From the NCBI RefSeq assembly GCF_003971255.1, contig NZ_CP034660.1:682001-746000 (forward strand): a stretch of DNA of 64,000 nucleotides, read 5' to 3'. This document shows positions 1 through 64,000 of this stretch, piece after piece. The first letter of the stretch is position 1, and each line of letters opens with the position of its first letter. The position numbers were made by a program, and so were the translations under genes. The stretch is from Colwellia sp. Arc7-635. Its GTDB lineage: Bacteria; Pseudomonadota; Gammaproteobacteria; Enterobacterales; Alteromonadaceae. Below the pieces are notes generated by a model. The model searched no databases. It was given only the letters and a program-made list of their open reading frames with translations, and was not told the DNA's origin.

Positions 1-138
1 ATGGGCATAAAAATACTCATCGTTTGGGGACTTCTGCTGCTGACTAGCGCAACCAGTTGCCATTTAGTGGCACGACATGAGCGCAGAAGACAGATGATAG
101 AAGCGGATGTAGCTAACACCGACAAGGGAAAAATATAA
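1..138 (+). CDS. MrpG/MnhG-type antiporter subunit, C-terminal fragment (partial)
   Basis: The frame is open from the first base and stops at 136-138, directly before the next start. It encodes a hydrophobic stretch followed by TSATSCHLVARHERRR, which resembles the MnhG/PhaG C-terminal pattern (T-S-P-V-A-A-H-x-[IL]-A-R-A). I therefore read it as the tail of the small MrpG subunit of a multisubunit cation/proton antiporter. The ATG at base 1 is probably internal, and the real start lies upstream of the window. MrpE and MrpF would be expected further upstream. The basic C-terminal tail is slightly unusual. The assignment rests on a short match plus a strong operon context. Confidence 0.6.
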   Translation: MGIKILIVWGLLLLTSATSCHLVARHERRRQMIEADVANTDKGKI

Positions 139-414
139 ATGAGTTTTGATCTATGGATTGATATATTTTTATGCTTTTGTGTTTTAGTTATCGCCAGTTC
201 GATGTTTTTAGTTAAGCAGTCTTTCACTGCTATCGTTTTATTTATCAGTCTTGGCTTGGTTGTTACGCTGTGTTGGATTCAATTAAATGCCATTGATGTG
301 GCAATTGCTGAGGCCGCTATAGGAGCCGGCTTGACCGGAGCGATGTTACTTGCAGCATGGCGGAAGCTCTCAACAGAAAAATCGGCGAAAAAAAGTCATC
401 GAGGTGATCTTTGA
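139..414 (+). CDS. MbhD/DUF4040-type antiporter subunit (MrpA C-terminal-like)
   Basis: This 91-residue protein has three predicted membrane helices and the motif IDVAIAEAAIGAGLTGAMLL, the hallmark of the MbhD (DUF4040) domain. In classical Mrp antiporters that domain sits in the C-terminal part of the large MrpA subunit; in Mbh/Mbs-type complexes it is a separate small protein, as here. The ATG follows the upstream stop codon without a gap, and its own stop overlaps the next start, so the genes are translationally coupled. It probably contributes to the membrane arm that links ion translocation between antiporter modules. The domain assignment is firm; the ion is not visible from sequence. 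Confidence 0.8.
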   Translation: MSFDLWIDIFLCFCVLVIASSMFLVKQSFTAIVLFISLGLVVTLCWIQLNAIDVAIAEAAIGAGLTGAMLLAAWRKLSTEKSAKKSHRGDL

Positions 415-1094
415 AGGCATTTTTGACGAATAATCGTCATATTATCGAAAAAAGCTTAATCACTATTTTCGTTACCATATTCACGGCGTTTTTTATTTAT
501 GCTCTATTTAGCCAGCCAGTACATAACAATGAGGTGCAAGCGCTAGCCGCTACTCAGCTTGATCAGACAGGGGTCACTAATATTGTCACGGCTGTGCTGT
601 TAAATTACCGTGCTTACGATACCTTTATCGAATTTGCGGTTTTTTTATGCGTAGCTATTGCGGTATTACCTTACATTTTAGACACGCCAGTATTGGAATT
701 TAAACTTAAAGAAGAATCACAAATACTGTTAATCGCGAAAGTTTTTATTCCTTTAATTATTGTGATGGCCGGTTATTTACTGTGGATTGGTGCGACGAAA
801 CCTGGTGGCGCTTTCCAAGCTTCTGCTTTGCTCGCCGGCTGTTTGGTTCTACTTTCTTTGGCCAACGTACAAGTGATTGATTTTACTAAGTTACGCTATC
901 GCTTGTTAATGTCGGCAGGATTAATTGCCTTTATAGCCGTGGTGTTACTGCTTTATTTTTCGTCACAATCATTTATCAAATTTCCTGTTGAACTCGCCGG
1001 CGCAAGTATTTTAGCCATCGAGTTTTTTGCGACATTCGCCATCGCGTTGATATTATTTTTGTGTTTTGAATCAATTAACAAAGGTCATGCTTAA
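411..1094 (+). CDS. MnhB-domain antiporter subunit
   Basis: The 227-residue membrane protein carries the MnhB (MrpB) domain in its C-terminal half, including GATKPGGAFQASALLAG, equivalent to the G-G-G-F-Q-x-[GA]-A family motif. The N-terminal part (about residues 10-100) has helices like MbhE, so this looks like an MbhE-MnhB fusion. The start is TTG: a good Shine-Dalgarno (GAGGTGA, 401-407) lies six bases before it, and the start overlaps the preceding stop (TTGA). Its own stop overlaps the next ATG. It would act in the inner membrane as part of the Na+/H+ antiporter. Confidence 0.8.
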   Translation: MKAFLTNNRHIIEKSLITIFVTIFTAFFIYALFSQPVHNNEVQALAATQLDQTGVTNIVTAVLLNYRAYDTFIEFAVFLCVAIAVLPYILDTPVLEFKLKEESQILLIAKVFIPLIIVMAGYLLWIGATKPGGAFQASALLAGCLVLLSLANVQVIDFTKLRYRLLMSAGLIAFIAVVLLLYFSSQSFIKFPVELAGASILAIEFFATFAIALILFLCFESINKGHA

Positions 1095-1453
1095 TGGAGT
1101 TTACACAAACTAATTTATATAGCCTTTGCGCGATTTTATTGTTCGCTATTGGCCTGCTAGGCTTTTTGTTGAACAGTGATTTTATTCGTAAACTCCTGGG
1201 GCTCAATGTTATTGGCATCGCTATTTTTATGTTATTACTTGCTGGTGCTAACATTGATCCAAGTGCGATTGATCCTACTCCTCATGCCATGGTGCTTACG
1301 GGGATTATTGTTGCTGCAGCAGGAACTGCTTTAGGGCTTAACTTAGCCTCTAAAATAGCTAAATTTGCGAGGCTTGTTCAAAAAGAAGAAGCGAGCATGC
1401 CTATTGAGCCAATATCTGACAACGGCTTAAATGAAAGCCAAGGCCAACGTTAG
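1094..1453 (+). CDS. mnhC: MrpC/MnhC (NuoK-like) antiporter subunit
   Basis: This 119-residue protein has three helices in a NuoK-like arrangement. The segment DPTPHAMVLTGIIVAAAGTA is the diagnostic MnhC pattern ([DP]-P-[LV]-[PT]-x-A-[LM]-V-L-T-[AG]-I-V-I). MrpC is homologous to NuoK and sits between the antiporter-like subunits and the MrpA/B end of the complex. The start overlaps the mnhB stop by one base (TAATG), and the C-terminal tail overlaps the start region of the mnhD gene, as is usual in this operon type. Confidence 0.88.
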   Translation: MEFTQTNLYSLCAILLFAIGLLGFLLNSDFIRKLLGLNVIGIAIFMLLLAGANIDPSAIDPTPHAMVLTGIIVAAAGTALGLNLASKIAKFARLVQKEEASMPIEPISDNGLNESQGQR

Positions 1454-2909
1454 CATGATCTCACTTTTTATCACGGTTTTCTCAATACCAGCGTTAATCA
1501 TACTGCCAATGATCATTGCTATCATTTGTTTTGTTGTGAGTAACACCAAGTTAAGCCGCAGCATAAGCATAGTCAGCTCAATACTATTAGTTGTTATTTG
1601 CACGCTACAAGCAGGTTGGGTATTGCAGCAAGCGGCACCTATTGAAATTATTATTGGTGGTTGGCTGCCTCCTCTAGGAATAAAGTTATCGATAAACGCG
1701 TTTAGCGCCATTATGTTACTGATGACTTCAATCATTGGTTTAGCGATAACTTTTTATAGCACCCATTACTTTGAAAATGACGAGAAAGAAATTCGATTTT
1801 GGCCATTATGGTGGTTTTTGATCACGGCCTTAAATGGCATTTTTATCTCGTCAGATATCTTTAATACTTACATTATGCTCGAACTACTGGGCCTTGCTGC
1901 GGTAAGTTTAATTGCCATTCAAGGTACACAGCAAGCGCTACAGGCTTCATTTCAATATCTATTAGTCGGCTTGTTTGGTTCTTTAATGTATTTGCTTGGC
2001 GTCGCGATTATTTATCGCACTTATGGCGTGCTTGATCATCAGCTCGTTGCCGCTGTTGTTGAAAATAATGCCAGTATGCAATTGGCTTTAGCGCTTATTA
2101 CCTTGGGTATGATGATGAAATGCGCGCTATTTCCCTTACATTTTTGGCTACCTTCTGCCCACTCTAATGCTTCAGCGCCAGTCAGTGCGATGTTATCTGC
2201 TTTAGTGGTTAAAGCGGCATTTTTTATCTTGTTTACTTTTTGGTTTGAAATTCTTACCCCCGTAGTAACAACTGCAGCCGTTACCTTTTTGGGGATGTTA
2301 GGAGCAATAGCGGTTATTTATGGTTCGTATCGGGCATTTACATCGCCGCGTTTAAAGCAGCTAATTGCCTACTCCACTATTGCGCAAATTGGTTATTTAT
2401 TTTTAACTTTCCCGTTAATGCTTGTCACGCCTGATTTGGCTCGAACTGCAGTTATTTATTTTATCGTCGCTCATGGTTGTGCCAAGGCTGCGATGTTTTT
2501 AGCTGCTGGTGTTATTCAAAAAACAATGGGCCATGATCAGTTGTCAGAATTAAAAGGCATCGCTACTAAGTTACCGCTTAGTATTTTCGTTTTTGCTATA
2601 ACCAGCGCTAGTTTAATTGGCCTACCGCCAAGTGGTGGTTTCATCGCTAAATGGCTACTGCTTAGTAATGCTGTTGACGCTGGACAATGGTGGTGGGTGG
2701 TAACACTCTTTTTAGGCGGATTATTGGCCAGTGCTTATTTATTTAGAGTGCTAAATTTAGCCTTTACTACGCCAGAGCAGGAAAGTGAAATTGCGCTTCC
2801 TGTCGTCAATGAAAAGAAACTTTTTGGGGCGGTTGGTCTAGCCATTATTACGATTATTATTGGTTTAAATGCCATGTGGCTCACCAATCTAATTACGAGC
2901 AGTTACTGA
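1431..2909 (+). CDS. mnhD: MrpD/MnhD-type proton-translocating antiporter subunit
   Basis: The 492-residue protein has about 14 helices and belongs to the NuoL/M/N-MrpA/D family (proton_antipo_M). The family's key charged residues are present: the TM5 Glu in IMLELLGLAAVSL (about residue 151), the TM7 Lys in MMMKCALFPLHFWLP, the TM8 Lys in SALVVKAAFF, and the TM12 Lys in AHGCAKAAMF. It is therefore probably a functional ion-pumping module. ATG 1431 overlaps the mnhC end. An in-frame ATG at 1455, two bases after the mnhC stop and about 11 bases after AAGG, is an equally plausible start that would shorten the protein by eight residues. Confidence 0.9.
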   Translation: MKAKANVSMISLFITVFSIPALIILPMIIAIICFVVSNTKLSRSISIVSSILLVVICTLQAGWVLQQAAPIEIIIGGWLPPLGIKLSINAFSAIMLLMTSIIGLAITFYSTHYFENDEKEIRFWPLWWFLITALNGIFISSDIFNTYIMLELLGLAAVSLIAIQGTQQALQASFQYLLVGLFGSLMYLLGVAIIYRTYGVLDHQLVAAVVENNASMQLALALITLGMMMKCALFPLHFWLPSAHSNASAPVSAMLSALVVKAAFFILFTFWFEILTPVVTTAAVTFLGMLGAIAVIYGSYRAFTSPRLKQLIAYSTIAQIGYLFLTFPLMLVTPDLARTAVIYFIVAHGCAKAAMFLAAGVIQKTMGHDQLSELKGIATKLPLSIFVFAITSASLIGLPPSGGFIAKWLLLSNAVDAGQWWWVVTLFLGGLLASAYLFRVLNLAFTTPEQESEIALPVVNEKKLFGAVGLAIITIIIGLNAMWLTNLITSSY

Positions 2910-2961
2910 TGATTCAGGTATTAATTATTAACATTTTCAAGCGATTTAAAGGCAGTTCAGT

Positions 2962-5900
2962 ATGTTAAACCAGTGGCTGCCACTTATTATTTTAATTGTT
3001 GCTTTTAGTACCGGCATTTTGATGCTGTTGATCAAGGAAAAAAGCGAAAGACTTAGAACAAGTGTTAATTTAATCAGTGCTGCGGTTAACATTGTTTTGA
3101 TTGGAGTTATGCTATTGGGAGTCTCTCAAGGAGAGGTTTTCGAGACGCGCTTACCGTTATTACCCGATATAAACTTGGTGCTTAAGGCGGATGCACTTTC
3201 CTTAGCCTTCGTCACGCTTTCTGGTGTGTTGTGGTTCTTTACCACGATTTATGCCATAGGTTATTTTAAGCACGGTAAGCATCGAAGTCGCTTTTTTGGT
3301 TTTTTCAGCTTATGTGTTTTTTCAACCTTAGGCGTTGCTTTAGCGGGTAACTTGATTACGTTTTTAATTTTTTATGAGTTACTTACGCTAGCAACCTACC
3401 CATTAATTGTGCATAAAGGTAATGATGCATCGTTAGCATCAGGAAAAATTTATTTACGTTACACCATGATCGGTGGCGCTATTTTGATGATAGCCGTGGT
3501 TTGGTTGAAATCATATGCCGGCGCATTAGATTTTTCAACGCCAGATATTTTGCTTAACCTACCAAATATAGACACCACAGCGCTTAGCATTATTTTTATC
3601 ATGCTGATGATAGGCTTAGGCGTTAAAGCAGCGTTATTTCCGCTGCATGGCTGGTTGCCTCGTGCTATGGCAGCGCCTGCTCCTGTTAGTTCGTTACTGC
3701 ATGCAGTTGCCGTAGTTAAGGCCGGTGCTTTTGGTATTATTCGGGTGGTTTATGATGTTTACGGTGTTGAACTTGCCAATTCATTAGGCTTATTACAAGG
3801 ACTGTTGATACTTGCCAGTATTACCATCATCTATGGCTCGGTCAGAGCCATTTATCAAGATGACATAAAAAAACGTCTTGCTTATTCAACCGTCAGTCAG
3901 GTGTCATATATTACTCTTGGTATTGCACTCGCAGGGCCCATTGCTGCTGTGGGAGCCATTATGCATTTAGTGCATCAAGGACTGATGAAAATCACCATGT
4001 TCTTTTGTGCTGGCTTACTGGCAGAAACACATCATATTTATAAAGTCAGCGAATTAAACGGTATTGCTAAAAAGATGCCAATTACCATGACCGCCTTTAC
4101 TATTGCCATTTTCGGTATGATCGGTATTCCGCCCATCGCTGGCTTTGTGTCAAAGTGGTATCTCGGCGTTGGTGCTATTGAAACCGGTAATGTATGGGTT
4201 ATTGCGATATTAGCGGGTAGTAGCGTCTTAAACGCAATTTACTTTTTACCTTTGGTTTATCGAGCATGGTTTGTTGCTCCCCAAGAAAGCAGCGATGAGG
4301 GTTGTCATGAACAGCCACACAAAGAGATAAAACCAACAAGTAAACTTGAAGCGCATTGGATGATGTTACTGCCACCGGTGGTGACAATAACCTTTGCTAT
4401 ATTGGCGGGATTATTTGCTAATAGTCAATATAGTGCGGTAAGTTGGTCAAAGCTTATTGCCTCGTCAACGTCGATCGGTTTTAGTGAATTGAGTGCTCTC
4501 GTGCAACCGAGCCTTTTAACAATGCAAATGTCGAACTTACTCGTTTGGTGCATCATGCTACCATTTGTTTTAGCCGCACTGATTCGTATTTTTTCTTCGT
4601 TAAAGCAACTCACGTATCTTATGCCGCTTTGTGCTATTCCTGCGATTTATTTAGGCTTACAACCCGAGTATTTATTTCAAAAAATCCCTTTCTTATTTTT
4701 TGGCAGTGAACTTCTTATCGACGAACTCAGCCAAGGCTTTTTATTGTTAGCCGGGGTGTTGTGGTTCCTGGGCTCATTATATGCCTTACTTTATTCGCAT
4801 ATTGGCGAAAATAAACCACAGTTTATGGTGCTATTTTGTATTGCTATGGCGTCTAGTTTTGGTTTAGTGCTTAGTGCTGATATGTTTGGCTTTATTACCT
4901 TTTTCACTTTTATGAGTTTGTCTTCCTATGTCCTTATTATTAGAGGACAAACGACGGAATCTGTAGCCGCTGCAAATGTTTACATAAAATGGGTGATCAT
5001 AGGTGAAGTCGCCATTTTTAGTGCTTTTTGTGTTATCAACTATATGGAGCTATCTCAGCAGGTAGTCGCAGCGCCTTTATTACAATTTATGGGTTTAATG
5101 CTGATTATTGGTTTTGGCATAAAAATAGGCTTGTTGGGTTTTCATTCGTGGTTACCGCTTGCTCATCCTGTTGCTGCGGTACCTGCTAGTGCTTTACTGA
5201 GTGGCTTTATGGTTAAGGCGGGCATGATTGGCTGGCTGAGGTTTTTTCCGTTTCAATCTACCGATGTAGCGACATTTTATCACTTAGGCTTGTTTACTAT
5301 GTGCTTAGGTATTGCCGGAGTATTTTACGCAGCAATAAAGGGCTTAGGTCAAAAAAATCCCAAAGCTGTGTTAGCTTATTCTACGATTAGCCAAATGGGC
5401 ATATTATCTGCCTGTTTCGGCGTTATCTTAGCTTTTCCATCACTAAAAGAGGCCATGACCCTGAGCATTATTTTCTATGCACTGCATCATGGTTTAGCAA
5501 AATCGGCGTTATTTTTATCAGTGGGTGTTGCGCCTTTCTTGAATAAGCAAAGCACGACTAAGCCCTACTTACGCAACATAACTTATTTCATTATGATATT
5601 GCCGGCGTTATCGCTAGTAGGTGCACCTTTTACCAGCGGTTATTTTGCAAAAGCTGAAGTGAAATTACTGCTAAATAATTTACCATATTTGAAATACGCG
5701 ATTGTGATCAGTGCGGTATTTACCGGGTTGCTGATGTGTCGATTTGTCCATATGAGTTATTACAAAGCCCAACAGGTGAGTTCAGAAAAAGTCAGCTCTG
5801 AGTATTGGCTACTAATGGTTTGTGTACTCAACACTGTGTTTGTTATTTTAGCGCCGCTGTATTTGTTGAATCAGCATGACACCATAACCAATATGCTATC

Positions 5901-6243
5901 TATGATGACAACGGGCAGTCTATTTTCAGCATTACTACCTGTCGTACTGGCTATTGCGATTTATAAGGTCATAACCATTTTTAAGCTTACCGAATGGTCA
6001 TTTTCGTTGATCAAATCACCTAAGTGGACAGCAGCAGGGCAGGTCTTATGGACTCGTTTCAAGCTGATGAATATGATAGAAAAGCAAAGTATAGAAAAAT
6101 GGCTATTAATCACTTATATGAAGACTGTTTTTGATAAAAAGTTATCACCGCAAGAAAGTATGCCACTGAACATGCAATCTACTTATGTATCACTGTTATT
6201 GATAAGTGTTTGTGTTTTATTACTGGTAGCGTTTGGTGTTTAG
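2962..6243 (+). CDS. Fused double antiporter-like subunit (two NuoL/M-type modules)
   Basis: The 1093-residue membrane protein is two antiporter modules in tandem. Module 1 (about residues 1-490) has the full set of family residues: E139 in FYELLTLATYPL, K222 in GVKAALFPLHGWLP, the Lys in HAVAVVKAGAFG, and HQGLMKITMFF. Module 2 (about 530-1050) keeps K721 (GIKIGLLGFHSWLP), FMVKAGMIG and HHGLAKSALF. At the TM5 position, however, it has FFTFMSLSSY where relatives have F-W-E-L-M-S-L-S-S, so the conserved Glu is replaced by T649. Single antiporter subunits are usually about 500 residues and MrpA about 770-800. The MbhD and MnhB domains that normally end MrpA are separate genes upstream. The start has an AAGGCAG Shine-Dalgarno and lies 52 bp after mnhD; this is the last gene of the operon. 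Confidence 0.85.
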   Translation: MLNQWLPLIILIVAFSTGILMLLIKEKSERLRTSVNLISAAVNIVLIGVMLLGVSQGEVFETRLPLLPDINLVLKADALSLAFVTLSGVLWFFTTIYAIGYFKHGKHRSRFFGFFSLCVFSTLGVALAGNLITFLIFYELLTLATYPLIVHKGNDASLASGKIYLRYTMIGGAILMIAVVWLKSYAGALDFSTPDILLNLPNIDTTALSIIFIMLMIGLGVKAALFPLHGWLPRAMAAPAPVSSLLHAVAVVKAGAFGIIRVVYDVYGVELANSLGLLQGLLILASITIIYGSVRAIYQDDIKKRLAYSTVSQVSYITLGIALAGPIAAVGAIMHLVHQGLMKITMFFCAGLLAETHHIYKVSELNGIAKKMPITMTAFTIAIFGMIGIPPIAGFVSKWYLGVGAIETGNVWVIAILAGSSVLNAIYFLPLVYRAWFVAPQESSDEGCHEQPHKEIKPTSKLEAHWMMLLPPVVTITFAILAGLFANSQYSAVSWSKLIASSTSIGFSELSALVQPSLLTMQMSNLLVWCIMLPFVLAALIRIFSSLKQLTYLMPLCAIPAIYLGLQPEYLFQKIPFLFFGSELLIDELSQGFLLLAGVLWFLGSLYALLYSHIGENKPQFMVLFCIAMASSFGLVLSADMFGFITFFTFMSLSSYVLIIRGQTTESVAAANVYIKWVIIGEVAIFSAFCVINYMELSQQVVAAPLLQFMGLMLIIGFGIKIGLLGFHSWLPLAHPVAAVPASALLSGFMVKAGMIGWLRFFPFQSTDVATFYHLGLFTMCLGIAGVFYAAIKGLGQKNPKAVLAYSTISQMGILSACFGVILAFPSLKEAMTLSIIFYALHHGLAKSALFLSVGVAPFLNKQSTTKPYLRNITYFIMILPALSLVGAPFTSGYFAKAEVKLLLNNLPYLKYAIVISAVFTGLLMCRFVHMSYYKAQQVSSEKVSSEYWLLMVCVLNTVFVILAPLYLLNQHDTITNMLSMMTTGSLFSALLPVVLAIAIYKVITIFKLTEWSFSLIKSPKWTAAGQVLWTRFKLMNMIEKQSIEKWLLITYMKTVFDKKLSPQESMPLNMQSTYVSLLLISVCVLLLVAFGV

Positions 6244-6309
6244 CAATTAATGATATACAACTAATCGTCTTATCTCGTTGATTTTTTGCAAGTAAATTGA
6301 CTGATAAAT

Positions 6310-6338
6310 AAAAGCCCAGCAAGTGCTGGGCTTTTTTG
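6310..6338. terminator. Bidirectional intrinsic terminator between the antiporter operon and ppaC
   Basis: The stem GCCCAGC/GCTGGGC with an AAGT loop is flanked by A4 on the left and T6 on the right. It sits between two convergent genes, so it can end transcription from both sides. Confidence 0.9.
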
Positions 6339-6376
6339 ATTTTTACTACTGTTAAGCTTATTCTTTATATAAAAGC

Positions 6377-7300
6377 TTAAGCAAAGGTATCTTGTAGTGG
6401 TGGAACTACTTGCTTTTTACGGCTCATAACACCTGGTAACCAAACTTTACCGTCAACTAACGTTATTCCGTAAGCTTTTTCAACAATGCTGATATCATCG
6501 CTTACGACTAATAGCTCAGAGCCTTCCTGCATGATATCGGTTAGCAATAACATCACAGTATGACGATTGCCTTCTTCTTTAACCGCTTGTAAATCAGCGT
6601 GTAAATCAGCTTTCATTTCATCAAATAAAGCTAGGTCGATAACTTCTAATTGGCCGATACCAACAATGTTATCTTTCATGTTGAAATCTTTAAAGTCACG
6701 CAAGACTAATTCACGTATAGGCGTGCCTTGTACTGAAGATTTCACTGTGAACATTTCCATGCCCAAGCCTTTATAATCTTCAATGCCTGCAATTTCAGCT
6801 AATGCTTCAACACATTTAATATCGGCAGTTGTACAAGTTGGTGATTTAAAAATAACGGTGTCTGATAAGATCGCACACATCATAGCGCCAGCGATATTTT
6901 TAGGAATTTCAACACCATGAAAATCGTACATCATTTTAATAATGGTGTTAGTACAGCCAACAGGGCGTACCCAAATTTCTAGTGGCGTTGATGTAGTAAT
7001 GTCACCTAGTTTATGGTGATCAATAATACCTAGTACTGTTGAGTCATCAATATCATCAGGACCTTGAATACGGTCTGAGTGATCAACCACGTAAATACCA
7101 GCCGTGTCAGCAAAGCTCAATTTAAGTTCAGGTTGTTCTAAACCGAACTTGTCTAAAATGAATAACGTTTCTGGTGAAAGTTCACCTAAACGTGCCGGTT
7201 TTACATCTTCACCAATAGTGGTTTTTAAATATGAAAGGGCAATGGCTGAACAAATTGAATCTGAATCAGGTACCTTGTGTCCTACTGCATAAGCTGTCAT
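6377..7300 (-). CDS. ppaC: Manganese-dependent inorganic pyrophosphatase (family II)
   Basis: The 307-residue cytoplasmic enzyme hydrolyses pyrophosphate to two phosphates. The N-terminal DHH domain shows metal-binding motifs GHKVPDSDS (residues 7-15), VVDHSD and IIDHHK. The C-terminal DHHA2 domain ends in SRKKQVVPPLQD, the substrate-binding pattern of this family. The length is typical (about 305-310). In the first motif a Val stands where relatives usually have Asn (GHxNPDxD), but the metal ligands His, Asp and Asp remain. A GGAGAG Shine-Dalgarno lies just upstream of the ATG. It is a single gene convergent with the antiporter operon. Confidence 0.93.
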   Translation of the reverse strand: MTAYAVGHKVPDSDSICSAIALSYLKTTIGEDVKPARLGELSPETLFILDKFGLEQPELKLSFADTAGIYVVDHSDRIQGPDDIDDSTVLGIIDHHKLGDITTSTPLEIWVRPVGCTNTIIKMMYDFHGVEIPKNIAGAMMCAILSDTVIFKSPTCTTADIKCVEALAEIAGIEDYKGLGMEMFTVKSSVQGTPIRELVLRDFKDFNMKDNIVGIGQLEVIDLALFDEMKADLHADLQAVKEEGNRHTVMLLLTDIMQEGSELLVVSDDISIVEKAYGITLVDGKVWLPGVMSRKKQVVPPLQDTFA

Positions 7301-7524
7301 AAACTATTCTCTCCAAGCGCCGTTATCGAGTAACGGTTCTACCGTATAAAGTGTTTTCAAATATGGCGCATATTCTAGCAAAAACATCAGTGGTTCGCCT
7401 AGTAAGCGTTCGTACTCTTTTTATACTGTTTTGATAATAATCATCTTTTTATCGCTAGATGGTAATTAAAATCTCGATGACTAACGCTTTAAGCTTTGAT
7501 TTTATTACGTTAGTATTGTTGTGC

Positions 7525-7836
7525 ATACCCGCTCCACTTCAAAATGCAGATTTCAGTAAGTCGATAATGGGTTAGCACCAAGGCATTGATTGAAGGGTAT
7601 AGTTCTTCTATTATCGAAATCAATAACGCTGGAGATGACCCGTTATCGACTTACCCGCAGGGCGCTATGCTAGAAAATCAGTCCTACGTTGCATACATGG
7701 ATGTATGTACTTAGCTTTTGCCTGGAGCAAAAAAGCTGTGCATACTTGATAAGGGAGTGACCATTATCTGCGTATCGCGCCTTGATCTGAATTCCTAGCT
7801 TAGCGCTGAAACTGCATCTTGAAGTGGAACGGGTAT
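7525..7836 (+). repeat. Palindromic MITE-like element, copy 1 (312 bp, module A only)
   Basis: The element is bounded by imperfect inverted repeats (ATACCCGCTCCACTTCAA at 7525; mirror image ending GGGTAT at 7836) next to TA dinucleotides. Inside are two stems: GTCGATAATGGGTT pairs with GACCCGTTATCGAC, and GCGCTATGCTAG pairs with CTAGCTTAGCGC. Relative to the 264-bp copies it carries one extra block of about 49 bp (7694-7742) next to TGCA, itself hairpin-rich. It lies in the 646-bp space (7301-7946) between divergent ppaC and the S9 peptidase gene. Apart from the promoter regions expected there, I see nothing else in that gap. No protein in it is convincing. Confidence 0.85.
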
Positions 7837-7946
7837 AGCTATGTTAGCTATTGAAATAATACTTATTAAATCAGTTCAATAGCGTATGAATTTTATATTT
7901 TAACAACTGCTGATATGGCAATGGCAGTTTTATTTTTGAGGAAGCT

Positions 7947-10028
7947 ATGTTTAAACTTAAATCCTTAGTGGCATTAATATCGTTAGCGAGTGTGAGTTCA
8001 TTCGCCAGTAATGTCATTACTATCGAAGATATTCCAAATATTAAATCAGTCCGCAGTAGTGTGATCAGCCCTAGTGGCGATCATGTCGCATTCACTCGCA
8101 CGCTGCCAAGAGAATTATATGTTGATAAGAATGGCGCTAACTATAACGAACTATTAATTACTGACAGTAAAGGCAACACCAAACCTTTTATAAGCGGTAA
8201 AGTTAATGTTGGCGCTTTGGAATGGTCTGTAGATGGTAAGTTTGTTTATTTTTTAGCGAAGTTTACTGGTGATAAGTTTACTCAGCTTTATCGCATTCCT
8301 GTTAATGGTGGTGAACGTCAGAAGGTTTTAGGTTTAAAAGAAACCTCGATCAGCCGTTATGACATTAGCCCTGATGGTAAGCAAGTTGCGCTGTTAGCTA
8401 TGCCGGCGAAAGATAAGTCAGAAAAGAAACTTAAAGAACTTGGCTTTAAAGCTGAAGTTTATGAAATGGACTTAAAAAACAAGCAATTGTTTGTGACTGA
8501 TTTAACCGTACAAAATAAGCCTGCTGTTTTATCGGCAGTGAATATCGCCGGCTATGTTAGTGATATGAATTGGTCTGCAGATAATCAACAATTGTTAATT
8601 AAAACCCAGCCGACGGCGTTAGTTGATGACTTGTACACCAAAGCTCAGTGGCATGTTATGCACTTAGCTGATCAGAAAGTAACAATGTCAATTGCCACTG
8701 AAGGTAAGTTAGGTACAGCGGAGTTTTCTTATAATGGTAAACATATTGCCGTTATTGGTGCGCAGGATAAACACGACCCTGCGACAGGGCGCTTGTATTT
8801 AGCTGATGTTAAGTCTGGTGAAATTAAAGATTGGCTACCTAACTTTGCTGGCCATGTTAGCGATATAGAATGGTCACATAAAAGCACTAAACTGAATTTT
8901 ATCGCTAATATCGGTACTGAAAGTATTGTTGCTAGCATTAAACCCGGCAGTAATCGTTATAACACCCAAGTTAAAGCGGGCAAGATTATAGCGTCGTCAT
9001 TATCTATTTCAGATTCAGATAAAACCTTATCTGTAAAAGGTCATACCGCTTCGCACCCGAATGAAAGCTTTATGGTTCGTGGTAAAAAGCTGACTAAAGT
9101 GACTAATTCTAATCCATGGTTGCAAGACAAGCGTTTCGCTAAGCAAGAATCTATTACCATGAAAGCACGTGATGGCGTGGAAGTGGGTGGAATTTTAGTT
9201 TATCCATTAGATTATAAAGAAGGTCAACGTTACCCGCTGATCATGCAAGTACATGGTGGCCCAGAAAGTCATGAAAAAAATGGTTGGGTAACTGCTTATT
9301 CTAAGCCCGGTCAAATGGGTGCAGCGCGTGGTTATGCGGTATTTTATCCAAACTATCGTGGCTCAACAGGTAAAGGTGTTGAGTATTCTAAATTAGGTCA
9401 AAACGATTATGCTGGCGCAGAGTTTGATGACTTGGTCGATATGAAAAATTACCTAGTTGATACTGGCTTAGTTGACGTTAAACGTGTGGGTATTACCGGT
9501 GGCTCATACGGAGGTTATGCTTCTGCTTGGGCGGCGACTAAATTGACTGAACATTTTGCCGCTAGTGTTATGTTTGTCGGTATTTCAAACCAACTATCTA
9601 AATTTGGTACTACGGATATCTCTAACGAAATGCACTTAGTACATGCGCGCTCTTACCCTTGGGATAAATGGCAATATTATTTAGAGCGTAGTCCTATTTA
9701 CTGGGCGCATCAGTCAAAAACGCCGTTATTGATTATGCATGGTAAAGATGACCCTCGCGTACATCCAGCACAATCAATGGAAATGTACCGTTATATGAAA
9801 GTACAAGGCAAAGATGTGCGTTTAGTATATTACCCAGGCGAAGGTCATGGTAACCGTAAAGCCGCGGCACAATATGACTATAGTTTACGCTTGATGCGTT
9901 GGATGGATAACTACTTAATGGATGGTAATAAAGCAATGCCTGACTATAAGCTAGATCATAAAGCCAAGTTAGCGGCTAAAAAAGCCTTAGCTAAAAATAA
10001 TGCTGACAGTAAAGATAACGACGAATAA
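7947..10028 (+). CDS. Secreted S9 family prolyl oligopeptidase-type peptidase
   Basis: The 693-residue protein begins with a signal peptide (MFKLKSLVALISLASVSSFA), so it is periplasmic or exported. The N-terminal half (about 25-400) is a beta-propeller of WD40-like/TolB-like blades with repeated S-x-D-G-K patterns. The C-terminal half is the alpha/beta hydrolase domain: nucleophile S520 in GGSYGG, D602 in GKDDPRV and H634 in GEGHGN form the catalytic triad. It resembles dipeptidyl/acylaminoacyl peptidases that cleave short peptides, often after Pro or Ala. The ATG has a GAGGAAG Shine-Dalgarno. The lysine-rich, charged C-terminus after about residue 660 looks disordered. It is a single gene with its own terminator. 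Confidence 0.9.
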   Translation: MFKLKSLVALISLASVSSFASNVITIEDIPNIKSVRSSVISPSGDHVAFTRTLPRELYVDKNGANYNELLITDSKGNTKPFISGKVNVGALEWSVDGKFVYFLAKFTGDKFTQLYRIPVNGGERQKVLGLKETSISRYDISPDGKQVALLAMPAKDKSEKKLKELGFKAEVYEMDLKNKQLFVTDLTVQNKPAVLSAVNIAGYVSDMNWSADNQQLLIKTQPTALVDDLYTKAQWHVMHLADQKVTMSIATEGKLGTAEFSYNGKHIAVIGAQDKHDPATGRLYLADVKSGEIKDWLPNFAGHVSDIEWSHKSTKLNFIANIGTESIVASIKPGSNRYNTQVKAGKIIASSLSISDSDKTLSVKGHTASHPNESFMVRGKKLTKVTNSNPWLQDKRFAKQESITMKARDGVEVGGILVYPLDYKEGQRYPLIMQVHGGPESHEKNGWVTAYSKPGQMGAARGYAVFYPNYRGSTGKGVEYSKLGQNDYAGAEFDDLVDMKNYLVDTGLVDVKRVGITGGSYGGYASAWAATKLTEHFAASVMFVGISNQLSKFGTTDISNEMHLVHARSYPWDKWQYYLERSPIYWAHQSKTPLLIMHGKDDPRVHPAQSMEMYRYMKVQGKDVRLVYYPGEGHGNRKAAAQYDYSLRLMRWMDNYLMDGNKAMPDYKLDHKAKLAAKKALAKNNADSKDNDE

Positions 10029-10113
10029 CGTTATACCTAATTTTGTCTTTACGCTTTATTTACTGTGCTTTAAGCCTTAAAAAACGCTTTTAGCACAGTA
10101 AAAATGACACAAT

Positions 10114-10150
10114 AAAAAGCCCGATATTCTTATGAATATCGGGCTTTTTT
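10114..10150. terminator. Bidirectional intrinsic terminator (S9 peptidase / cydB)
   Basis: The strong stem GCCCGATATTC/GAATATCGGGC with a TTAT loop is flanked by A5 and T6, between the convergent S9 peptidase and cydB genes. The GCCCGA...TCGGGC core recurs in the groEL terminator and at 40049. Confidence 0.93.
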
Positions 10151-10222
10151 CTGCAGGAGACAAAGTTTGTTGTGACCATATAGCTATAAAAAAGAAACTA
10201 GCACTTAAGTTAGTTTTTTAGC

Positions 10223-11239
10223 TTAGTAATTTAGCTTAGTCGTTTTACCCCAAAATACTTTATAAGAGAAGATGGTGTAGCCGATAATCATCGGTAGTAC
10301 GACCGCCGCGCCAACAAAGATAATCCATAATGATTCACGAGCACTTGCAGCCTCAAATATCGTGACTTTAAAAGGTACAATATAAGGGTAAAAGCTGTAC
10401 GCCAAACCACAAAAGCACATAATAAACAGGATGATCGCCGCTAAGAACGGAAACCAACAACCGGTATCATTTTTCATTGGTACTTTATTGAGATATAAAT
10501 GTACGGTGATAAAGGTGAAACCGAGCAAGAAAGTAATTGGAATTAACACTAATACTTGAATACCACCCAACCATTTATCCATGATCTGTTGATCAATCAA
10601 TAAGTTGGTTATACATACCGCAATAATGCCAACTGCCATTAAGATGTTGGTCAGTTTTGCCCATTTTGCCGCTCGACGTTGTAACTCGCCTTCTGTTTTC
10701 ATGACCAACCAAGCTGCGCCAATGAAACAATAGCCGGCCGTAACACAAATGGCTGATAAGGCAGAAAAACCAATACTTAACCAAGTATCTTCGAAGGACG
10801 TGATATAACGACCCAGCATATAACCTTGTGAAAGGGTCGCTAACAGGGAACCAAATTTGAAGGCATAATCCCACTTTTTCTTGTCAGCACTCGGTGCTTT
10901 AGTGCGAAAGTCGAATGATACCCCGCGTAAAATTAGCCCCGCTAACATTAGTGCCGTAGGTAAATATAAGGCTTGGAATATTATGGAGTGTGCCTTGGGG
11001 AAAGCAATCAGCAATAAACCGATAGCCATCACTAACCAGGTTTCGTTAGCATCCCAAAAGGGTCCGATAGAGTAGATCATACTATCGCGCTGTTGCTGAT
11101 TATCTAATGGTAGCAGCACTCCTACGCCCAAATCATAGCCATCTAATATGGCGTAAATTAAAAAAGAAAGTCCCATTAAACCAACAAAAACAATGGGCAA
11201 CCAATCTACAGGCACGCTATTCACTATTTCGGCGTTCAT
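10223..11239 (-). CDS. cydB: Cytochrome bd-type quinol oxidase subunit II
   Basis: The 338-residue protein has about eight to nine helices and the CydB family opening FLIYAILDGYDLGVGVLLPL, then IGPFWDANETWLVMAIGLLLIAFP. CydB stabilises CydA and forms the pseudo-symmetric heterodimer that reduces oxygen to water using quinol. Its start overlaps the end of cydA by four bases (ATGA-type coupling). The roughly 70 bp between its stop and the terminator cannot hold a normal cydX, so no small third subunit is encoded here. Confidence 0.93.
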   Translation of the reverse strand: MNAEIVNSVPVDWLPIVFVGLMGLSFLIYAILDGYDLGVGVLLPLDNQQQRDSMIYSIGPFWDANETWLVMAIGLLLIAFPKAHSIIFQALYLPTALMLAGLILRGVSFDFRTKAPSADKKKWDYAFKFGSLLATLSQGYMLGRYITSFEDTWLSIGFSALSAICVTAGYCFIGAAWLVMKTEGELQRRAAKWAKLTNILMAVGIIAVCITNLLIDQQIMDKWLGGIQVLVLIPITFLLGFTFITVHLYLNKVPMKNDTGCWFPFLAAIILFIMCFCGLAYSFYPYIVPFKVTIFEAASARESLWIIFVGAAVVLPMIIGYTIFSYKVFWGKTTKLNY

Positions 11240-12651
11240 TGTTTTTCTCCTGTATTAATTCTGACGTGTTCGGCTTGATTACTTTCAATAATTGGTACAT
11301 TAGCGCTTACTGTAGTGTTCGGTTGCTCTAGTATCACGGCACGATTTGCCATGACAAATAGCGTGCGAATATAGGCAATTAATAGAAAGCCATAAATAAC
11401 CAAGTACAAAGTTAAAGACATGGCTATGTTTTCAGGTGCTGTGGTGGTTACTGCGTCTTTGGTACGTAGTATTCCGCTAACTAAATAAGGTTGGCGGCCA
11501 ATTTCAGTGACATACCAGCCTGCCAAAGTGGCCAACCAACCAGAAAATGTCATGGCAATACCTGTTTTTAATAACCAAGGTGGGTAGCGCTTTTTGATGA
11601 CATATTGATAGGTGGCCAACCAAGAGAATATAAACATTAACACGCCAATACCTATCATGACCCGAAAGCTGAAAAAGATAGGAGCCACTGGCGGATGTTC
11701 GCCCATAAAGTCATTGAGTCCTTTTATCTCACCTTCTGCGTCGTGAGTTAAAATGATGCTAGCTACGTTCGGTACTTTTACTTCGAAGCTATTGTCTCGC
11801 GTTTTTTCACTTGGTATGGCAAATAATAATAACGGCACACCAGTGTCGGTTTCCCAAACACCTTCCATGGCTGCAATTTTTGCTGGCTGATGCTTTAACG
11901 TATTTAGCCCGTGTAAATCGCCAACAAAAATTTGCATTGGGATTAAAATAGCGGCTAATGTCACTGAAAAATTTAGCGCTTGTTTTACTGACTTTTTATT
12001 GTCGCCTTTGAGCAGGCGGTAAGCTGAAATACCAGAAATTAAGAATGCCGATGTTAAGCCTGAAGCGAGTAACATGTGCGTTAAACGATATGGCATAGAC
12101 GGGTTAAAAATAACCTCGAACCAGCTAGTAACGTGGGCAACACCATCGATCATTTCAAATCCGGCTGGCGTTTGCATCCAAGAGTCGAGTGATAATATCC
12201 AAAAAGCTGATAGGGTTGTGCCAAATGACACGAGCACCGTGGCGATGGTGTGAACGCGGTTTGACACTCGGTCCATACCAAAAAGCATAATCGACAAGAA
12301 TGAAGCTTCTAAAAAGAAGGCTGTCATCACTTCATAACCGAGTAATGGTCCTGCGATATTCCCGACGGTTTCCATATAGCCGGGCCAATTGGTTCCGAAC
12401 TGAAATGACATCGTAATGCCACTCACGACTCCAATGGCAAAAGTTAAGGCGAATATTCGCACCCAAAAGCGGTACACACGTAACCAACTTTCATCTTGTG
12501 TTTGGTTATAGCGCACTTTAAAAAATAACAATATCCAGCATAAAGCGATATTGATGGTAGGAAATAAAATATGAAAACTAATATTGGCAGCAAATTGGAT
12601 GCGTGAAAGCATGAAACTTGTGTCATTAGCGATAGCTGCTGCATCTAACAC
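11236..12651 (-). CDS. cydA: Cytochrome bd-type quinol oxidase subunit I (short Q-loop)
   Basis: The 471-residue inner-membrane subunit binds the haems. Visible landmarks are the haem b595 His in RIQFAANISFHILFP, the Glu pair in GYEVMTAFFLEASF, the b558 His in LTHMLLASG, the quinol-loop motif QPAKIAAMEGVWET, and the region EIGRQPYLVSG. E. coli CydA is about 522 residues; the missing length is in the Q-loop, placing this with short-loop, CIO-like oxidases. The conserved GRQPW appears as GRQPY. It is cotranscribed with cydB and probably with the upstream regulator gene 107 bp away. Confidence 0.93.
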   Translation of the reverse strand: MLDAAAIANDTSFMLSRIQFAANISFHILFPTINIALCWILLFFKVRYNQTQDESWLRVYRFWVRIFALTFAIGVVSGITMSFQFGTNWPGYMETVGNIAGPLLGYEVMTAFFLEASFLSIMLFGMDRVSNRVHTIATVLVSFGTTLSAFWILSLDSWMQTPAGFEMIDGVAHVTSWFEVIFNPSMPYRLTHMLLASGLTSAFLISGISAYRLLKGDNKKSVKQALNFSVTLAAILIPMQIFVGDLHGLNTLKHQPAKIAAMEGVWETDTGVPLLLFAIPSEKTRDNSFEVKVPNVASIILTHDAEGEIKGLNDFMGEHPPVAPIFFSFRVMIGIGVLMFIFSWLATYQYVIKKRYPPWLLKTGIAMTFSGWLATLAGWYVTEIGRQPYLVSGILRTKDAVTTTAPENIAMSLTLYLVIYGFLLIAYIRTLFVMANRAVILEQPNTTVSANVPIIESNQAEHVRINTGEKQ

Positions 12652-12758
12652 GGGATGTACTCCATTTTATGAATTGGGTAAGTTAAGTGGTTCAAATCGT
12701 GCTTTGTAGTGTTTTTTTTCGTCTGGTATAAAGTAAAACGTTGGTAATAAATTACCGG

Positions 12759-13301
12759 TTATCTCAGTAATAATTTATCTTTAACGTCCAATATCTTACT
12801 AATACCTTCACCAAGTTTGAGTAAGGCTGATAGCTTTTCTGATGACATACCTTGCATTTCATTTGTCCACAGCGTCACCATTTCCATTAAATCGTGCATC
12901 TGTTTAACCCGCATTTGTGTATATTCATCAGATTCATTGCTGGGTTGTTCCATTAAAGCATCACGCAGGGTCGTTAATGTTGGATCTAATTCGCGTTTTC
13001 TTCGCTCGACCACTAATGTACGAGCAATCTCCCAGATATCACTGGGTGCTGAAAAGTATTCTTTTCTATCGCCAGGAATATGATGTAGTTTAATGAGATT
13101 CCAAGATTTAAGTTCTTTCAAACCCATGCTGACATTCGAGCGTGATATTTGTAGTGCTTCACTGATTTGATCGGCATTAAGCGGCGCTTCGGTTAGTACA
13201 ATAACCGCGTACATTTGTCCTAATGTCCGGTTTAGTCCCCAACGAGAGCCCATTTCACCAAAATGTAAAACGAGTGATTGTGTCATCGGTGTAATTTTCA
13301 T
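12759..13301 (-). CDS. GbsR/MarR family transcriptional regulator
   Basis: The 180-residue protein has a winged helix-turn-helix at about residues 30-90 (QISEALQISRSNVSMGLKEL followed by a wing) and a helical dimerisation C-terminus. The opening FGEMGSRWGLNRTLGQMYAVIVL is typical of GbsR-type members of the MarR superfamily. It lies immediately upstream of cydAB on the same strand, which suggests it controls the oxidase, itself, or both. The ligand is unknown. There is no strong Shine-Dalgarno, so translation may be modest. Confidence 0.82.
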   Translation of the reverse strand: MKITPMTQSLVLHFGEMGSRWGLNRTLGQMYAVIVLTEAPLNADQISEALQISRSNVSMGLKELKSWNLIKLHHIPGDRKEYFSAPSDIWEIARTLVVERRKRELDPTLTTLRDALMEQPSNESDEYTQMRVKQMHDLMEMVTLWTNEMQGMSSEKLSALLKLGEGISKILDVKDKLLLR

Positions 13302-13399
13302 CTTTGCTGTCCCTTAAATTTCTTTTGTATTTTCTGTATGTTTTGTATTTTCAGTAATTAGTGAAAATTGTAATCTTTTTCTGATCTAAGTCAAGCTTT

Positions 13400-13415
13400 T
13401 GTGACTTTTATCACT
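13400..13415. promoter_or_regulatory. Candidate CRP-like operator upstream of the GbsR-cydAB operon
   Basis: TGTGA, six bases (CTTTTA), then TCACT forms a near-palindrome matching the CRP half-site pattern, 99 bp upstream of the GbsR gene start. Regulation of a terminal oxidase by a CRP/FNR-family protein would be sensible, but one site by eye is weak evidence. Confidence 0.35.
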
Positions 13416-13496
13416 TTTGAAAGGGTGACTACTAGGGAGTTCTCAGGAGCACTTTTAGCTTGTGAGCAGGTTGCGGGAATATTTAGGGGGAAAATG

Positions 13497-13522
13497 AAAA
13501 TGGCTACGAAAGTAGCCATTTT
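13497..13522. terminator. Possible weak bidirectional terminator
   Basis: The perfect stem AAAATGGCTAC/GTAGCCATTTT with a GAAA loop lies just outside repeat copy 2. It is downstream of the chemoreceptor gene on the minus strand, so it may end transcription that crosses the repeat. The U-tract is only four bases. Confidence 0.5.
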
Positions 13523-13539
13523 AAATATTAATAGATTAT

Positions 13540-13900
13540 ATACCCGTTCCACTTCAAGATGCAGTTTCAGAGCTAAGCTAGGAATTCAAGCCAAGGCGCG
13601 ATACGCGGATAATGGTCATTCCCTTATCAAGTATTGCACAGCTTTTTTGCTCCAGACAAAAGCTAAGTACATACATCCATGTATGCAACGCAGGATTGAT
13701 TTTCTAGCATAGCTCCCTGCGGGCAAGCCGATAACGGGTCATCTCCAGCGTTATTGATTTCGACAATAGAATAACTATTCTCGGCTCTGGCATCCTGCTT
13801 CGCTCTACCTTCACCATCCATGGTTTCGTCTTCAATCAATGCCTTGGTGCTAACCCGTTATCGACTTGCTGAAATCTACATTTTGAAGTGGAGCGGGTAT
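13540..13900 (-). repeat. Palindromic MITE-like element, copy 2 (361 bp, modules A and B)
   Basis: Termini are ATACCCGTTCCACTTCAAG at 13540 and its mirror ending GGGTAT at 13900, in inverted orientation relative to copy 1 and of the same subfamily. It contains both optional blocks: A at 13639-13687, bordered by TGCA, and B at about 13783-13831. It ends seven bases before the stop codon of the chemoreceptor gene. With the hairpin at 13497 and the CRP-like site at 13400 it fills most of the 606-bp gap 13302-13907. A plus-strand reading frame at 13401-13712 runs into the element and is not credible. Confidence 0.85.
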
Positions 13901-13907
13901 AGTATAA

Positions 13908-15446
13908 CTAACTGAAGTTAGTACTAAGTTCTTCTATTGCCTCGGCATTTCGATTAACTTCAGTGCTTTTATTTGCCACCTCAGCCGCTAATAAAGTATT
14001 ACGCTGAGAGATGTTATCGATATTATGAATGCCTTGGGTTATTTGCTCAGCCACAACACTTTGTTGCTCTGATGCCGTCGCAATTTGTGCTGTCATATCA
14101 TTAACCGTTTGAATGTTGTCGATAATACCTTGCATCGCTTGTTTAATGGTTTTAGATTCAATCGAGCATTCATCTGCGTGGGTTTTATTGCTCAGCATGA
14201 CCTTATTCCAATTTTTTAAGGTATTTTGCAACTCAGTAACGGATACTTGAATTTGTTCTGTTGCACTTTGTGTTCTACCCGCTAAAGTTCTTACTTCGTC
14301 AGCAACGACAGCAAAGCCTCGACCTTGCTCGCCTGCTCTGGCTGCCTCTATTGCTGCATTCAATGCTAACAAATTAGTTTGATCGGCTATACCTTGAATT
14401 TCAGTCATGATAGTGGATATTTTATCGACATCATCAACGAGCTCTGTAGCATTGTTGGCGGCATTTTCAACATCTGTTGCCAAACTATTTATTTTATTTT
14501 CGCTGCTTTCAATCGTTACGATATTCTGTAAACAGTCAGCCTGAACTTCCTCAACTTTGTCATGTGCTAAGGTCGTGCTTTTACTTACGTCAGTTATCGT
14601 GGCACTCATCTCGGTTATGGCTGTCGCGAATTGGCCGATATGATCGTTTTCTTCTTGGATCCCACTTAACATGTCATTTGATGTTTGGGCAAGCTCATCA
14701 GCAAGTTTGACTAACTTTCTACCTGAGTCATTGCTCCGACCTAGCACCGTTTTTATTCGCGCTTTATATAACTCAGAAGGATAATTAAGTAAATTGAGCA
14801 GCCCTTTGCCTAAATAGACTTGTCGTGACGGACTTTCAAACGATGACTTTGCTTTCGCAAGGTAATTTGGAATGCGTATGAGCTCTTCTGCAAAAATTAA
14901 CACGAGTAATACCAAGCAGCCCAGCAAGATCGCTATTGATGTTGTGTTGCCTATGAGTAGCCAGTTGAGCAACATTGCTGCTATAACACAAACAACAGCA
15001 GCGATACGTTTTAAAGGGGTATTGGCATGTAAATCGGTAATAGGCTTGTTGTTATTAAGTTTATCGTAGAGCTTTTGTGCTTGTAGTTTTTGTTCATTGT
15101 TAGGGAATGCTCTCACAGACTGGTAACCCGATATTTTTCCATCTTTTAGCAGTGGAGTTACATAAGCATCAACCCAATAGTAATCACCATTCTTACAGCG
15201 ATTTTTAACCATACCTCGCCAAGAATCGCCACGCTTTAACTTTTCCCATAAGTCTTTAAATGTTGCTGTTGGCATATCAGGATGACGAACAATATTATGA
15301 TGTTGCCCTATCAGCTCTTCTAAGCTGTAGCCTGCTACTTCACAGAATTCAGGGTTGGCGTAGGTGATAGTACCGTTTAAATCAGTGGTAGAAACAAGTT
15401 GTTCGTGTTTGGTGAAGGTGCGTTCGGTCATTGAAATGTAGCTCAT
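13908..15446 (-). CDS. PAS-domain methyl-accepting chemotaxis protein (Aer-like)
   Basis: The 512-residue receptor has an N-terminal PAS domain (about residues 15-120, with [20 protein letters not shown] and [11 protein letters not shown]), a short hydrophobic double helix (about 148-190) and a C-terminal signalling domain. The hairpin tip [20 protein letters not shown] and the following [14 protein letters not shown]-x-L are the universal MCP core that contacts CheA/CheW. This layout matches Aer-type receptors, which sense redox or oxygen from inside the cell through a flavin-binding PAS domain. The [10 protein letters not shown] stretch fits that group. There is no periplasmic sensor domain. 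It is a single gene. Confidence 0.9.
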
Positions 15447-15654
15447 ATTTTCATCATCCTTATGAAAAAGAGTCTGATAGCAAATTTATCGCGACACTAT
15501 AGGTGATATTAATCACATTTAATAGCGTTTGCCTTGGTAAAATGTTATCAAATTGTAAACGAGTATTCTTTTGCTAAACAGAAGGTTAGGTTATTATTTG
15601 TAAATTTTTCTTAACTAAAGACATGCATTGCTAACAAGATTATAGTCTCTTAGC

Positions 15655-15685
15655 AAAAAAAACACCTGAAATTGTCAGGTGTTTT
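15655..15685 (-). terminator. Intrinsic terminator downstream of fbp
   Basis: The stem ACACCTGA/TCAGGTGT with an AATTG loop and a run of A on its left reads as a hairpin followed by a U-tract for minus-strand transcripts leaving fbp. Confidence 0.85.
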
Positions 15686-15726
15686 CTAGGAGTAACTAAA
15701 TATGGAAGGATTAAATAGGGCAGAGT

Positions 15727-16695
15727 TTACTTATAGTAATTTAAGCACGCCTCCACTTCATTTTTTGAACCCATAATTACTTCAACACGTTGATGAATAT
15801 CTGTTGGCTCAATATCCATAATACGTCCTTCGCTGGTCATAGCTAAACCACCAGCTTGCTCAATTAAGAAACTCATTGGATTAGCTTCATACATTAAGCG
15901 TAATTTGTATGGCTTTTCAGGGTTTCTATTATCGCTTGGATAAGTAAACAAACCGCCACGTGTTAATACACGATGAATATCGCCAACCATAGCGGCAATC
16001 CAACGCATGTTGAAGTTTTTACCGCGTGGACCAGTATCACCAGCAAGTAGGTCGTTGATGTAGTTTTGCATTGGTGCTTGCCAAAAACGTTGGTTCGACA
16101 TATTAACCGCAAATTCTTGTGTATCTTGTGGTACTTGTACGTTGCGTTCAACTAAAAGGTAGCCACCGTGAGTACGATCTAATACGTAAAAGTGAGTACC
16201 GCTGCCAGTGGTCATTACTAGCATTGTAGAAGGACCGTAAAGCACATATCCGGCACAAATTTGTTTGTTACCTGATTGTTTAAACATATCAGGGTCACTA
16301 GGTTCCATGTCTGCAGGCGCTTCATGAATGGAAAAAATCGTACCAATTAGCGAGTTAATATCAATATTTGAACTACCGTCTAATGGGTCAAATGAAACAA
16401 TAAACTTACCATCTTTATCGCCAGCAACTGATGTATCTTCTTCTTCAGACGATATCGCCTTAACAAATCCCGACTCTAAAAGAATATCTTTAAAAAGTTC
16501 ATTGGCAACGACATCGAGTTTCTTTTGTACTTCACCTTGGATATTTTCATCTAAAGTTGAACCCATAGTGTCACCTAAGTGACCTTGACTGACTCGAAAT
16601 GATATTTCTTTCGTGGCAGCTAAAATGGTTTTTATTAATGAGATTAAATCTAACGGTACATTATCTTTGCGTAAAGCGGGAGCTAGTCGTTGCAT
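15727..16695 (-). CDS. fbp: Fructose-1,6-bisphosphatase class 1
   Basis: The 322-residue cytosolic enzyme removes the 1-phosphate of fructose 1,6-bisphosphate, the committed step of gluconeogenesis. Metal-binding motifs are present: SSEEEDT (about residue 89) and [20 protein letters not shown] (about 107-126). The substrate and active-site region includes [20 protein letters not shown] near the C-terminus. Length is as in other class 1 enzymes (about 330). The gene is monocistronic with its own terminator, and a palindromic array sits just upstream of the start. The Shine-Dalgarno is weak (AGGT). Confidence 0.95.
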
Positions 16696-16714
16696 CGGGT
16701 TACCTAGTTACTTT

Positions 16715-16740
16715 AGAGTAATACTCTTACAATAAGAGTA
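16715..16740. promoter_or_regulatory. Palindromic half-site array upstream of fbp (candidate operator)
   Basis: Three half-sites alternate in orientation: AGAGTA (16715-16720), TACTCT (16722-16727) and AGAGTA (16735-16740). The last two form TACTCTTA-CAA-TAAGAGTA. The array lies 20-45 bp upstream of the fbp start, overlapping where its promoter or leader should be. The binding protein is unknown. Confidence 0.45.
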
Positions 16741-16906
16741 AATTGTATATTGTATTTAATTTTCGATGTTATCGATGTATTATCAAAACATTGAGCTTAA
16801 TTTTAAGCCGATTATAACAAGAATAAATGTATTTTCAGCACTTCTATAATTTTAATTTTAATCAAGTAAGTTATTTACTCGGTTTTACTAGTCGTAAGAG
16901 GGCAAG

Positions 16907-19342
16907 ATGAAGTTTTTAATTAAAGTAATGATATTATTTTTCTGCTGTGGCTTATCAGTACAAGCGCAAGTTAAAGTAGAAACAACCTATACAGAATTTG
17001 TTAAAACTAAGCAGTTACACCAAGGTTACTTTTCTTTTTATCTTGATGATAAAACTGGCAAAGTGTTTTTAGAAATAGAAAATTTTGATGAAGAGTTTTT
17101 ATTTCAAAGTGGTTTGCCACATGGTATTGGTTCAAATGATATTGGCTTAGACCGAGGTCAACTCGGTGATACCCGTTTAGTACGTTTTGAAAAAGTTGGT
17201 GACAAGGTATTTCTACGCCAACTCAATACTTATTATCGAGCGGATAGCGATAATATACTTGAGCAGCAAGCAATAGATGAAGCTTTTGCTAGTTCTATTA
17301 TTTGGGGCTTCAAAGTTAGCCAGCGTTCAGCAAATAATAAGAAAATACTTATCGATTACACGCCATTTTTATTGTCGGATATTCATCACTTGTCCGCACA
17401 ATTAGAACAAAGAAAACAAGGCAGTTATAAAATTGATTTAACGCGTAGTGGTATTTATCAAAAACGCAGTAAAGCCTTTCCAAATAATACAGAACTAGAA
17501 GCAACGGTTACTTATAAAGGTAGTAAAGCCGGCGCGCATTTACGCTCTGTTACGCCAGATGCATCAGCTGTTACGGTGAATTTACACCATTCATTAATCA
17601 AGTTACCTGACGATGGTTATCAAACTCGGAAGTTTCATCCTTATAGCGGCTTTTGGGAAAGCTCTTATGCTGATTATGCTAGTGCTATTGATGAGCCTCT
17701 GATCAAGCGTAATATTCCTCGTCATCGCCTAATGAAAAAAAATCCACAAGCTGAAATAAGTGAAGCTGTTGAGCCTATTATTTACTATCTTGATGCTGGC
17801 GTGCCTGAGCCTGTGAAAAGTGCGTTACTTGATGGTGCTCGTTGGTGGGATCAAGCTTTTGCTGCCATTGGTTATAAAAATGCTTTTCAAGTAAAGATGC
17901 TACCAAGTGATGCCGACCCTATGGATGTACGTTATAACGTTATTCAGTGGGTACATCGTGCAACGCGTGGTTGGTCATATGGCGCCTCGGTTATCGATCC
18001 GCGTACGGGCGAAATTCTTAAAGGGCATGTCACACTCGGTTCTTTACGCGTTCGTCAAGACTATTTAATTGCGCTTGGATTAACCTCTCCTTTTAAAACT
18101 ACAGATACCGACACCCGTGCGATGAAAGCAATGGCATTGGCACGCATCCGTCAATTATCAGCACATGAAGTAGGGCATACTTTAGGGATTGCACATAATT
18201 TTGCTGCGAGTACGAATGACCGAGCGTCTGTGATGGATTACCCGCACCCTTTAATAACCATTAAAAATGAAGAAATTAGCTTAGAAAATGCGTATGCAAA
18301 AGATATTGGTGATTGGGATAAGTATGTTGTTGCTTACGGTTATGGTGACGTTAGTAAAGATCAAGAAGCACAGTATTTATCTGAATTAATTAAATCGGTT
18401 CAACAGCAAGGTTTAGCCTATGTGTCAGATCCCGATGCGCGACCTAAGTCGGGCGCTCATGCGACAGGACATTTATGGGACAACGGTAAAGACGCGGCAG
18501 TAGAGTTAACCAGAATATTAAAGGTTAGAGAACTAGCTTTAGCTAACTTTGGCTTAAACAGTATTCCCATTGGCACACCGATGTCGGAACTTGAGCAAGT
18601 ATTAGTGCCCATTTATAATTTTCATCGCTTTCAGGTAGAAGCCGCTGCAAAATTAATTGCTGGCGTTGATTATGGTTATCAACTTCGTAGTGAACAATTT
18701 ACTAATCAGCAGCAAATCGTTGCGGGCAAGTCTCAGCAGGCTGCACTGTCGGCATTAATGTTAACATTGTCAGCTGAAACCTTAACACTACCGGCTGAAA
18801 TTGCCGCCTTAATTCCCCCAAAAGCCTATGGTTATAGCCGTAATAGAGAAAGCTTTATCAGCCAAACAGGGATAACTTTTGATCCCATTAGTGCTGCAGA
18901 AGCGAGTGCAAAAAGCACCTTGTCGTTATTACTTAATGCTGAACGTTTAGCGCGATTACAACAGCAAAGTATGCTCGATGATGATATTCCTACCGTGGCA
19001 TTTTTACTGGAAAAACTGGTGAATGAGACTATAAAATCTGCACCGAAAAAATCGACAACGCTATTAGTTCAGCAACGCATAAATCAACAGTTAGTTGAGC
19101 ACTTAATTGCGCTTTGGCATAGCAAAAATGCCGTGCCGGAAGTCAGGGCTGAAGTGTATGTTACGTTAACTGATTTAGCACTATGGTTAGCTGATAAACG
19201 CAGCACGCGAAAATATAAAGCCTCTCGTGCTCATTTCATGTTATTAGCTCAACAAATTAATTACAGTTTAGCGCATGACAAATCGTCAACACCGGCGTCA
19301 AGTGTAAAACTACCGCCAGGCTCACCGATTGGTAGTTATTAA
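16907..19342 (+). CDS. Secreted zinc-dependent metalloprotease (DUF5117 / HExxHxxGxxH family)
   Basis: The 811-residue protein starts with a signal peptide (MKFLIKVMILFFCCGLSVQA). An N-terminal DUF5117-like domain (about 30-200) precedes a metzincin-like catalytic domain with the zinc site SAHEVGHTLGIAHNFAAS near residue 423. The three His ligands and the catalytic Glu are all present. MDYPHP shortly after serves as the Met-turn. The C-terminal part (about 540-800) is helical and of unknown role. Members are exported by many marine Bacteroidetes and Gammaproteobacteria, but their substrates are poorly known. The start has an AGAGGG Shine-Dalgarno. It is a single gene with its own terminator. 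Confidence 0.85.
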   Translation: MKFLIKVMILFFCCGLSVQAQVKVETTYTEFVKTKQLHQGYFSFYLDDKTGKVFLEIENFDEEFLFQSGLPHGIGSNDIGLDRGQLGDTRLVRFEKVGDKVFLRQLNTYYRADSDNILEQQAIDEAFASSIIWGFKVSQRSANNKKILIDYTPFLLSDIHHLSAQLEQRKQGSYKIDLTRSGIYQKRSKAFPNNTELEATVTYKGSKAGAHLRSVTPDASAVTVNLHHSLIKLPDDGYQTRKFHPYSGFWESSYADYASAIDEPLIKRNIPRHRLMKKNPQAEISEAVEPIIYYLDAGVPEPVKSALLDGARWWDQAFAAIGYKNAFQVKMLPSDADPMDVRYNVIQWVHRATRGWSYGASVIDPRTGEILKGHVTLGSLRVRQDYLIALGLTSPFKTTDTDTRAMKAMALARIRQLSAHEVGHTLGIAHNFAASTNDRASVMDYPHPLITIKNEEISLENAYAKDIGDWDKYVVAYGYGDVSKDQEAQYLSELIKSVQQQGLAYVSDPDARPKSGAHATGHLWDNGKDAAVELTRILKVRELALANFGLNSIPIGTPMSELEQVLVPIYNFHRFQVEAAAKLIAGVDYGYQLRSEQFTNQQQIVAGKSQQAALSALMLTLSAETLTLPAEIAALIPPKAYGYSRNRESFISQTGITFDPISAAEASAKSTLSLLLNAERLARLQQQSMLDDDIPTVAFLLEKLVNETIKSAPKKSTTLLVQQRINQQLVEHLIALWHSKNAVPEVRAEVYVTLTDLALWLADKRSTRKYKASRAHFMLLAQQINYSLAHDKSSTPASSVKLPPGSPIGSY

Positions 19343-19463
19343 AATAGGGGGTGTAGGCAGTCTTGTTGAACGTTTTGTTGATACTTTGTAGCTACAAAAC
19401 GTTCAAAATTGAAAGATAGATTTCGACGATGTTAAATATTTGCTAGTGGTCTTTCTATCATAT

Positions 19464-19505
19464 AAAAAAGCGACGCTGAAAAGGAAGGTTTTCAGCGTCG
19501 CTTTG
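19464..19505. terminator. Intrinsic terminator after the metalloprotease gene
   Basis: The 13-bp perfect stem GCGACGCTGAAAA/TTTTCAGCGTCGC with a GGAAGG loop has a long A-tract on the left and only T3 on the right. It sits between the convergent metalloprotease and EamA genes and is strongest for minus-strand transcripts. Confidence 0.85.
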
Positions 19506-19573
19506 TAATAACCACTTTGCATTCAGCGAGTGGCATACAAAAACTGATTGATCTTATGAACTGAAGCTGATGA

Positions 19574-20572
19574 TCAGCTATCTGCTTTCAGTAATTTGGT
19601 CGATGAATTATTTTCAAATGCCTTAATTTCCTGACTTTCCTCAACAGCAGCATTACTAACATCAACATTAACTTCAGAAGCAACCTCGATAGTGACCGGC
19701 TTTTTAGCTCGAGTCAGTACCACCAGGTTACCTGCTACAATAAATAACAGCCCCGTTAAGGTGTATGTCGTCCAAGCAAAGCCCTCAACAAAAGTTGAAA
19801 TAGTAACAGCAACCGCAGGGAACATGATTGAGGCATAGGACGCTTGATGCGCACCAATACGGTTGAGTAATGTTAGGTAGCTACCAAACGCGATAACAGA
19901 GCCAAAAATAGCTAAATAGAGTAATGAACTGACATAAGAAAAACTGCTATCAAAAGTAAAACTTTTACCTTGCACAATAGCGACTAATGCCATAAAAATT
20001 GCGCCGTATGCCATACCCCAAGCATTAGCTGACATCAGCGGTAATTTCAGTTTTTGATTACGCATGGAGAGCATATTACCGGTCGAAGCGAATAGCGTAC
20101 CGGTAAGGCAAAGCCCTAAACCAATTAACGTTTCTCTACCTAACTCAGTATCATTAATTTGTGGCCAAAATAGCGTGATAATACCCAGTAGGCCAAGTGT
20201 GCCGCCTAAATAAACCTGTTTAGTGATTTTAGTGCCATACCAAATTCGGGCATTAAAAACATTGAAAAACATGATCATTGAAAAGGCGATACAGGTCAGT
20301 GCCGAGTTAATGTGCTGCTGTGCAGAATAAAGTAAATAGTAGTTAAAACTAAATAAGGTGACGCCAAAAAGAAAGAATTGCAGATGATGACGCAGTGAAA
20401 AATGTAACCTTAAACCTTTAAATTTGCAGTAAGCAAATAAAATCAGTGCCGCTAAACTAAAACGGTAAACAATAGACGCTTCTGGTGCGACATCGCCAAG
20501 TTGATATTTAATGGCTATCCAGGTTGAACCCCAAATCAGTACGGTAATGATATATAAAAAGGTATTGTTCAT
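19574..20572 (-). CDS. EamA/DMT family transporter (RhaT/YdcZ-like)
   Basis: The 332-residue inner-membrane protein has ten predicted helices in two EamA repeats: the first opens with ITVLIWGSTWIAIKYQLG and the second runs from about residue 145 to 285. DMT permeases export metabolites or amino acids, and the substrate cannot be read from sequence. The roughly 45-residue C-terminal tail is acidic and soluble, longer than usual. The start lies only 22 bp from repeat copy 3, so its promoter must lie in or beyond that element. It faces a MocR-type regulator gene across the repeat; such pairs are often functionally linked. Confidence 0.88.
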   Translation of the reverse strand: MNNTFLYIITVLIWGSTWIAIKYQLGDVAPEASIVYRFSLAALILFAYCKFKGLRLHFSLRHHLQFFLFGVTLFSFNYYLLYSAQQHINSALTCIAFSMIMFFNVFNARIWYGTKITKQVYLGGTLGLLGIITLFWPQINDTELGRETLIGLGLCLTGTLFASTGNMLSMRNQKLKLPLMSANAWGMAYGAIFMALVAIVQGKSFTFDSSFSYVSSLLYLAIFGSVIAFGSYLTLLNRIGAHQASYASIMFPAVAVTISTFVEGFAWTTYTLTGLLFIVAGNLVVLTRAKKPVTIEVASEVNVDVSNAAVEESQEIKAFENNSSTKLLKADS

Positions 20573-20594
20573 AATTGTCTCTTAGCCAGTTGGT

Positions 20595-20858
20595 ATACCC
20601 AAGCCACTTGAAGGTGCAGGATTCAGCAAGTCGAGAAAGGGTTAGCATCAAGGCATTGATTGAAGAAAATGGTTGTTCCATTGTCGAAATCAATAACGCT
20701 GGAGATGACCCTTTATCGCCTTGCCCAAAGGGAGCTAAGCTAGAAAAGCAGATCCGCGTTGCAGCACTTGATAAGGGAATAACCATTATCTTCGTACTGC
20801 GCCTTGACCTGACTTCCTAGCTTAGCTCTGAAACTGCATTTTCAAGTGGTTTGGGTAT
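20595..20858 (+). repeat. Palindromic MITE-like element, copy 3 (264 bp, minimal form)
   Basis: The element runs from ATACCCAAGCCACTTGAA to a mirror end GGTTTGGGTAT, bordered by TA on both sides. It shows the two internal stems (GTCGAGAAAGGGTT with GACCCTTTATCG; GGAGCTAAGCTAG with CTAGCTTAGCTC) and no optional blocks. It belongs to the second subfamily (CCACTTGAA termini). It occupies most of the 420 bp between the divergent EamA and MocR genes and lies 22 bp from the EamA start. Confidence 0.87.
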
Positions 20859-20992
20859 AATGGCCACCTGAAAAAATAACGCGATTTACAAGCTTTCACT
20901 CATTTATTAGCTTGGTGTTGATGGATAGACATTTTACTGACTTTTTGTTTTAATAACATATACAGAAAAATGAAAATGGAACCTATACAGTT

Positions 20993-22438
20993 ATGCGCTT
21001 AGTCGACAAATCCGCAGCCGAATTTCTCTACCAACAGGTAATAGACTTTGTTGACTATCAGGAGCAAAGCGGAGCATTACGACCAGGCGATAAACTACCG
21101 AGTTTACGTAAACTCAGCCGACAGTTTGATATTAGTGTGCCAACGGTTAAGCAAGCTTATGTTGAACTTGAACGCCAAGGTACTATTTCAGCACGCCCTC
21201 AGTCGGGTTATTATTTAAAAGCAAAACAAGCACGTACCTTATTACCTATGCGTGCAACCTGGGCTAGTTGTCAGCCCATAGAAATATCATGTCGCAGTTT
21301 GATTGAACAAGTTTATGAAGCCGTACATATACCTGACTCAGTCGCGTTAGGTATCTCTAATCCAGTAAATGCTCATCCACCAGATAAAACACTCGCAAGG
21401 CTTATGCGCACAGTATTAAGCCGAGTTTCTGAAAAAGCGGTGAGTTATGGGCCCATTAATGGCGATCCTAAATTGCGTTTAAATTTGGCTTTTCGTTATC
21501 AAGAACACGGGGTATTGGTTAATCATGAAGACTTAATCATTACTAATGGTGCGCAAGAAGCGTTGTCGATTGCACTACAATGTGTGGCGGAACGTGGCGA
21601 TATTATTGCGGTAGAGTCACCTTGCTATTTTGGCCAAATTGAATTGATAGAAAGTTTAGGTATGAAGGCTTTAGAAGTTTATACCTGTACTGAAGAAGGT
21701 GTTTGTGTCGCAGAATTAGCTAAGGTGATTAAAGAACATCCCGTTAAAGCATGCTTGTTTTCAACCGCGATCAGTAATCCGTTAGGCTCAATGATGACTG
21801 ACAAACAACGGCAGGCTATGGTTAACTTACTGGAAAAAAATAACATCGTACTCATTGAAGACGAAGTCTACAGCGATTTGTATTTTACTGAAAAACGCCC
21901 AGAGCCAGCGCAACTATATTCAAAAAAAGGTTTAGTGCTAACGTGCTCATCTTTTTCTAAAACAGCAGCACCTGGTTATCGTGTCGGTTGGTTGCTACCG
22001 GGTAAATTTGAAGAAAAAGCAAAGCGCATTAAAAGGGCGCAATCGTGTTCGACATCGATGTTACAGCAATGGACTTTAACTGATTATTTAATGAGTGGAG
22101 AATACGACCGTCATTTACAAGTATTGAGAAAAACATTGCGTTATAATTGTGAACGTATGCGGGCGTTAATAGCAGAGAATTTTCCTGAGCAAGTCTGTAT
22201 TTCAAAACCTAAAGGCGGTAGTGTTTTATGGCTTCGTTGCCGTTCTCATGTTGATACCAGTCAATTCTTTAATCAAGCCATTGCGCAAGGTGTAAATTTT
22301 GCACCTGGAGAAATATTCTCACCTTCAGGAAAATATAAAAACTTTATGCGTATTAGTTATGGTGTGCAATGGAGTGATAAAATTGATCAGGCCGTTAAAG
22401 TGCTTGGAAAATTAGTTTACGACTATCCCGAACCTTAG
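20993..22438 (+). CDS. MocR-type regulator (GntR HTH + aminotransferase-like domain)
   Basis: The 481-residue protein has a GntR winged helix (about residues 1-75: LRPGDKLPSLRKLSRQFDIS) fused to a class I aminotransferase-like domain (about 110-475). The PLP lysine is seen in CSSFSKTAAPGYRVGWLLPG, with SNPLG and EDEVYSDLY upstream as cofactor contacts. MocR proteins such as PdxR and GabR use PLP and often an amine ligand to control neighbouring genes. Candidate targets are the divergent EamA transporter, in which case this gene's neighbour across the repeat is its regulon, or the MFS-elbB pair 21 bp downstream. Confidence 0.9.
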   Translation: MRLVDKSAAEFLYQQVIDFVDYQEQSGALRPGDKLPSLRKLSRQFDISVPTVKQAYVELERQGTISARPQSGYYLKAKQARTLLPMRATWASCQPIEISCRSLIEQVYEAVHIPDSVALGISNPVNAHPPDKTLARLMRTVLSRVSEKAVSYGPINGDPKLRLNLAFRYQEHGVLVNHEDLIITNGAQEALSIALQCVAERGDIIAVESPCYFGQIELIESLGMKALEVYTCTEEGVCVAELAKVIKEHPVKACLFSTAISNPLGSMMTDKQRQAMVNLLEKNNIVLIEDEVYSDLYFTEKRPEPAQLYSKKGLVLTCSSFSKTAAPGYRVGWLLPGKFEEKAKRIKRAQSCSTSMLQQWTLTDYLMSGEYDRHLQVLRKTLRYNCERMRALIAENFPEQVCISKPKGGSVLWLRCRSHVDTSQFFNQAIAQGVNFAPGEIFSPSGKYKNFMRISYGVQWSDKIDQAVKVLGKLVYDYPEP

Positions 22439-22459
22439 AAATACTAGGAAATTACCGTA

Positions 22460-23686
22460 GTGACAGAGTACAAAGCAAACATATCTTTAAAATTAATTTT
22501 ACCATTATTAGCCGCTATTATCGCGGTATCACCTTTAGCTATTGATATGTATCTGCCGGGTATGCCTCAACTTGCCGAGTATTTTTCAACTCAAATGCCG
22601 TTGGTACAAAATAGCTTAAGTATTTACTTATTAGGCTATGCGGTTGGCTTACTAGTTTTTGGTCCTATGGCGGATAAATATTCACGCAGAACCTTAGTAA
22701 TGATTGGCCTATCAGGCTTTTTAATCACGACAGTTGCGTTAACTTTTACGCAAAGTATTGAACAATTTATTACGCTGCGTTTCTTGCAAGCTTTTATCAG
22801 CAGTGCCGCAACCGTAGTTGTGCCGGGTATTATTCGTCAACTTTACGGCAAAGATACTGCAAAAGGGTTGTCTTATGTCAGCATGATCATGATGTTAGCA
22901 CCAATGATCGCGCCAAGCATTGGTAGTGTGTTATTGCTACATAGCTGGCAAATGATTTTTTATGTGTTAGCTGCTTATGCGTTGTTGGTTTTTGTTTGTA
23001 GTTTTTGCTATTTACCTGACTTAAAAGTGACGAAATCTGCAATCAGTTATAGTGTTATCGAGCGTTATAAAATAGTGTTTAGTAATCGCACTGCACGCTT
23101 TGATTTATTGACATCTATGATGGTGTCATTAGCTTTTTTCGGCTATATCACCGCGATCCCCTTTGTTTATTTAACTGTGTTCGAAGTCTCTGAATTTACC
23201 TTTAGTTTATTATTTGCTTTGAACGTTTTTGCTTTAATGACCGCACATTTTATTAATACGCGGCTAGTGGTTAAAGTTGGCTCTAGAAAAATGCTGCGCT
23301 TTGGCGTTGCGCTTGCGCTTGTTACATCGACTAGCTTATTGCTGGCGAATATTTTTGATTTACCTTTGTATTATCATGTGTTGGCAATATTACCGTTGAT
23401 GGGCAGTTTATCGATGATTTCAGTGAATGCCGACGCGCTGATTTTACATGAATTTGCCGAACATGCCGGTACAGCAACAGCAGTTAATGGTACTTTACGT
23501 TTTGGTATTGGCGCCTTAGCAGGTCCAATTTTAGCGGTATTTTATGATGGTAGTGCCTTACCTTTTGCATTATTAATGGCAGGAGCTGTTTATCTTGTGT
23601 TGATATGCCAGTTGATACAAAACAAATTAATAGCGAACAAGTTAGACATAACAAAGTTAGAAAAAATATCTCAGGAGGATGTGTGA
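22460..23686 (+). CDS. Bcr/CflA-type MFS multidrug transporter
   Basis: The 408-residue protein has 12 predicted helices. ISPLAIDMYLPGMPQL-like residues (VSPLAIDMYLPGMPQLAEYF) at helix 1 and the loop GPMADKYSRRTLVMIG are signatures of the Bcr/CflA drug:H+ antiporter group. The start is GTG at 22460 with AGGA ten bases upstream. Its end overlaps the elbB start (GTGA). It follows the MocR gene by 21 bp, so the three genes probably form one transcript. Confidence 0.87.
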   Translation: MTEYKANISLKLILPLLAAIIAVSPLAIDMYLPGMPQLAEYFSTQMPLVQNSLSIYLLGYAVGLLVFGPMADKYSRRTLVMIGLSGFLITTVALTFTQSIEQFITLRFLQAFISSAATVVVPGIIRQLYGKDTAKGLSYVSMIMMLAPMIAPSIGSVLLLHSWQMIFYVLAAYALLVFVCSFCYLPDLKVTKSAISYSVIERYKIVFSNRTARFDLLTSMMVSLAFFGYITAIPFVYLTVFEVSEFTFSLLFALNVFALMTAHFINTRLVVKVGSRKMLRFGVALALVTSTSLLLANIFDLPLYYHVLAILPLMGSLSMISVNADALILHEFAEHAGTATAVNGTLRFGIGALAGPILAVFYDGSALPFALLMAGAVYLVLICQLIQNKLIANKLDITKLEKISQEDV

Positions 23687-24339
23687 AAAATATAGCGGTA
23701 ATTTTATCGGGTTGTGGTGTTTACGATGGCACTGAAATTCATGAGGCAGTATTAACACTGCTCGCGATTGAGCAAGCAGGTGCGAAATATCGCTGTTTTG
23801 CACCGAATATTAATCAACATCATGTTATTAATCATTTAACCGGTGAGGTAATGGTCGAAGAACAACGTAATGTTTTGGTTGAGTCAGCTCGTATTGCTCG
23901 TGGCGATGTGGAAGATTTATCTGAATTTTACATTGATGAATTCGATGCCTTAATTGTTCCTGGTGGTTTTGGTGCGGCAAAAAACTTATCCGACTTTGCC
24001 ATTAACGCTGATGCATTTAAAGTTAATGAACAAGTACTAGCGGCATGCCAAGCATTTGCTAAAGCACATAAGCCTGCAGGTTATATGTGTATTGCACCGG
24101 TTATGATCCCTGAAATTTATGGTGAAGATGCGCAAGCAACCATTGGTAGTGATATAGGGATTGCTGAAGCTTTGATGAACGTTGGTTTAGCGCATCGTGA
24201 TTGCGCCGTAGACGATATTGTTGTCGATAGTCGTCGCAAGCTTGTTTCTACGCCGGCTTATATGTTGGCAACGTCGTTAAGTGAGGCAGCAAGTGGCATT
24301 AATAAATTGGTGGCAAAAGTCATTAAAATGAGTGAATAA
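23683..24339 (+). CDS. elbB: Isoprenoid biosynthesis glyoxalase ElbB (DJ-1/PfpI family)
   Basis: The 218-residue protein matches the ElbB family in length (217 in E. coli) and in sequence: VILSGCGVYDGTEIHEAV at the N-terminus, FDALIVPGGFGAAKNLSDFA, and GYMCIAPVMIP around the nucleophile Cys. ElbB has weak glyoxalase activity and was linked to isoprenoid synthesis. I chose GTG 23683 because AGGAGG lies five bases upstream and because it overlaps the MFS stop by four bases. Longer starts inside the MFS gene add unrelated residues. Confidence 0.92.
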   Translation: MKNIAVILSGCGVYDGTEIHEAVLTLLAIEQAGAKYRCFAPNINQHHVINHLTGEVMVEEQRNVLVESARIARGDVEDLSEFYIDEFDALIVPGGFGAAKNLSDFAINADAFKVNEQVLAACQAFAKAHKPAGYMCIAPVMIPEIYGEDAQATIGSDIGIAEALMNVGLAHRDCAVDDIVVDSRRKLVSTPAYMLATSLSEAASGINKLVAKVIKMSE

Positions 24340-24408
24340 ACACACGTAGACTTTATACTTTAGGGCTTTGGTTGCAACTTAAATGACAAGGCGTATTTCT
24401 CGTTAGCA

Positions 24409-24603
24409 TTAATCGTTAATTGCTGAGTTCTTTAGCTCTTCAGCCGCTTTTAATTCTACTTGTTGTAAACGCCATTTTTTTCGTTCAGCGTAGTAATGAT
24501 CCCAAACACAAGGGTTGCATGCACCGCCGCCACAACAGTCGTCATCGGCAGGTGGTAAAGGTTTTTCTAGTAATTCAGTCATAGCGTCTTTAGTTTGTTT
24601 CAT
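24409..24603 (-). CDS. Small cysteine-rich oxidoreductase-like protein
   Basis: The roughly 64-residue protein contains DDDCCGGGACNPCVWDHYYAE, the Cys-rich motif of the oxidoreductase-like domain also found in some eukaryotic proteins. Four Cys in C-C-x4-C-x2-C suggest metal or redox chemistry, but no activity is known. I prefer ATG 24603; a GTG three codons upstream is possible. It lies downstream of accC on the same strand, beyond a terminator, so it probably has its own promoter. Confidence 0.75.
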   Translation of the reverse strand: MKQTKDAMTELLEKPLPPADDDCCGGGACNPCVWDHYYAERKKWRLQQVELKAAEELKNSAIND

Positions 24604-24623
24604 TGTTAGCACTCATTATAAAT

Positions 24624-24652
24624 AAAAAAAGCTCTGCATGCAGAGCTTTTTT
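24624..24652. terminator. Intrinsic terminator downstream of accC
   Basis: The self-complementary GCTCTGCATGCAGAGC is flanked by A7 and T6 and lies 45 bp past the accC stop, so it ends the aroQ-accB-accC transcript on the minus strand. Confidence 0.85.
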
Positions 24653-24696
24653 ATGTGTCAACCTAGGTTTGGACTAGCCAAACACTTGGTTAAGCG

Positions 24697-26043
24697 CTAT
24701 TCAAATTCAGCAAGTCTTTTCTCAAGGTAGTGAATATTAGCACCGCCATTAACAAAACCTTGATCATTTAAAATATCTTTGTGTAACGCTATATTAGTTT
24801 TAATACCGTCAATAACTAATTCATTCAATGCGTTACGCATACGTGCCATTGCCACATCACGGTTATCACCCCAAGTGATCAATTTACCGATCATGGAATC
24901 ATAATGTGGTGGAACAGAGTAATCTGCATAAATGTGAGAATCCCAACGAACACCTAAGCCACCTGGAGGATGAAAACGCGTGATTTTCCCTGGTGATGGA
25001 ATGAATGTACGAGGATCTTCAGCATTAATACGACACTCGATTGAATGGCCCGCGATTTTAATATCATCTTGGGTATAAGATAACGGTTGACCAGCAGCAA
25101 CACGAAGTTGTTCTTTGATCAAATCTACACCGGTGATCATCTCTGTAACAGGATGCTCAACTTGGATACGTGTATTCATTTCAATGAAATAGAATTCACC
25201 GTTCTCGTATAAAAACTCAAAAGTACCAGCACCACGATAGTTAATCTCGATACAAGCATTACAACAGCGCTCACCAATTTTAGCGCGCATTTCTGGTGTA
25301 ATACCTGGTGCTGGAGCTTCTTCAACAACTTTTTGATGACGACGTTGCATTGAACAATCACGTTCACCTAAATGAATCGCAGCACCTTGGCCATCAGCCA
25401 TAATTTGAATTTCAACGTGACGAGGGTTTTCAAGGAATTTTTCCATGTAAACCATGTCATTATTGAAAGTAGAACGGGCTTCAGATTTCGTTAATTGAAT
25501 AGATTCAATTAAGTCTTCTTCGCTACGAACTACGCGCATACCACGACCACCACCGCCGCCTGAAGCTTTGATGATTACCGGATAACCGATACGTTTACCG
25601 TGTGCTAAGTTTGCTACATTGTCTTCAGTTAATGGTCCATCAGAACCAGGAACACAAGGAACACCTGCTGCTTTCATTGCTCTGATCGCTGAAACTTTAT
25701 CGCCCATTAAACGAATACTTTCCGCTTTAGGACCGATAAAGGCAAAACCAGACTTTTCAACTTGCTCAGCAAAGTCAGCATTTTCAGCAAGAAAACCATA
25801 ACCAGGGTGAATGGCTACAGCATCAGTAACTTCCGCAGCGGTAATAATCGCTGGAATGTTTAAATAGCTATCTAGTGCCGAAGGCTTACCAATACAAATG
25901 GTTTCGTCGGCTAATAATACGTGCTTAAGATTTTTATCGGCCGTTGAATGAACAGCAACCGTTTTAATGCCAAGCTCTTTACAAGCGCGCAATATTCTTA
26001 AGGCAATTTCGCCGCGATTGGCGATAACAACTTTATCTAACAT
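24697..26043 (-). CDS. accC: Acetyl-CoA carboxylase, biotin carboxylase subunit
   Basis: The 448-residue ATP-grasp enzyme carboxylates biotin on AccB, the first half of the acetyl-CoA to malonyl-CoA reaction. The N-terminal domain opens with [20 protein letters not shown]. The glycine-rich ATP loop [14 protein letters not shown], the biotin/bicarbonate region [20 protein letters not shown] and the catalytic stretch [14 protein letters not shown] are all intact. Length equals E. coli AccC (449). An AAGGG Shine-Dalgarno precedes the ATG, 23 bp after accB. Confidence 0.97.
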
Positions 26044-26066
26044 GAAAATACCCTTAATGGTTGGGC

Positions 26067-26513
26067 TTATTCAATGATGAATAGCGGTTGATCAAATTCA
26101 ATAGCATCTTCGTTTACAGCTAAAATCTGTTTAACTACACCTGATTTATCTGCTTCAATTTGGTTCATCATTTTCATTGCTTCTAGGATACATAACGTAT
26201 CGCCAGCATTAACATGCTGACCAACTTCAACGAATGCTGGTGCATCAGGAGAACCTGCTGAATAGAACGTGCCGACCATTGGAGAACGAACAATATGACC
26301 GGTTACTACTGGAGCTGCCGCTTCTGTTGCAACAGCTGGAGCTGCTGCAAGTGGTGCTTGCTGCATCATAGGTGCTTGTTGCATCATAGGTGCTTGCATG
26401 ATTGTGCCACCACGGCTAATGCGTACTGATTCTTCGCCTTCAGAAATCTCTAATTCGTTAATGCCAGACTCTTCAACTAATTCAATTAGTTTTTTAATTT
26501 TACGAATATCCAT
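26067..26513 (-). CDS. accB: Acetyl-CoA carboxylase biotin carboxyl carrier protein
   Basis: The 148-residue carrier has an N-terminal helical region, a flexible Ala/Pro/Met/Gln linker with a visible internal duplication (APMMQQ repeated, about residues 40-55), and the C-terminal biotinyl domain. The biotinylated Lys is in [12 protein letters not shown]. It carries carboxybiotin between AccC and the carboxyltransferase AccAD. It lies in the usual order aroQ-accB-accC. Confidence 0.97.
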
Positions 26514-26582
26514 TTGAATACCTTTTGATCATTATTAAATACATGTGTGTGAAAACTTAAGTGAATAACATTACTTAAGTAC

Positions 26583-27041
26583 TTATTTATGTTTTTGTGC
26601 TTTTAACCAATGTTTTGCTGCAGCTAAAGCGTATTCATAACCTTTAGTGCCTAAGCCGCTAATAACACCTACGGCTATATCTGATAAATATGAATGTTGT
26701 CTAAAGGGTTCACGTGCATGAACATTAGACAAGTGAACTTCAATAAATGGGATACTAACTGATAACAATGCATCTCTTAACGCGACACTGGTATGAGTAA
26801 AAGCTGCCGGATTTATGATAATAAAGTCTATTTTTTCAAAACTTGCATGAATCTCATCAATCAGCTCATGTTCAGCATTTGACTGCTTATGGCTGAGCTT
26901 TACATCCATATCCTCAGCAATATCGTGCAAGCCTGTAATAATATCATCGAGTGATAATGAGCCATAAATAGTAGGCTCACGCTTACCTAGCATGTTCAAA
27001 TTTGGACCATTTAGAACTAAAATGTTAAACTTTGTAGTCAT
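26583..27041 (-). CDS. aroQ: Type II 3-dehydroquinate dehydratase
   Basis: The enzyme of about 152 residues converts 3-dehydroquinate to 3-dehydroshikimate in the shikimate pathway. Family motifs are [17 protein letters not shown] (catalytic loop with Arg and Tyr), [17 protein letters not shown] and [20 protein letters not shown] (His and Arg of the active site). I chose ATG 27041 ([14 protein letters not shown]) because the family starts here; a GTG five codons earlier is possible. It heads the accBC operon, as in many Gammaproteobacteria. Confidence 0.95.
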
Positions 27042-27330
27042 CTTCGGTAAAAACACCCTTATTATTAAGTAATGCTAGCATCATGTCATATTTAACTACG
27101 TGATTAAATTAAATTTAACAAAATGTCATGGTTTATCTCATTTGACGATTATTATAGTGTTTTCGCAGAATATAGCAGCAAAATACTGGTCTAATCACTT
27201 GGGAGGAGTAAAAAGTAATAATATTGTTAGGTAAGTGCGGATAAATTTACTAAACTAAGCGGTGTAGGAATTTTAAGTAATTCATTGATTTAACTGATCG
27301 CTGGAGATAAGTCGTTAGTTAAATGTTGTC

Positions 27331-27783
27331 ATGTCGTCTTATGTTAATTACAAGGATGAAACTATTAAAGCGCTATTCTTTAAAATTGCTGTCGTTATCT
27401 TGTTTTTTAGTCCTCAAGTACATGCAATTAATGTCATTTCAAATGTAACGGCAGATACTCCATCATTGTCGGTTGCTCAGTTGCGCCGAATTTATTCTAT
27501 GCGTCAAATTCATTGGCAAAATGGTACCCCCATTGTTGTTTATGTTTTGGCGAGTAAAGATCCGCTTCATCAAAAATTCTGTAAAGAACAATTACGCTTA
27601 TTTCCTTATCAACTCGATCGTATTTGGCACAAGTTAACATTCTCTGGTTACGGCGTTGCTCCTATTGAAGTCGCTGATCAAAAAACACTTATTGAAGCAG
27701 TCAAATCGACGAAAGGAGCTATCGGCTATGTGGAAAATTTATTGGAGGTCCAAGATGTTAACATCATTAAAATTGATGATTAA
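27331..27783 (+). CDS. Small PstS-like periplasmic substrate-binding protein
   Basis: The 150-residue protein has a signal peptide (about residues 12-31, ending SPQVHA) and a single lobe similar to phosphate-type binding proteins: SLSVAQLRRIYSMRQIHWQNGTP and TKGAIGYVEN match the halves of the PBP-like fold. It is half the size of true PstS, so it may sense rather than feed a transporter; no ABC genes are nearby. It is the first gene of a three-gene operon and overlaps the porin start by 29 bp. No clear Shine-Dalgarno precedes ATG 27331. Confidence 0.7.
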   Translation: MSSYVNYKDETIKALFFKIAVVILFFSPQVHAINVISNVTADTPSLSVAQLRRIYSMRQIHWQNGTPIVVYVLASKDPLHQKFCKEQLRLFPYQLDRIWHKLTFSGYGVAPIEVADQKTLIEAVKSTKGAIGYVENLLEVQDVNIIKIDD

Positions 27784-28983
27784 GCCGTTTCAGCTATCAC
27801 ATTATTTTATTGGCATACTGTGCAACTTATGCTTGGTTATTAACCTTAACGCTGCTGAAATTAAAAGTGAAGCTTTACAAGTTCATGGCTTTGTTGCGCA
27901 GGGCGTTATTGAGGCAACGGATAGCAATTATATTAATGACGATGAAAGTCTTTCATTTGAATTAACTGAAGTCGGTCTTAATGCTTCATATCAACTCAAT
28001 GATGATTTTCGAGTAGCAGGCCAGGCCGTTTATCTTAATGGTGGTAACCGTTATCACCCAGGACTGCGTGTTGATTATCTGCTATTAGAGTGGGATGCTT
28101 TTCATAATGAAGCTTGGCAAGCGAGTTTTTATTTTGGTCGTGTAAAGAACAACCACTGGTTACATTCAAGTACGCGAGATGTTCCTTTTGCTCGTCCTTC
28201 AATTATTATCCCACAAGTGGTTTATTTTGATGGCTTTCGTGACATCGCTGTTGGCGGCGATGGTGCTGCCGTTAAGCTAACTTATAGTGACGATGATTTT
28301 GGCGACATAGACTTTAATTTCAGTCGAGGCAAAAGTGCTATTTCAGACGAGCAGTCAGATGTTATTATTGGTGATTCGGTATATGGTGGCTTGGATCATG
28401 ACCTTGATGCTCAAGCAAGTATTTATTGGCGCCCCCTTTTTCACAATGGCGATTTGGTCTTTCAGCATTGGATTCGAGCTTTAATTATAATAGCTCGGAA
28501 GTCGATAACTTCTCAGATGGTGAATTTGTTTTTCAATTTTATACAGCGAATGCCTTGTATGAGGGCGAATTTTTCCAATTTAGTGCAGAGGTATTTCAAG
28601 AACGCTTTGTAACTGATGGCTTTTATTTTCCTGGATTTCATCGTGATGATATTGGCCAAGGCTATTATGTTCAAGCCAGCTACAAACTAGATAAAGATTT
28701 TTCAGTGATGACTCGTCATGAACGATTTTATGCCAGTAAAGATGATAAAAATGGTGCTGAATTAGAGCAACGTTCAGGAGGGTTGATTCCGGCCTATTTT
28801 GCTTTTCATAACGACACTATGATTGGTCTTTCATACGATTTTTCAGATGATTTCCGAGTAAATGCAGAGTATCACTGGATGGAAGGTGCCGCCAGGTTAT
28901 CGCCCATTGTTCAGCCAAATCCGATCGCTAATAATAGTAAGAATTGGCAAGTTTGGGCCATTCAATTTATGTATTGGTTTTAA
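27755..28983 (+). pseudogene. Outer-membrane porin-like protein, interrupted by one frameshift
   Basis: ATG 27755 has a strong GGAGG Shine-Dalgarno and opens a protein with a signal peptide ending LNAAEIKSE and alternating beta strands. The frame runs well to ...YWRPLFHNGDLVF and is then lost at the TTT at 28460-28462. Adding one T restores ...VFSALDSSFNYNSS and the rest of a beta-barrel to the terminal aromatic residue (QFMYWF, stop 28981-28983), about 410 residues in all. It is either a recent one-base deletion in a T-run or a sequencing error. The barrel is likely a general or anion porin. It sits between the PstS-like and GGDEF-EAL genes, with overlaps on both sides, which argues for a shared function. 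Confidence 0.78.
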
Positions 28984-31418
28984 TGATGAAAGTTAAATTT
29001 GTCAGTGTTTCAGTTAAATTTTTTATGCTAGTTGTTAGTGCTTTGCTGTTGCTAAGTTTGTCTATTTCTATGCTGTCTATTTCTAGGCTCGATCAAGAAT
29101 TTAGTCAATATCAAAATAATAAGCTTCGCCAAGGTAATGCTCAGTTTGAGTTGCAAAGCCGCATTGTTAGAGAACAAGTGCGTATTTGGTTGGAGTCATT
29201 TACCGATATTATTGAACTTAAAAATCAATCGAGTTTTGATCTTGCTGCCAATGCTTTAGAGCAACAATTCGATGCGCTGCAAATAAACCACAATGTTGAA
29301 GCATTGTGGTTTGTAACCAGTGATCATGACCCCATTTATCAATCAACAGCGTTAACTAAGCAAGTACTCGCCAGTATGAAACGCGTGAGCGATAGCTTTG
29401 CCCCTGATGATTACCTCAGTTGTGTACAGCAATGCCAACAACTGGTGTCTATACCAATATTGAATGCTCGAGGAGAAATGGCAATCGTGACGATGGCTAT
29501 TTCATTTGTCGATGTTATTTATGCCATTAACCAAGCGCTTGAAAACCAAGTGGCGATAGTAGCCTTTAATAAATCACAAGACACTACGTTGGCAGAAGCA
29601 ACAATAGTATCGTCTTCAGCGACATCACTAATGACCGCACTTTTCAATCAAGCCCAGCATGCTGGCTTACTGTCAAATGTGAGAGTTGATGGTCTGCAGG
29701 TCGAGTATGAAGATAGTAGCTATTTGATTAACTTATTACCTTTATCGTCATCAGCCACACAAGATTTTTATATGGCACAAGTTGATGATGTTAGTGCTTT
29801 TACCGGAAAATATGAAGAATACCGCATTCAGTTTATGCTGTCAGCTTTAGCGATATTTATCATTTTAGCGCTGTTAGTGCATTTTGTTGCCGGACCTTTT
29901 ACCAAGCGCTTATTGGTTCTGTCAGATATTTTGCCATTGCTAGCACGTAAAGAATTTGATTTGTTTCGTAAAGCTAAAATCACGCAATCTAAAATATTTC
30001 CAGATGAAATTGATGTCTTGATTAATGCGACTACCGATTTAAGTTATGAGCTAGAAAAGTTAAATACCGAAGTAACACAAAAAACCCGAGAACTTGAAAA
30101 TATTGCCATGTACGACCTGCTAACAGGCTTGCCTAATCGCAATATGTTGAACTATCAACTGCGTAAGCATTTACAAAACAGTACACGTAATGGCGCTAAT
30201 ATTGGCATATTGTTTCTTGATTTAGATGACTTTAAGAAAGTAAACGACAGTCATGGTCATGGTGAGGGCGATAAACTACTCATTGAAGCCGCTAATCGAA
30301 TCAATCTCAGTGTCGGTAGCAGTGATATGGTCTGTCGCTTTGGTGGCGATGAGTTTGTTATTTTATTAGAAAGTGATACAGCATACGAAAAAGCAGAAAT
30401 CTTAGCTAAAAGCATCATAAAAAGCTTTAAACAACCGATAAAAATTAATACCGGTATGTTTTACGTGACCAGTAGTATCGGTATTGCTATGACGGACGGA
30501 AACCTGATACAAGCGAGCGAACTTATCAGTCATGCCGATATCGCAATGTACGAAGCGAAAGATAATGGTGGCGATCAATACTTTATTTATCATGGTGACA
30601 TGCTACAGCGTGTTGCTCAAAGAGTTATGATGGAAGGTGAAGTAAAACAAGCGCTTGCTAAAGGCCAGTTTAGCTTGAGCCTACAACCACAGCTAGTGGC
30701 AAAAACCAACAAAGTGCATGGTTTTGAAGCCTTGTTACGTTGGCAGCATCCCGAGCGTGGCATGGTGTCACCCGATGACTTTATTCCTATTTTAGAAAAC
30801 TCTGAGCACATGATTGAGCTGGGTTATTGGGTTATCCGCCGTTGTTTCGAGCTGTATTGCGAGATGCGAAAAGTTGGATTGAACGATATAATCATAGCGA
30901 TCAATTTGTCAGCAGCGCAGTTTGCCGATGTTTATCTTTCTGATTATTTAAAGGAATTACTGGAAGAGTTTAACGTTAACGCAAAAAACTTTGAACTTGA
31001 GCTTACCGAACAAACTTTAGTTAAGGATATAGATAAAGCCATAGAAACGATGGACTCATTGCGTGAATTAGGCTTTAGTTTTGCTATAGATGACTTTGGT
31101 ACGGGTTATTCGTCGTTAGCTTACTTGAAACGTATGCCAGTTGATGTGATTAAAATTGATAAGAGTTTTGTTTTTGGTATGTTAGAAAATCATGCAGATT
31201 TTCAAATCATTAAGTCGACTATTGCGATGGTAAAAAACCTAGGCTTAATCGTTATTGCAGAAGGTGTTGAAACGAAAGCGCAACTGCGTAGTTTAACGGA
31301 AAATGACTGTGACTTGATTCAAGGCTATTACTTTTCAAAACCTATTCCAGAGACTGAACTACTTGACTTTATAAGTCGCGAAATGGTTGATGGTCACTGG
31401 AGAGTGATAACAAACTAA
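28983..31418 (+). CDS. Membrane-bound GGDEF-EAL cyclic-di-GMP enzyme
   Basis: The protein of about 811 residues has a helix at about 5-30, a periplasmic sensor region to about 280, a second helix (AIFIILALLVHFVAG), then GGDEF and EAL domains. The GGDEF active site is RFGGDEF; an I-site Arg-x-x-Asp is not visible at the expected place. The EAL domain keeps EALLRW, INLSAAQF, ELTEQ, DDFGTGYSS, KIDKSF and AEGVE, so both synthesis and breakdown of c-di-GMP are possible. The start ATG overlaps the porin stop (TAATG). The periplasmic region has a Cys pair in SCVQQCQQ that could form a disulfide. Confidence 0.92.
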   Translation: MMKVKFVSVSVKFFMLVVSALLLLSLSISMLSISRLDQEFSQYQNNKLRQGNAQFELQSRIVREQVRIWLESFTDIIELKNQSSFDLAANALEQQFDALQINHNVEALWFVTSDHDPIYQSTALTKQVLASMKRVSDSFAPDDYLSCVQQCQQLVSIPILNARGEMAIVTMAISFVDVIYAINQALENQVAIVAFNKSQDTTLAEATIVSSSATSLMTALFNQAQHAGLLSNVRVDGLQVEYEDSSYLINLLPLSSSATQDFYMAQVDDVSAFTGKYEEYRIQFMLSALAIFIILALLVHFVAGPFTKRLLVLSDILPLLARKEFDLFRKAKITQSKIFPDEIDVLINATTDLSYELEKLNTEVTQKTRELENIAMYDLLTGLPNRNMLNYQLRKHLQNSTRNGANIGILFLDLDDFKKVNDSHGHGEGDKLLIEAANRINLSVGSSDMVCRFGGDEFVILLESDTAYEKAEILAKSIIKSFKQPIKINTGMFYVTSSIGIAMTDGNLIQASELISHADIAMYEAKDNGGDQYFIYHGDMLQRVAQRVMMEGEVKQALAKGQFSLSLQPQLVAKTNKVHGFEALLRWQHPERGMVSPDDFIPILENSEHMIELGYWVIRRCFELYCEMRKVGLNDIIIAINLSAAQFADVYLSDYLKELLEEFNVNAKNFELELTEQTLVKDIDKAIETMDSLRELGFSFAIDDFGTGYSSLAYLKRMPVDVIKIDKSFVFGMLENHADFQIIKSTIAMVKNLGLIVIAEGVETKAQLRSLTENDCDLIQGYYFSKPIPETELLDFISREMVDGHWRVITN

Positions 31419-31613
31419 GCTCGAGTGTATGGTAGCTAATTTAGCCTTATTTAAACTTGGTATGAGTTCAGTTGAACAGTATTCTAAGCTCTTTCAAATA
31501 CAAGTTAAGTGACTTTATTAAATACTTAATTTAAGGTCTAGTTTGATGCTTAGTTTATGTTTAATAATAATTTTAACGGCTTAAGTTAATGGCTTAAGTT
31601 AAAAAGTTAACAA

Positions 31614-31640
31614 TAAAAAAGCGCCATAAGGCGCTTTTTT
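31614..31640. terminator. Bidirectional intrinsic terminator (GGDEF-EAL / dsbD)
   Basis: The stem GCGCC/GGCGC with an ATAA loop lies between A7 and T6, in the gap between two convergent genes. Confidence 0.9.
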
Positions 31641-31661
31641 AATAACTACAATTTATTACCT

Positions 31662-33512
31662 TTAAGGCGCAAAGGTCTGCTTAACATGGACAGCAAACTC
31701 ATCGGCCGCCATAAAGCCAGTCACTCGACGTTGCGTTAATTCATTACCATTCTTATCAAAGAATAAAATGGATGGTAAACCAAATATTTCAAAGTGAGAC
31801 ATTAGTTCAACACTGTCTTTTGAACCGGTGTCAGTTAAGTCTAATTGCAACAATAGTGAGCCTGAAAGCTCTGCTTGCACGTTAGCTTCGAAGAAGGTGT
31901 ACTCTTCAAACTCTTTACAAGCAACACACCAATCTGCATATAAATCAACCATCACAGTTTTACCTTCTGCATTAGCTTTTGCTATCGCTTGATTCATTTC
32001 AGTTAAGTTTTTCACATGCTCAAAACCATTGCTTGCAGTTTGTGTTGATGTGGCAACGATAGTCGCCGGATAAACTAACTGGTAAGCCTTATTAGCACCA
32101 ATAAAGAATACTAAGAAGATAATGATACTGCGTAAGCCAAAGCCAAACGTTTTAGCCGAGTCTTGATTGACGGCATAAAAGTAACCTGCAGTAGCCAAAA
32201 TAAGTACAGCCCACAGTACGTCGATAACGAGTACAGGTAAAAAGCGCTCTAGTAAAAATATTGGTACGGCAAGTAGTAATAAGCCAAATATATTTTTAAT
32301 AACATTCATCCAGTTACCTGCTTTAGGTAACAATTTACCGCCTGAACTACCTAGCACTAATAACGGTAAACCCATACCTAAACTTAAGGCATACAATGCT
32401 GAAGCGCCGAGTAATATGTCACCTGACTGAGAAATATATAATAACGCACCGGTTAAAGGCGCTGTAGTACAAGGAGATGCGACTAAACCTGAAATAGCGC
32501 CCATAACTAACACACCTAAGTAAGATCCACCTTTTTGATTGCTACTGACTTGATTCAACTTGTTTTGCCAGCTGCTTGGTAAGGCTAAATTAAAGATGCC
32601 AAACATAGAAAGGGCTAAAAAGATGAACAGTGCACTTAAGGCAATTAATACGATAGGGTGTTGGAACATTGCTTGAAATTGCGCACCGGCAACCGCAACA
32701 ACAATACCGAGTAAAGTGTAAGTAACCGCCATACCTTGTACATAGGCAAAAGATAAAGCAAATGCTCGTTTAGTTGACAGTTTGTCACCTTGCCCAACAA
32801 TAATACCCGTTAAAATAGGGTACATAGGGAAAACACAAGGCGTAAAAGATAACAGTAAGCCACCAACAAAAAATGCCACTAAAGTTAACCAAACACTATC
32901 GCTTTGTAGCATATCAGCTAACTGATGTTGTTCACTACTGCTAGCTACTTTACTCGTCGTTGAGTCATCAGCCACTGGCTGAGAGCTACTCGCGCCTAAA
33001 GCATTTAATACATTCTGTGCATCATTTGTTGAGCCGACGGCTAAAGCCACGGCACTTAAATCGATAGTTTTCTTAGTCGGCGGGTAGCATAAGCCTTTAG
33101 TTGCACAACCTTGGTAACGCACCGTAATGCTAGCGTCACTATTGGCTTGTTCAATATCAATGGTGAAGGCTATTTTGTCGGTAAATATTTGCTGAACACC
33201 GAAAAACTCATCTTCATGGTGCTCACCCTCAGGTAAGTCTACCGGTACAATCGTGGCATTTTCAGTGGAAAATTTAAATTGATGACGATACAAATAATAA
33301 CCATCAGCAATATTAAAACTGATTTGCAGTTTATTTTTTTGTTGGTGAAAATCAAAAATGAATGCTTCGTCAACTTTTAAAAACTCATTGTCATTACTAA
33401 ATAGTGATGCAGGAGTACTAAAAATAGAATCTTGAGCATTAGCCATAGTAGGCGCAATAGCAAAAGATAAGCTAGTAAAAATTAACCAAAAAACAGCAAC
33501 AATTTTTCTCAT
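31662..33512 (-). CDS. dsbD: Thiol:disulfide interchange protein DsbD
   Basis: The 616-residue protein moves electrons from cytoplasmic thioredoxin to periplasmic DsbC, DsbG and CcmG. After a signal peptide, the N-terminal alpha domain has the CATKGLCYPP redox pair (about residue 132). The eight-helix beta domain holds the conserved Cys in FTPCVFPMYP and ASPCTTAPLTG. The C-terminal thioredoxin-like gamma domain has DWCVACKEFE. All three pairs are intact and the order is standard. The gene is five bases downstream of cutA and probably cotranscribed, a common arrangement. Confidence 0.96.
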   Translation of the reverse strand: MRKIVAVFWLIFTSLSFAIAPTMANAQDSIFSTPASLFSNDNEFLKVDEAFIFDFHQQKNKLQISFNIADGYYLYRHQFKFSTENATIVPVDLPEGEHHEDEFFGVQQIFTDKIAFTIDIEQANSDASITVRYQGCATKGLCYPPTKKTIDLSAVALAVGSTNDAQNVLNALGASSSQPVADDSTTSKVASSSEQHQLADMLQSDSVWLTLVAFFVGGLLLSFTPCVFPMYPILTGIIVGQGDKLSTKRAFALSFAYVQGMAVTYTLLGIVVAVAGAQFQAMFQHPIVLIALSALFIFLALSMFGIFNLALPSSWQNKLNQVSSNQKGGSYLGVLVMGAISGLVASPCTTAPLTGALLYISQSGDILLGASALYALSLGMGLPLLVLGSSGGKLLPKAGNWMNVIKNIFGLLLLAVPIFLLERFLPVLVIDVLWAVLILATAGYFYAVNQDSAKTFGFGLRSIIIFLVFFIGANKAYQLVYPATIVATSTQTASNGFEHVKNLTEMNQAIAKANAEGKTVMVDLYADWCVACKEFEEYTFFEANVQAELSGSLLLQLDLTDTGSKDSVELMSHFEIFGLPSILFFDKNGNELTQRRVTGFMAADEFAVHVKQTFAP

Positions 33513-33517
33513 AATCG

Positions 33518-33829
33518 TTATTTTAAAGACTCGTTGATCCAGTTTAAATATTGATGATCGCCTTGCTGGATGTTCAACGCGATAACTTCAGGAGTGTCGT
33601 ACGGATGTAATTGTTTAATTCTATCATTAAGTAAATCAAAGTATGTTGATTTGCTTTTAATAAGTAGTTGCACTTCTGTCTCACTGACGACATTGTCTTG
33701 CCAACGATAGACTGAGACAACACCTGGCAAAATACTGACACAAGCAGCAAGCTTTTCGGTTACTAATTGCTGAGCAATATCTTGTGCAATAGTCATTGTG
33801 GGACATGTGCATAACGTTACTTGGTACAT
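33518..33829 (-). CDS. cutA: Divalent-cation tolerance protein CutA
   Basis: The protein of about 103 residues has the CutA1 trimer fold signatures: LVTEKLAACVSILPGVVSVYRW, LLIKSKSTYFDLL and HPYDTPEVIALNI. It has been linked to copper tolerance in E. coli, but its exact role is unsettled. I start at ATG 33829; a GTG four codons upstream overlaps what looks like the Shine-Dalgarno (AAGG). It precedes dsbD on the same strand. Confidence 0.93.
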   Translation of the reverse strand: MYQVTLCTCPTMTIAQDIAQQLVTEKLAACVSILPGVVSVYRWQDNVVSETEVQLLIKSKSTYFDLLNDRIKQLHPYDTPEVIALNIQQGDHQYLNWINESLK

Positions 33830-34046
33830 TATCAAAAACACCTTAATAAAAACTTAAGTTACGGCAATTAAATTAGTTATTGCCATAACTTCAATAGCTG
33901 ATCAGTCTACGCGAATATTTTTCTCTCGGTAAATAATATCAATTCAACATTGATTAGCAATATTGACTGTATGTAAAAAGTTGCTTCGGTTGAAAAAGAC
34001 CTGTTAATCCCCATATTAGTTTCATTAAAGATTATTAGGAACGACT

Positions 34047-34556
34047 ATGTTTCGCTTTTTATTTGTACTATTTATTATTATTCCGGTTATTGAAATTTTT
34101 GTTTTGATGCAAGTCGGTGCTGTTTTAGGTGTTTGGCCAACGATTGCCATGGTAATTTTTACCGCATGGTTAGGCGCAAAATATGTTCGCCAACAAGGGA
34201 TTTCAACCTTAAATTCTGTACAAACTAAAATGGCCGAAGGGCAAATGCCGTCAGATGAGATAGTGACCGGCTTATTGTTATTAGTTGCCGGTATGTTTTT
34301 GGTAACGCCTGGCTTTGTTACTGATTTTCTAGGCTTAAGTTTATTAATACCTGCTGTTCGTCACGCTATTGTTGGCAGTGTTAAAGGGCACCTTGTTACC
34401 GGTGCTGCTAGCCGTCAGAATTTTGAGTTTCATGGCCAAGGCAACGTCTATGAACAAGAGGCTTCTTCAGCGCAGCAAGAAAGCCCGTTTCAAGAACAAA
34501 TTCAGCCACCACATAAAGGTCAAACTTTAGACGGTGAATTTGAGCGTAAAGATTAA
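34047..34556 (+). CDS. fxsA: FxsA family membrane protein
   Basis: The 169-residue inner-membrane protein has the family pattern PVIEIFVLMQVGAVLG, then AWLGAKYVRQQG and LLLVAGMFLVTPGFVTDFLG. E. coli FxsA eases exclusion of phage T7 by the F plasmid; its normal job is unknown. The C-terminal 50 residues are Gln/Glu-rich and soluble. It lies just upstream of groESL, the usual neighbourhood in Gammaproteobacteria. An AGGA Shine-Dalgarno precedes the ATG. Confidence 0.92.
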   Translation: MFRFLFVLFIIIPVIEIFVLMQVGAVLGVWPTIAMVIFTAWLGAKYVRQQGISTLNSVQTKMAEGQMPSDEIVTGLLLLVAGMFLVTPGFVTDFLGLSLLIPAVRHAIVGSVKGHLVTGAASRQNFEFHGQGNVYEQEASSAQQESPFQEQIQPPHKGQTLDGEFERKD

Positions 34557-34573
34557 AAAAATACCGAGATGGG

Positions 34574-34601
34574 CTTGTGATGTTTCATTTAATCCCCATC
34601 T
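34574..34601 (+). promoter_or_regulatory. Sigma32 heat-shock promoter of groESL
   Basis: CTTGTGA (34574-34580) and CCCCATCT (34594-34601) are 13 bp apart and match the sigma32 consensus (CTTGAAA, CCCCATnT). The -10 element lies about 60 bp before the groES ATG. GAGATGGG (34566) is complementary to part of the -10 region (CCCATCTC), giving an 8-bp inverted repeat around the promoter. No CIRCE element is seen. Confidence 0.75.
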
Positions 34602-34662
34602 CTGAATCAACAAAATTAAAATCCTTAATTTTTTATTAAATTGAACATCTCAGGAGAACAAA

Positions 34663-34953
34663 ATGAGTATTCGTCCATTACACGATCGTGTGATCATTAA
34701 GCGTAAAGAAGTTGAGTCAAAATCTGCTGGCGGTATCGTATTAACAGGTAGTGCTGCTGAGAAATCAACACGTGGTGAAGTCGTAGCAGTTGGCAAGGGC
34801 CGAATGTTAGAAAACGGTGACGTACGTGCGTTAGATGTAAAAATTGGCGACCAAGTTATCTTCAGTGAAGGTTACGGCGTGAAAACTGAAAAAATTGACG
34901 GCGAAGAAGTACTAATCTTGTCAGAGTCTGACATTTTAGCCATCGTTGAATAA
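34663..34953 (+). CDS. groES: Co-chaperonin GroES
   Basis: The 96-residue protein forms the seven-subunit lid of the GroEL folding chamber. The opening [12 protein letters not shown], the mobile loop [21 protein letters not shown] and the closing DILAIVE are standard. An AGGAGA Shine-Dalgarno lies eight bases upstream. It is followed by groEL after a 73-bp gap and driven by the sigma32 promoter at 34574. Confidence 0.98.
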
Positions 34954-35014
34954 TCAATAGCTCTCCACTCATTTTATTGCACTGATTAAGTTTGGTGCAA
35001 AGAACAGTTTATAA

Positions 35015-36679
<1,665 letters not shown>

Positions 36680-36719
36680 TAGATTTTTAATCTATAATTG
36701 AAGCTCTAACCATCTAAGG

Positions 36720-36751
36720 AAAGCCCGAATAGTAATATTCGGGCTTTTTTA
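36720..36751 (+). terminator. groESL intrinsic terminator
   Basis: The stem AAAGCCCGAATA/TATTCGGGCTTT with a T6 tail lies 41 bp past the groEL stop. A near-identical copy sits at 40049-40081. A smaller hairpin, TAGA/TCTA around TTTTTAA, directly follows the stop codon. Confidence 0.93.
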
Positions 36752-36961
36752 TTACCTGCTTATCAATATCTAATAACACTTTTGTTATGAATTGGTATTG
36801 GGTAATGAAGTGTATCTTCCCGTCAAACATAAGAATGACTGAATATTTATTGTCAGCACTTTATGTCATTAACATAAAATGCCTAACCGCCATAAATACC
36901 TAATTAACAAAGCTTAAATAAATATATAGGTATCAATGTGATATTACTTTCATATTGTTAA

Positions 36962-38389
36962 TTACCGTTTGGTTACTATTATTTTTGCTAATTTAGCTAC
37001 CGCTATGGCAGGGTCCGAGGGCACATCTGCAATAAAGAGGTCGGGCTTAATCGATTTATGACATAAATCTTTTCCTGATGGCCGTGTAAAAATTAAGGTT
37101 GGCAATACCAATTCTAGTTTAGAGCCTGAAAAATTAGAGATGTCAATCCTCCCCGTTGTGCAAGACCTTGCACCACCAGATTGACCTGCTATCACAGCTT
37201 GCCCTGAATCTTGAAATGCAGTTAAAAATAAGATTGTTGAAGAGTAACTTAAAGGGCCCATAAGTAAATAAGCCTTGCCCGGTATTCGTAGGTTTTCATG
37301 ACCATTAACAGGCACTAATTGCTCATAGGGCGCTTCAACTATAGAGCCTAAATCACCTTTGAATGGACCCAAATGAAGGTTTCGTTCTGTCATTCGAATC
37401 TTAAACTTGGATAAAAATAAGAAGGGTTCGCTAGCCACATAAGGTGCAATGCCTTGCTGCCAGTAATGATCGGTGCCACCGGGGTTTTTTCGCACGTCAA
37501 TAATGACATCTTGCACATTAGCATTGTGAAATGCTTGCCATGATTCTTTCATAAATTGAAAAAAGGCTGTTTCGTGTTCTGGCGCATAATAAAATCTGTC
37601 AATGCGCAAGTAACCAATTCTATCATCCAGTATTTTACGTTGAACAATATCATCTAAATCAATGGTTTGATCAGCACTGATTTTTTTTCTTCCAACAATA
37701 GAATAAAAACTTTTCTTACTGTTATTGATTACACCAATTTGGTAATCACCCTTATCTCCATAAAGCATCCAATACATCTGGGAAAACCTATCTGAAGCTA
37801 GTGCTCTACGAAAAGTGTCCGTATCACCGTGCATTCTGCTCAATATGGCTTTTACAACTTCAGATACTGCAACACCATTAATAGAAAATATTTCATCGCC
37901 TACTGTTATCCCACTTTCAATATTTTTGATATCGATGACAAATAGGCGATGTGACTCATCTATCTCCACTTTAACTGGGAATATCCGTCCACCATTGTCA
38001 ATATGAGCATTCATATGCTTTTTAGCATTGGGGTAAGCGATCATCATATGACCATCTTGAAAATAGGGGTTGAGCTGAGATAAGTGTTTCCATGACTCTA
38101 ACTGTGTCATGGGAGCCAAAATTCCTATTGAGAGTTTGTCAATTTGTGACTTAACTTCGGCTAAATCCATGGTGAAACTTGGGTCTGGGTGGATCGTATC
38201 AAGTCGAATTTTCAGGTCGAGCAAATCCTTTTGTAAATTTTCAACCGGAATTAAATCACCTTCGGGCAGATATTTATCATGCGTTTGTGTAATACCTTTT
38301 TTATTAACAAGCTCAGTCGATTTAGACGGCTGTATGTTAGAGCAGACACTCAAAGTAATAATACTGAAGACAAGCAGTATATTTTTCAT
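36962..38389 (-). CDS. S41 family (tail-specific-like) peptidase, exported
   Basis: The 475-residue protein has an N-terminal signal sequence; a Cys at about residue 16 is a poor lipobox. A PDZ-like region (GDEIFSINGVAVSEVVKAIL) is followed by the S41 core: IGYLRIDRFYY, DVIIDVRKNPGGTDHYW and LLMGPLSYSSTILFLTAFQDSG, where a Ser in SYSS is the likely nucleophile. The group includes processing peptidases and C-terminal proteases; the catalytic Lys is not obvious to me, so activity is likely but unproven. It has an AGGAAC Shine-Dalgarno. It follows the AraC-type gene on the same strand, 245 bp away, with the intervening DNA showing nothing else. Confidence 0.8.
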   Translation of the reverse strand: MKNILLVFSIITLSVCSNIQPSKSTELVNKKGITQTHDKYLPEGDLIPVENLQKDLLDLKIRLDTIHPDPSFTMDLAEVKSQIDKLSIGILAPMTQLESWKHLSQLNPYFQDGHMMIAYPNAKKHMNAHIDNGGRIFPVKVEIDESHRLFVIDIKNIESGITVGDEIFSINGVAVSEVVKAILSRMHGDTDTFRRALASDRFSQMYWMLYGDKGDYQIGVINNSKKSFYSIVGRKKISADQTIDLDDIVQRKILDDRIGYLRIDRFYYAPEHETAFFQFMKESWQAFHNANVQDVIIDVRKNPGGTDHYWQQGIAPYVASEPFLFLSKFKIRMTERNLHLGPFKGDLGSIVEAPYEQLVPVNGHENLRIPGKAYLLMGPLSYSSTILFLTAFQDSGQAVIAGQSGGARSCTTGRIDISNFSGSKLELVLPTLIFTRPSGKDLCHKSIKPDLFIADVPSDPAIAVAKLAKIIVTKR

Positions 38390-38634
38390 TTTCTGTTCCT
38401 TTTTTAATAATTATATTCGCTACATCAGAGTTTAAACCTTAAGTTGTTGCCCTTTTTCGTAAGCGTTCTTTATAAGTAAAATAGCATCTACTATCTCTGA
38501 CGATAATTAAATCTATCTAGTTTTCGTCAGAGAAAATTTAGTGATATTAAACTTGTTGTCATTAGAACCAAAATTGATTTGCTATACGACTAGATTGACC
38601 GATCCGGGCGTCCAACTCGGTCAATCCATACTTT

Positions 38635-39750
38635 TTAGCCTTTATTTTTCAGTTGCTTGCGATACTGGGTAGGGGTTATACCTTTAAATTTTTTAAAAAC
38701 AGCATTAAAGGTACTTTTAGAGGAAAATCCAGCATCCATCGCTAAATCTAAAATTTTGCAGTTGTGTTCGACTGCAATTCGTTCACATATAAAGTTTACT
38801 CTGTATTCATTTACGAACTGATAGAAATTTTTCTTTGCTTGTTGATTGAGTACTTCAGATAAGTGATGACTACTTAAGTCAGTAAGTTTTGCTAAAGAAT
38901 CCAGTGTAAGTTTATTGTCTAAGTAGGGCTTTTTATCATTCATATACCCAAGAATATTACTAAGTAATATTTTCCCGGTCTCGTGATCAAATAATTCCGA
39001 TTTAGTTTTCAGTCTCTCGTTATTCGAAGCTGCAGATAATTCTTTAATTTTGAACAATTTTGGCTCACGCCATTGATACAATGAAATACTATAAATCAAC
39101 GAAATAAATAAGACGTCACTTACTATGACGAGCACATAGTTGCCCTCTAGCATACTCCCCAGTAAATCTAAAAACCAAATTACGCCATACATACTCAGCA
39201 ATACCCACAACCAAGTAAATATTTTTGGGTTGAAATTTGAAAGATTATCATCTGCTTGCTGCTTAAATTTCATAATTAAATGAATACTGAAACCTAAATA
39301 AAAAAATGCTTGAAAGCCCATTAATAACTGAGTTATTAAAATCGCTCCGCTTTGATGACCAATATTGACCAGATCAATTTTATCTGACGGTGACAATAGC
39401 AAAAAATCTATATTAATAATAAGGCAGAGTAAAAAAGGTATGCTATGTAATAAATCATAAAGATGAAAAGGTTTGTCAATGATGGCCGAGCGACAATACA
39501 AATATAAAAAAGCACCAAAACTCGCAGGGATAAAATACCCCCAACCTACAAGGTTAGCAAAAATGGTGTCGCCTGAATGAATAATAACTAATGGACTACA
39601 AAAATAAAATGCCATAAAAAGGCACCATATTCCTAAAATACGACCAGCATTAGTTACTCTTCGATCCAAGATAAGCATACAAGCTAATAATATCCCTTGA
39701 AAAGTACCTATTACATGCAGGTATTGAAATGGTATTGATATTAAAAACAC
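38635..39750 (-). CDS. AraC-family regulator with N-terminal membrane domain
   Basis: The 371-residue protein has about seven membrane helices (residues 5-220) and a C-terminal AraC DNA-binding domain (about 270-370). Its second helix-turn-helix is ILDLAMDAGFSSKSTFNAVFKKFKGITPTQYRK. Such membrane-anchored AraC proteins presumably sense a membrane or external signal. The best available start is a GTG at 39750 without a clear upstream Shine-Dalgarno, so the exact N-terminus is uncertain. It probably controls the adjacent S41 peptidase gene, itself, or both (inference). Confidence 0.82.
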   Translation of the reverse strand: MFLISIPFQYLHVIGTFQGILLACMLILDRRVTNAGRILGIWCLFMAFYFCSPLVIIHSGDTIFANLVGWGYFIPASFGAFLYLYCRSAIIDKPFHLYDLLHSIPFLLCLIINIDFLLLSPSDKIDLVNIGHQSGAILITQLLMGFQAFFYLGFSIHLIMKFKQQADDNLSNFNPKIFTWLWVLLSMYGVIWFLDLLGSMLEGNYVLVIVSDVLFISLIYSISLYQWREPKLFKIKELSAASNNERLKTKSELFDHETGKILLSNILGYMNDKKPYLDNKLTLDSLAKLTDLSSHHLSEVLNQQAKKNFYQFVNEYRVNFICERIAVEHNCKILDLAMDAGFSSKSTFNAVFKKFKGITPTQYRKQLKNKG

Positions 39751-39826
39751 CTTAGTGTACCAATGTAATTCTAAAGGGCCTCACTATATTCACTTAACTC
39801 ATTATTAGCAAACAACTAAGAGCATC

Positions 39827-39906
39827 AAGCGGACACCTACTCTAAAAATTTACTCAATATAAAGTTAGAGTGGGTGTCCACTTAATTTCGGTGTCCGCTT
39901 AATTTC
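39827..39906. repeat. Inverted repeat with tandem 17-mers (possible mobile-element remnant)
   Basis: AAGCGGACACCTACTCTAA (39827-39845) is matched by an imperfect inverted copy at 39865-39883. The right arm leads into two tandem 17-mers, GGTGTCCACTTAATTTC (39873-39889) and GGTGTCCGCTTAATTTC (39890-39906). The outermost copies pair as GCGGACACC/GGTGTCCGC. This looks like terminal repeats of a lost insertion, but no transposase fragment is seen. It lies in the 379-bp gap 39751-40129, whose other content is the groEL-like relic at 39981-40081. Confidence 0.6.
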
Positions 39907-39980
39907 AGTTAGGGGTATAAAGTGGGGTATCGCTACCGATACCCATATAACTAATCGAATAAAAACAGCTGGAAACGACG

Positions 39981-40081
39981 TATATGGGCGATATGATGTA
40001 AAAATAGAGTTTTTAACTCTATTTTTGTGTGATTCAAATCATTAAACGAAAGCCCGAATAGCAATATTCGGGCTTTTTTTT
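39981..40081 (+). pseudogene. Relic of a groEL 3' end with orphan terminator
   Basis: Codons reading Y-M-G-D-M-M-stop (39981-40001) resemble the GroEL ending G-M-G-G-M-M-stop. They are followed by a small hairpin around TTTTTAA (as after groEL) and then, 48 bp after the stop, a terminator almost identical to the groEL one: AAAGCCCGAATA at 40049, the reverse arm, and T8. No plus-strand gene ends here, so the terminator is an orphan. The alignment upstream of the last few codons is poor; the terminator similarity is the strong part. The hairpin may also help end the minus-strand gene at 40130. Confidence 0.5.
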
Positions 40082-40129
40082 AACGAATTAAAATACACTT
40101 TCTAGTTAGTAATTTAATTTATAGATTGT

Positions 40130-40555
40130 TCAAGCTTCAAGTGTTGGCCATTTCCATGCATACCATATAATAGCCATTGAGATTAAAATCTCTATTGCGG
40201 TTAAAAATAGGTAAAACCACCAACCTGTCTCAGTGTTTACAGCAATGAGTAAAACGATATAAAACGCAGCTAATATTATATTGAGCCAACGATTAATATT
40301 AGGTTTTACCACTAAAGCAAAAAATATCATCATACTTGGCATTGCCATCAATACCGCAACGGCAAAAAACTCTAGCTGAGTTTCAATACTTGATTTAACC
40401 GTCATCGCATCAGCTATTACACCGGGAACATAAATCTCGATATAGTCGCCATAGACATAACAAAACATAACCGCAATCCACAGAGCTGAAATTTTCAGTT
40501 TTACGTTTATTTGAAAGTCTTCAAAAACTTTTTCGGTACTATTAATTACACTCAT
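40130..40555 (-). CDS. Small membrane protein (DUF6326-like)
   Basis: The 141-residue protein has four predicted helices: LKISALWIAVMFCYVYGDYIEIYVPG, then AVLMAMPSMMIFFALVV, LNIILAAFYIVLLIAV and WFYLFLTAIEILISMAIIWY. The first segment resembles DUF6326 proteins, whose function is unknown. I chose ATG 40555 because GGAG lies six bases upstream; longer starts extend into sequence without a Shine-Dalgarno. It is divergent from the next AraC-type regulator gene, which may control it. Confidence 0.65.
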   Translation of the reverse strand: MSVINSTEKVFEDFQINVKLKISALWIAVMFCYVYGDYIEIYVPGVIADAMTVKSSIETQLEFFAVAVLMAMPSMMIFFALVVKPNINRWLNIILAAFYIVLLIAVNTETGWWFYLFLTAIEILISMAIIWYAWKWPTLEA

Positions 40556-40842
40556 TGATAACTCCATTGTATTTATTTTTATAAGTCCCATTGAATGGGT
40601 AAAGTTGACGGCTAATAGTGAATATACCAACTCATAAAACATTCACTGTGTGGTGGCAGAGTAAGTGTTTTATTATTGCCATTTGCCGTAATGGGTTAAA
40701 ATATTATATTTTCTAATGGGTTATGTCGTCCGAGACTAAAAGGACGGACACTTTTTTGTTTGGTGTCGAAAGAAAATAGAGTAGAATTAGGTACTTAACC
40801 TGTGAAGTAAATACTGATGTGTAAAGCATAAAAGGACTTGAT

Positions 40843-42021
40843 TTGACCGACCCTATAGTAATGACCCTCACCTTGATCATGGTCGGACAAATACTCTTAA
40901 GTGTTCCTGTACTTCTGGTTAGAGCAAGCAAGTCTGTAATATGTTTACCGTTAGCGCTATTTTTACTCGCTATTGGCACCATAGCAATGCTGCCAATAGT
41001 TAATACTAATTTCCCTAATTGGTATCAATTATATAGCGCAGTGGCATTCCCATGCCTTTTTGTTTTATGCCCGTCCATATGGTTTTATGTTGAAGGGATC
41101 ACCGCTGAAAAATCTTGGAAGCTAAATATAAAACAAGCTCGTCATTTTATTTTGTTATGGCCAGCCTTGCTAATTAGCATAATGATAATGTTCTTGCCAA
41201 AAGCTATGCATACTGAGATCTTTATTGACGATATAAAGGTGTCAACGCCATTCGTTATCACCTTAATGGTCAGTTTATTAGTTATTATGCTGTTATGGCT
41301 TGGGCAATGCGTTTACACCACTTTGTGTATTACTCGTCGCTTAATTGCTTATCGAAAACAACTAAAAAATGTATTTTCTAATAATGATGATAAAGAACTT
41401 CACTGGATGAACTGGCTACTATTCGTTGCTATCAGTAGCTGGTTATTTTCTTTGGCTACCTTGTTATCTTCCAATCTGTTTGACAACTTTTTATTCAATA
41501 TCAGAACCGAGAGCATGCTGTCATTGCTTTTGATATGGGGCTTAGCTCACTTTGGCTTGCAGCAAAAACCGGCACTGAGTGAGTATAATGAAAATGCTAC
41601 TATAAATTTAACTTCTGAAAATGATAATGAAGATAGCACAGAGCTTAGTCCTCCAATGAAGTATCAACGTTCAGCGCTTGATACAGAGCAATCAAATCGT
41701 ATTGCAAATAAAATAAACGATATTATGAGGAAAGATAAGCTTTATTTAGATTCAAGCCTGTCTCTGCAAAAGCTCGCTAGTTATGTCTCAATTTCTCCTA
41801 ACTATATTTCGCAAACGCTCAATGAAACGTTATCAACAAACTTTTTTGATTTCATAAACCAGTGGCGTATTGAGGCGGCTAAGCCGAAAATATTGGCCAA
41901 TCAAGATACTGTACTCAATATTGCACTTGAGGTTGGTTTTAATGCCAAATCTTCGTTTTATAAAGCGTTTAAACAAGAAACAGGACAAACCCCAAGCGAG
42001 TTTCGCAAACAATATATTTAA
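40843..42021 (+). CDS. AraC-family regulator with N-terminal membrane domain
   Basis: The 392-residue protein has about seven helices in its first 235 residues and a C-terminal AraC domain, with LQKLASYVSISPNYISQTLNE and NIALEVGFNAKSSFYKAFKQ as the two helix-turn-helix units. It has the same layout as the regulator at 38635-39750, so the window has two of this unusual type within 3 kb. TTG 40843 is supported by AAAGGA six bases upstream; the first ATG is at 40861. The link region (about 240-280) is Asn/Glu/Ser-rich and probably flexible. Confidence 0.82.
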   Translation: MTDPIVMTLTLIMVGQILLSVPVLLVRASKSVICLPLALFLLAIGTIAMLPIVNTNFPNWYQLYSAVAFPCLFVLCPSIWFYVEGITAEKSWKLNIKQARHFILLWPALLISIMIMFLPKAMHTEIFIDDIKVSTPFVITLMVSLLVIMLLWLGQCVYTTLCITRRLIAYRKQLKNVFSNNDDKELHWMNWLLFVAISSWLFSLATLLSSNLFDNFLFNIRTESMLSLLLIWGLAHFGLQQKPALSEYNENATINLTSENDNEDSTELSPPMKYQRSALDTEQSNRIANKINDIMRKDKLYLDSSLSLQKLASYVSISPNYISQTLNETLSTNFFDFINQWRIEAAKPKILANQDTVLNIALEVGFNAKSSFYKAFKQETGQTPSEFRKQYI

Positions 42022-42120
42022 ACATTGCAAACCACTAACGAAACTTATCAAGCCACTCATAATTTTTTCTATATATTTAAGAGTCATGGTAATGAGATCT
42101 GAGCATACATATTAATATTC

Positions 42121-42588
42121 TTACAGCCCTAGCTCTGACAGTTCAGGATGGTCATCCGGGCGACGTCCTTGTGGCCAATGAAATTTTCGTTCTGATGCCG
42201 TTATGGCTAAATCATTGATGCAGGCAAACCTATTCATCATTAGGCCGTTGTTATCGAACTCCCAGTTTTCGTTGCCATATGAACGAAACCAGTCGCCATT
42301 TTTATCTTGCCATTCGTAAGCATATCGCACGGCAATGCGGTTATCGGTAAAGGCCCATAACTCTTTGATTAAGCGATACTCTAATTCCTTTTCCCATTTT
42401 GCTTTCAGGAAGCTTTCTGCTTCTTGTCGACCATCAACAAAGCTAATTCGATTTCGCCATTGAGTATCTAGGGTGTAGGCCAACACCACTTTTTCTGCGT
42501 TGCGGCTGTTCCATCCGTCTTCGGCTAAGCGTACTTTATAGCGTGCAGTTGTTTCATTAAATGGTGGTAGTGGCGGTCTAGTCGACAT
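42121..42588 (-). CDS. DUF1348 family (NTF2-like) protein
   Basis: The 155-residue soluble protein has the DUF1348 pattern [20 protein letters not shown], then [21 protein letters not shown] and [27 protein letters not shown]. The fold is NTF2-like (SnoaL/ketosteroid isomerase superfamily) and the reaction is unknown. An AAGGA Shine-Dalgarno lies upstream. It is separated from the oxidoreductase gene on the same strand by repeat copy 4, which may break or end a former operon. Confidence 0.85.
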
Positions 42589-42615
42589 AAATATTTCCTT
42601 AGTGTGGGTCAGTAT

Positions 42616-42879
42616 ATACCCAAACCACTTGAAGATGCCGTTTCAGAGCTAAGCTAGGAAATCAGATCAAGGCGCAGCACGAAGACAAGGGTTATTCCCT
42701 TATCAAGTGCTGCAACGCGGAGCTGGTTTTCTAGCTTAGCTCCCTTCAGGCAAGGCGATAAAGGGGTATCTCCGGCGTTATTGATTTCGACAATGGAACA
42801 ACCATTCTCCTCAATCAATGCCTTGGTGCTAACCCTTTCTCGACTTGCTGAATCCTGTATCTTCAAGTGGCTTGGGTAT
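42616..42879 (-). repeat. Palindromic MITE-like element, copy 4 (264 bp, minimal form)
   Basis: The element runs from ATACCCAAACCACTTGAAG at 42616 to GGCTTGGGTAT at 42879, with TATA on each side. It shows the two internal stems (GAGCTAAGCTAG/CTAGCTTAGCTC and the AAAGGG/CCCTTT arm). It is in the same orientation as copies 2 and 5. Its right end overlaps the 3' end of the oxidoreductase gene: the stop codon (42863-42865) and the last five sense codons lie inside it. Confidence 0.88.
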
Positions 42880-44908
42880 ATAACTCTAAAACAAGGTGGT
42901 CAGTGCCTTTTGCAGGTACGGCGCAGCAGATGAGCACTTCGTTTTCAGCAATGTCAGCACTTGGTTCTGTTCTATAAGTAACGGTGCCGGCGTGTAGCTT
43001 AACTGCACATGAGCCACAATTGCCGCTCCGGCAGCTGTAAGGTGGTGACAGTCCTTGCCCTTCGGCTAACTCTAATAGCGTCGCACCGCCTTTATGCCAT
43101 TGCTGCTTAATGCTGGCGTCGCGAAATTCTACTATCGATGTTTCAGCCTCTTCAGCCATGTCATTTTGAAGAGTTATGCGCTTTAAAGTTGAAGGACCAA
43201 ACGTTTCGGCAAAAATGTCTTTATCGGCAACGCCGAGCTCAAGCAAGATGTCATACATCGCTTGCATAAAGCTTTCAGGGCCACATAAAAAGTAATCGCT
43301 TGCCAGAATTACCTCTAGGCTTCTCATACTTTCTAATAAGGTTTGTTTGGAAATTCTTTTGCCAATAACGGGGTAATAAGCAATGCTTTTATCCGTCGTC
43401 GACTCTAATTGCTTGAAGTGATCATAGAAAGCAAGTTGTGCTTTTGTTTGAGCCGAATGAAATATATTAATGGGTCTTGTATAGCGTGTTCTAATACCTT
43501 CGACATAACTTTGCTGCGCCATTGAAATCATCGGTGTGATACCTACACCACCGGCTAATAACACCGCAGGTCGCTTGACTGAGGTGTCTAGCCAAAAATT
43601 TCCTTGCGGGAATTTCGCTTCAATAAGTTCGCCAATAGCTAGCTTATGGTGTAAATGTAATGATGCTAGACCGTGCTTTTGGCGCTTTACTGAAATGCGA
43701 TAAAGCCCATCATGTGGCGAACTCGATAATGTATAATTACGAATAAGCCAATTGTTTTTATTCGCTATCACTGAGCTATTACCTAAATTGTTTTTTAAGC
43801 GAATAGTTAAGTGTTGGCCTGCTTTAAAAGGCACAAGTTCGCCTTTATCGTGTTTTTCTAGATAAAAGGATCGAATGTCAGTTGTTTCATCAATGATCTT
43901 AACGATCCTAAATGAATGCCACATACTCGACTGTTTTTGTGCCAATTCAAGTTGTTTAGCTTGCGCCCAATCACCGGTTAACAATGAGTTTGGTGAGTAT
44001 TCGACTAGGCTGGCTCTGAAAGGTAAGGCATTTTTAATACTCAGTCCTTGCTCGACAATAAATTGCCAACCGCGCTCTGCACCTTTGAATGAATGAAGCA
44101 GAGGGTCATGTTCTGACAGTATTGCTACTCGTCCAGATAGGAATAATAAATCACCGGTTTCAAAGTCAGGGAAGAGTAAGCCTGCCTTCGGATTTAGTAA
44201 GAAGTTGCCCATGGTATTAAAGAAATTGTTGCCAGCGTAATCAGGGATGGTCAGGGTATTGCCATCTACAGCGACAAAACCTGATTTTCCGCCACGATGC
44301 GATACGTCTACGCCTTCGACATTTTGCGTATTTTTGGTGTTAACAGCGCTAGCGACAAAAAAAGTGTCGGACTGGGAAATTACGCTTTTTGCATCACTAT
44401 CTAATGTTTTAAAATACGTTTTTTCCGCTGTTACATTGTCAACTTGACGAAAGTCACGCGTTTGAATGTACTGTGGACAATTACCAAATGACTGATCGAC
44501 TTTAACGCTAAAGCATTGTTCTGTAACGGCTGTTATTCGCGCATTTAAGCGGTTTCGTCTTCGCGTTGGTATTTCAATGCCCAAAAAGCCTAATGGCCGA
44601 CCAAGTTTTAGTGAGCTTGATAAAGGATCGCCAGTGATCGGTGTGGCTTTAATATCTAGGCTGGTAGGTGTTGTGGAATTCATAAAACCAGGTGAACCCG
44701 GTAAAATAGAGGCCCAAGGTCTGCCTGCTTCGTCGACGCTACCAACAACAACAAAAGGCAGTTTGGCAAAAAAGTCACGGTGTTGCTCAGGCAAGTAGGA
44801 ACGAATAACTTTGCGGCCAATAGTCGCCATTGCATCGGCTTTGCCCACTCGCTGTTGCATGGCTTTTTCACCTGAATGAAAAGGTGATTTTTCTGATGCA
44901 TTAGACAT
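42863..44908 (-). CDS. PNPOx-like / flavin reductase / 2Fe-2S ferredoxin fusion oxidoreductase
   Basis: The 681-residue protein joins three modules. Residues about 30-300 form a pyridoxamine-phosphate-oxidase-like FMN domain (FVVVGSVDEAGRPWASILPGSPGF). Residues 330-570 form an FAD/NAD(P)H ferredoxin-reductase domain (AGQHLTIRL, RNYTLSSSPHDGLYRISVK, LLAGGVGITPMISMAQ, YFLCGPESFMQAMYDIL). Residues 595-681 form a plant-type ferredoxin with the cluster motif CRSGNCGSCAVKLHAGTV. It probably passes electrons from NAD(P)H via flavin and iron-sulfur to an unknown acceptor. The C-terminal five residues (YTQAT) and the stop come from repeat copy 4. It is preceded by a GST gene, and both face a LysR gene. 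Confidence 0.9.
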   Translation of the reverse strand: MSNASEKSPFHSGEKAMQQRVGKADAMATIGRKVIRSYLPEQHRDFFAKLPFVVVGSVDEAGRPWASILPGSPGFMNSTTPTSLDIKATPITGDPLSSSLKLGRPLGFLGIEIPTRRRNRLNARITAVTEQCFSVKVDQSFGNCPQYIQTRDFRQVDNVTAEKTYFKTLDSDAKSVISQSDTFFVASAVNTKNTQNVEGVDVSHRGGKSGFVAVDGNTLTIPDYAGNNFFNTMGNFLLNPKAGLLFPDFETGDLLFLSGRVAILSEHDPLLHSFKGAERGWQFIVEQGLSIKNALPFRASLVEYSPNSLLTGDWAQAKQLELAQKQSSMWHSFRIVKIIDETTDIRSFYLEKHDKGELVPFKAGQHLTIRLKNNLGNSSVIANKNNWLIRNYTLSSSPHDGLYRISVKRQKHGLASLHLHHKLAIGELIEAKFPQGNFWLDTSVKRPAVLLAGGVGITPMISMAQQSYVEGIRTRYTRPINIFHSAQTKAQLAFYDHFKQLESTTDKSIAYYPVIGKRISKQTLLESMRSLEVILASDYFLCGPESFMQAMYDILLELGVADKDIFAETFGPSTLKRITLQNDMAEEAETSIVEFRDASIKQQWHKGGATLLELAEGQGLSPPYSCRSGNCGSCAVKLHAGTVTYRTEPSADIAENEVLICCAVPAKGTDHLVLELYTQAT

Positions 44909-44979
44909 ATTGGCCTCAAATTTCGTTAAATACTCTTAAATGACTGAGCGGATAAATACTGTGCGATTAAGCGGTTAAG

Positions 44980-45603
44980 TTATTTAGCAAGCAGGCCAAT
45001 TTCAGTGGTTGGCATCGCTACAAAGCCATCTAAAGCTTCAATGTTTTTCAAAAGACGTTGAACGTTAGGGTATGGCGATAACGATACATTGCCTTCTGGT
45101 GCATGGGCGGTGTAGCTATAAATGGCAATATCAGCGATTGTTGGTGTGTTACCAACAAGAAACTCACGACCTTGCATGTGCAGGTCTAATTGGCTGAGTG
45201 CTTTTGCGGCGATCTCCATTGTGTACTCGACATTTATTGGCGCATTAAATACGGTGATCAACCTTGCTGCTGCAGGTCCAAAAGCTAGGCTGCCAGCAGC
45301 TAAGGTGAGAAACTTTTGAATTTGAGCTTCAACAAACGGATCATTAGGTAAAAATGTTGGTGCATATTTTTTCGCTAGATAAACCAAAATCGCATTTGAG
45401 TCAGATACAACCACATCACCGTCTTCAATAACCGGTACTTGACCCAGTGGGTTTAGGGCGAGAAAAGGCGCTTCTTTGTGCTCACCTGCAGGTAAATCGA
45501 TTAAATTTACTTGGTGTTTAATACCCGCTATCGCAGCAAATAATACAACTCGATGGGCGTGTCCTGATAGGGCAAAGCTATGAATTTTTACAGTGTTCGA
45601 CAT
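44980..45603 (-). CDS. Glutathione S-transferase family protein
   Basis: The 207-residue protein has the N-terminal thioredoxin-like GST domain (FALSGHAHRVVLFAAIAGI, then LNPLGQVPVIEDGDVVVSDSNAILVYLAKKY, with the glutathione-binding cis-Pro and D-S pair) and a helical C-terminal domain (about 85-205, GNTPTIADIAIYSY). It is likely a detoxification or redox enzyme with an unknown substrate. A good AAGGA Shine-Dalgarno is present. It is 71 bp upstream of the oxidoreductase gene in the same direction, and divergent from the LysR gene. Confidence 0.92.
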   Translation of the reverse strand: MSNTVKIHSFALSGHAHRVVLFAAIAGIKHQVNLIDLPAGEHKEAPFLALNPLGQVPVIEDGDVVVSDSNAILVYLAKKYAPTFLPNDPFVEAQIQKFLTLAAGSLAFGPAAARLITVFNAPINVEYTMEIAAKALSQLDLHMQGREFLVGNTPTIADIAIYSYTAHAPEGNVSLSPYPNVQRLLKNIEALDGFVAMPTTEIGLLAK

Positions 45604-45668
45604 GATTAATTCCTTGAGATTGGGTAGGTAAAGTTGCTCGTTGTCTTGTGAGTTAAATAGTAGAGCTA

Positions 45669-45688
45669 ATGTTGTGTGTAGACAATAT
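45669..45688. promoter_or_regulatory. Candidate LysR operator in the GST/LysR intergenic region
   Basis: ATGTTGT (45669) and ACAATAT (45682-45688) form an inverted repeat with one mismatch, and ACAATATG recurs at 45712-45719, 30 bp downstream. The layout (inverted site plus a second half-site in a divergent promoter) fits LysR-type control of the GST-oxidoreductase genes. Confidence 0.35.
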
Positions 45689-45762
45689 GGTGAAATATAG
45701 AATTACTATGTACAATATGTTCATAAAGGTGGCACTAACCACAATCAAAAAGAGTAATCGTG

Positions 45763-46668
45763 ATGGACACCATTGATGGCATGCGCACTTTTGTTGCTGT
45801 GGCTAAGCAAAAGTCATTTACTAGCGGTGCTAAACTTATTGGCATTAGCACGAAACTGGCCAGCAAATACATTGGCCAGCTAGAAGAAAGGCTTGACGCA
45901 CAGCTGTTTCATCGTACAACGCGTAGTGTGACATTAACGGAAACAGGGCAGGCTTACTTTCTCAAATGTGTACCGGTATTAGAGCAATTTGCTGAACTTG
46001 AAGATGTTGTTCAGCAGGGGCAGTCTGAACTTGCTGGCGTGATAAGAATAACCGCACCGACCGGCTTTGGTAGCACTAAACTGGTTGAGGCGTTAGCTCC
46101 CTTTCAAAAAATGCACCCGAAAGTGAGTATCGATATGCGTTTGTCTGACCATATTGTCAGCATAGTGGATGAAGGAATTGACTTAGCTATTCGCTTTGGC
46201 AAATTAGAAGACTCAACCATGATCGCCAGAAAGCTTATGGATATGCGTATTGTCGTATTTGCTTCACCAGATTATTTAGCTGAATTTGGCAGGCCGAAAC
46301 ATCCGAGCGCTTTATCGACTCATAACTGTCTTTTACAACAGTTTAGTATTGAACCTCATCATTGGCAGTTTAAAATTGCTGGCGAGATGAAGTCTTATCC
46401 GGTGGTGGGCTCGTATAGTGCAAACTCACCTCGTGCCGTTGCTCACATGGCGGCTGCTGGATTAGGAATTGGCGCGGCCCCAGCGTATGTGGTGGAGTCG
46501 TATATAAAAGAGGGCTCGTTAACGTTATTATTTGAAGATAACGAGGCACGCATTATTCCGTTGCATGCGGTATACCCGTCGGGCAGGCATTTACCTAAAC
46601 GCATTCGAGCATTAATAGAGCATTTAGCTATGGTGTTTAAAGCGTCTTCGCTTGGGCCGAGAAACTAG
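45763..46668 (+). CDS. LysR family transcriptional regulator
   Basis: The protein of about 301 residues has an N-terminal LysR helix-turn-helix (MRTFVAVAKQKSFTSGAKLIGISTKLASKYIGQLEERL) and a periplasmic-binding-protein-like effector domain (about 90-295). It is divergent from the GST-oxidoreductase pair, the classic layout for a LysR protein and its target. I chose ATG 45763, one codon after a GTG, with GAG eight bases upstream. The effector is unknown. Confidence 0.9.
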   Translation: MDTIDGMRTFVAVAKQKSFTSGAKLIGISTKLASKYIGQLEERLDAQLFHRTTRSVTLTETGQAYFLKCVPVLEQFAELEDVVQQGQSELAGVIRITAPTGFGSTKLVEALAPFQKMHPKVSIDMRLSDHIVSIVDEGIDLAIRFGKLEDSTMIARKLMDMRIVVFASPDYLAEFGRPKHPSALSTHNCLLQQFSIEPHHWQFKIAGEMKSYPVVGSYSANSPRAVAHMAAAGLGIGAAPAYVVESYIKEGSLTLLFEDNEARIIPLHAVYPSGRHLPKRIRALIEHLAMVFKASSLGPRN

Positions 46669-46826
46669 AACGCTAAATGTTTTTGGTGCCTTACCTGTTG
46701 CTCAGGCGAATATAGAAAAAGAATAGGTTTTAATTAAAATTGTCGAGTAATAACGTAACTGAATAACTAAAGCTCTTAACTAAAATACTTTAGTGAACTA
46801 ATATCCATAAACATTAATTCCGCTCA

Positions 46827-46866
46827 TAAAAAAACTAGCTATGCATTAAGCAAAGCTAGTTTTTAT
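46827..46866. terminator. Intrinsic terminator between the LysR and cytochrome genes
   Basis: AAAAACTAGCT and AGCTAGTTTTT form an 11-bp stem with a 13-base loop, between a convergent pair of genes. The rest of the 281-bp gap 46669-46949 shows nothing else. Confidence 0.8.
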
Positions 46867-46949
46867 CAGTATTATCAACGGCAATATTATAACGAGTTGA
46901 TTAATTTCTATTTATTTTTTCTCATAAAAAAGTAGAACAGATAATTAAT

Positions 46950-49676
46950 CTAATGCGTTTTATTTATATCCTCTGGTGTTATTTCAGCATCAGGTTTAGT
47001 GCGTTGAATATTTTCATATTTAGTCGCTTTAACCTGAGCTGGATCAGCCATTTGGTCAATGTATTTTTGGGCAACGCTAGCATCAATAACTTTTTTACCT
47101 TGATGTTGGACGTTATAGCGAGATAAATAAAACCAAATATCCTTTGCTTGAAAGTCTTTAATGACTTCGCCTTTTTGTGATTTGGCGTAGTTATCTTTAA
47201 AGCCATCGCTTTGCACATAACTGACTAAGCGCTTGATTTCGTCTTTGGTCAATGTACCGCCAACTTCATCACCATTACCTATGCCGAAGGCTGGCATAGA
47301 GGCAGTAGGGTTGCCCGAATAAACGAAACCTTCCATCGCTGCTGCAGGATATTCCATAAAGTTCTTCAAAGGCTTACCGTCAATACCTTCGCCATTTTGA
47401 CCATGGCAAAGCATACAGTTTGCTTCAAAAATTTGCTTACCCGTTAGGTTGTGTTGCGTACCTTTACCAATGAGTATCGGTTTTGAAGGCTGCAAAGGAA
47501 TGCGCGAGCCATCAGTACGTATTAAGTCGTCTCGTTTTACTAAACCGGTAGCATTTGGATTAAACAGCGCCAATTGTGGTGCCTGTTTAAGTGCAGGATG
47601 CTGTGCTATCGAAAAGTTCATCGCAACGTTTTTAACATTTTCACCTTGGTGAATATCACCTTCAATTGCATCGAATACTGCGTTTGAACTTGCGCCTAGG
47701 TTTATTTTTACTTCACCAGACATTACTGGAGCTGCACCATACTCACCATGAGCAGCACTTACATAAGGAATGCCATCAGCATCGTCATCACCGTTACCAT
47801 AGCCAGTAAATATTTCACCCGTTGATTGATGCTCAGATAATAATAATCCACTTTGATTAACGGTTTGAACCCACCAACGAGTCATGTGCTCTACTTGGTC
47901 TTCTAATAAGTAGCTCGGTGTTGTGAACATTATTTCGCGTAAAGCCGCCATAGTAATACCAACAGAATAAGGCGTAATGGTGGCAATATCGTTATTTAGC
48001 TCACTACGATAAACCCCATCTCTTACTTGCCAGTAGTTTTTGTTGACATGGTTATATGCTTTTCGAGCTGCGACTAAGTATTTATCGTCACGACTTGAAT
48101 AATACGCGGCAATTAGTGCGCGAATAGCTTCAAACTGTGACGTGCCGATATCGCGTTGACCATTAGCTTGTCCTGAGGTGCTATAACTGCTGTTAAAACT
48201 ACCGTTAGTATTTTGCACTTTAACTAAAAAGTTAGCGTTATTAACTAATAATACTTTTGCTTGCTCAACAAGTTCAGGCTTGCGCCCCATGCTCTGCCAA
48301 GATTGCGCCATATCATTAACTGCCACCATTGCCATGGCCATATCTTTTAAGGTAATGCTTGAGCCTTTACCTTCTTCAGGATGCCATTGAGAAACAAGAA
48401 TGTTGTTATCAGTATGCATTGCTTGAATATTTTTAAACACGGCATTGCCAATTGACTCAGCAAGTAAACCGGTACGCTTTTCAACTAAACCACCATCTAC
48501 CGGTGGATTATCAGTAAAAAAGTCACCACGACGGTCTGCTGCTACAGCATAAGCGGAAGTTGCCCATACCCATGATGCTTGATCCCATAACTGGCTGCTA
48601 GCGTCTTGCATGTCCATTGCCCAAACACGCTCAGGAATGTCACCAACCCATAATAAGTTTGGTTTTATTTCATGCGGTAAGTACTTAAAGCCATCTTTAG
48701 GATCATAAGTTTCGGTGTTAAGGCCAATGAGTTTTTCACCATCAGTAAACATTGATGACTTCACTTGTAACATGGCGTTTAACGCACTCATGGTTAAGCC
48801 CCAGCCGCGCATGCCTTCTTCAGCGTCATTACCGAGTAATGATACTTCTTTATGCTTCGATATATGCGTGGTACCGGTATGATTTGCTTGAAAGAATCGG
48901 TCTAACCATTGTGAACGGCGTTTAACAAATTGGCCGATAGCGCCTAAGTTAAACGTGGTGTCCATTTCTCCATGATCAAAGCGCTGCGGTAAGTCGTTAA
49001 AGTAGGTGTTAGGTACTCCCCAACCTCCTTTTTTACCACTAATAGGATCATCAAAGCTGTCGGTGTTATCTAATTTACCGGTAAAAAATGGTTGTACTGA
49101 TTTATATTGTAAGTAGGTTGGTTGAATATCATCAAAAACGCGAGGAAAACCAGTTCGCTGATAAACCAAAGGTAATTCCATACCTAATAAAATGTCTTTA
49201 TTTGAGAAGTTTCTTTCACCTCGGTCACGTAATAACTTATTGAACTGACTATGTTTTTCAGCTTTTATGCTAAAGTAAGGGCCATGCACCATATGGACAC
49301 CCGAATGACTACGTCCACCAATATAATCAAGTAAGTAGCGAGCATAAAAGTACATTTCACGGGCAGTCACCCATTGAAACGCTCTTTTATAAGCGACAGG
49401 AAAGCTTGCTTTAACCATATCGTTATAGCCTTCCATACCTGTTTTATAACCTTCATTTGCCATGAAAGTCGCTTCATTAGTATAAAAAGTACGATCAATG
49501 ATCTTACTGTTAATCTTCGAACGGTACTGCGATAAGTCAGGTTGTGAGAAGCCCCCTTTAATGGCTACGGTACGCTGGTCTGAGGTTAATATATAATTTT
49601 TCGCAATCGCCTGAGTGATGAATGCACAGGTAATTGAGATACAAAGTGTTTTGACGATAAATTTTTTATTTTTCAT
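46950..49676 (-). CDS. Exported six-hairpin-like protein with C-terminal cytochrome c domain
   Basis: The 908-residue protein begins with a signal peptide (VKTLCISITCAFITQAIA). I do not recognise the N-terminal 350 residues (YFYARYLLDYIGGRSHSGVHMVHGPYF). Residues about 400-650 have helical repeats like alpha/alpha-toroid enzymes (GSFNSSYSTSGQANGQRD, QFEAIRALIAAYYSSRDDKYLVAARKAYNHV). A c-type cytochrome domain follows, with the haem site CMLCHGQNGEGIDGKP at about residue 754 and a Met ligand candidate in ASMPAFGIGNGDEVGG. It is therefore probably a periplasmic enzyme with its own electron carrier. The 19-bp gap to the outer-membrane protein gene upstream indicates cotranscription. The substrate is unknown. 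Confidence 0.75.
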   Translation of the reverse strand: MKNKKFIVKTLCISITCAFITQAIAKNYILTSDQRTVAIKGGFSQPDLSQYRSKINSKIIDRTFYTNEATFMANEGYKTGMEGYNDMVKASFPVAYKRAFQWVTAREMYFYARYLLDYIGGRSHSGVHMVHGPYFSIKAEKHSQFNKLLRDRGERNFSNKDILLGMELPLVYQRTGFPRVFDDIQPTYLQYKSVQPFFTGKLDNTDSFDDPISGKKGGWGVPNTYFNDLPQRFDHGEMDTTFNLGAIGQFVKRRSQWLDRFFQANHTGTTHISKHKEVSLLGNDAEEGMRGWGLTMSALNAMLQVKSSMFTDGEKLIGLNTETYDPKDGFKYLPHEIKPNLLWVGDIPERVWAMDMQDASSQLWDQASWVWATSAYAVAADRRGDFFTDNPPVDGGLVEKRTGLLAESIGNAVFKNIQAMHTDNNILVSQWHPEEGKGSSITLKDMAMAMVAVNDMAQSWQSMGRKPELVEQAKVLLVNNANFLVKVQNTNGSFNSSYSTSGQANGQRDIGTSQFEAIRALIAAYYSSRDDKYLVAARKAYNHVNKNYWQVRDGVYRSELNNDIATITPYSVGITMAALREIMFTTPSYLLEDQVEHMTRWWVQTVNQSGLLLSEHQSTGEIFTGYGNGDDDADGIPYVSAAHGEYGAAPVMSGEVKINLGASSNAVFDAIEGDIHQGENVKNVAMNFSIAQHPALKQAPQLALFNPNATGLVKRDDLIRTDGSRIPLQPSKPILIGKGTQHNLTGKQIFEANCMLCHGQNGEGIDGKPLKNFMEYPAAAMEGFVYSGNPTASMPAFGIGNGDEVGGTLTKDEIKRLVSYVQSDGFKDNYAKSQKGEVIKDFQAKDIWFYLSRYNVQHQGKKVIDASVAQKYIDQMADPAQVKATKYENIQRTKPDAEITPEDINKTH

Positions 49677-49695
49677 TATTATGCTCTTTCCTGGC

Positions 49696-51183
49696 TTAAA
49701 GAATCGTACTGATAGAAAAACGGAAAATTGATTCAGGTGCAGGACCTAAATCAGGTTCAATAACACGAAAGAGTGTTGATAACGTAAAGCGAAGTTGAGG
49801 GTTTGGACTGAAAATTATAGAAGGAGCAATAAAGCCTGTTAAACCTCCAGAAAATCCAGGTCGATGCCCAACATCAAAAACAAAGGCTTCTTCGCCAACA
49901 CTGCCACAATTACTCACTACACCAATATCGGCGGCAATACAGGTATGAATTTCTGGCTCAGGAATGTTGCCTGAATACGTATCTTCTTCACGATCAAAAG
50001 CGATTAAACTTAAATCAAGAGAGAGGTAGTCTTTATAGATAGGCTTCACGAAAGAAGTGAAATAGGTAGTAATGTCACCGGGATCAATGCCATCACTTTC
50101 TGAGACAAACTTATGGCTAAAGCCACCATGTAGTGCGGAACGTCCTAGGAAACTATTAGCAGAAAACTGTTTGGTTAAAAATGCACCAACTAAGAAGCTA
50201 GTTGATCCGGTACCTGACTGTAAAATAGAAGGTAAACGGCCATCGGCAGAAAAACGACCAAAAACACCATTGTTAAACGGGAAATCGCCAACAAATGAAT
50301 TATCGAAATTTTGACCGCCAGGAGAGAAACTTTGCACGCCTAATGAAGGAGCACTAAAGGCGGGGTTGTTATTACACAATTCCCTATTATCAATATTAAA
50401 ATTCCTAAAGAAACAACGACCATCGCCCCAAGTGCCATTTTCTACATTGGCTCTTTGTACGGCATCAAAACCTTGCGCAGCTACGGTATTTGGTGGCTGA
50501 GGACGACGTGCACTGATTCGACCATTGCTACCAAAAGTGGCTTCATTACTGCCTGTTGGTAAAAATACCGCACCTACTACCGCTAAACCAAAACCGCTAT
50601 TGGCTTGATCCAGAACCTTTTTCTTTAAAAATATACCTACATCACCAATGTGAGAAGAGCTGCCTGCGTTTTCTAAACTGATAAATGATTGGCCGTTAGG
50701 ATTAATGGAGCCATTTGTTTCTACATTGCGATAAGGTAAATTAACTCGTAATGTAAAACTGTGTAGATATTTTTTATTTAAATCAAAGCCGTAAAAAAAA
50801 TCTAGATCTGATAATTGTCTGTTAACTTTAAAATTACTAAAAATATCAGTATTGGGATCGCCATCTTTAAAAAAGTCATTTCCATCAAGTGATAGATGAC
50901 GCTGAGAGAAATCTAACCGGAAGGAACCTGGTGGTAAAACATAGGCATGTTGAGTAACGGCAGGTGTTAACAACGGAGGAATAAAGGTTTTTATTTGATG
51001 ACCAATTTGCTTTCTGTCATGTACGTAAAAGTCATCACTGCCATAGATACTGTCTGCTGTACCAAGCGTGAGATAATCGTCAATGCTACTCTTTTTTACT
51101 TCTTCAGCATAAGTTGCTATCGGCGCATTTAATAATAATGCCAATAGCAGTTTTTGCTTGAATTTAAATTTTTTATGGTGCAT
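49696..51183 (-). CDS. Outer-membrane beta-barrel protein (transporter-like)
   Basis: The protein of about 495 residues has a signal peptide ending NAPIATYAEEV and many amphipathic beta strands, such as LDFFYGFDLNKKYLHSFTLRVNLPYR and GFGLAVVGAVFLPTGS, with a final strand ending in Leu (FRFSISTIL). It resembles outer-membrane proteins of aromatic/alkane uptake or the meta-pathway phenol type, but I cannot assign a substrate. ATG 51183 has AGGAT eight bases upstream, so I prefer it to the ATG two codons earlier. It is upstream of, and probably cotranscribed with, the cytochrome c gene. Confidence 0.72.
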   Translation of the reverse strand: MHHKKFKFKQKLLLALLLNAPIATYAEEVKKSSIDDYLTLGTADSIYGSDDFYVHDRKQIGHQIKTFIPPLLTPAVTQHAYVLPPGSFRLDFSQRHLSLDGNDFFKDGDPNTDIFSNFKVNRQLSDLDFFYGFDLNKKYLHSFTLRVNLPYRNVETNGSINPNGQSFISLENAGSSSHIGDVGIFLKKKVLDQANSGFGLAVVGAVFLPTGSNEATFGSNGRISARRPQPPNTVAAQGFDAVQRANVENGTWGDGRCFFRNFNIDNRELCNNNPAFSAPSLGVQSFSPGGQNFDNSFVGDFPFNNGVFGRFSADGRLPSILQSGTGSTSFLVGAFLTKQFSANSFLGRSALHGGFSHKFVSESDGIDPGDITTYFTSFVKPIYKDYLSLDLSLIAFDREEDTYSGNIPEPEIHTCIAADIGVVSNCGSVGEEAFVFDVGHRPGFSGGLTGFIAPSIIFSPNPQLRFTLSTLFRVIEPDLGPAPESIFRFSISTIL

Positions 51184-51576
51184 TTTCATATCCTAAAGAA
51201 TTTCTTTCTACTGATAGTGAAAAATTATTTTACGGATACCAAAAGTTATTTCTTAACAGAAATTTACGCATTCTATAAAGAAATCATCACAAAGATATCA
51301 CGTAAAAATGATAACTTTTTATGAAATAAAATATGAAATGTACGGTCAAGGCTATCAATTTTTGGTTTAATGAGAGGTGGCTAGCTAACTGTCAAAAACC
51401 TTGGTTTATATAATATTTTAATCTTGAAAGGATAATCAGCGTCGGTTTTTAAATTGTGCTGAGTAATAATTTATTTAACTATTTTATAATAAATTTTAAC
51501 TTCTTAACGCTCTTGCGAACGTAGCTTTGTAGTGTTTCATGGCGTTTAGTTAAAATCCCATACCAGCACTTAACTT

Positions 51577-51612
51577 GGCATTTATATTAGTATGCTCCTT
51601 AATATAAATGCC
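51577..51612. repeat. Perfect inverted repeat in the OMP/CTI gap
   Basis: GGCATTTATATTA (51577-51589) and TAATATAAATGCC (51600-51612) form a perfect 13-bp stem with a 10-base loop. No U-tract follows, so it is not a standard terminator; it could be an operator. It lies in the gap 51184-52008, which also holds repeat copy 5. Positions 51190-51570 are AT-rich with no gene that I can see. Confidence 0.6.
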
Positions 51613-51639
51613 AGTGGTCATTTTAAGCTTTAAACACCT

Positions 51640-52000
51640 ATACCTAAACCACTCGAAGATGGAGTTTCAGAGCTAAGCTAGGAAATCAGGTCAAGGCGCA
51701 GCACGAAGACAATGGTTATTCCCTTATCGAGTGCTGCACAGCTTTTTTGCTCCAGACAAAAGCTAAGTACATACATCCCTGTATGCAACGTGGAGCTGGT
51801 TTTCTAGCTTAGCTCCCTTCGGGCAAGGCGATAAAGGGTCATCTGTGGCATTATTGATTTCGACAATGGAACAACCATTCTCGGCTCTGGCATCCTGCTT
51901 CGCTCTACCTTCACCATCCATGGTTTCGTCTTCAATCAATGCCTTGGTGCTAACCCTTTCTCGACTTGCACAATCCTGCATCTTCAAGTGGCTTGGGTAT
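51640..52000 (-). repeat. Palindromic MITE-like element, copy 5 (361 bp, modules A and B)
   Basis: Termini are ATACCTAAACCACTCGAAG at 51640 and GGCTTGGGTAT at 52000, subfamily two. It has the same two optional blocks as copy 2: A at 51739-51787 and B at about 51883-51931. Its total length is identical to copy 2, although the termini belong to the other subfamily. It ends eight bases before the stop codon of the isomerase gene. Confidence 0.87.
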
Positions 52001-52008
52001 ATACCGGT

Positions 52009-54369
52009 TTATCTGTTTTGCAGGCGATTATAATCAAACAGTCCTGCTTTGAAAGGATGCTGTTTTTTATTGTCAGCATGCACGGTGTCGCTGTGTTGCC
52101 AGAAGTTTGGGTTGGTTCGACGAATCGCGTATTGGTCCATTAATTTTTCATAATCTGCTTTAGTACTTAATGCTAATACTGACTCAACATAGCTCGATAC
52201 TTGCGACTCGTTTATATTGATGAAAACGTCAGGATAAGCGCCCACTAAACCTTGTGTCACGGTAACGGTGTCTTGCTCAGGCAAGCGATTATCGTCTTCA
52301 CCGAGTAAACTGGTGATGTTGCTGTGGGTATTATTTCTTAGTAGGGTGTAATAATGCGTTTTGTCAGACCCTTGTATCGATAAAAAGCTGATCTGTGGCA
52401 GCAAAGTTGTTGGCCCACCTACTAAGTCTTGTAACTTGTCTAGTGCTTGACGATGACTGCTAGGCGTTTTTACACTCGATAAATTGTTTTCTGTCGCGAG
52501 TACCGGGGCAAGTTTCTGCTCTAATAACTGATACAACTCTTGTTTGTATTGCGTAGTTTTATAATCAATACCTGAGGGTTGAGAAAATAACTTATGCGGC
52601 GCGAGTAAATACTCTTTCTGGCTGTCTGATACGCCTTGATACCATTGGTTTAATTCTGTTTTTCTGGTTTCTGGCGGTAGCAGTGCTAGAAAGTTGAATT
52701 CACCTTCAATACGCAAAAAGTCCATATATAAACGGGTATTTAATTGATGGCCAATATTGCCATAAACATCAAAACCGGCGGCTAATAAATAATGTATACG
52801 CTCTAATAAGCCGTAGTCAATTACCCAAGATGTTTGTGGCGGACGTCCGACTAAACCTTTAACTACGGTAGCTGAGTCAATATGTCGAAAAATAGTTAAT
52901 GCGGCATTAGGATTATCACCGTCGCCAGCCCAAATTTGATCAGTCGTTAAATGCTCGCCACCAGGAAAGGCTTTATTCATGGTGATGGCTTTATTGTGCA
53001 TGAATTTTCGTTGCAATTTAGAGTATTTTAACCAGTTAGTTAAAATGTAGGCATTACTTTCAGCTGCAGAGGGTAGAGCTAATTGATCTTGTTGTGCGTT
53101 ATAAAATGCCGAATGTTCCTTGGCATTTTTTTCATTAGGATTAACAAAAAACACCCAAAAATGATCATTAATTACATTTAAAGCTACTTGGCCTCGACAG
53201 ACCGGACTTTTAATGAAATTCATGATGGTAAATTCTGCTTCTTCAAGCAAAAATTTATAACGCGCGATGGACGGAATTTCTTCAAAAGCTTTGAATGGGT
53301 TAGAAGCGACTTCTGGCTTATACGAAGGTAAACGTGTGACTTGATAATTGTCTTGTAAAAATAATTGGGTATATTTTTCTAGTCGCTCGCTGTTTAAAGC
53401 ATACGGCATATGCGTTTTTTCTAAGATAGTGCCGCGCTCGCGCCAAAGTCGGTAGTAAACACGCTCTACGCCAGGTTCGTCGTAAGGCCGGCGCGTGGCA
53501 ATAATATCAATGGCTTGTCCTGGTGGTGTTGTTGAACGCACAACTTTAAAGAATTCTCCGGCAGGTAATTCAGAGAAATAAAGATGGGCAATAAACCAAT
53601 GCTCATACAAATAACGACTGACCAGTTTTTCTTTTAAACTGTCACCATTTAAAAAGTTTTCCCATAATGTCACTTGTTCACTATACGTATTATCTAATGG
53701 CGCTTTAGGCGCCATTTTTGCACCACTGCGTAGCCAATCTTGTAAAATTTTATCTTCAGGTGCTGAAAGTGCTGGTAAGCCAAATGGCATGCCCCAATCA
53801 GGATAATTTGCTACGTAGCTGTCCATTTCAACGTCAGTCGGACATTGCTGTTGACGGTCTAACGAAAAATCAAACTGTTTAGGTAATAGCTTGGCTTGGG
53901 GAAGCGGGTGTTGTTGCTTAAGGGCGAGTAATCTCGACATAACTCCGGTTGTTTGATTGAGTACAGGGCTTTGTTGGCGCTCATTAATTACAGGATAAAA
54001 GCCATTGTTGCGCCAAGCAGCCGTACTGTCTTGATCAATAAATAAACGCTGCGGTGTTTCGGCAATTAAACGCGTGCCGTCGTAGACCAATGTTTTACTT
54101 GCGCCACGGTCGATGCCTTCTGGTGCTGATAACTTTAATTGGCAAGGAGCATCGTAACAGCCATGACAAACCACACATCTATTTTCAATGATTGGTTGTA
54201 CTTGCTCATGATAAAAAGCTGCAGGGCTTGAATTATCGACCACCATGCGCTGTTGAGGTTCAGCGATGCCAAATAGGTCGTCAAAGTTACTATTGGCAAT
54301 AATGGCACAACCGCCCAAAATGGTGATGATCATGAGTACAACAGTTCTTGATTTTGGAAGAATTTTCAT
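52009..54369 (-). CDS. cti: Periplasmic fatty acid cis/trans isomerase
   Basis: The protein of about 786 residues converts cis to trans unsaturated fatty acids in membrane lipids, stiffening the membrane under solvent, heat or osmotic stress. The family's haem site RCVVCHGCYDAPCQLKLSAPE is intact. A hydrophobic N-terminal segment (SRTVVLMIITILGGCAII) could be a signal anchor or lipobox. I start at ATG 54369 because the longer frame from 54495 adds residues that do not look like this family, but no good Shine-Dalgarno is seen. The haem motif resembles that of the cytochrome-fusion gene downstream, and both depend on cytochrome c maturation. Confidence 0.88.
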   Translation of the reverse strand: MKILPKSRTVVLMIITILGGCAIIANSNFDDLFGIAEPQQRMVVDNSSPAAFYHEQVQPIIENRCVVCHGCYDAPCQLKLSAPEGIDRGASKTLVYDGTRLIAETPQRLFIDQDSTAAWRNNGFYPVINERQQSPVLNQTTGVMSRLLALKQQHPLPQAKLLPKQFDFSLDRQQQCPTDVEMDSYVANYPDWGMPFGLPALSAPEDKILQDWLRSGAKMAPKAPLDNTYSEQVTLWENFLNGDSLKEKLVSRYLYEHWFIAHLYFSELPAGEFFKVVRSTTPPGQAIDIIATRRPYDEPGVERVYYRLWRERGTILEKTHMPYALNSERLEKYTQLFLQDNYQVTRLPSYKPEVASNPFKAFEEIPSIARYKFLLEEAEFTIMNFIKSPVCRGQVALNVINDHFWVFFVNPNEKNAKEHSAFYNAQQDQLALPSAAESNAYILTNWLKYSKLQRKFMHNKAITMNKAFPGGEHLTTDQIWAGDGDNPNAALTIFRHIDSATVVKGLVGRPPQTSWVIDYGLLERIHYLLAAGFDVYGNIGHQLNTRLYMDFLRIEGEFNFLALLPPETRKTELNQWYQGVSDSQKEYLLAPHKLFSQPSGIDYKTTQYKQELYQLLEQKLAPVLATENNLSSVKTPSSHRQALDKLQDLVGGPTTLLPQISFLSIQGSDKTHYYTLLRNNTHSNITSLLGEDDNRLPEQDTVTVTQGLVGAYPDVFININESQVSSYVESVLALSTKADYEKLMDQYAIRRTNPNFWQHSDTVHADNKKQHPFKAGLFDYNRLQNR

Positions 54370-54659
54370 AGGTGAGGTTCTACTGTTACGTTGGCGTAAT
54401 ATAAATTTAATAGCCGGACAATATAACAGATTGGCAAGGCTAAAGGCTATAGCAATCAATTTTTCCCCGCGTATACAGTGCTTAGATACGGTCAAAAATT
54501 GATTGCTAATCAGGGGGGGTAATAGCTAACCGCTTAATGAACTTTACTACATCGAGCTTTAACTAAACGAGCTTAAATACATTAGATATGCGTAAAATAT
54601 ATAGTTTTATTTACGTCGTATTCGAACTTTAATAAATTGATTTATCGACAAAAAATAAA

Positions 54660-55334
54660 CTAGTTACTCGTCTGCAGAAGTGTTTTTATTTTGTTGTGTA
54701 AGGTTTCAGAAAAAGTGGCTGATGCATCGGCCAAGAAGGTTAAATATACCGCTGTTAATACTTGTGTTCTATATTCTGCAAGGTCTATGTAGCCATTGAT
54801 CCAGTCATGACGAGCAAGTCGTTGGCCACTGAATAACTGTTTAGCCAATACTTCTTGATCTACACGGCCAAGAAGGTAGCCATTCTCCCGTGCTTTTAAA
54901 CATACCTCATTCGCGATACTTAATGATTTTCTAAATATGCCGGTTGGGGAGCCATGCTCGAAAAGTTTTGCTCGCTCACCTGCTAAAAATGCCGCTCTAT
55001 AAAATGATTCGTCTTGTTTATAAAGCGCTAACAGGTTATCGATAAAGGTTTCTGCCGTATCGATAGGATCTTTTAGATCAGGTTGTACTAAAACGTATTG
55101 AATACGTATAACCATTTCTTCAACGAGTTCTTGAAAAATGTCTATTTTTTTGCCGAAAAGGTTATGAATAGTCGGAATGGTTACTTCGGCTATATTTGCT
55201 AGTTCACTAATGGTGAAGTCGTCAAAACCACGCGCACAAATTAATTCTCTAGCAATATTTAGAATATTACTTCGTCGACGCAATTTATTTGCTTGTCTCG
55301 CAACGGTTCCCCTTTGCACTGCTTGGACACTCAT
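54660..55334 (-). CDS. TetR family transcriptional regulator
   Basis: The protein of about 224 residues has an N-terminal TetR helix-turn-helix (ILNIARELICARGFDDFTISELANIAEVTIPTIHNLFGKK, about residues 25-70) and a helical ligand-binding region. ATG 55334 has GAAGGT seven bases upstream, so I use it rather than a TTG five codons earlier. It is divergent from the PhyH dioxygenase gene, and a near-ideal palindrome lies between them. It probably represses that gene and responds to its substrate (inference). Confidence 0.88.
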   Translation of the reverse strand: MSVQAVQRGTVARQANKLRRRSNILNIARELICARGFDDFTISELANIAEVTIPTIHNLFGKKIDIFQELVEEMVIRIQYVLVQPDLKDPIDTAETFIDNLLALYKQDESFYRAAFLAGERAKLFEHGSPTGIFRKSLSIANEVCLKARENGYLLGRVDQEVLAKQLFSGQRLARHDWINGYIDLAEYRTQVLTAVYLTFLADASATFSETLHNKIKTLLQTSN

Positions 55335-55388
55335 TAGTTCTACCTTCAAGTCATTTTTTTTGATTATACATTAAAGTTTATTTGTCGG

Positions 55389-55413
55389 TAAATTTTACTC
55401 ATAGTAAAATTTA
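55389..55413. promoter_or_regulatory. Perfect palindrome, likely TetR operator
   Basis: TAAATTTTAC (55389-55398) and GTAAAATTTA (55404-55413) are exact inverse complements around TCATA. The site lies between the divergent TetR and PhyH genes, 55 bp and 61 bp from their starts, where a TetR protein would block both promoters. Confidence 0.7.
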
Positions 55414-55473
55414 GTTTGATCGTAGTTTTTATTGCTAGTAAAGTTAGTGAAATCATTCAAAGAGGATTACATT

Positions 55474-56646
55474 ATGACTACCAATATTGATTTATCTATT
55501 AACGCTTGTGCTGCTCATTACGGTGAAGATGAAGTTGCCATGCGAAACTATCTACAGAACGGTCAAAAAGCAGCATTAAAGCTAAAGAACCGAGGCCCAA
55601 TAAAGTTTGATGACAAGGGAAACCTCGATCAAGAAATTTTGGCAGCTTACTCAGAGTATGGTTTTTACATTTTTGAAAATGTACTTAATGAAGACGAATT
55701 AATTGATATCAAAGCAGATTTAGATGCGATGAGAGAGTCATTTCCTCTCGGCCCTGACAGTAAGGTAACAAAGTCTGGTGATGTTGCATTAGGCGCTGAA
55801 TGTAAAGCCCCTAATTTGATTTGGTCAAGACCGCTTGCCGATCCATTAGGTGGAACAGCAATTGCCAATGGCCGACACCAAGTGAAGCTATTTGAACCTA
55901 AACCTGCAGAAGATGCACCTCAAGCGGCGCCTTTTGTTCTGTTAGGATCGTTACAATTTTCAGAGTCATGTTTGCGAGTTTATGGTCATCCTCAACTGTT
56001 AAAAGTTGCAGAGTCGGTCAATGGTGCTGACTTTGCACCATTTCATGAGTGTTTATTTATTAAAGATCCCGGCGTAGGCGCGGCAGTATCTTGGCATCAA
56101 GATGGTGATACGCATTGGAATAGCGATGTTTTTGATGAAGGTATTCATGGCTTTAACTTTATGGCGCAAGTTTATGGCAGTACTTGTGTCAATGGTGTTT
56201 GGGTATTACCAGGAAGCCATAAAGTTGGAAGAATGGATATTAAAAAGTTGGTAGAAGAATCTGGCAGTGAACGTTTGCAGGGGGCTGTACCGCTAATTTG
56301 TAATCCTGGCGATGTGGTCATTTGTAATCGCCAAATTGTTCATGGCTCGTTTGCCAATACCGGCTTTGAACCAAGAGTGACGGTTAACTTTGGCTTTCAT
56401 CGCAGAACATCTGTGCTGGGTATTACGGGATCTGGAATTCATTGTGCCGCTAAGGAATATAATAAAGAATTAATCGAGCACCGCTCGCGGGTGATTGGTT
56501 ATGCAATTGACGCTAGAAAGCAGCGCTTCCCTGCAGAGAATTCATACAATTATCAACCGTTGAATGACGCTGGCAAAGTATATGTTTGGGATAAAACAGC
56601 CAAAAATGATATGCAAGATTATAACCTTGAAGATCTAAGTATTTAG
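55474..56646 (+). CDS. Phytanoyl-CoA dioxygenase (PhyH) family enzyme
   Basis: The 390-residue cytosolic Fe(II)/2-oxoglutarate dioxygenase has the double-stranded beta-helix metal triad VSWHQDGDTHW (H207 and D209) and H290 in IVHGSFANTGFEPR. R300 nearby is the likely 2-oxoglutarate anchor. The extra N-terminal 80 residues and the long C-terminal tail are beyond the core fold. The substrate is unknown: phytanoyl-CoA, ectoine and other small molecules are used in the family. ATG 55474 has GAGG eight bases upstream. The TetR gene is divergent; a DHDPS-family gene follows 131 bp later. Confidence 0.87.
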   Translation: MTTNIDLSINACAAHYGEDEVAMRNYLQNGQKAALKLKNRGPIKFDDKGNLDQEILAAYSEYGFYIFENVLNEDELIDIKADLDAMRESFPLGPDSKVTKSGDVALGAECKAPNLIWSRPLADPLGGTAIANGRHQVKLFEPKPAEDAPQAAPFVLLGSLQFSESCLRVYGHPQLLKVAESVNGADFAPFHECLFIKDPGVGAAVSWHQDGDTHWNSDVFDEGIHGFNFMAQVYGSTCVNGVWVLPGSHKVGRMDIKKLVEESGSERLQGAVPLICNPGDVVICNRQIVHGSFANTGFEPRVTVNFGFHRRTSVLGITGSGIHCAAKEYNKELIEHRSRVIGYAIDARKQRFPAENSYNYQPLNDAGKVYVWDKTAKNDMQDYNLEDLSI

Positions 56647-56777
56647 GCAAGTACTTACATTAAGGCAAGCTTTGACAATGTAAGTAACTTTTCTAGTATT
56701 ATCAGTTTCTTATATGAAATTTATATAAAGTTTGTCTTATTTTTTAAGCGTCATTACTCACTCGGGACAGATTCACC

Positions 56778-57758
56778 TTGAAACACTTAACTTTACTTGA
56801 ATCGGGCATTTATCCGGTTATGCCAACACCATTGCACATTGATCAAACGCTTGATTTTGATGGTTTGAGTACACTGGTTGATTTTTACTCAGGAAAGGGA
56901 GTACAGGGTTTAACTGTACTAGGTAGCGGCGGAGAATTACCGTATTTTTCTGATCAAGAACAGCTTGATGTATTAAGTCATGTTGCTAGTATTACCTCTG
57001 ATAAAATACCAATTATAATGGGGCTATATGCACTGAGCGCACAACAAGCACTGACCAAAATTAAGACTTACGAGCCTTATGCAAGTGCGATTTTATTAAT
57101 GCTGGATCAATATTATGATGTACCTTTTGCATCATATAAAAAAGCTTTTGAAGATATTGCCGCCAAATCAAACATACCAATCATTTTTTATTATTTTCCC
57201 CAAATTACCGGACGATTTCATCGCGTTGACGAATTAGTTCAGTTGCTGAACATACCCAATGTCATCGGCATAAAAGATAGCTCGCTTCATTTGCCTACGG
57301 CTAAGGCGGTTATCAGTAAAGTTCCTCATACCTTATATTTCAGTGGTTTAAGTTTGATGCTTAAGCACTTGTATCCGATAGGTGCCGCAGGTGCCATTTG
57401 TCCTCTTGCGTCAATTGCTCCTGCCGAATCAGCAAGGTACAGCAAACAATTATTAGTGGGAGTTCAAGATATTGTGAGTAAAGATAAGGAAATACTCGAC
57501 GATTTACTGCCTATTATAAACAATTTGAATTTATCCTCTAACTTACAAACAAAATTGCTCTCAATTGTCAGTCAGTTACCGGTCAACATGATAAAAAGTG
57601 CGAACAGTCCTCAGGCAAAAACCAAAGAAGCATTACGCTTATTAGGTGTGAAAATTGGTTCAACAGTGCGTGCGCCACTTGTTCAGCTAACCGATAATGA
57701 ACGAGAGACAATAAAAAATATGATTAAAAATATCAGTAAAAATATCAGTAAAATATAA
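56778..57758 (+). CDS. DHDPS/NAL family lyase (aldolase-type)
   Basis: The 326-residue TIM-barrel protein has the Schiff-base Lys in IGIKDSSLH (about residue 168) and the Tyr region IIFYYFPQITG. The substrate loop is LGSGGELPYFS, where true DapA has G-T-T-G-E, so the reaction probably differs from dihydrodipicolinate synthesis. Relatives act on N-acetylneuraminate, 2-keto acids and hydroxyproline intermediates. The start is TTG 56778 (KHLTLLESGIYPVMPTPL follows); an internal ATG at 56820 would cut into the barrel. The C-terminus has a tandem repeat, KNISKNISKI. It may act with the PhyH enzyme in one catabolic route (inference). Confidence 0.83.
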   Translation: MKHLTLLESGIYPVMPTPLHIDQTLDFDGLSTLVDFYSGKGVQGLTVLGSGGELPYFSDQEQLDVLSHVASITSDKIPIIMGLYALSAQQALTKIKTYEPYASAILLMLDQYYDVPFASYKKAFEDIAAKSNIPIIFYYFPQITGRFHRVDELVQLLNIPNVIGIKDSSLHLPTAKAVISKVPHTLYFSGLSLMLKHLYPIGAAGAICPLASIAPAESARYSKQLLVGVQDIVSKDKEILDDLLPIINNLNLSSNLQTKLLSIVSQLPVNMIKSANSPQAKTKEALRLLGVKIGSTVRAPLVQLTDNERETIKNMIKNISKNISKI

Positions 57759-57910
57759 GACTACATCGTTATATTTATTGCGAGTTTTAATCAGTATCGT
57801 TGCTGAATATTAAAATAATAATAAATATGAGAGTACATTATGTAACCAGAACTAACTTTTATCATTTTATAAGGTCTACTATACTGAAACGAGCTAAAGA
57901 GGATAATGTA

Positions 57911-58411
57911 ATGAAACAATCAATAATATATTTAGTATCTGCGCTAGCGCTATTCGGTCAATTTAATCATGCCCAAGCAGCAGAAGTTGAAGTTAAATGG
58001 TCAAATTCAGATAAATATTCCGACATGGACGCTGGTGAAGAACATCGAAAGCATTTCAAAACAAGAACTTTTACTGCCTTTGAAGAGCACTTCGCTAAGT
58101 TGGCCGCGTCGTTACCTGATAACCAGAAGTTAGTTTTTGATGTAACTAATGTCGATTTAGCGGGCGATGTTAATTTTGGTGGTAATAGGCGTGTTCGTGT
58201 AGTGAAAAGTATATTTTTTCCCCGTCTTGATTTTAGCTACCAATTACTAAATGCTGATAACACAGTTGCCAAAAGTGCCGAAATTTCTTTAAAAGATATG
58301 GGCTTTTTAACGCATACTGGCATTAGATACCGAAATAAATCGTTGAGCTATGAGAAAGAGATGTTAGATGACTGGTTTAAAAAAACGTTTGCAAGTGAAG
58401 TGATAAAGTAA
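57911..58411 (+). CDS. Exported DUF3016 family protein
   Basis: The 166-residue protein has a signal peptide (ALALFGQFNHAQA) and the DUF3016 pattern VEVKWSNSDKYSDMDAG, then LVFDVTNVDLAGDVNFGG and RYRNKSLSYEKEMLDDWFKKTF. The function is unknown; it is widespread in Alteromonadales and probably periplasmic. I chose ATG 57911, which has GAGGA eight bases upstream; an earlier in-frame start at 57800 adds a non-conserved tail. Confidence 0.85.
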   Translation: MKQSIIYLVSALALFGQFNHAQAAEVEVKWSNSDKYSDMDAGEEHRKHFKTRTFTAFEEHFAKLAASLPDNQKLVFDVTNVDLAGDVNFGGNRRVRVVKSIFFPRLDFSYQLLNADNTVAKSAEISLKDMGFLTHTGIRYRNKSLSYEKEMLDDWFKKTFASEVIK

Positions 58412-58542
58412 CGTAAGACTATTCCCTACTCGTTATGCTAGTAGAAATTCTGATGGTAGTGCTTAATATTTCAATACTAGCTTATTCTTCAGTTTAAGCT
58501 CAGTAGTTAAGTTCATATTTTTGTTGATAAATTTTCGATAAT

Positions 58543-58569
58543 AAAAACGCAGCTTAGCTGCGTTTTTTT
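58543..58569. terminator. Intrinsic terminator after the DUF3016 gene
   Basis: The stem AAAAACGCAGC/GCTGCGTTTTT with a TTA loop and T7 lies between two convergent genes, so it can act in both directions. Confidence 0.9.
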
Positions 58570-58594
58570 GTTTGCCATACAAGGTAGTCAGTGA

Positions 58595-58891
58595 CTAACT
58601 TTGTTCAAACTTTGCTAAAACACTAAATAACTGTTCTATTTTTTTGACGATATCGATCAACGCTTGTTGATCAGATGTTTTTTGCCAAAAAACTAAATCA
58701 TTTGCCACTTCTTCAACATACGGTTGAAAAGTGTTAGCTGAACATTTAAAGCCAGCGTCTTCAGTAAATATTGCCGCAAAGCCTGCTTGTTTGGCTTCAC
58801 GTAATGTTGTTAACGTGGCATCTGCCTTTAATGACTTTTTTAAAATTATCGAAATATTTTCGATTAATTGTTTATGTACTGCTTCGCTCAT
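58595..58891 (-). CDS. Small soluble protein of unknown function
   Basis: The 98-residue protein is mostly helical and hydrophilic, with no signal peptide or membrane segment. One Cys (FKCSANTFQPYVEEVANDL) is present. I do not recognise a family. Codon use and the terminator just downstream suggest a real gene. It is upstream of epmB in coordinate order but on the same strand and separated by 165 bp, so it may be downstream of the epmB transcript. The Shine-Dalgarno is weak. Confidence 0.55.
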   Translation of the reverse strand: MSEAVHKQLIENISIILKKSLKADATLTTLREAKQAGFAAIFTEDAGFKCSANTFQPYVEEVANDLVFWQKTSDQQALIDIVKKIEQLFSVLAKFEQS

Positions 58892-59056
58892 AATTACTCA
58901 TATTTATTTCGTGTTTTCAATGGCGCTATTATGCCAAATAGATTTGGTTTTTGTTAGCTTCTCGAACAAATTTTCAGATTAAATTACTGAGGTTGTTACG
59001 CTCAGCAAAGAAACGATTACTCTACTCACGAATCAGCCATACTTTTATCGGTAATA

Positions 59057-60085
59057 CTAAGCTAAATTGATCGGCGTTTTATTCGCTTCTCCGGCTATTT
59101 CTCGTACTAATTTGGGCATTAAGAAACCGGGTAGAATAGCCATCAACTCTAAGGTGACTTTTTTCGCCTCGGATTCGGTTAAATCGAAATGGGCAACACC
59201 TTGTACTTTATCAAATAAATGTAAATAGTAAGGCTGAATACCACTATCAAATAAGCGCTCGCTTAATTCAGCTAAAATCTCAGCACTATCATTAATGCCT
59301 TTTAACAAGACACTTTGATTGAATAATGGAATTCTGGCGACCAGCAAAGGTTCAATCGCTTGTGTGACGGTTGAATCAATTTCGTTTGCGTGATTTACAT
59401 GAAAAACTATCGTCGGCTTTAATCGTGTTGTACGTAATGCGTTAACTAATGCTGGCGTTATACGTTGTGGAATAACAATAGGCAAACGGGTATGAATACG
59501 TAAACGCTTTATATGCGGAATCTTTTCAATTTCATCAATTAACCACTGTAAATGCTCATCACTGGCCATTAATGGATCGCCACCACTAAAAATAACTTCG
59601 TTAATTTCAGTATGCTCTTGAATATAAACCAGTGCTTGCTGCCATCGTGCTTTGTTTGGGCTATTGTCAGCGTAAGGAAAATGACGACGAAAGCAATAAC
59701 GACAATTAATAGCACAGCCGGTTTTAACCATCATCAACACACGATGTTTGTACTTGTGTAATAGCCCTGGCGCCACTGTGTCATGTTCTTCAAGCGGATC
59801 TTCGCTGTAGCCGTCAGTAATTGAAAACTCTAAATCTAATGGCATAACTTGCTTGAGAATAGGGTCGTTAATATCGCCTTTTTTGATTCTTGATATTAAA
59901 GGACGAGGTACACGAACAGGAAATAACTTGCGTGCAGAGAAGTGTTGTTGGTATTTTTTTGGTGAAATATCGACCAATTCTAGTAAGGTTTTTGGATCGG
60001 TAATCACATTTGCTAATTCTTTTTGCCAAGAAGTGTGCAATCTATCGCTGATTTGAGGTATTATTTGCGGCATTTCTATATTCAA
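59057..60085 (-). CDS. epmB: EF-P beta-lysylation enzyme EpmB (lysine 2,3-aminomutase-like)
   Basis: The 342-residue radical SAM enzyme converts L-alpha-lysine to beta-lysine, which EpmA then attaches to Lys34 of EF-P. The iron-sulfur motif CAINCRYCFRRHFPY is at about residue 117, and VIFSGGDPLMASDEHL is also typical. Length matches E. coli EpmB (342). The start is TTG at 60085 with AAAGG six bases upstream; an ATG four codons in is possible. The gene is divergent from its substrate gene efp, 46 bp away. Confidence 0.93.
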   Translation of the reverse strand: MNIEMPQIIPQISDRLHTSWQKELANVITDPKTLLELVDISPKKYQQHFSARKLFPVRVPRPLISRIKKGDINDPILKQVMPLDLEFSITDGYSEDPLEEHDTVAPGLLHKYKHRVLMMVKTGCAINCRYCFRRHFPYADNSPNKARWQQALVYIQEHTEINEVIFSGGDPLMASDEHLQWLIDEIEKIPHIKRLRIHTRLPIVIPQRITPALVNALRTTRLKPTIVFHVNHANEIDSTVTQAIEPLLVARIPLFNQSVLLKGINDSAEILAELSERLFDSGIQPYYLHLFDKVQGVAHFDLTESEAKKVTLELMAILPGFLMPKLVREIAGEANKTPINLA

Positions 60086-60131
60086 TTTTTAACCTTTGCG
60101 TGTACTACGTGAACGAGCGAGCATAATAATT

Positions 60132-60704
60132 ATGGCTAATTTTAGCACTAACCAGTTCAAAGCTGGACTTAAATTAATGATTGATGGTGAACCTTGTAAC
60201 ATTATCGACAATGAAATCGTAAAGCCAGGTAAAGGGCAAGCATTTAACCGTATTAAAATTCGTAAGTTGATCTCTGGCAAAGTATTAGAAAAAACTTATA
60301 AATCAGGTGAGAGTGTTGAAGGCGCTGATGTTATGGATTCTGAACTTGGCTATTTATATGCTGACGGTGAGTTTTGGCATTTTATGAATAACGAAACCTT
60401 TGAGCAAATTGCTGCTGACGAAAAAGCGGTTGGTGATGTAGCTAAATGGTTAGCTGAAGGTGATATTTGTACTATCACATTTTGGAACGGTAACCCTATC
60501 TCGGTCGATCCACCTAACTTTGTTGAATTAGCCATTACTGAAACAGACCCAGGCCTTAAAGGCGACACTGCTGGTACGGGTGGCAAACCAGCAACATTAG
60601 CCACTGGCGCTGTTGTACGTGTACCATTATTCGTGCAAATAGGTGATGTAGTTAAAGTTGATACGCGTACGGGTGATTATGTTTCACGTGCCGGTAAATC
60701 TTAA
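60132..60704 (+). CDS. efp: Elongation factor P
   Basis: The 190-residue translation factor rescues ribosomes stalled at polyproline. The KOW, OB and C-terminal domains are all present. The modified residue is K34 in [16 protein letters not shown], as in E. coli, and agrees with EpmB being encoded next door. ATG 60132 gives the family start ([14 protein letters not shown]), although its Shine-Dalgarno is weak. Longer in-frame starts exist but would overlap the epmB promoter region. Confidence 0.97.
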
Positions 60705-60727
60705 GTAATCAGCTTATTTATGGATAT

Positions 60728-60757
60728 TAAAAAAGATGCATTTAGCATCTTTTTTAA
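60728..60757 (+). terminator. efp intrinsic terminator
   Basis: The stem AAAAAAGATGC/GCATCTTTTTT with an ATTTA loop lies 24 bp after the efp stop, in the gap to the convergent lipoprotein gene. Confidence 0.9.
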
Positions 60758-60812
60758 TATCTATTAGCTCCAGTTTTAACTTAAACTTATTTGAGCAACC
60801 GGCTCAGTCAGC

Positions 60813-61160
60813 TTAACCGTCTGTCATACTCGATTTTGTCATAGTTCGCATTAAGCGTTTTGCAGCTTCAGCGCGAACATCTCTCTGCTGCTGTGTGGAG
60901 CAAACCTTCTTCTTAAGGCGAGTACCTGTTGAAGGAGCAAAAGTACATTTGTAGCCTATGCTTTTAGCCGCAGCTTTTAGCTGTGCTGGAGTAAAGTTAG
61001 TTTTACTTGCCAGCTCATCTAACTCTTTATTTGTAATATTTTGGCCTTCAGCCTTTTGATTGTTGAGCAAAGCGGTGTTTTCCTGACTTTTCTCAGCTGT
61101 TGATGTACAACCGCCTAAAGCAGCAAGCGTTAAAAAGAGGGTGAAAATTTTTACCTTCAT
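60813..61160 (-). CDS. Small lipoprotein of unknown function
   Basis: The 115-residue protein has a type II signal peptide with the lipobox LGGC (cleavage before Cys18), so it is a membrane-anchored lipoprotein. The mature part is hydrophilic with two Cys (GYKCTFAP and KKKVCSTQ) that could form a disulfide, and an Arg-rich helix at the end. I recognise no domain. AAGGA precedes the start. It is convergent with efp. Confidence 0.75.
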   Translation of the reverse strand: MKVKIFTLFLTLAALGGCTSTAEKSQENTALLNNQKAEGQNITNKELDELASKTNFTPAQLKAAAKSIGYKCTFAPSTGTRLKKKVCSTQQQRDVRAEAAKRLMRTMTKSSMTDG

Positions 61161-61418
61161 GTGATTTCCTTATACGAATAAATAATTCAGTGTGCACAAA
61201 CTTTATACAACATTTTTATTCTTTACAACTATCTTTTAATTTTTTATTAGTAATAATATCAATGAATAATGGTTTTTTACTATAAATCCCTTAGTTTTTT
61301 GTAGGCTGAATATTGACCAAGATTGAGCGGGTTTAATAGGCAGGAAAGGTGTTCAAGTATGGTGTGCTGCTAAGTTAATTAGCTGTAATCCTTCTTAGTG
61401 CATATTACTTTCAGTAAC

Positions 61419-61590
61419 TTATTTTAAATGCTCATTAAAGTTATTAGTCGTCATTGTTTTTAAATATAAGATGATTCCTTCACCTTAGCGTATGCCTTAG
61501 CTACTATTGGGGTATGCCATAAAGTCAAATTGACGATTATGTCTTACTAACTCGGTAATTAATCTCTGGGTAGCCTTGATTGTAATTAAT
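61419..61590 (-). pseudogene. Decayed 3' end of a second DPP IV-type S9 peptidase gene
   Basis: Reading the minus strand, about 55 codons match the end of the intact peptidase at 62705: RLITELVRHNRQFDFMAYPN versus RLINELIKYNRQFDFMSYPN, then S-S-stop-G-I-R-stop-G-E-G and LYLKTM ... HLK-stop. Two TAA codons fall where the intact gene has its catalytic His and a Glu. The rest of the paralogue is missing. It lies in the 757-bp gap 61161-61917; its flanks (61161-61418 and 61591-61917) show no gene, though the stretch beyond 61590 may hold further unaligned decay. Confidence 0.85.
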
Positions 61591-61917
61591 ATGGCTTGCA
61601 CCTCAAGTTTTCGGTAAATTCGATTTAATTCATCTTGAACGTTATGCTAACTGATCTTTAGTCTATGCATCATTGATGCAACTTTTCATCAGTTCGCAAA
61701 TTTACTAGCGTCTTCCTTTGGATCAATTATTGCGGATTAGCCCTTGCCATTAGTTAGCATTTAATTAAAATGTGTTCTTCTTGTAGAGGGCTTTGAACTT
61801 ATTGTTTCATGTCCATACTCTGTTTACACAAAGGCTTTAAACAGAAAAGTGCAGTTAGCTTTTTTTGCACTATTCAACATTTTAACCAACTATATTTTCC
61901 GTTTAAATAGGAGTTTT

Positions 61918-62508
61918 ATGACAAAGTTGTATTTTATTATCACATTAATTATTTTTCCTTTATCTGTTTTTGCTAATGAAGCTGATAAATGTGGAAACAA
62001 TGAGGAGGCTAGAGCCTTAGTCAGCTTAATTAAAAGCGATAAAGAGCAAAAAAGAACATCTATTCGTTGCAATAAAATACTGACTGAGGCGGCTGAAGCT
62101 AAAGCTAAAGAAATGTCTGAGTTTGGTTTGGTGGTACATAACCTAGGTGGAAGTCCTAACTCACGTTTACGAAATGCTCATTATGAGCTTCCAAAGTATT
62201 ATGGTAGTGACTTCAATAGCAATCAAGTTGAAGCCATTGCTGGCGGGTATTCTAATGCAGAAAAAGTATGGAGTGCCTTTAAAAGATCGAAAGCGCATAA
62301 AACGCATTTATTAGGGAATATTGATTTTTATAAAGAGCAAGACGAAATCGGAGTTGCTTTTATAAAGAAATGGGAGTCACCTCATGTTGAATACTGGGTA
62401 GTATATTTAACTAAAGGTCACGAAAAAGACCAAGCTAATGTGGTTGATTTTATTGAAATACCTAATAAAAGTTTGTTTATACTACAGCAAGAAAAACCGA
62501 AGCTATAA
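61918..62508 (+). CDS. Secreted CAP/SCP-domain protein
   Basis: The 196-residue protein has a signal peptide (TKLYFIITLIIFPLSVFA) and a CAP fold: EARALVSLIKSDK, ILTEAAEAKAKEMSEFG, VWSAFKRSKAHKTHLLGNID and IGVAFIKKW with YWVVYLT. The His residues in LVVHN and AHKTH match the usual CAP cavity pair. The family's role in bacteria is unclear. ATG 61918 is chosen because AGGAG lies four bases upstream. The gene sits between the relic and the intact S9 peptidase. Confidence 0.8.
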   Translation: MTKLYFIITLIIFPLSVFANEADKCGNNEEARALVSLIKSDKEQKRTSIRCNKILTEAAEAKAKEMSEFGLVVHNLGGSPNSRLRNAHYELPKYYGSDFNSNQVEAIAGGYSNAEKVWSAFKRSKAHKTHLLGNIDFYKEQDEIGVAFIKKWESPHVEYWVVYLTKGHEKDQANVVDFIEIPNKSLFILQQEKPKL

Positions 62509-62704
62509 AACCTAAAAAAGCATCTTAAACGGAAAGTTATAATTGACTGATTCCGCTTCGCTACACATGAGATAGTTAAAGTAAGTCGAAGAAAAATGGC
62601 ATTAATATAGTTATTAATGCCATTAATTCTTAATTGACTTATAAAACATCGTGTTAAATTTACTATTCACCAAAGCAGTTTTAGCACATAGAAAAATTGG
62701 CCAC

Positions 62705-64000
62705 TTACTTTAAATGCTGATTAAAATAATTGGTCATCATTGTTTTCAAATGCAAGGTCGTCCCTTCTCCTTCACGTATACCGTGGCTGCGATTTGGATA
62801 TGACATAAAATCAAATTGACGGTTATATTTTATCAGCTCATTGATTAATCGTTCTGTGCCTTGGTAGTGTACGTTGTCGTCACCAGTACCATGAATAAGC
62901 AACAACTTACCCTGCAGGTTTTTAGCATGGGTGATTGGCGAACCTTGTTCATAGCCTTCGGCGTAATCGCTAAGTAATCCAGAATAACGCTCTTGATAAA
63001 TACTATCGTATAGGCGCTGATCCGCTACGGGCGCTAACGATATGCCGACTTTGTATAATTCAGGGTAACGAAATAGCATATTCAAGGTCATTGAGCCGCC
63101 ACCTGAGTGCCCCCAAATGCCGACGCGGTCGCTATCAATATATGACCAGCGCTCTGTCATCGCTTTTAATGCGTCTGCTTGATCACGTGATGATAAAATA
63201 CCGACGGCACCGTAAATTGATTTGCGCCATGCTCTGCCTTTAGGTGCAGGTGTCCCGCGATTATCAATTGAGGCAACAATAAAGCCTTGCTCAGTTAGCA
63301 TTTGATCCCATAAGTAAGCATTACCGCGCCATTTGTCTTGTGCTGTTTGTCCGGCGGGCTCACCGTAAACATAAAATATAATGGGGTATTTTTTACTGGC
63401 ATCAAAGTCGGCAGGGCGCATGATGTAACCGTCAAGTACCACACCGTCTTGCGCTGTTACTTGAAAGAATTCATGTTCAGGTTTTGCTAGTGCAGCTAAT
63501 TGCTTATTAAGCTTTTCGTTGGTCATTAATTGATGCTTTGCCTGATGTCCGTCGACTTTAATCAATTGTTTTTGGGTTGGTTGAGCAAAGCTTGAAAATG
63601 AATGGATTGCCCATTGGCCGTCAGATGACATTTGATAGCGATTTGAACCGGTATATTCCTTCGGAGTTATGCGTTGATTTGATAACGTACCATCAAGTTT
63701 ACTGCGATATAAATAACGCTGTGCGACGTTATCAGGTGAAGCGATAAAGTATATCCAACCATTTTTTTCATCAATTGCTTGAACGTCGGTAATATCAAAA
63801 GCACCATCGGTTAAATTTACTATGTTGCTACCATCGCGTGATACTTTGTAGATATGACGCCAACCGCTGCGTTCACTCTTCCAGATAAAATCAGTGCCAT
63901 TTTCTAACCATTTAGCGTCATCATAAAAATCGAGAAAGTTTTCTTCTTGTTCGGTTAGTATCAGCTCAACATCACCGTTTTTTATCTCGGTAAGATAGAG
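62705..64000 (-). CDS. Dipeptidyl-peptidase IV-type S9 peptidase (5' end outside window)
   Basis: The frame is open from base 64000 to the stop at 62705, giving 431 residues of a larger protein. The N-terminal part here is beta-propeller (SERSGWRHIYKVSRDGSN, NGWIYFIASPDN). The hydrolase domain has the nucleophile in GIWGHSGGGSM, the Asp in HGTGDDNVHYQG and the His in NRSHGIREGEG. Note that DPP IV relatives usually have G-W-S-Y-G-G; here the motif is GHSGGG. It is probably exported, like its paralogue at 7947, but the signal peptide lies outside the window. The pseudogene at 61419 is a relic of a close copy. Confidence 0.92.
   Translation of the reverse strand, partial: LYLTEIKNGDVELILTEQEENFLDFYDDAKWLENGTDFIWKSERSGWRHIYKVSRDGSNIVNLTDGAFDITDVQAIDEKNGWIYFIASPDNVAQRYLYRSKLDGTLSNQRITPKEYTGSNRYQMSSDGQWAIHSFSSFAQPTQKQLIKVDGHQAKHQLMTNEKLNKQLAALAKPEHEFFQVTAQDGVVLDGYIMRPADFDASKKYPIIFYVYGEPAGQTAQDKWRGNAYLWDQMLTEQGFIVASIDNRGTPAPKGRAWRKSIYGAVGILSSRDQADALKAMTERWSYIDSDRVGIWGHSGGGSMTLNMLFRYPELYKVGISLAPVADQRLYDSIYQERYSGLLSDYAEGYEQGSPITHAKNLQGKLLLIHGTGDDNVHYQGTERLINELIKYNRQFDFMSYPNRSHGIREGEGTTLHLKTMMTNYFNQHLK

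Follow-up and report, generated by a model that had tools for sequence, protein, structure and literature searches.

Five copies of a short non-coding element are located in the window, the 64-kb stretch of the Colwellia sp. Arc7-635 genome analysed here (Table 1). Copy boundaries are measured from ATACCC to GGGTAT. The positions and the three length classes are those given in a first-pass annotation made from the sequence alone, and its division of the copies into two terminal subfamilies also holds. The two optional blocks of about 49 bp described there correspond to module A, which is 49 bp in length and tiled on TGCA, and module B, which is 48 bp in length and lies between GAAGA and GAGAA.

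Table 1. Element copies in the window, with their modules and IHF-consensus matches.
Feature	Position	Strand	Remarks
MITE copy 1	7525..7836	+	312 bp; GCTCC/GGAAC subfamily; module A only
Module A of copy 1	7692..7740	+	49 bp
IHF-consensus match, arm 1 of copy 1	7579..7591	-	AATCAATGCCTTG (- strand)
MITE copy 2	13540..13900	-	361 bp; GCTCC/GGAAC subfamily; modules A and B
Module A of copy 2	13637..13685	-	
Module B of copy 2	13783..13829	-	47 of its 48 bp
IHF-consensus match, copy 2	13834..13846	+	
MITE copy 3	20595..20858	+	264 bp; AAGCC/GGTTT subfamily; no module
IHF-consensus match, copy 3	20649..20661	-	
MITE copy 4	42616..42879	-	264 bp; AAGCC/GGTTT-type ends; no module
IHF-consensus match, copy 4	42813..42825	+	
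MITE copy 5	51640..52000	-	361 bp; AAGCC/GGTTT subfamily; modules A and B
Module A of copy 5	51737..51785	-	
Module B of copy 5	51883..51929	-	47 of its 48 bp
IHF-consensus match, copy 5	51934..51946	+	

The family is much larger than the five copies first counted. The left-end pattern matches the genome 73 times and the right-end pattern 81 times, with no match for either in the controls. With these two patterns, 72 copies with both ends are found in the 4.74-Mb genome, on both strands, and the module state of the copies was tabulated. They span 164–520 bp, and 62 of them differ by no more than 1 bp from 264, 313 or 361 bp. Once both modules are excised, 54 of 65 copies have a core of exactly 264 bp. 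Deletion forms account for 6 of the 72 copies, and short end-to-end palindromes are also seen in the host. Among the matches listed, no published description naming this MITE family was found in open-access titles and abstract openings.

TA flanks the element at nine of the ten junctions in the window; the initial claim of TA at every junction fails only at the left junction of copy 1, which reads CA. Genome-wide, 63 of the 72 two-ended copies have TA on both sides. Empty sites, proposed earlier as a check, are found in relatives and are consistent with the duplication of TA. The site of copy 5 is empty in the related genome G003, with the length expected for a 2-bp TA duplication. The site of copy 4 is empty in G014, also fitting TA duplication by length, and is occupied by a terminal-repeat-only remnant in G003. 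The copy at genome position 808169 lies within sequence that is unbroken in G011; its flanks are compatible with TA duplication only if further changes are assumed.

The ends of IS630 transposons in related genomes resemble the terminal repeat of the MITE. The matches reach 30 of 35 bases (L226) and 29 of 35 (L224), against at most 23 of 35 in 300 shuffles of one end. In five transposons (L199, L225, L226, L227, and L230) the IS630 open frame ends 18 bp inside the outer repeat end. All five frames match Pfam DDE_3 and the NCBIfam IS630 model, four of them above the cut-off of the latter. The closest end, that of L226, comes from another genus and belongs to an element with its reading frame split in two, while L227 and L230 have longer frames and ends less similar to the MITE. 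The ends of a second MITE family (L092–L097) and the IS630 end L198 have 16 exact bases in common; with a 26-base score of 20, level with the best shuffle, the link is only a lead.

No match to the IS630 transposase (PF13358) is present in the whole host genome at E 0.001. This rules out a resident IS630 partner at that threshold and, as far as IS630 is concerned, agrees with the statement that the window lacks a transposase; the copies thus look orphaned. Nine extra terminal-repeat matches in the host (among the matches listed, 100 of 198) were examined for a transposase-bearing copy. Several of them proved to be truncated copies or short palindromes, and a search of the 2–7 kb stretches there found no second inward end beyond short palindromes and known copies. 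Transposase-bearing elements with the same termini, suggested as a search target, are found in related genomes; in the host none was found among the matches examined. The TA junctions, the dispersal, the empty sites and the transposase-bearing relatives with the same ends bear out the original Tc/mariner-type reading. They support the classification of the family as a short non-coding MITE of the IS630 (Tc1/mariner) kind, without its own transposase gene. These small transposons probably borrowed the enzyme of an IS630-type element.

The element is predicted to fold as a three-way junction, in which the paired ends form the stem and two long arms extend from it. The two arms resemble inverted, diverged copies of one hairpin. 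The fold of a window copy has a z-score of -10.65 against dinucleotide shuffles (a second z-score is -9.61), indicating that the repeats in the window are not due to chance. A motif in the core, outside both modules, matches the IHF consensus in 67 of the 72 copies, and no copy has a second match. This candidate IHF site lies in the most conserved stretch of the MITE, in arm 1.

Each module has a fixed place: arm 2 holds A, and arm 1 holds B. Module A is in tandem in four of the 72 copies (2, 3, 3, and 4 units), so that copies contain between 0 and 4 units. The proposal that the modules are independent of the ends is upheld across 65 copies of the genome, where Fisher tests give p = 0.21 for module A and p = 0.59 for module B. 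On the core tree, the terminal subfamily is strongly clustered, with 2 changes against a shuffled mean of 12.0. Module A is spread as randomly permuted labels would be (21 changes, against a mean of 21.2 in the shuffles), and module B is slightly clustered (4 changes, as low in only 18 of 2000 shuffles). The tree is weakly resolved, with 36 of 62 inner branches weak, and the scatter of A may therefore partly reflect gene conversion among cores. Cores diverge by 17.4% between subfamilies and 5.6% within the larger one; the corresponding values for module A are 2.0% and 2.6%, two of 25 single-A copies being left out for unequal length. Both modules are about equally alike between and within subfamilies. 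The two modules, precise hairpin cassettes of 48–49 bp, seem to be gained and lost regardless of what else the element carries.

There is some chance, though a minor one, that the 361-bp form is ancestral and that modules have only been lost, many times independently by slippage, with neither gain nor exchange. Both modules are hairpin-rich and TGCA repeats surround A, and deletion forms are common. Module B without A is seen solely in two copies (4398159 and 1821889), both of which have arm 2, the seat of A, deleted. One of the two copies left out of the comparison above (391309, G-subfamily) contains a visibly diverged A, as predicted without exchange. Against pure loss, the modules do not follow the roughly threefold greater difference of the cores between subfamilies, A occurs in tandem, and A-like units stand alone, as well as in tandem, in relatives.

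B-like units are seen at other places in relatives, including elements with different ends. Possible B-like cassettes elsewhere in L108, L136 and L110 are not claimed, since their alignment scores are not above the shuffled maximum. It can be speculated that A and B are self-mobile hairpin cassettes. They would insert at fixed acceptor points in the arms, leave without a scar, and be common to a pair of MITE families that differ in their terminal repeats; in relatives they would lie between genes, singly or in tandem. The MITE would then be a frame that exchanges components with a larger pool of hairpin repeats. We consider this unlikely.

The stable fold might instead belong to a conserved structured RNA, such as an mRNA stability or terminator unit, rather than to a DNA transposon. 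Sixteen of 100 base pairs are changed on both sides (shuffled mean 8.6), a count for which the structure comes from one aligned sequence and the shuffles do not keep relatedness. However, near-pairs of G-U (93 cells) and A-C (67 cells) are not far apart, and the flanking ORFs of 69 copies (++ 25, -- 18, +- 14, and -+ 12) reveal no clear preference of orientation; neither observation supports a strand-specific RNA role. Rfam gives no match in the 64-kb window at gathering scores. Together with the TA insertion and the IS630 ends, these facts make an RNA element very improbable. Segmental duplication, or tandem debris of one locus, might be suggested by five copies within 45 kb, and this outcome or a lack of further copies had been named as fatal to the family, but it is contradicted and has practically no chance of being correct: 72 two-ended copies are dispersed over the genome on both strands, and relatives have element-free sites.

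The reading that we consider very likely, on sequence evidence, is that these are MITEs with 25-bp terminal inverted repeats and a three-way fold, moved in trans by an IS630 (Tc1/mariner) transposase, with modules lost, multiplied and exchanged. Insertion would occur at TA, which would be duplicated. Slippage between short flanking repeats (TGCA in the case of A) could remove modules and could also multiply them. Short-tract gene conversion could supply modules from other copies; alternatively, similar hairpin repeats could be captured. The host genome seems to have lost the source transposase, so the copies would now be decaying, in many cases down to a short palindrome made of both ends.

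The closest known kinds, in the published descriptions cited, are RUP, BOX and Correia/NEMIS. RUP of Streptococcus pneumoniae is a small non-coding MITE with a TA target, about 100 copies and ends as in IS630-Spn1 (PMC2229807, PMC3049150). It resembles the Colwellia family in these respects, although RUP is a simple 107-bp repeat rather than a 264-bp core with two cassettes, and its partner is IS630-Spn1, whereas the partner IS of the Colwellia family is not found in the host genome. BOX of the same species has conserved ends, between which tandem modules vary in number through gain and loss (PMC3049150), comparable to the variable number of A units. BOX is linked to ISSpn2 instead of IS630, and the Colwellia elements have two cassettes at separate sites, one per arm. 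The likeness is drawn on architecture, not on boxA/boxB/boxC sequence, and the family is classed as working like BOX, not as a member. Correia/NEMIS/CREE of Neisseria forms classes of about 105 and 155 bp through an optional 50-bp block containing an IHF site (PMC2229807, PMC2649163). Discrete length classes and an IHF site (here a consensus match) are common to both MITEs, but the Colwellia match is in the constant core, and the Colwellia elements are longer and have two arms as well as two optional blocks. By their descriptions, BrickBuilt of Porphyromonas gingivalis, a minisatellite-containing MITE (PMC4596501; named in PMC10969869), is alike in its internal repeat and set apart by host and repeat. 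SonMITE_1 of Shewanella oneidensis, a marine-type gammaproteobacterium of the same broad group as Colwellia (PMC10969869), may be related.

Among the bacterial MITEs compared, as described in these sources, BOX is modular and RUP is linked to IS630; the Colwellia family unites both traits. In this marine bacterium a single genome holds many copies, relatives supply empty sites for comparison, and a probable lineage of the transposase can be named. The family is a natural system for measuring the rates at which hairpin cassettes are lost, multiplied and exchanged, and for asking if an IHF site aids the movement of MITEs.

In the host genome, a single contig of 4,741,350 bp, the left-end pattern of the MITE gives 73 matches (55 exact) and the right-end pattern 81, with zero for the controls of both. 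The 83 fetched loci resolve into 85 places, 72 of which carry both end patterns. One of the remaining 13 shows a full copy over again, and at least three others (1175171, 1821889 and 4344825) do have two ends but are diverged or deleted. The first-pass annotation described five copies in the window, with positions and lengths that re-measuring reproduced; the genome holds at least 72 two-ended copies, a lower bound, as the first candidate screen scored the best 40 of 135. TA was claimed at every window junction. This holds for nine of the ten, the left junction of copy 1 being CA.

Just over half of the two-ended copies (37/72) are 263–265 bp long, 34 of them exactly 264 bp, the length of the core without modules. 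The 312–313 bp class has 19 copies and the 360–361 bp class six. Three copies contain two or three units of the 49-bp module A (374, 410 and 412 bp), one of 520 bp contains four A and one 48-bp module B, and six have internal deletions (164, 190, 191, 191, 220 and 229 bp).

Coordinates of the MITE copies in the window and of neighbouring or related features
Feature	Location	Observation
Copy 1	from 7525	312 bp
Copy 2	from 13540	361 bp
Copy 3	from 20595	264 bp
Copy 4	from 42616	264 bp
Copy 5	from 51640	361 bp
ORF beside copy 4	42863-44908	Terminates within the element; copy 4 may supply its stop codon
Paired stretches	36705-36755 and 40034-40084	51 bp, 84% identical, 3.3 kb apart; hold terminator-like hairpin AAAGCCCGAATA..TATTCGGGCTTTTTT
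Direct repeat	3223-3265 and 4753-4795	43 bp, 72% identity, 1530 bp apart; both units in long open frame 2962-6243, whose protein may contain an internal repeat
Block in relative G003 (L168)	G003:C1:3244765-3248578	3.8 kb, 94% identity to window (query 763-4575), vs 80-88% for other G003 blocks near window copies; possible recent transfer
Repeat in host (L090)	G000:C1:1648800-1652100	Apparent TATACCAA..TTGGTAT repeat beside truncated copy; perhaps a second MITE family in the host genome
A-like unit in another genus (L118)	G027:C1:3163468-3166518	Inside a longer structured-looking intergenic stretch

The element reads TACCC...GGGTA flanked by TA pairs, with 25-bp pairing between its ends. TA flanks 67 of the 72 copies on the left, 67 on the right and 63 on both sides. 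At the copy 5 site, G003 has CTTTAAACATCAATACTAGTTTATC and the host CTTTAAACACCTA[element]TATACCGGTTTATC, equal in length after subtraction of the element and one TA; G003 also lacks 5.3 kb upstream. The copy 4 site is GTGTTTATAAATCTAAAAT in G014, without the element, and contains only two element ends (about 45 bp) in G003. Copy 2 is absent from the syntenic place, as read in the sequence, in six relatives (G003, G005, G008, G009, G010 and G014). Judged by the spacing between matches, the 16 relatives searched include at least five that lack copy 1 at the syntenic place (G001, G003, G010, G013 and G015). The copy at 808169 interrupts a stretch that is unbroken in G011.

A family search found no IS630-type transposase (PF13358) in the host genome; 7 of the 17 genomes searched have one. 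In G011, a broken IS630 transposase ends near TATACCCATCACACTTCAAGATGCAG, and a search with this fragment across the family matches 10 of 295 genomes. The first-pass annotation proposed to look for a transposase-bearing element with the same termini; IS630 loci with like ends occur in relatives. At one of them (L226), the end TATACCCATCCCACTTCAAGATGCAGATTTTAGCA agrees with the element start TATACCCGCTCCACTTCAAAATGCAGATTTCAGCA at 30 of 35 bases (shuffle maximum 23, n = 300); the other three element ends agree with the IS630 end at 26, 27 and 29. All five scanned open frames match DDE_3 and the IS630 model, four above the model cut-off and the G011 fragment below it. At the sequence level, TA flanks, empty sites and ends shared with IS630 loci mark the family as an IS630-derived MITE, which such a transposase would have mobilised. 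In G007, one and the same IS630 fragment lies at many contig ends (L200, L204, L209 and others), the pattern that an IS present in many copies would leave by interrupting the assembly.

Within the host genome, 37 of 43 matches to A and eight of nine to B fall in the 72 copies, and the remaining seven in one-ended or diverged copies. The proposal that modules are independent of the ends agrees with the 65 copies whose lengths fall into the regular classes, in which presence is not tied to the left-end type (A, 20/52 vs 8/13, p = 0.21; B, 4/52 vs 2/13, p = 0.59). After module removal, 54 of the 65 cores are exactly 264 bp. On the core tree, which is poorly supported on 36 of 62 inner branches, A requires 21 changes (shuffled mean 21.2; as low in 1091/2000 shuffles), B four (5.8; 18/2000) and the terminal subfamily two (12.0; 0/2000). 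So, on this weak tree, no signal of core ancestry is visible in A, and some is visible in B. Cores only two differences apart can be unlike in their state of A. In single-A copies, the divergence of A is 2.6% in the larger subfamily, 1.0% in the smaller one and 2.0% from one to the other. Two of the 25 such copies, being of unequal length, are omitted from these values; one of the two, in the smaller subfamily, has a visibly diverged A. The corresponding core divergences are 5.6%, 11.5% and 17.4%. For the six B copies, B diverges by 4.3% within the larger subfamily and 4.0% between subfamilies, and the core by 6.2% and 16.2%.

In relatives, A-like units without a detected core, some tandem, are seen at L109, L111-L114, L116 and L118, and such B-like units at L115 and L116. 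A strong B-like unit at L121 (score 66 vs shuffled maximum 44) lies, by inspection, within another TACCAAT-ended repeat, and at L094 a second such unit sits at a different hairpin (80 vs maximum 44). The exact 29-base core-to-B junction pattern is found in six stretches among the named genomes, a set that may not include the host itself; all six are Colwellia (two genomes), which would place the host in or near that genus. The loci L092-L097 were fetched by this junction and have it in 6/6, and the left end of their elements is TACCAATTCCAATAA in five. The B cassette and its junction are thus shared by element families whose ends differ. Any of three processes would explain this sharing: recombination from one family to another, capture, or a mobility of the cassette's own. 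The exact 18-mer CAAGGCATTGATTGAAGA, which overlooks diverged copies, is present in 47 of the 295 genomes that make up the same family here, and in 14 of 52 genera (controls 0 among the matches listed); matches in other genera are raw pattern counts.

The 264-bp form is predicted to fold into two arms on one stem (RNA z = -10.65, DNA z = -9.61); the fold of the 361-bp form has z = -7.25. An alignment was made of 23 selected 264-bp sequences, 21 of them distinct; the host contributed 13 of its 34 copies of that length and relatives the other 10. In it, 94.1% of the cells are paired. Changes on both sides are seen in 16 of 100 pairs (shuffled mean 8.6; 16 reached by 0/500 shuffles), with the structure derived from one of the 23 sequences and the shuffles ignoring relatedness; slid versions of the structure give 3–4 such pairs. 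By inspection, the arms look like a single hairpin, CAAGGC-stem-GAAGAnAATGGTTrTTCC-stem-AACGC, that was copied in inverted orientation and has since diverged. In one relative (L105), arm 2 itself holds a match to the loop of arm 1.

The IHF consensus is WATCARNNNNTTR. The other strand of the arm-1 motif CAAGGCATTGATT fits it in 67 of 72 copies, and base-shuffled cores match it in 1.9% of cases. The 13-base segment of the match ranks third in conservation among all segments of that length in the core and overlaps the top two. The exact 13-mer is present in 27 of 37 relatives' loci, which include four pairs representing the same places and six loci fetched by a pattern overlapping the motif.

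Orientations of the flanking ORFs, called mechanically for 69 of the 72 copies (++25, --18, +-14, -+12), reveal no clear preference, and the near-pairs in the stems comprise 93 G-U vs 67 A-C cells. These counts speak for an element that acts as DNA and against a fixed role as RNA.

The open-access literature searched yielded no description of this family. In the passages cited, RUP, a MITE of 107 bp, shares its ends with IS630-Spn1 and targets TA (PMC2229807), BOX elements are built of boxA, boxC and boxB units whose number varies (PMC3049150), Correia elements have forms of about 107 and 155 bp and an IHF site in a 50-bp block (PMC2229807, PMC2649163), and SonMITE_1 is named as a Shewanella MITE (PMC10969869). 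The IHF site of Correia is in that 50-bp block, whereas the IHF match of the Colwellia family is in the core. Compared by description, the Colwellia family unites traits of RUP, BOX and Correia in a new host group, with the IHF match in its core.
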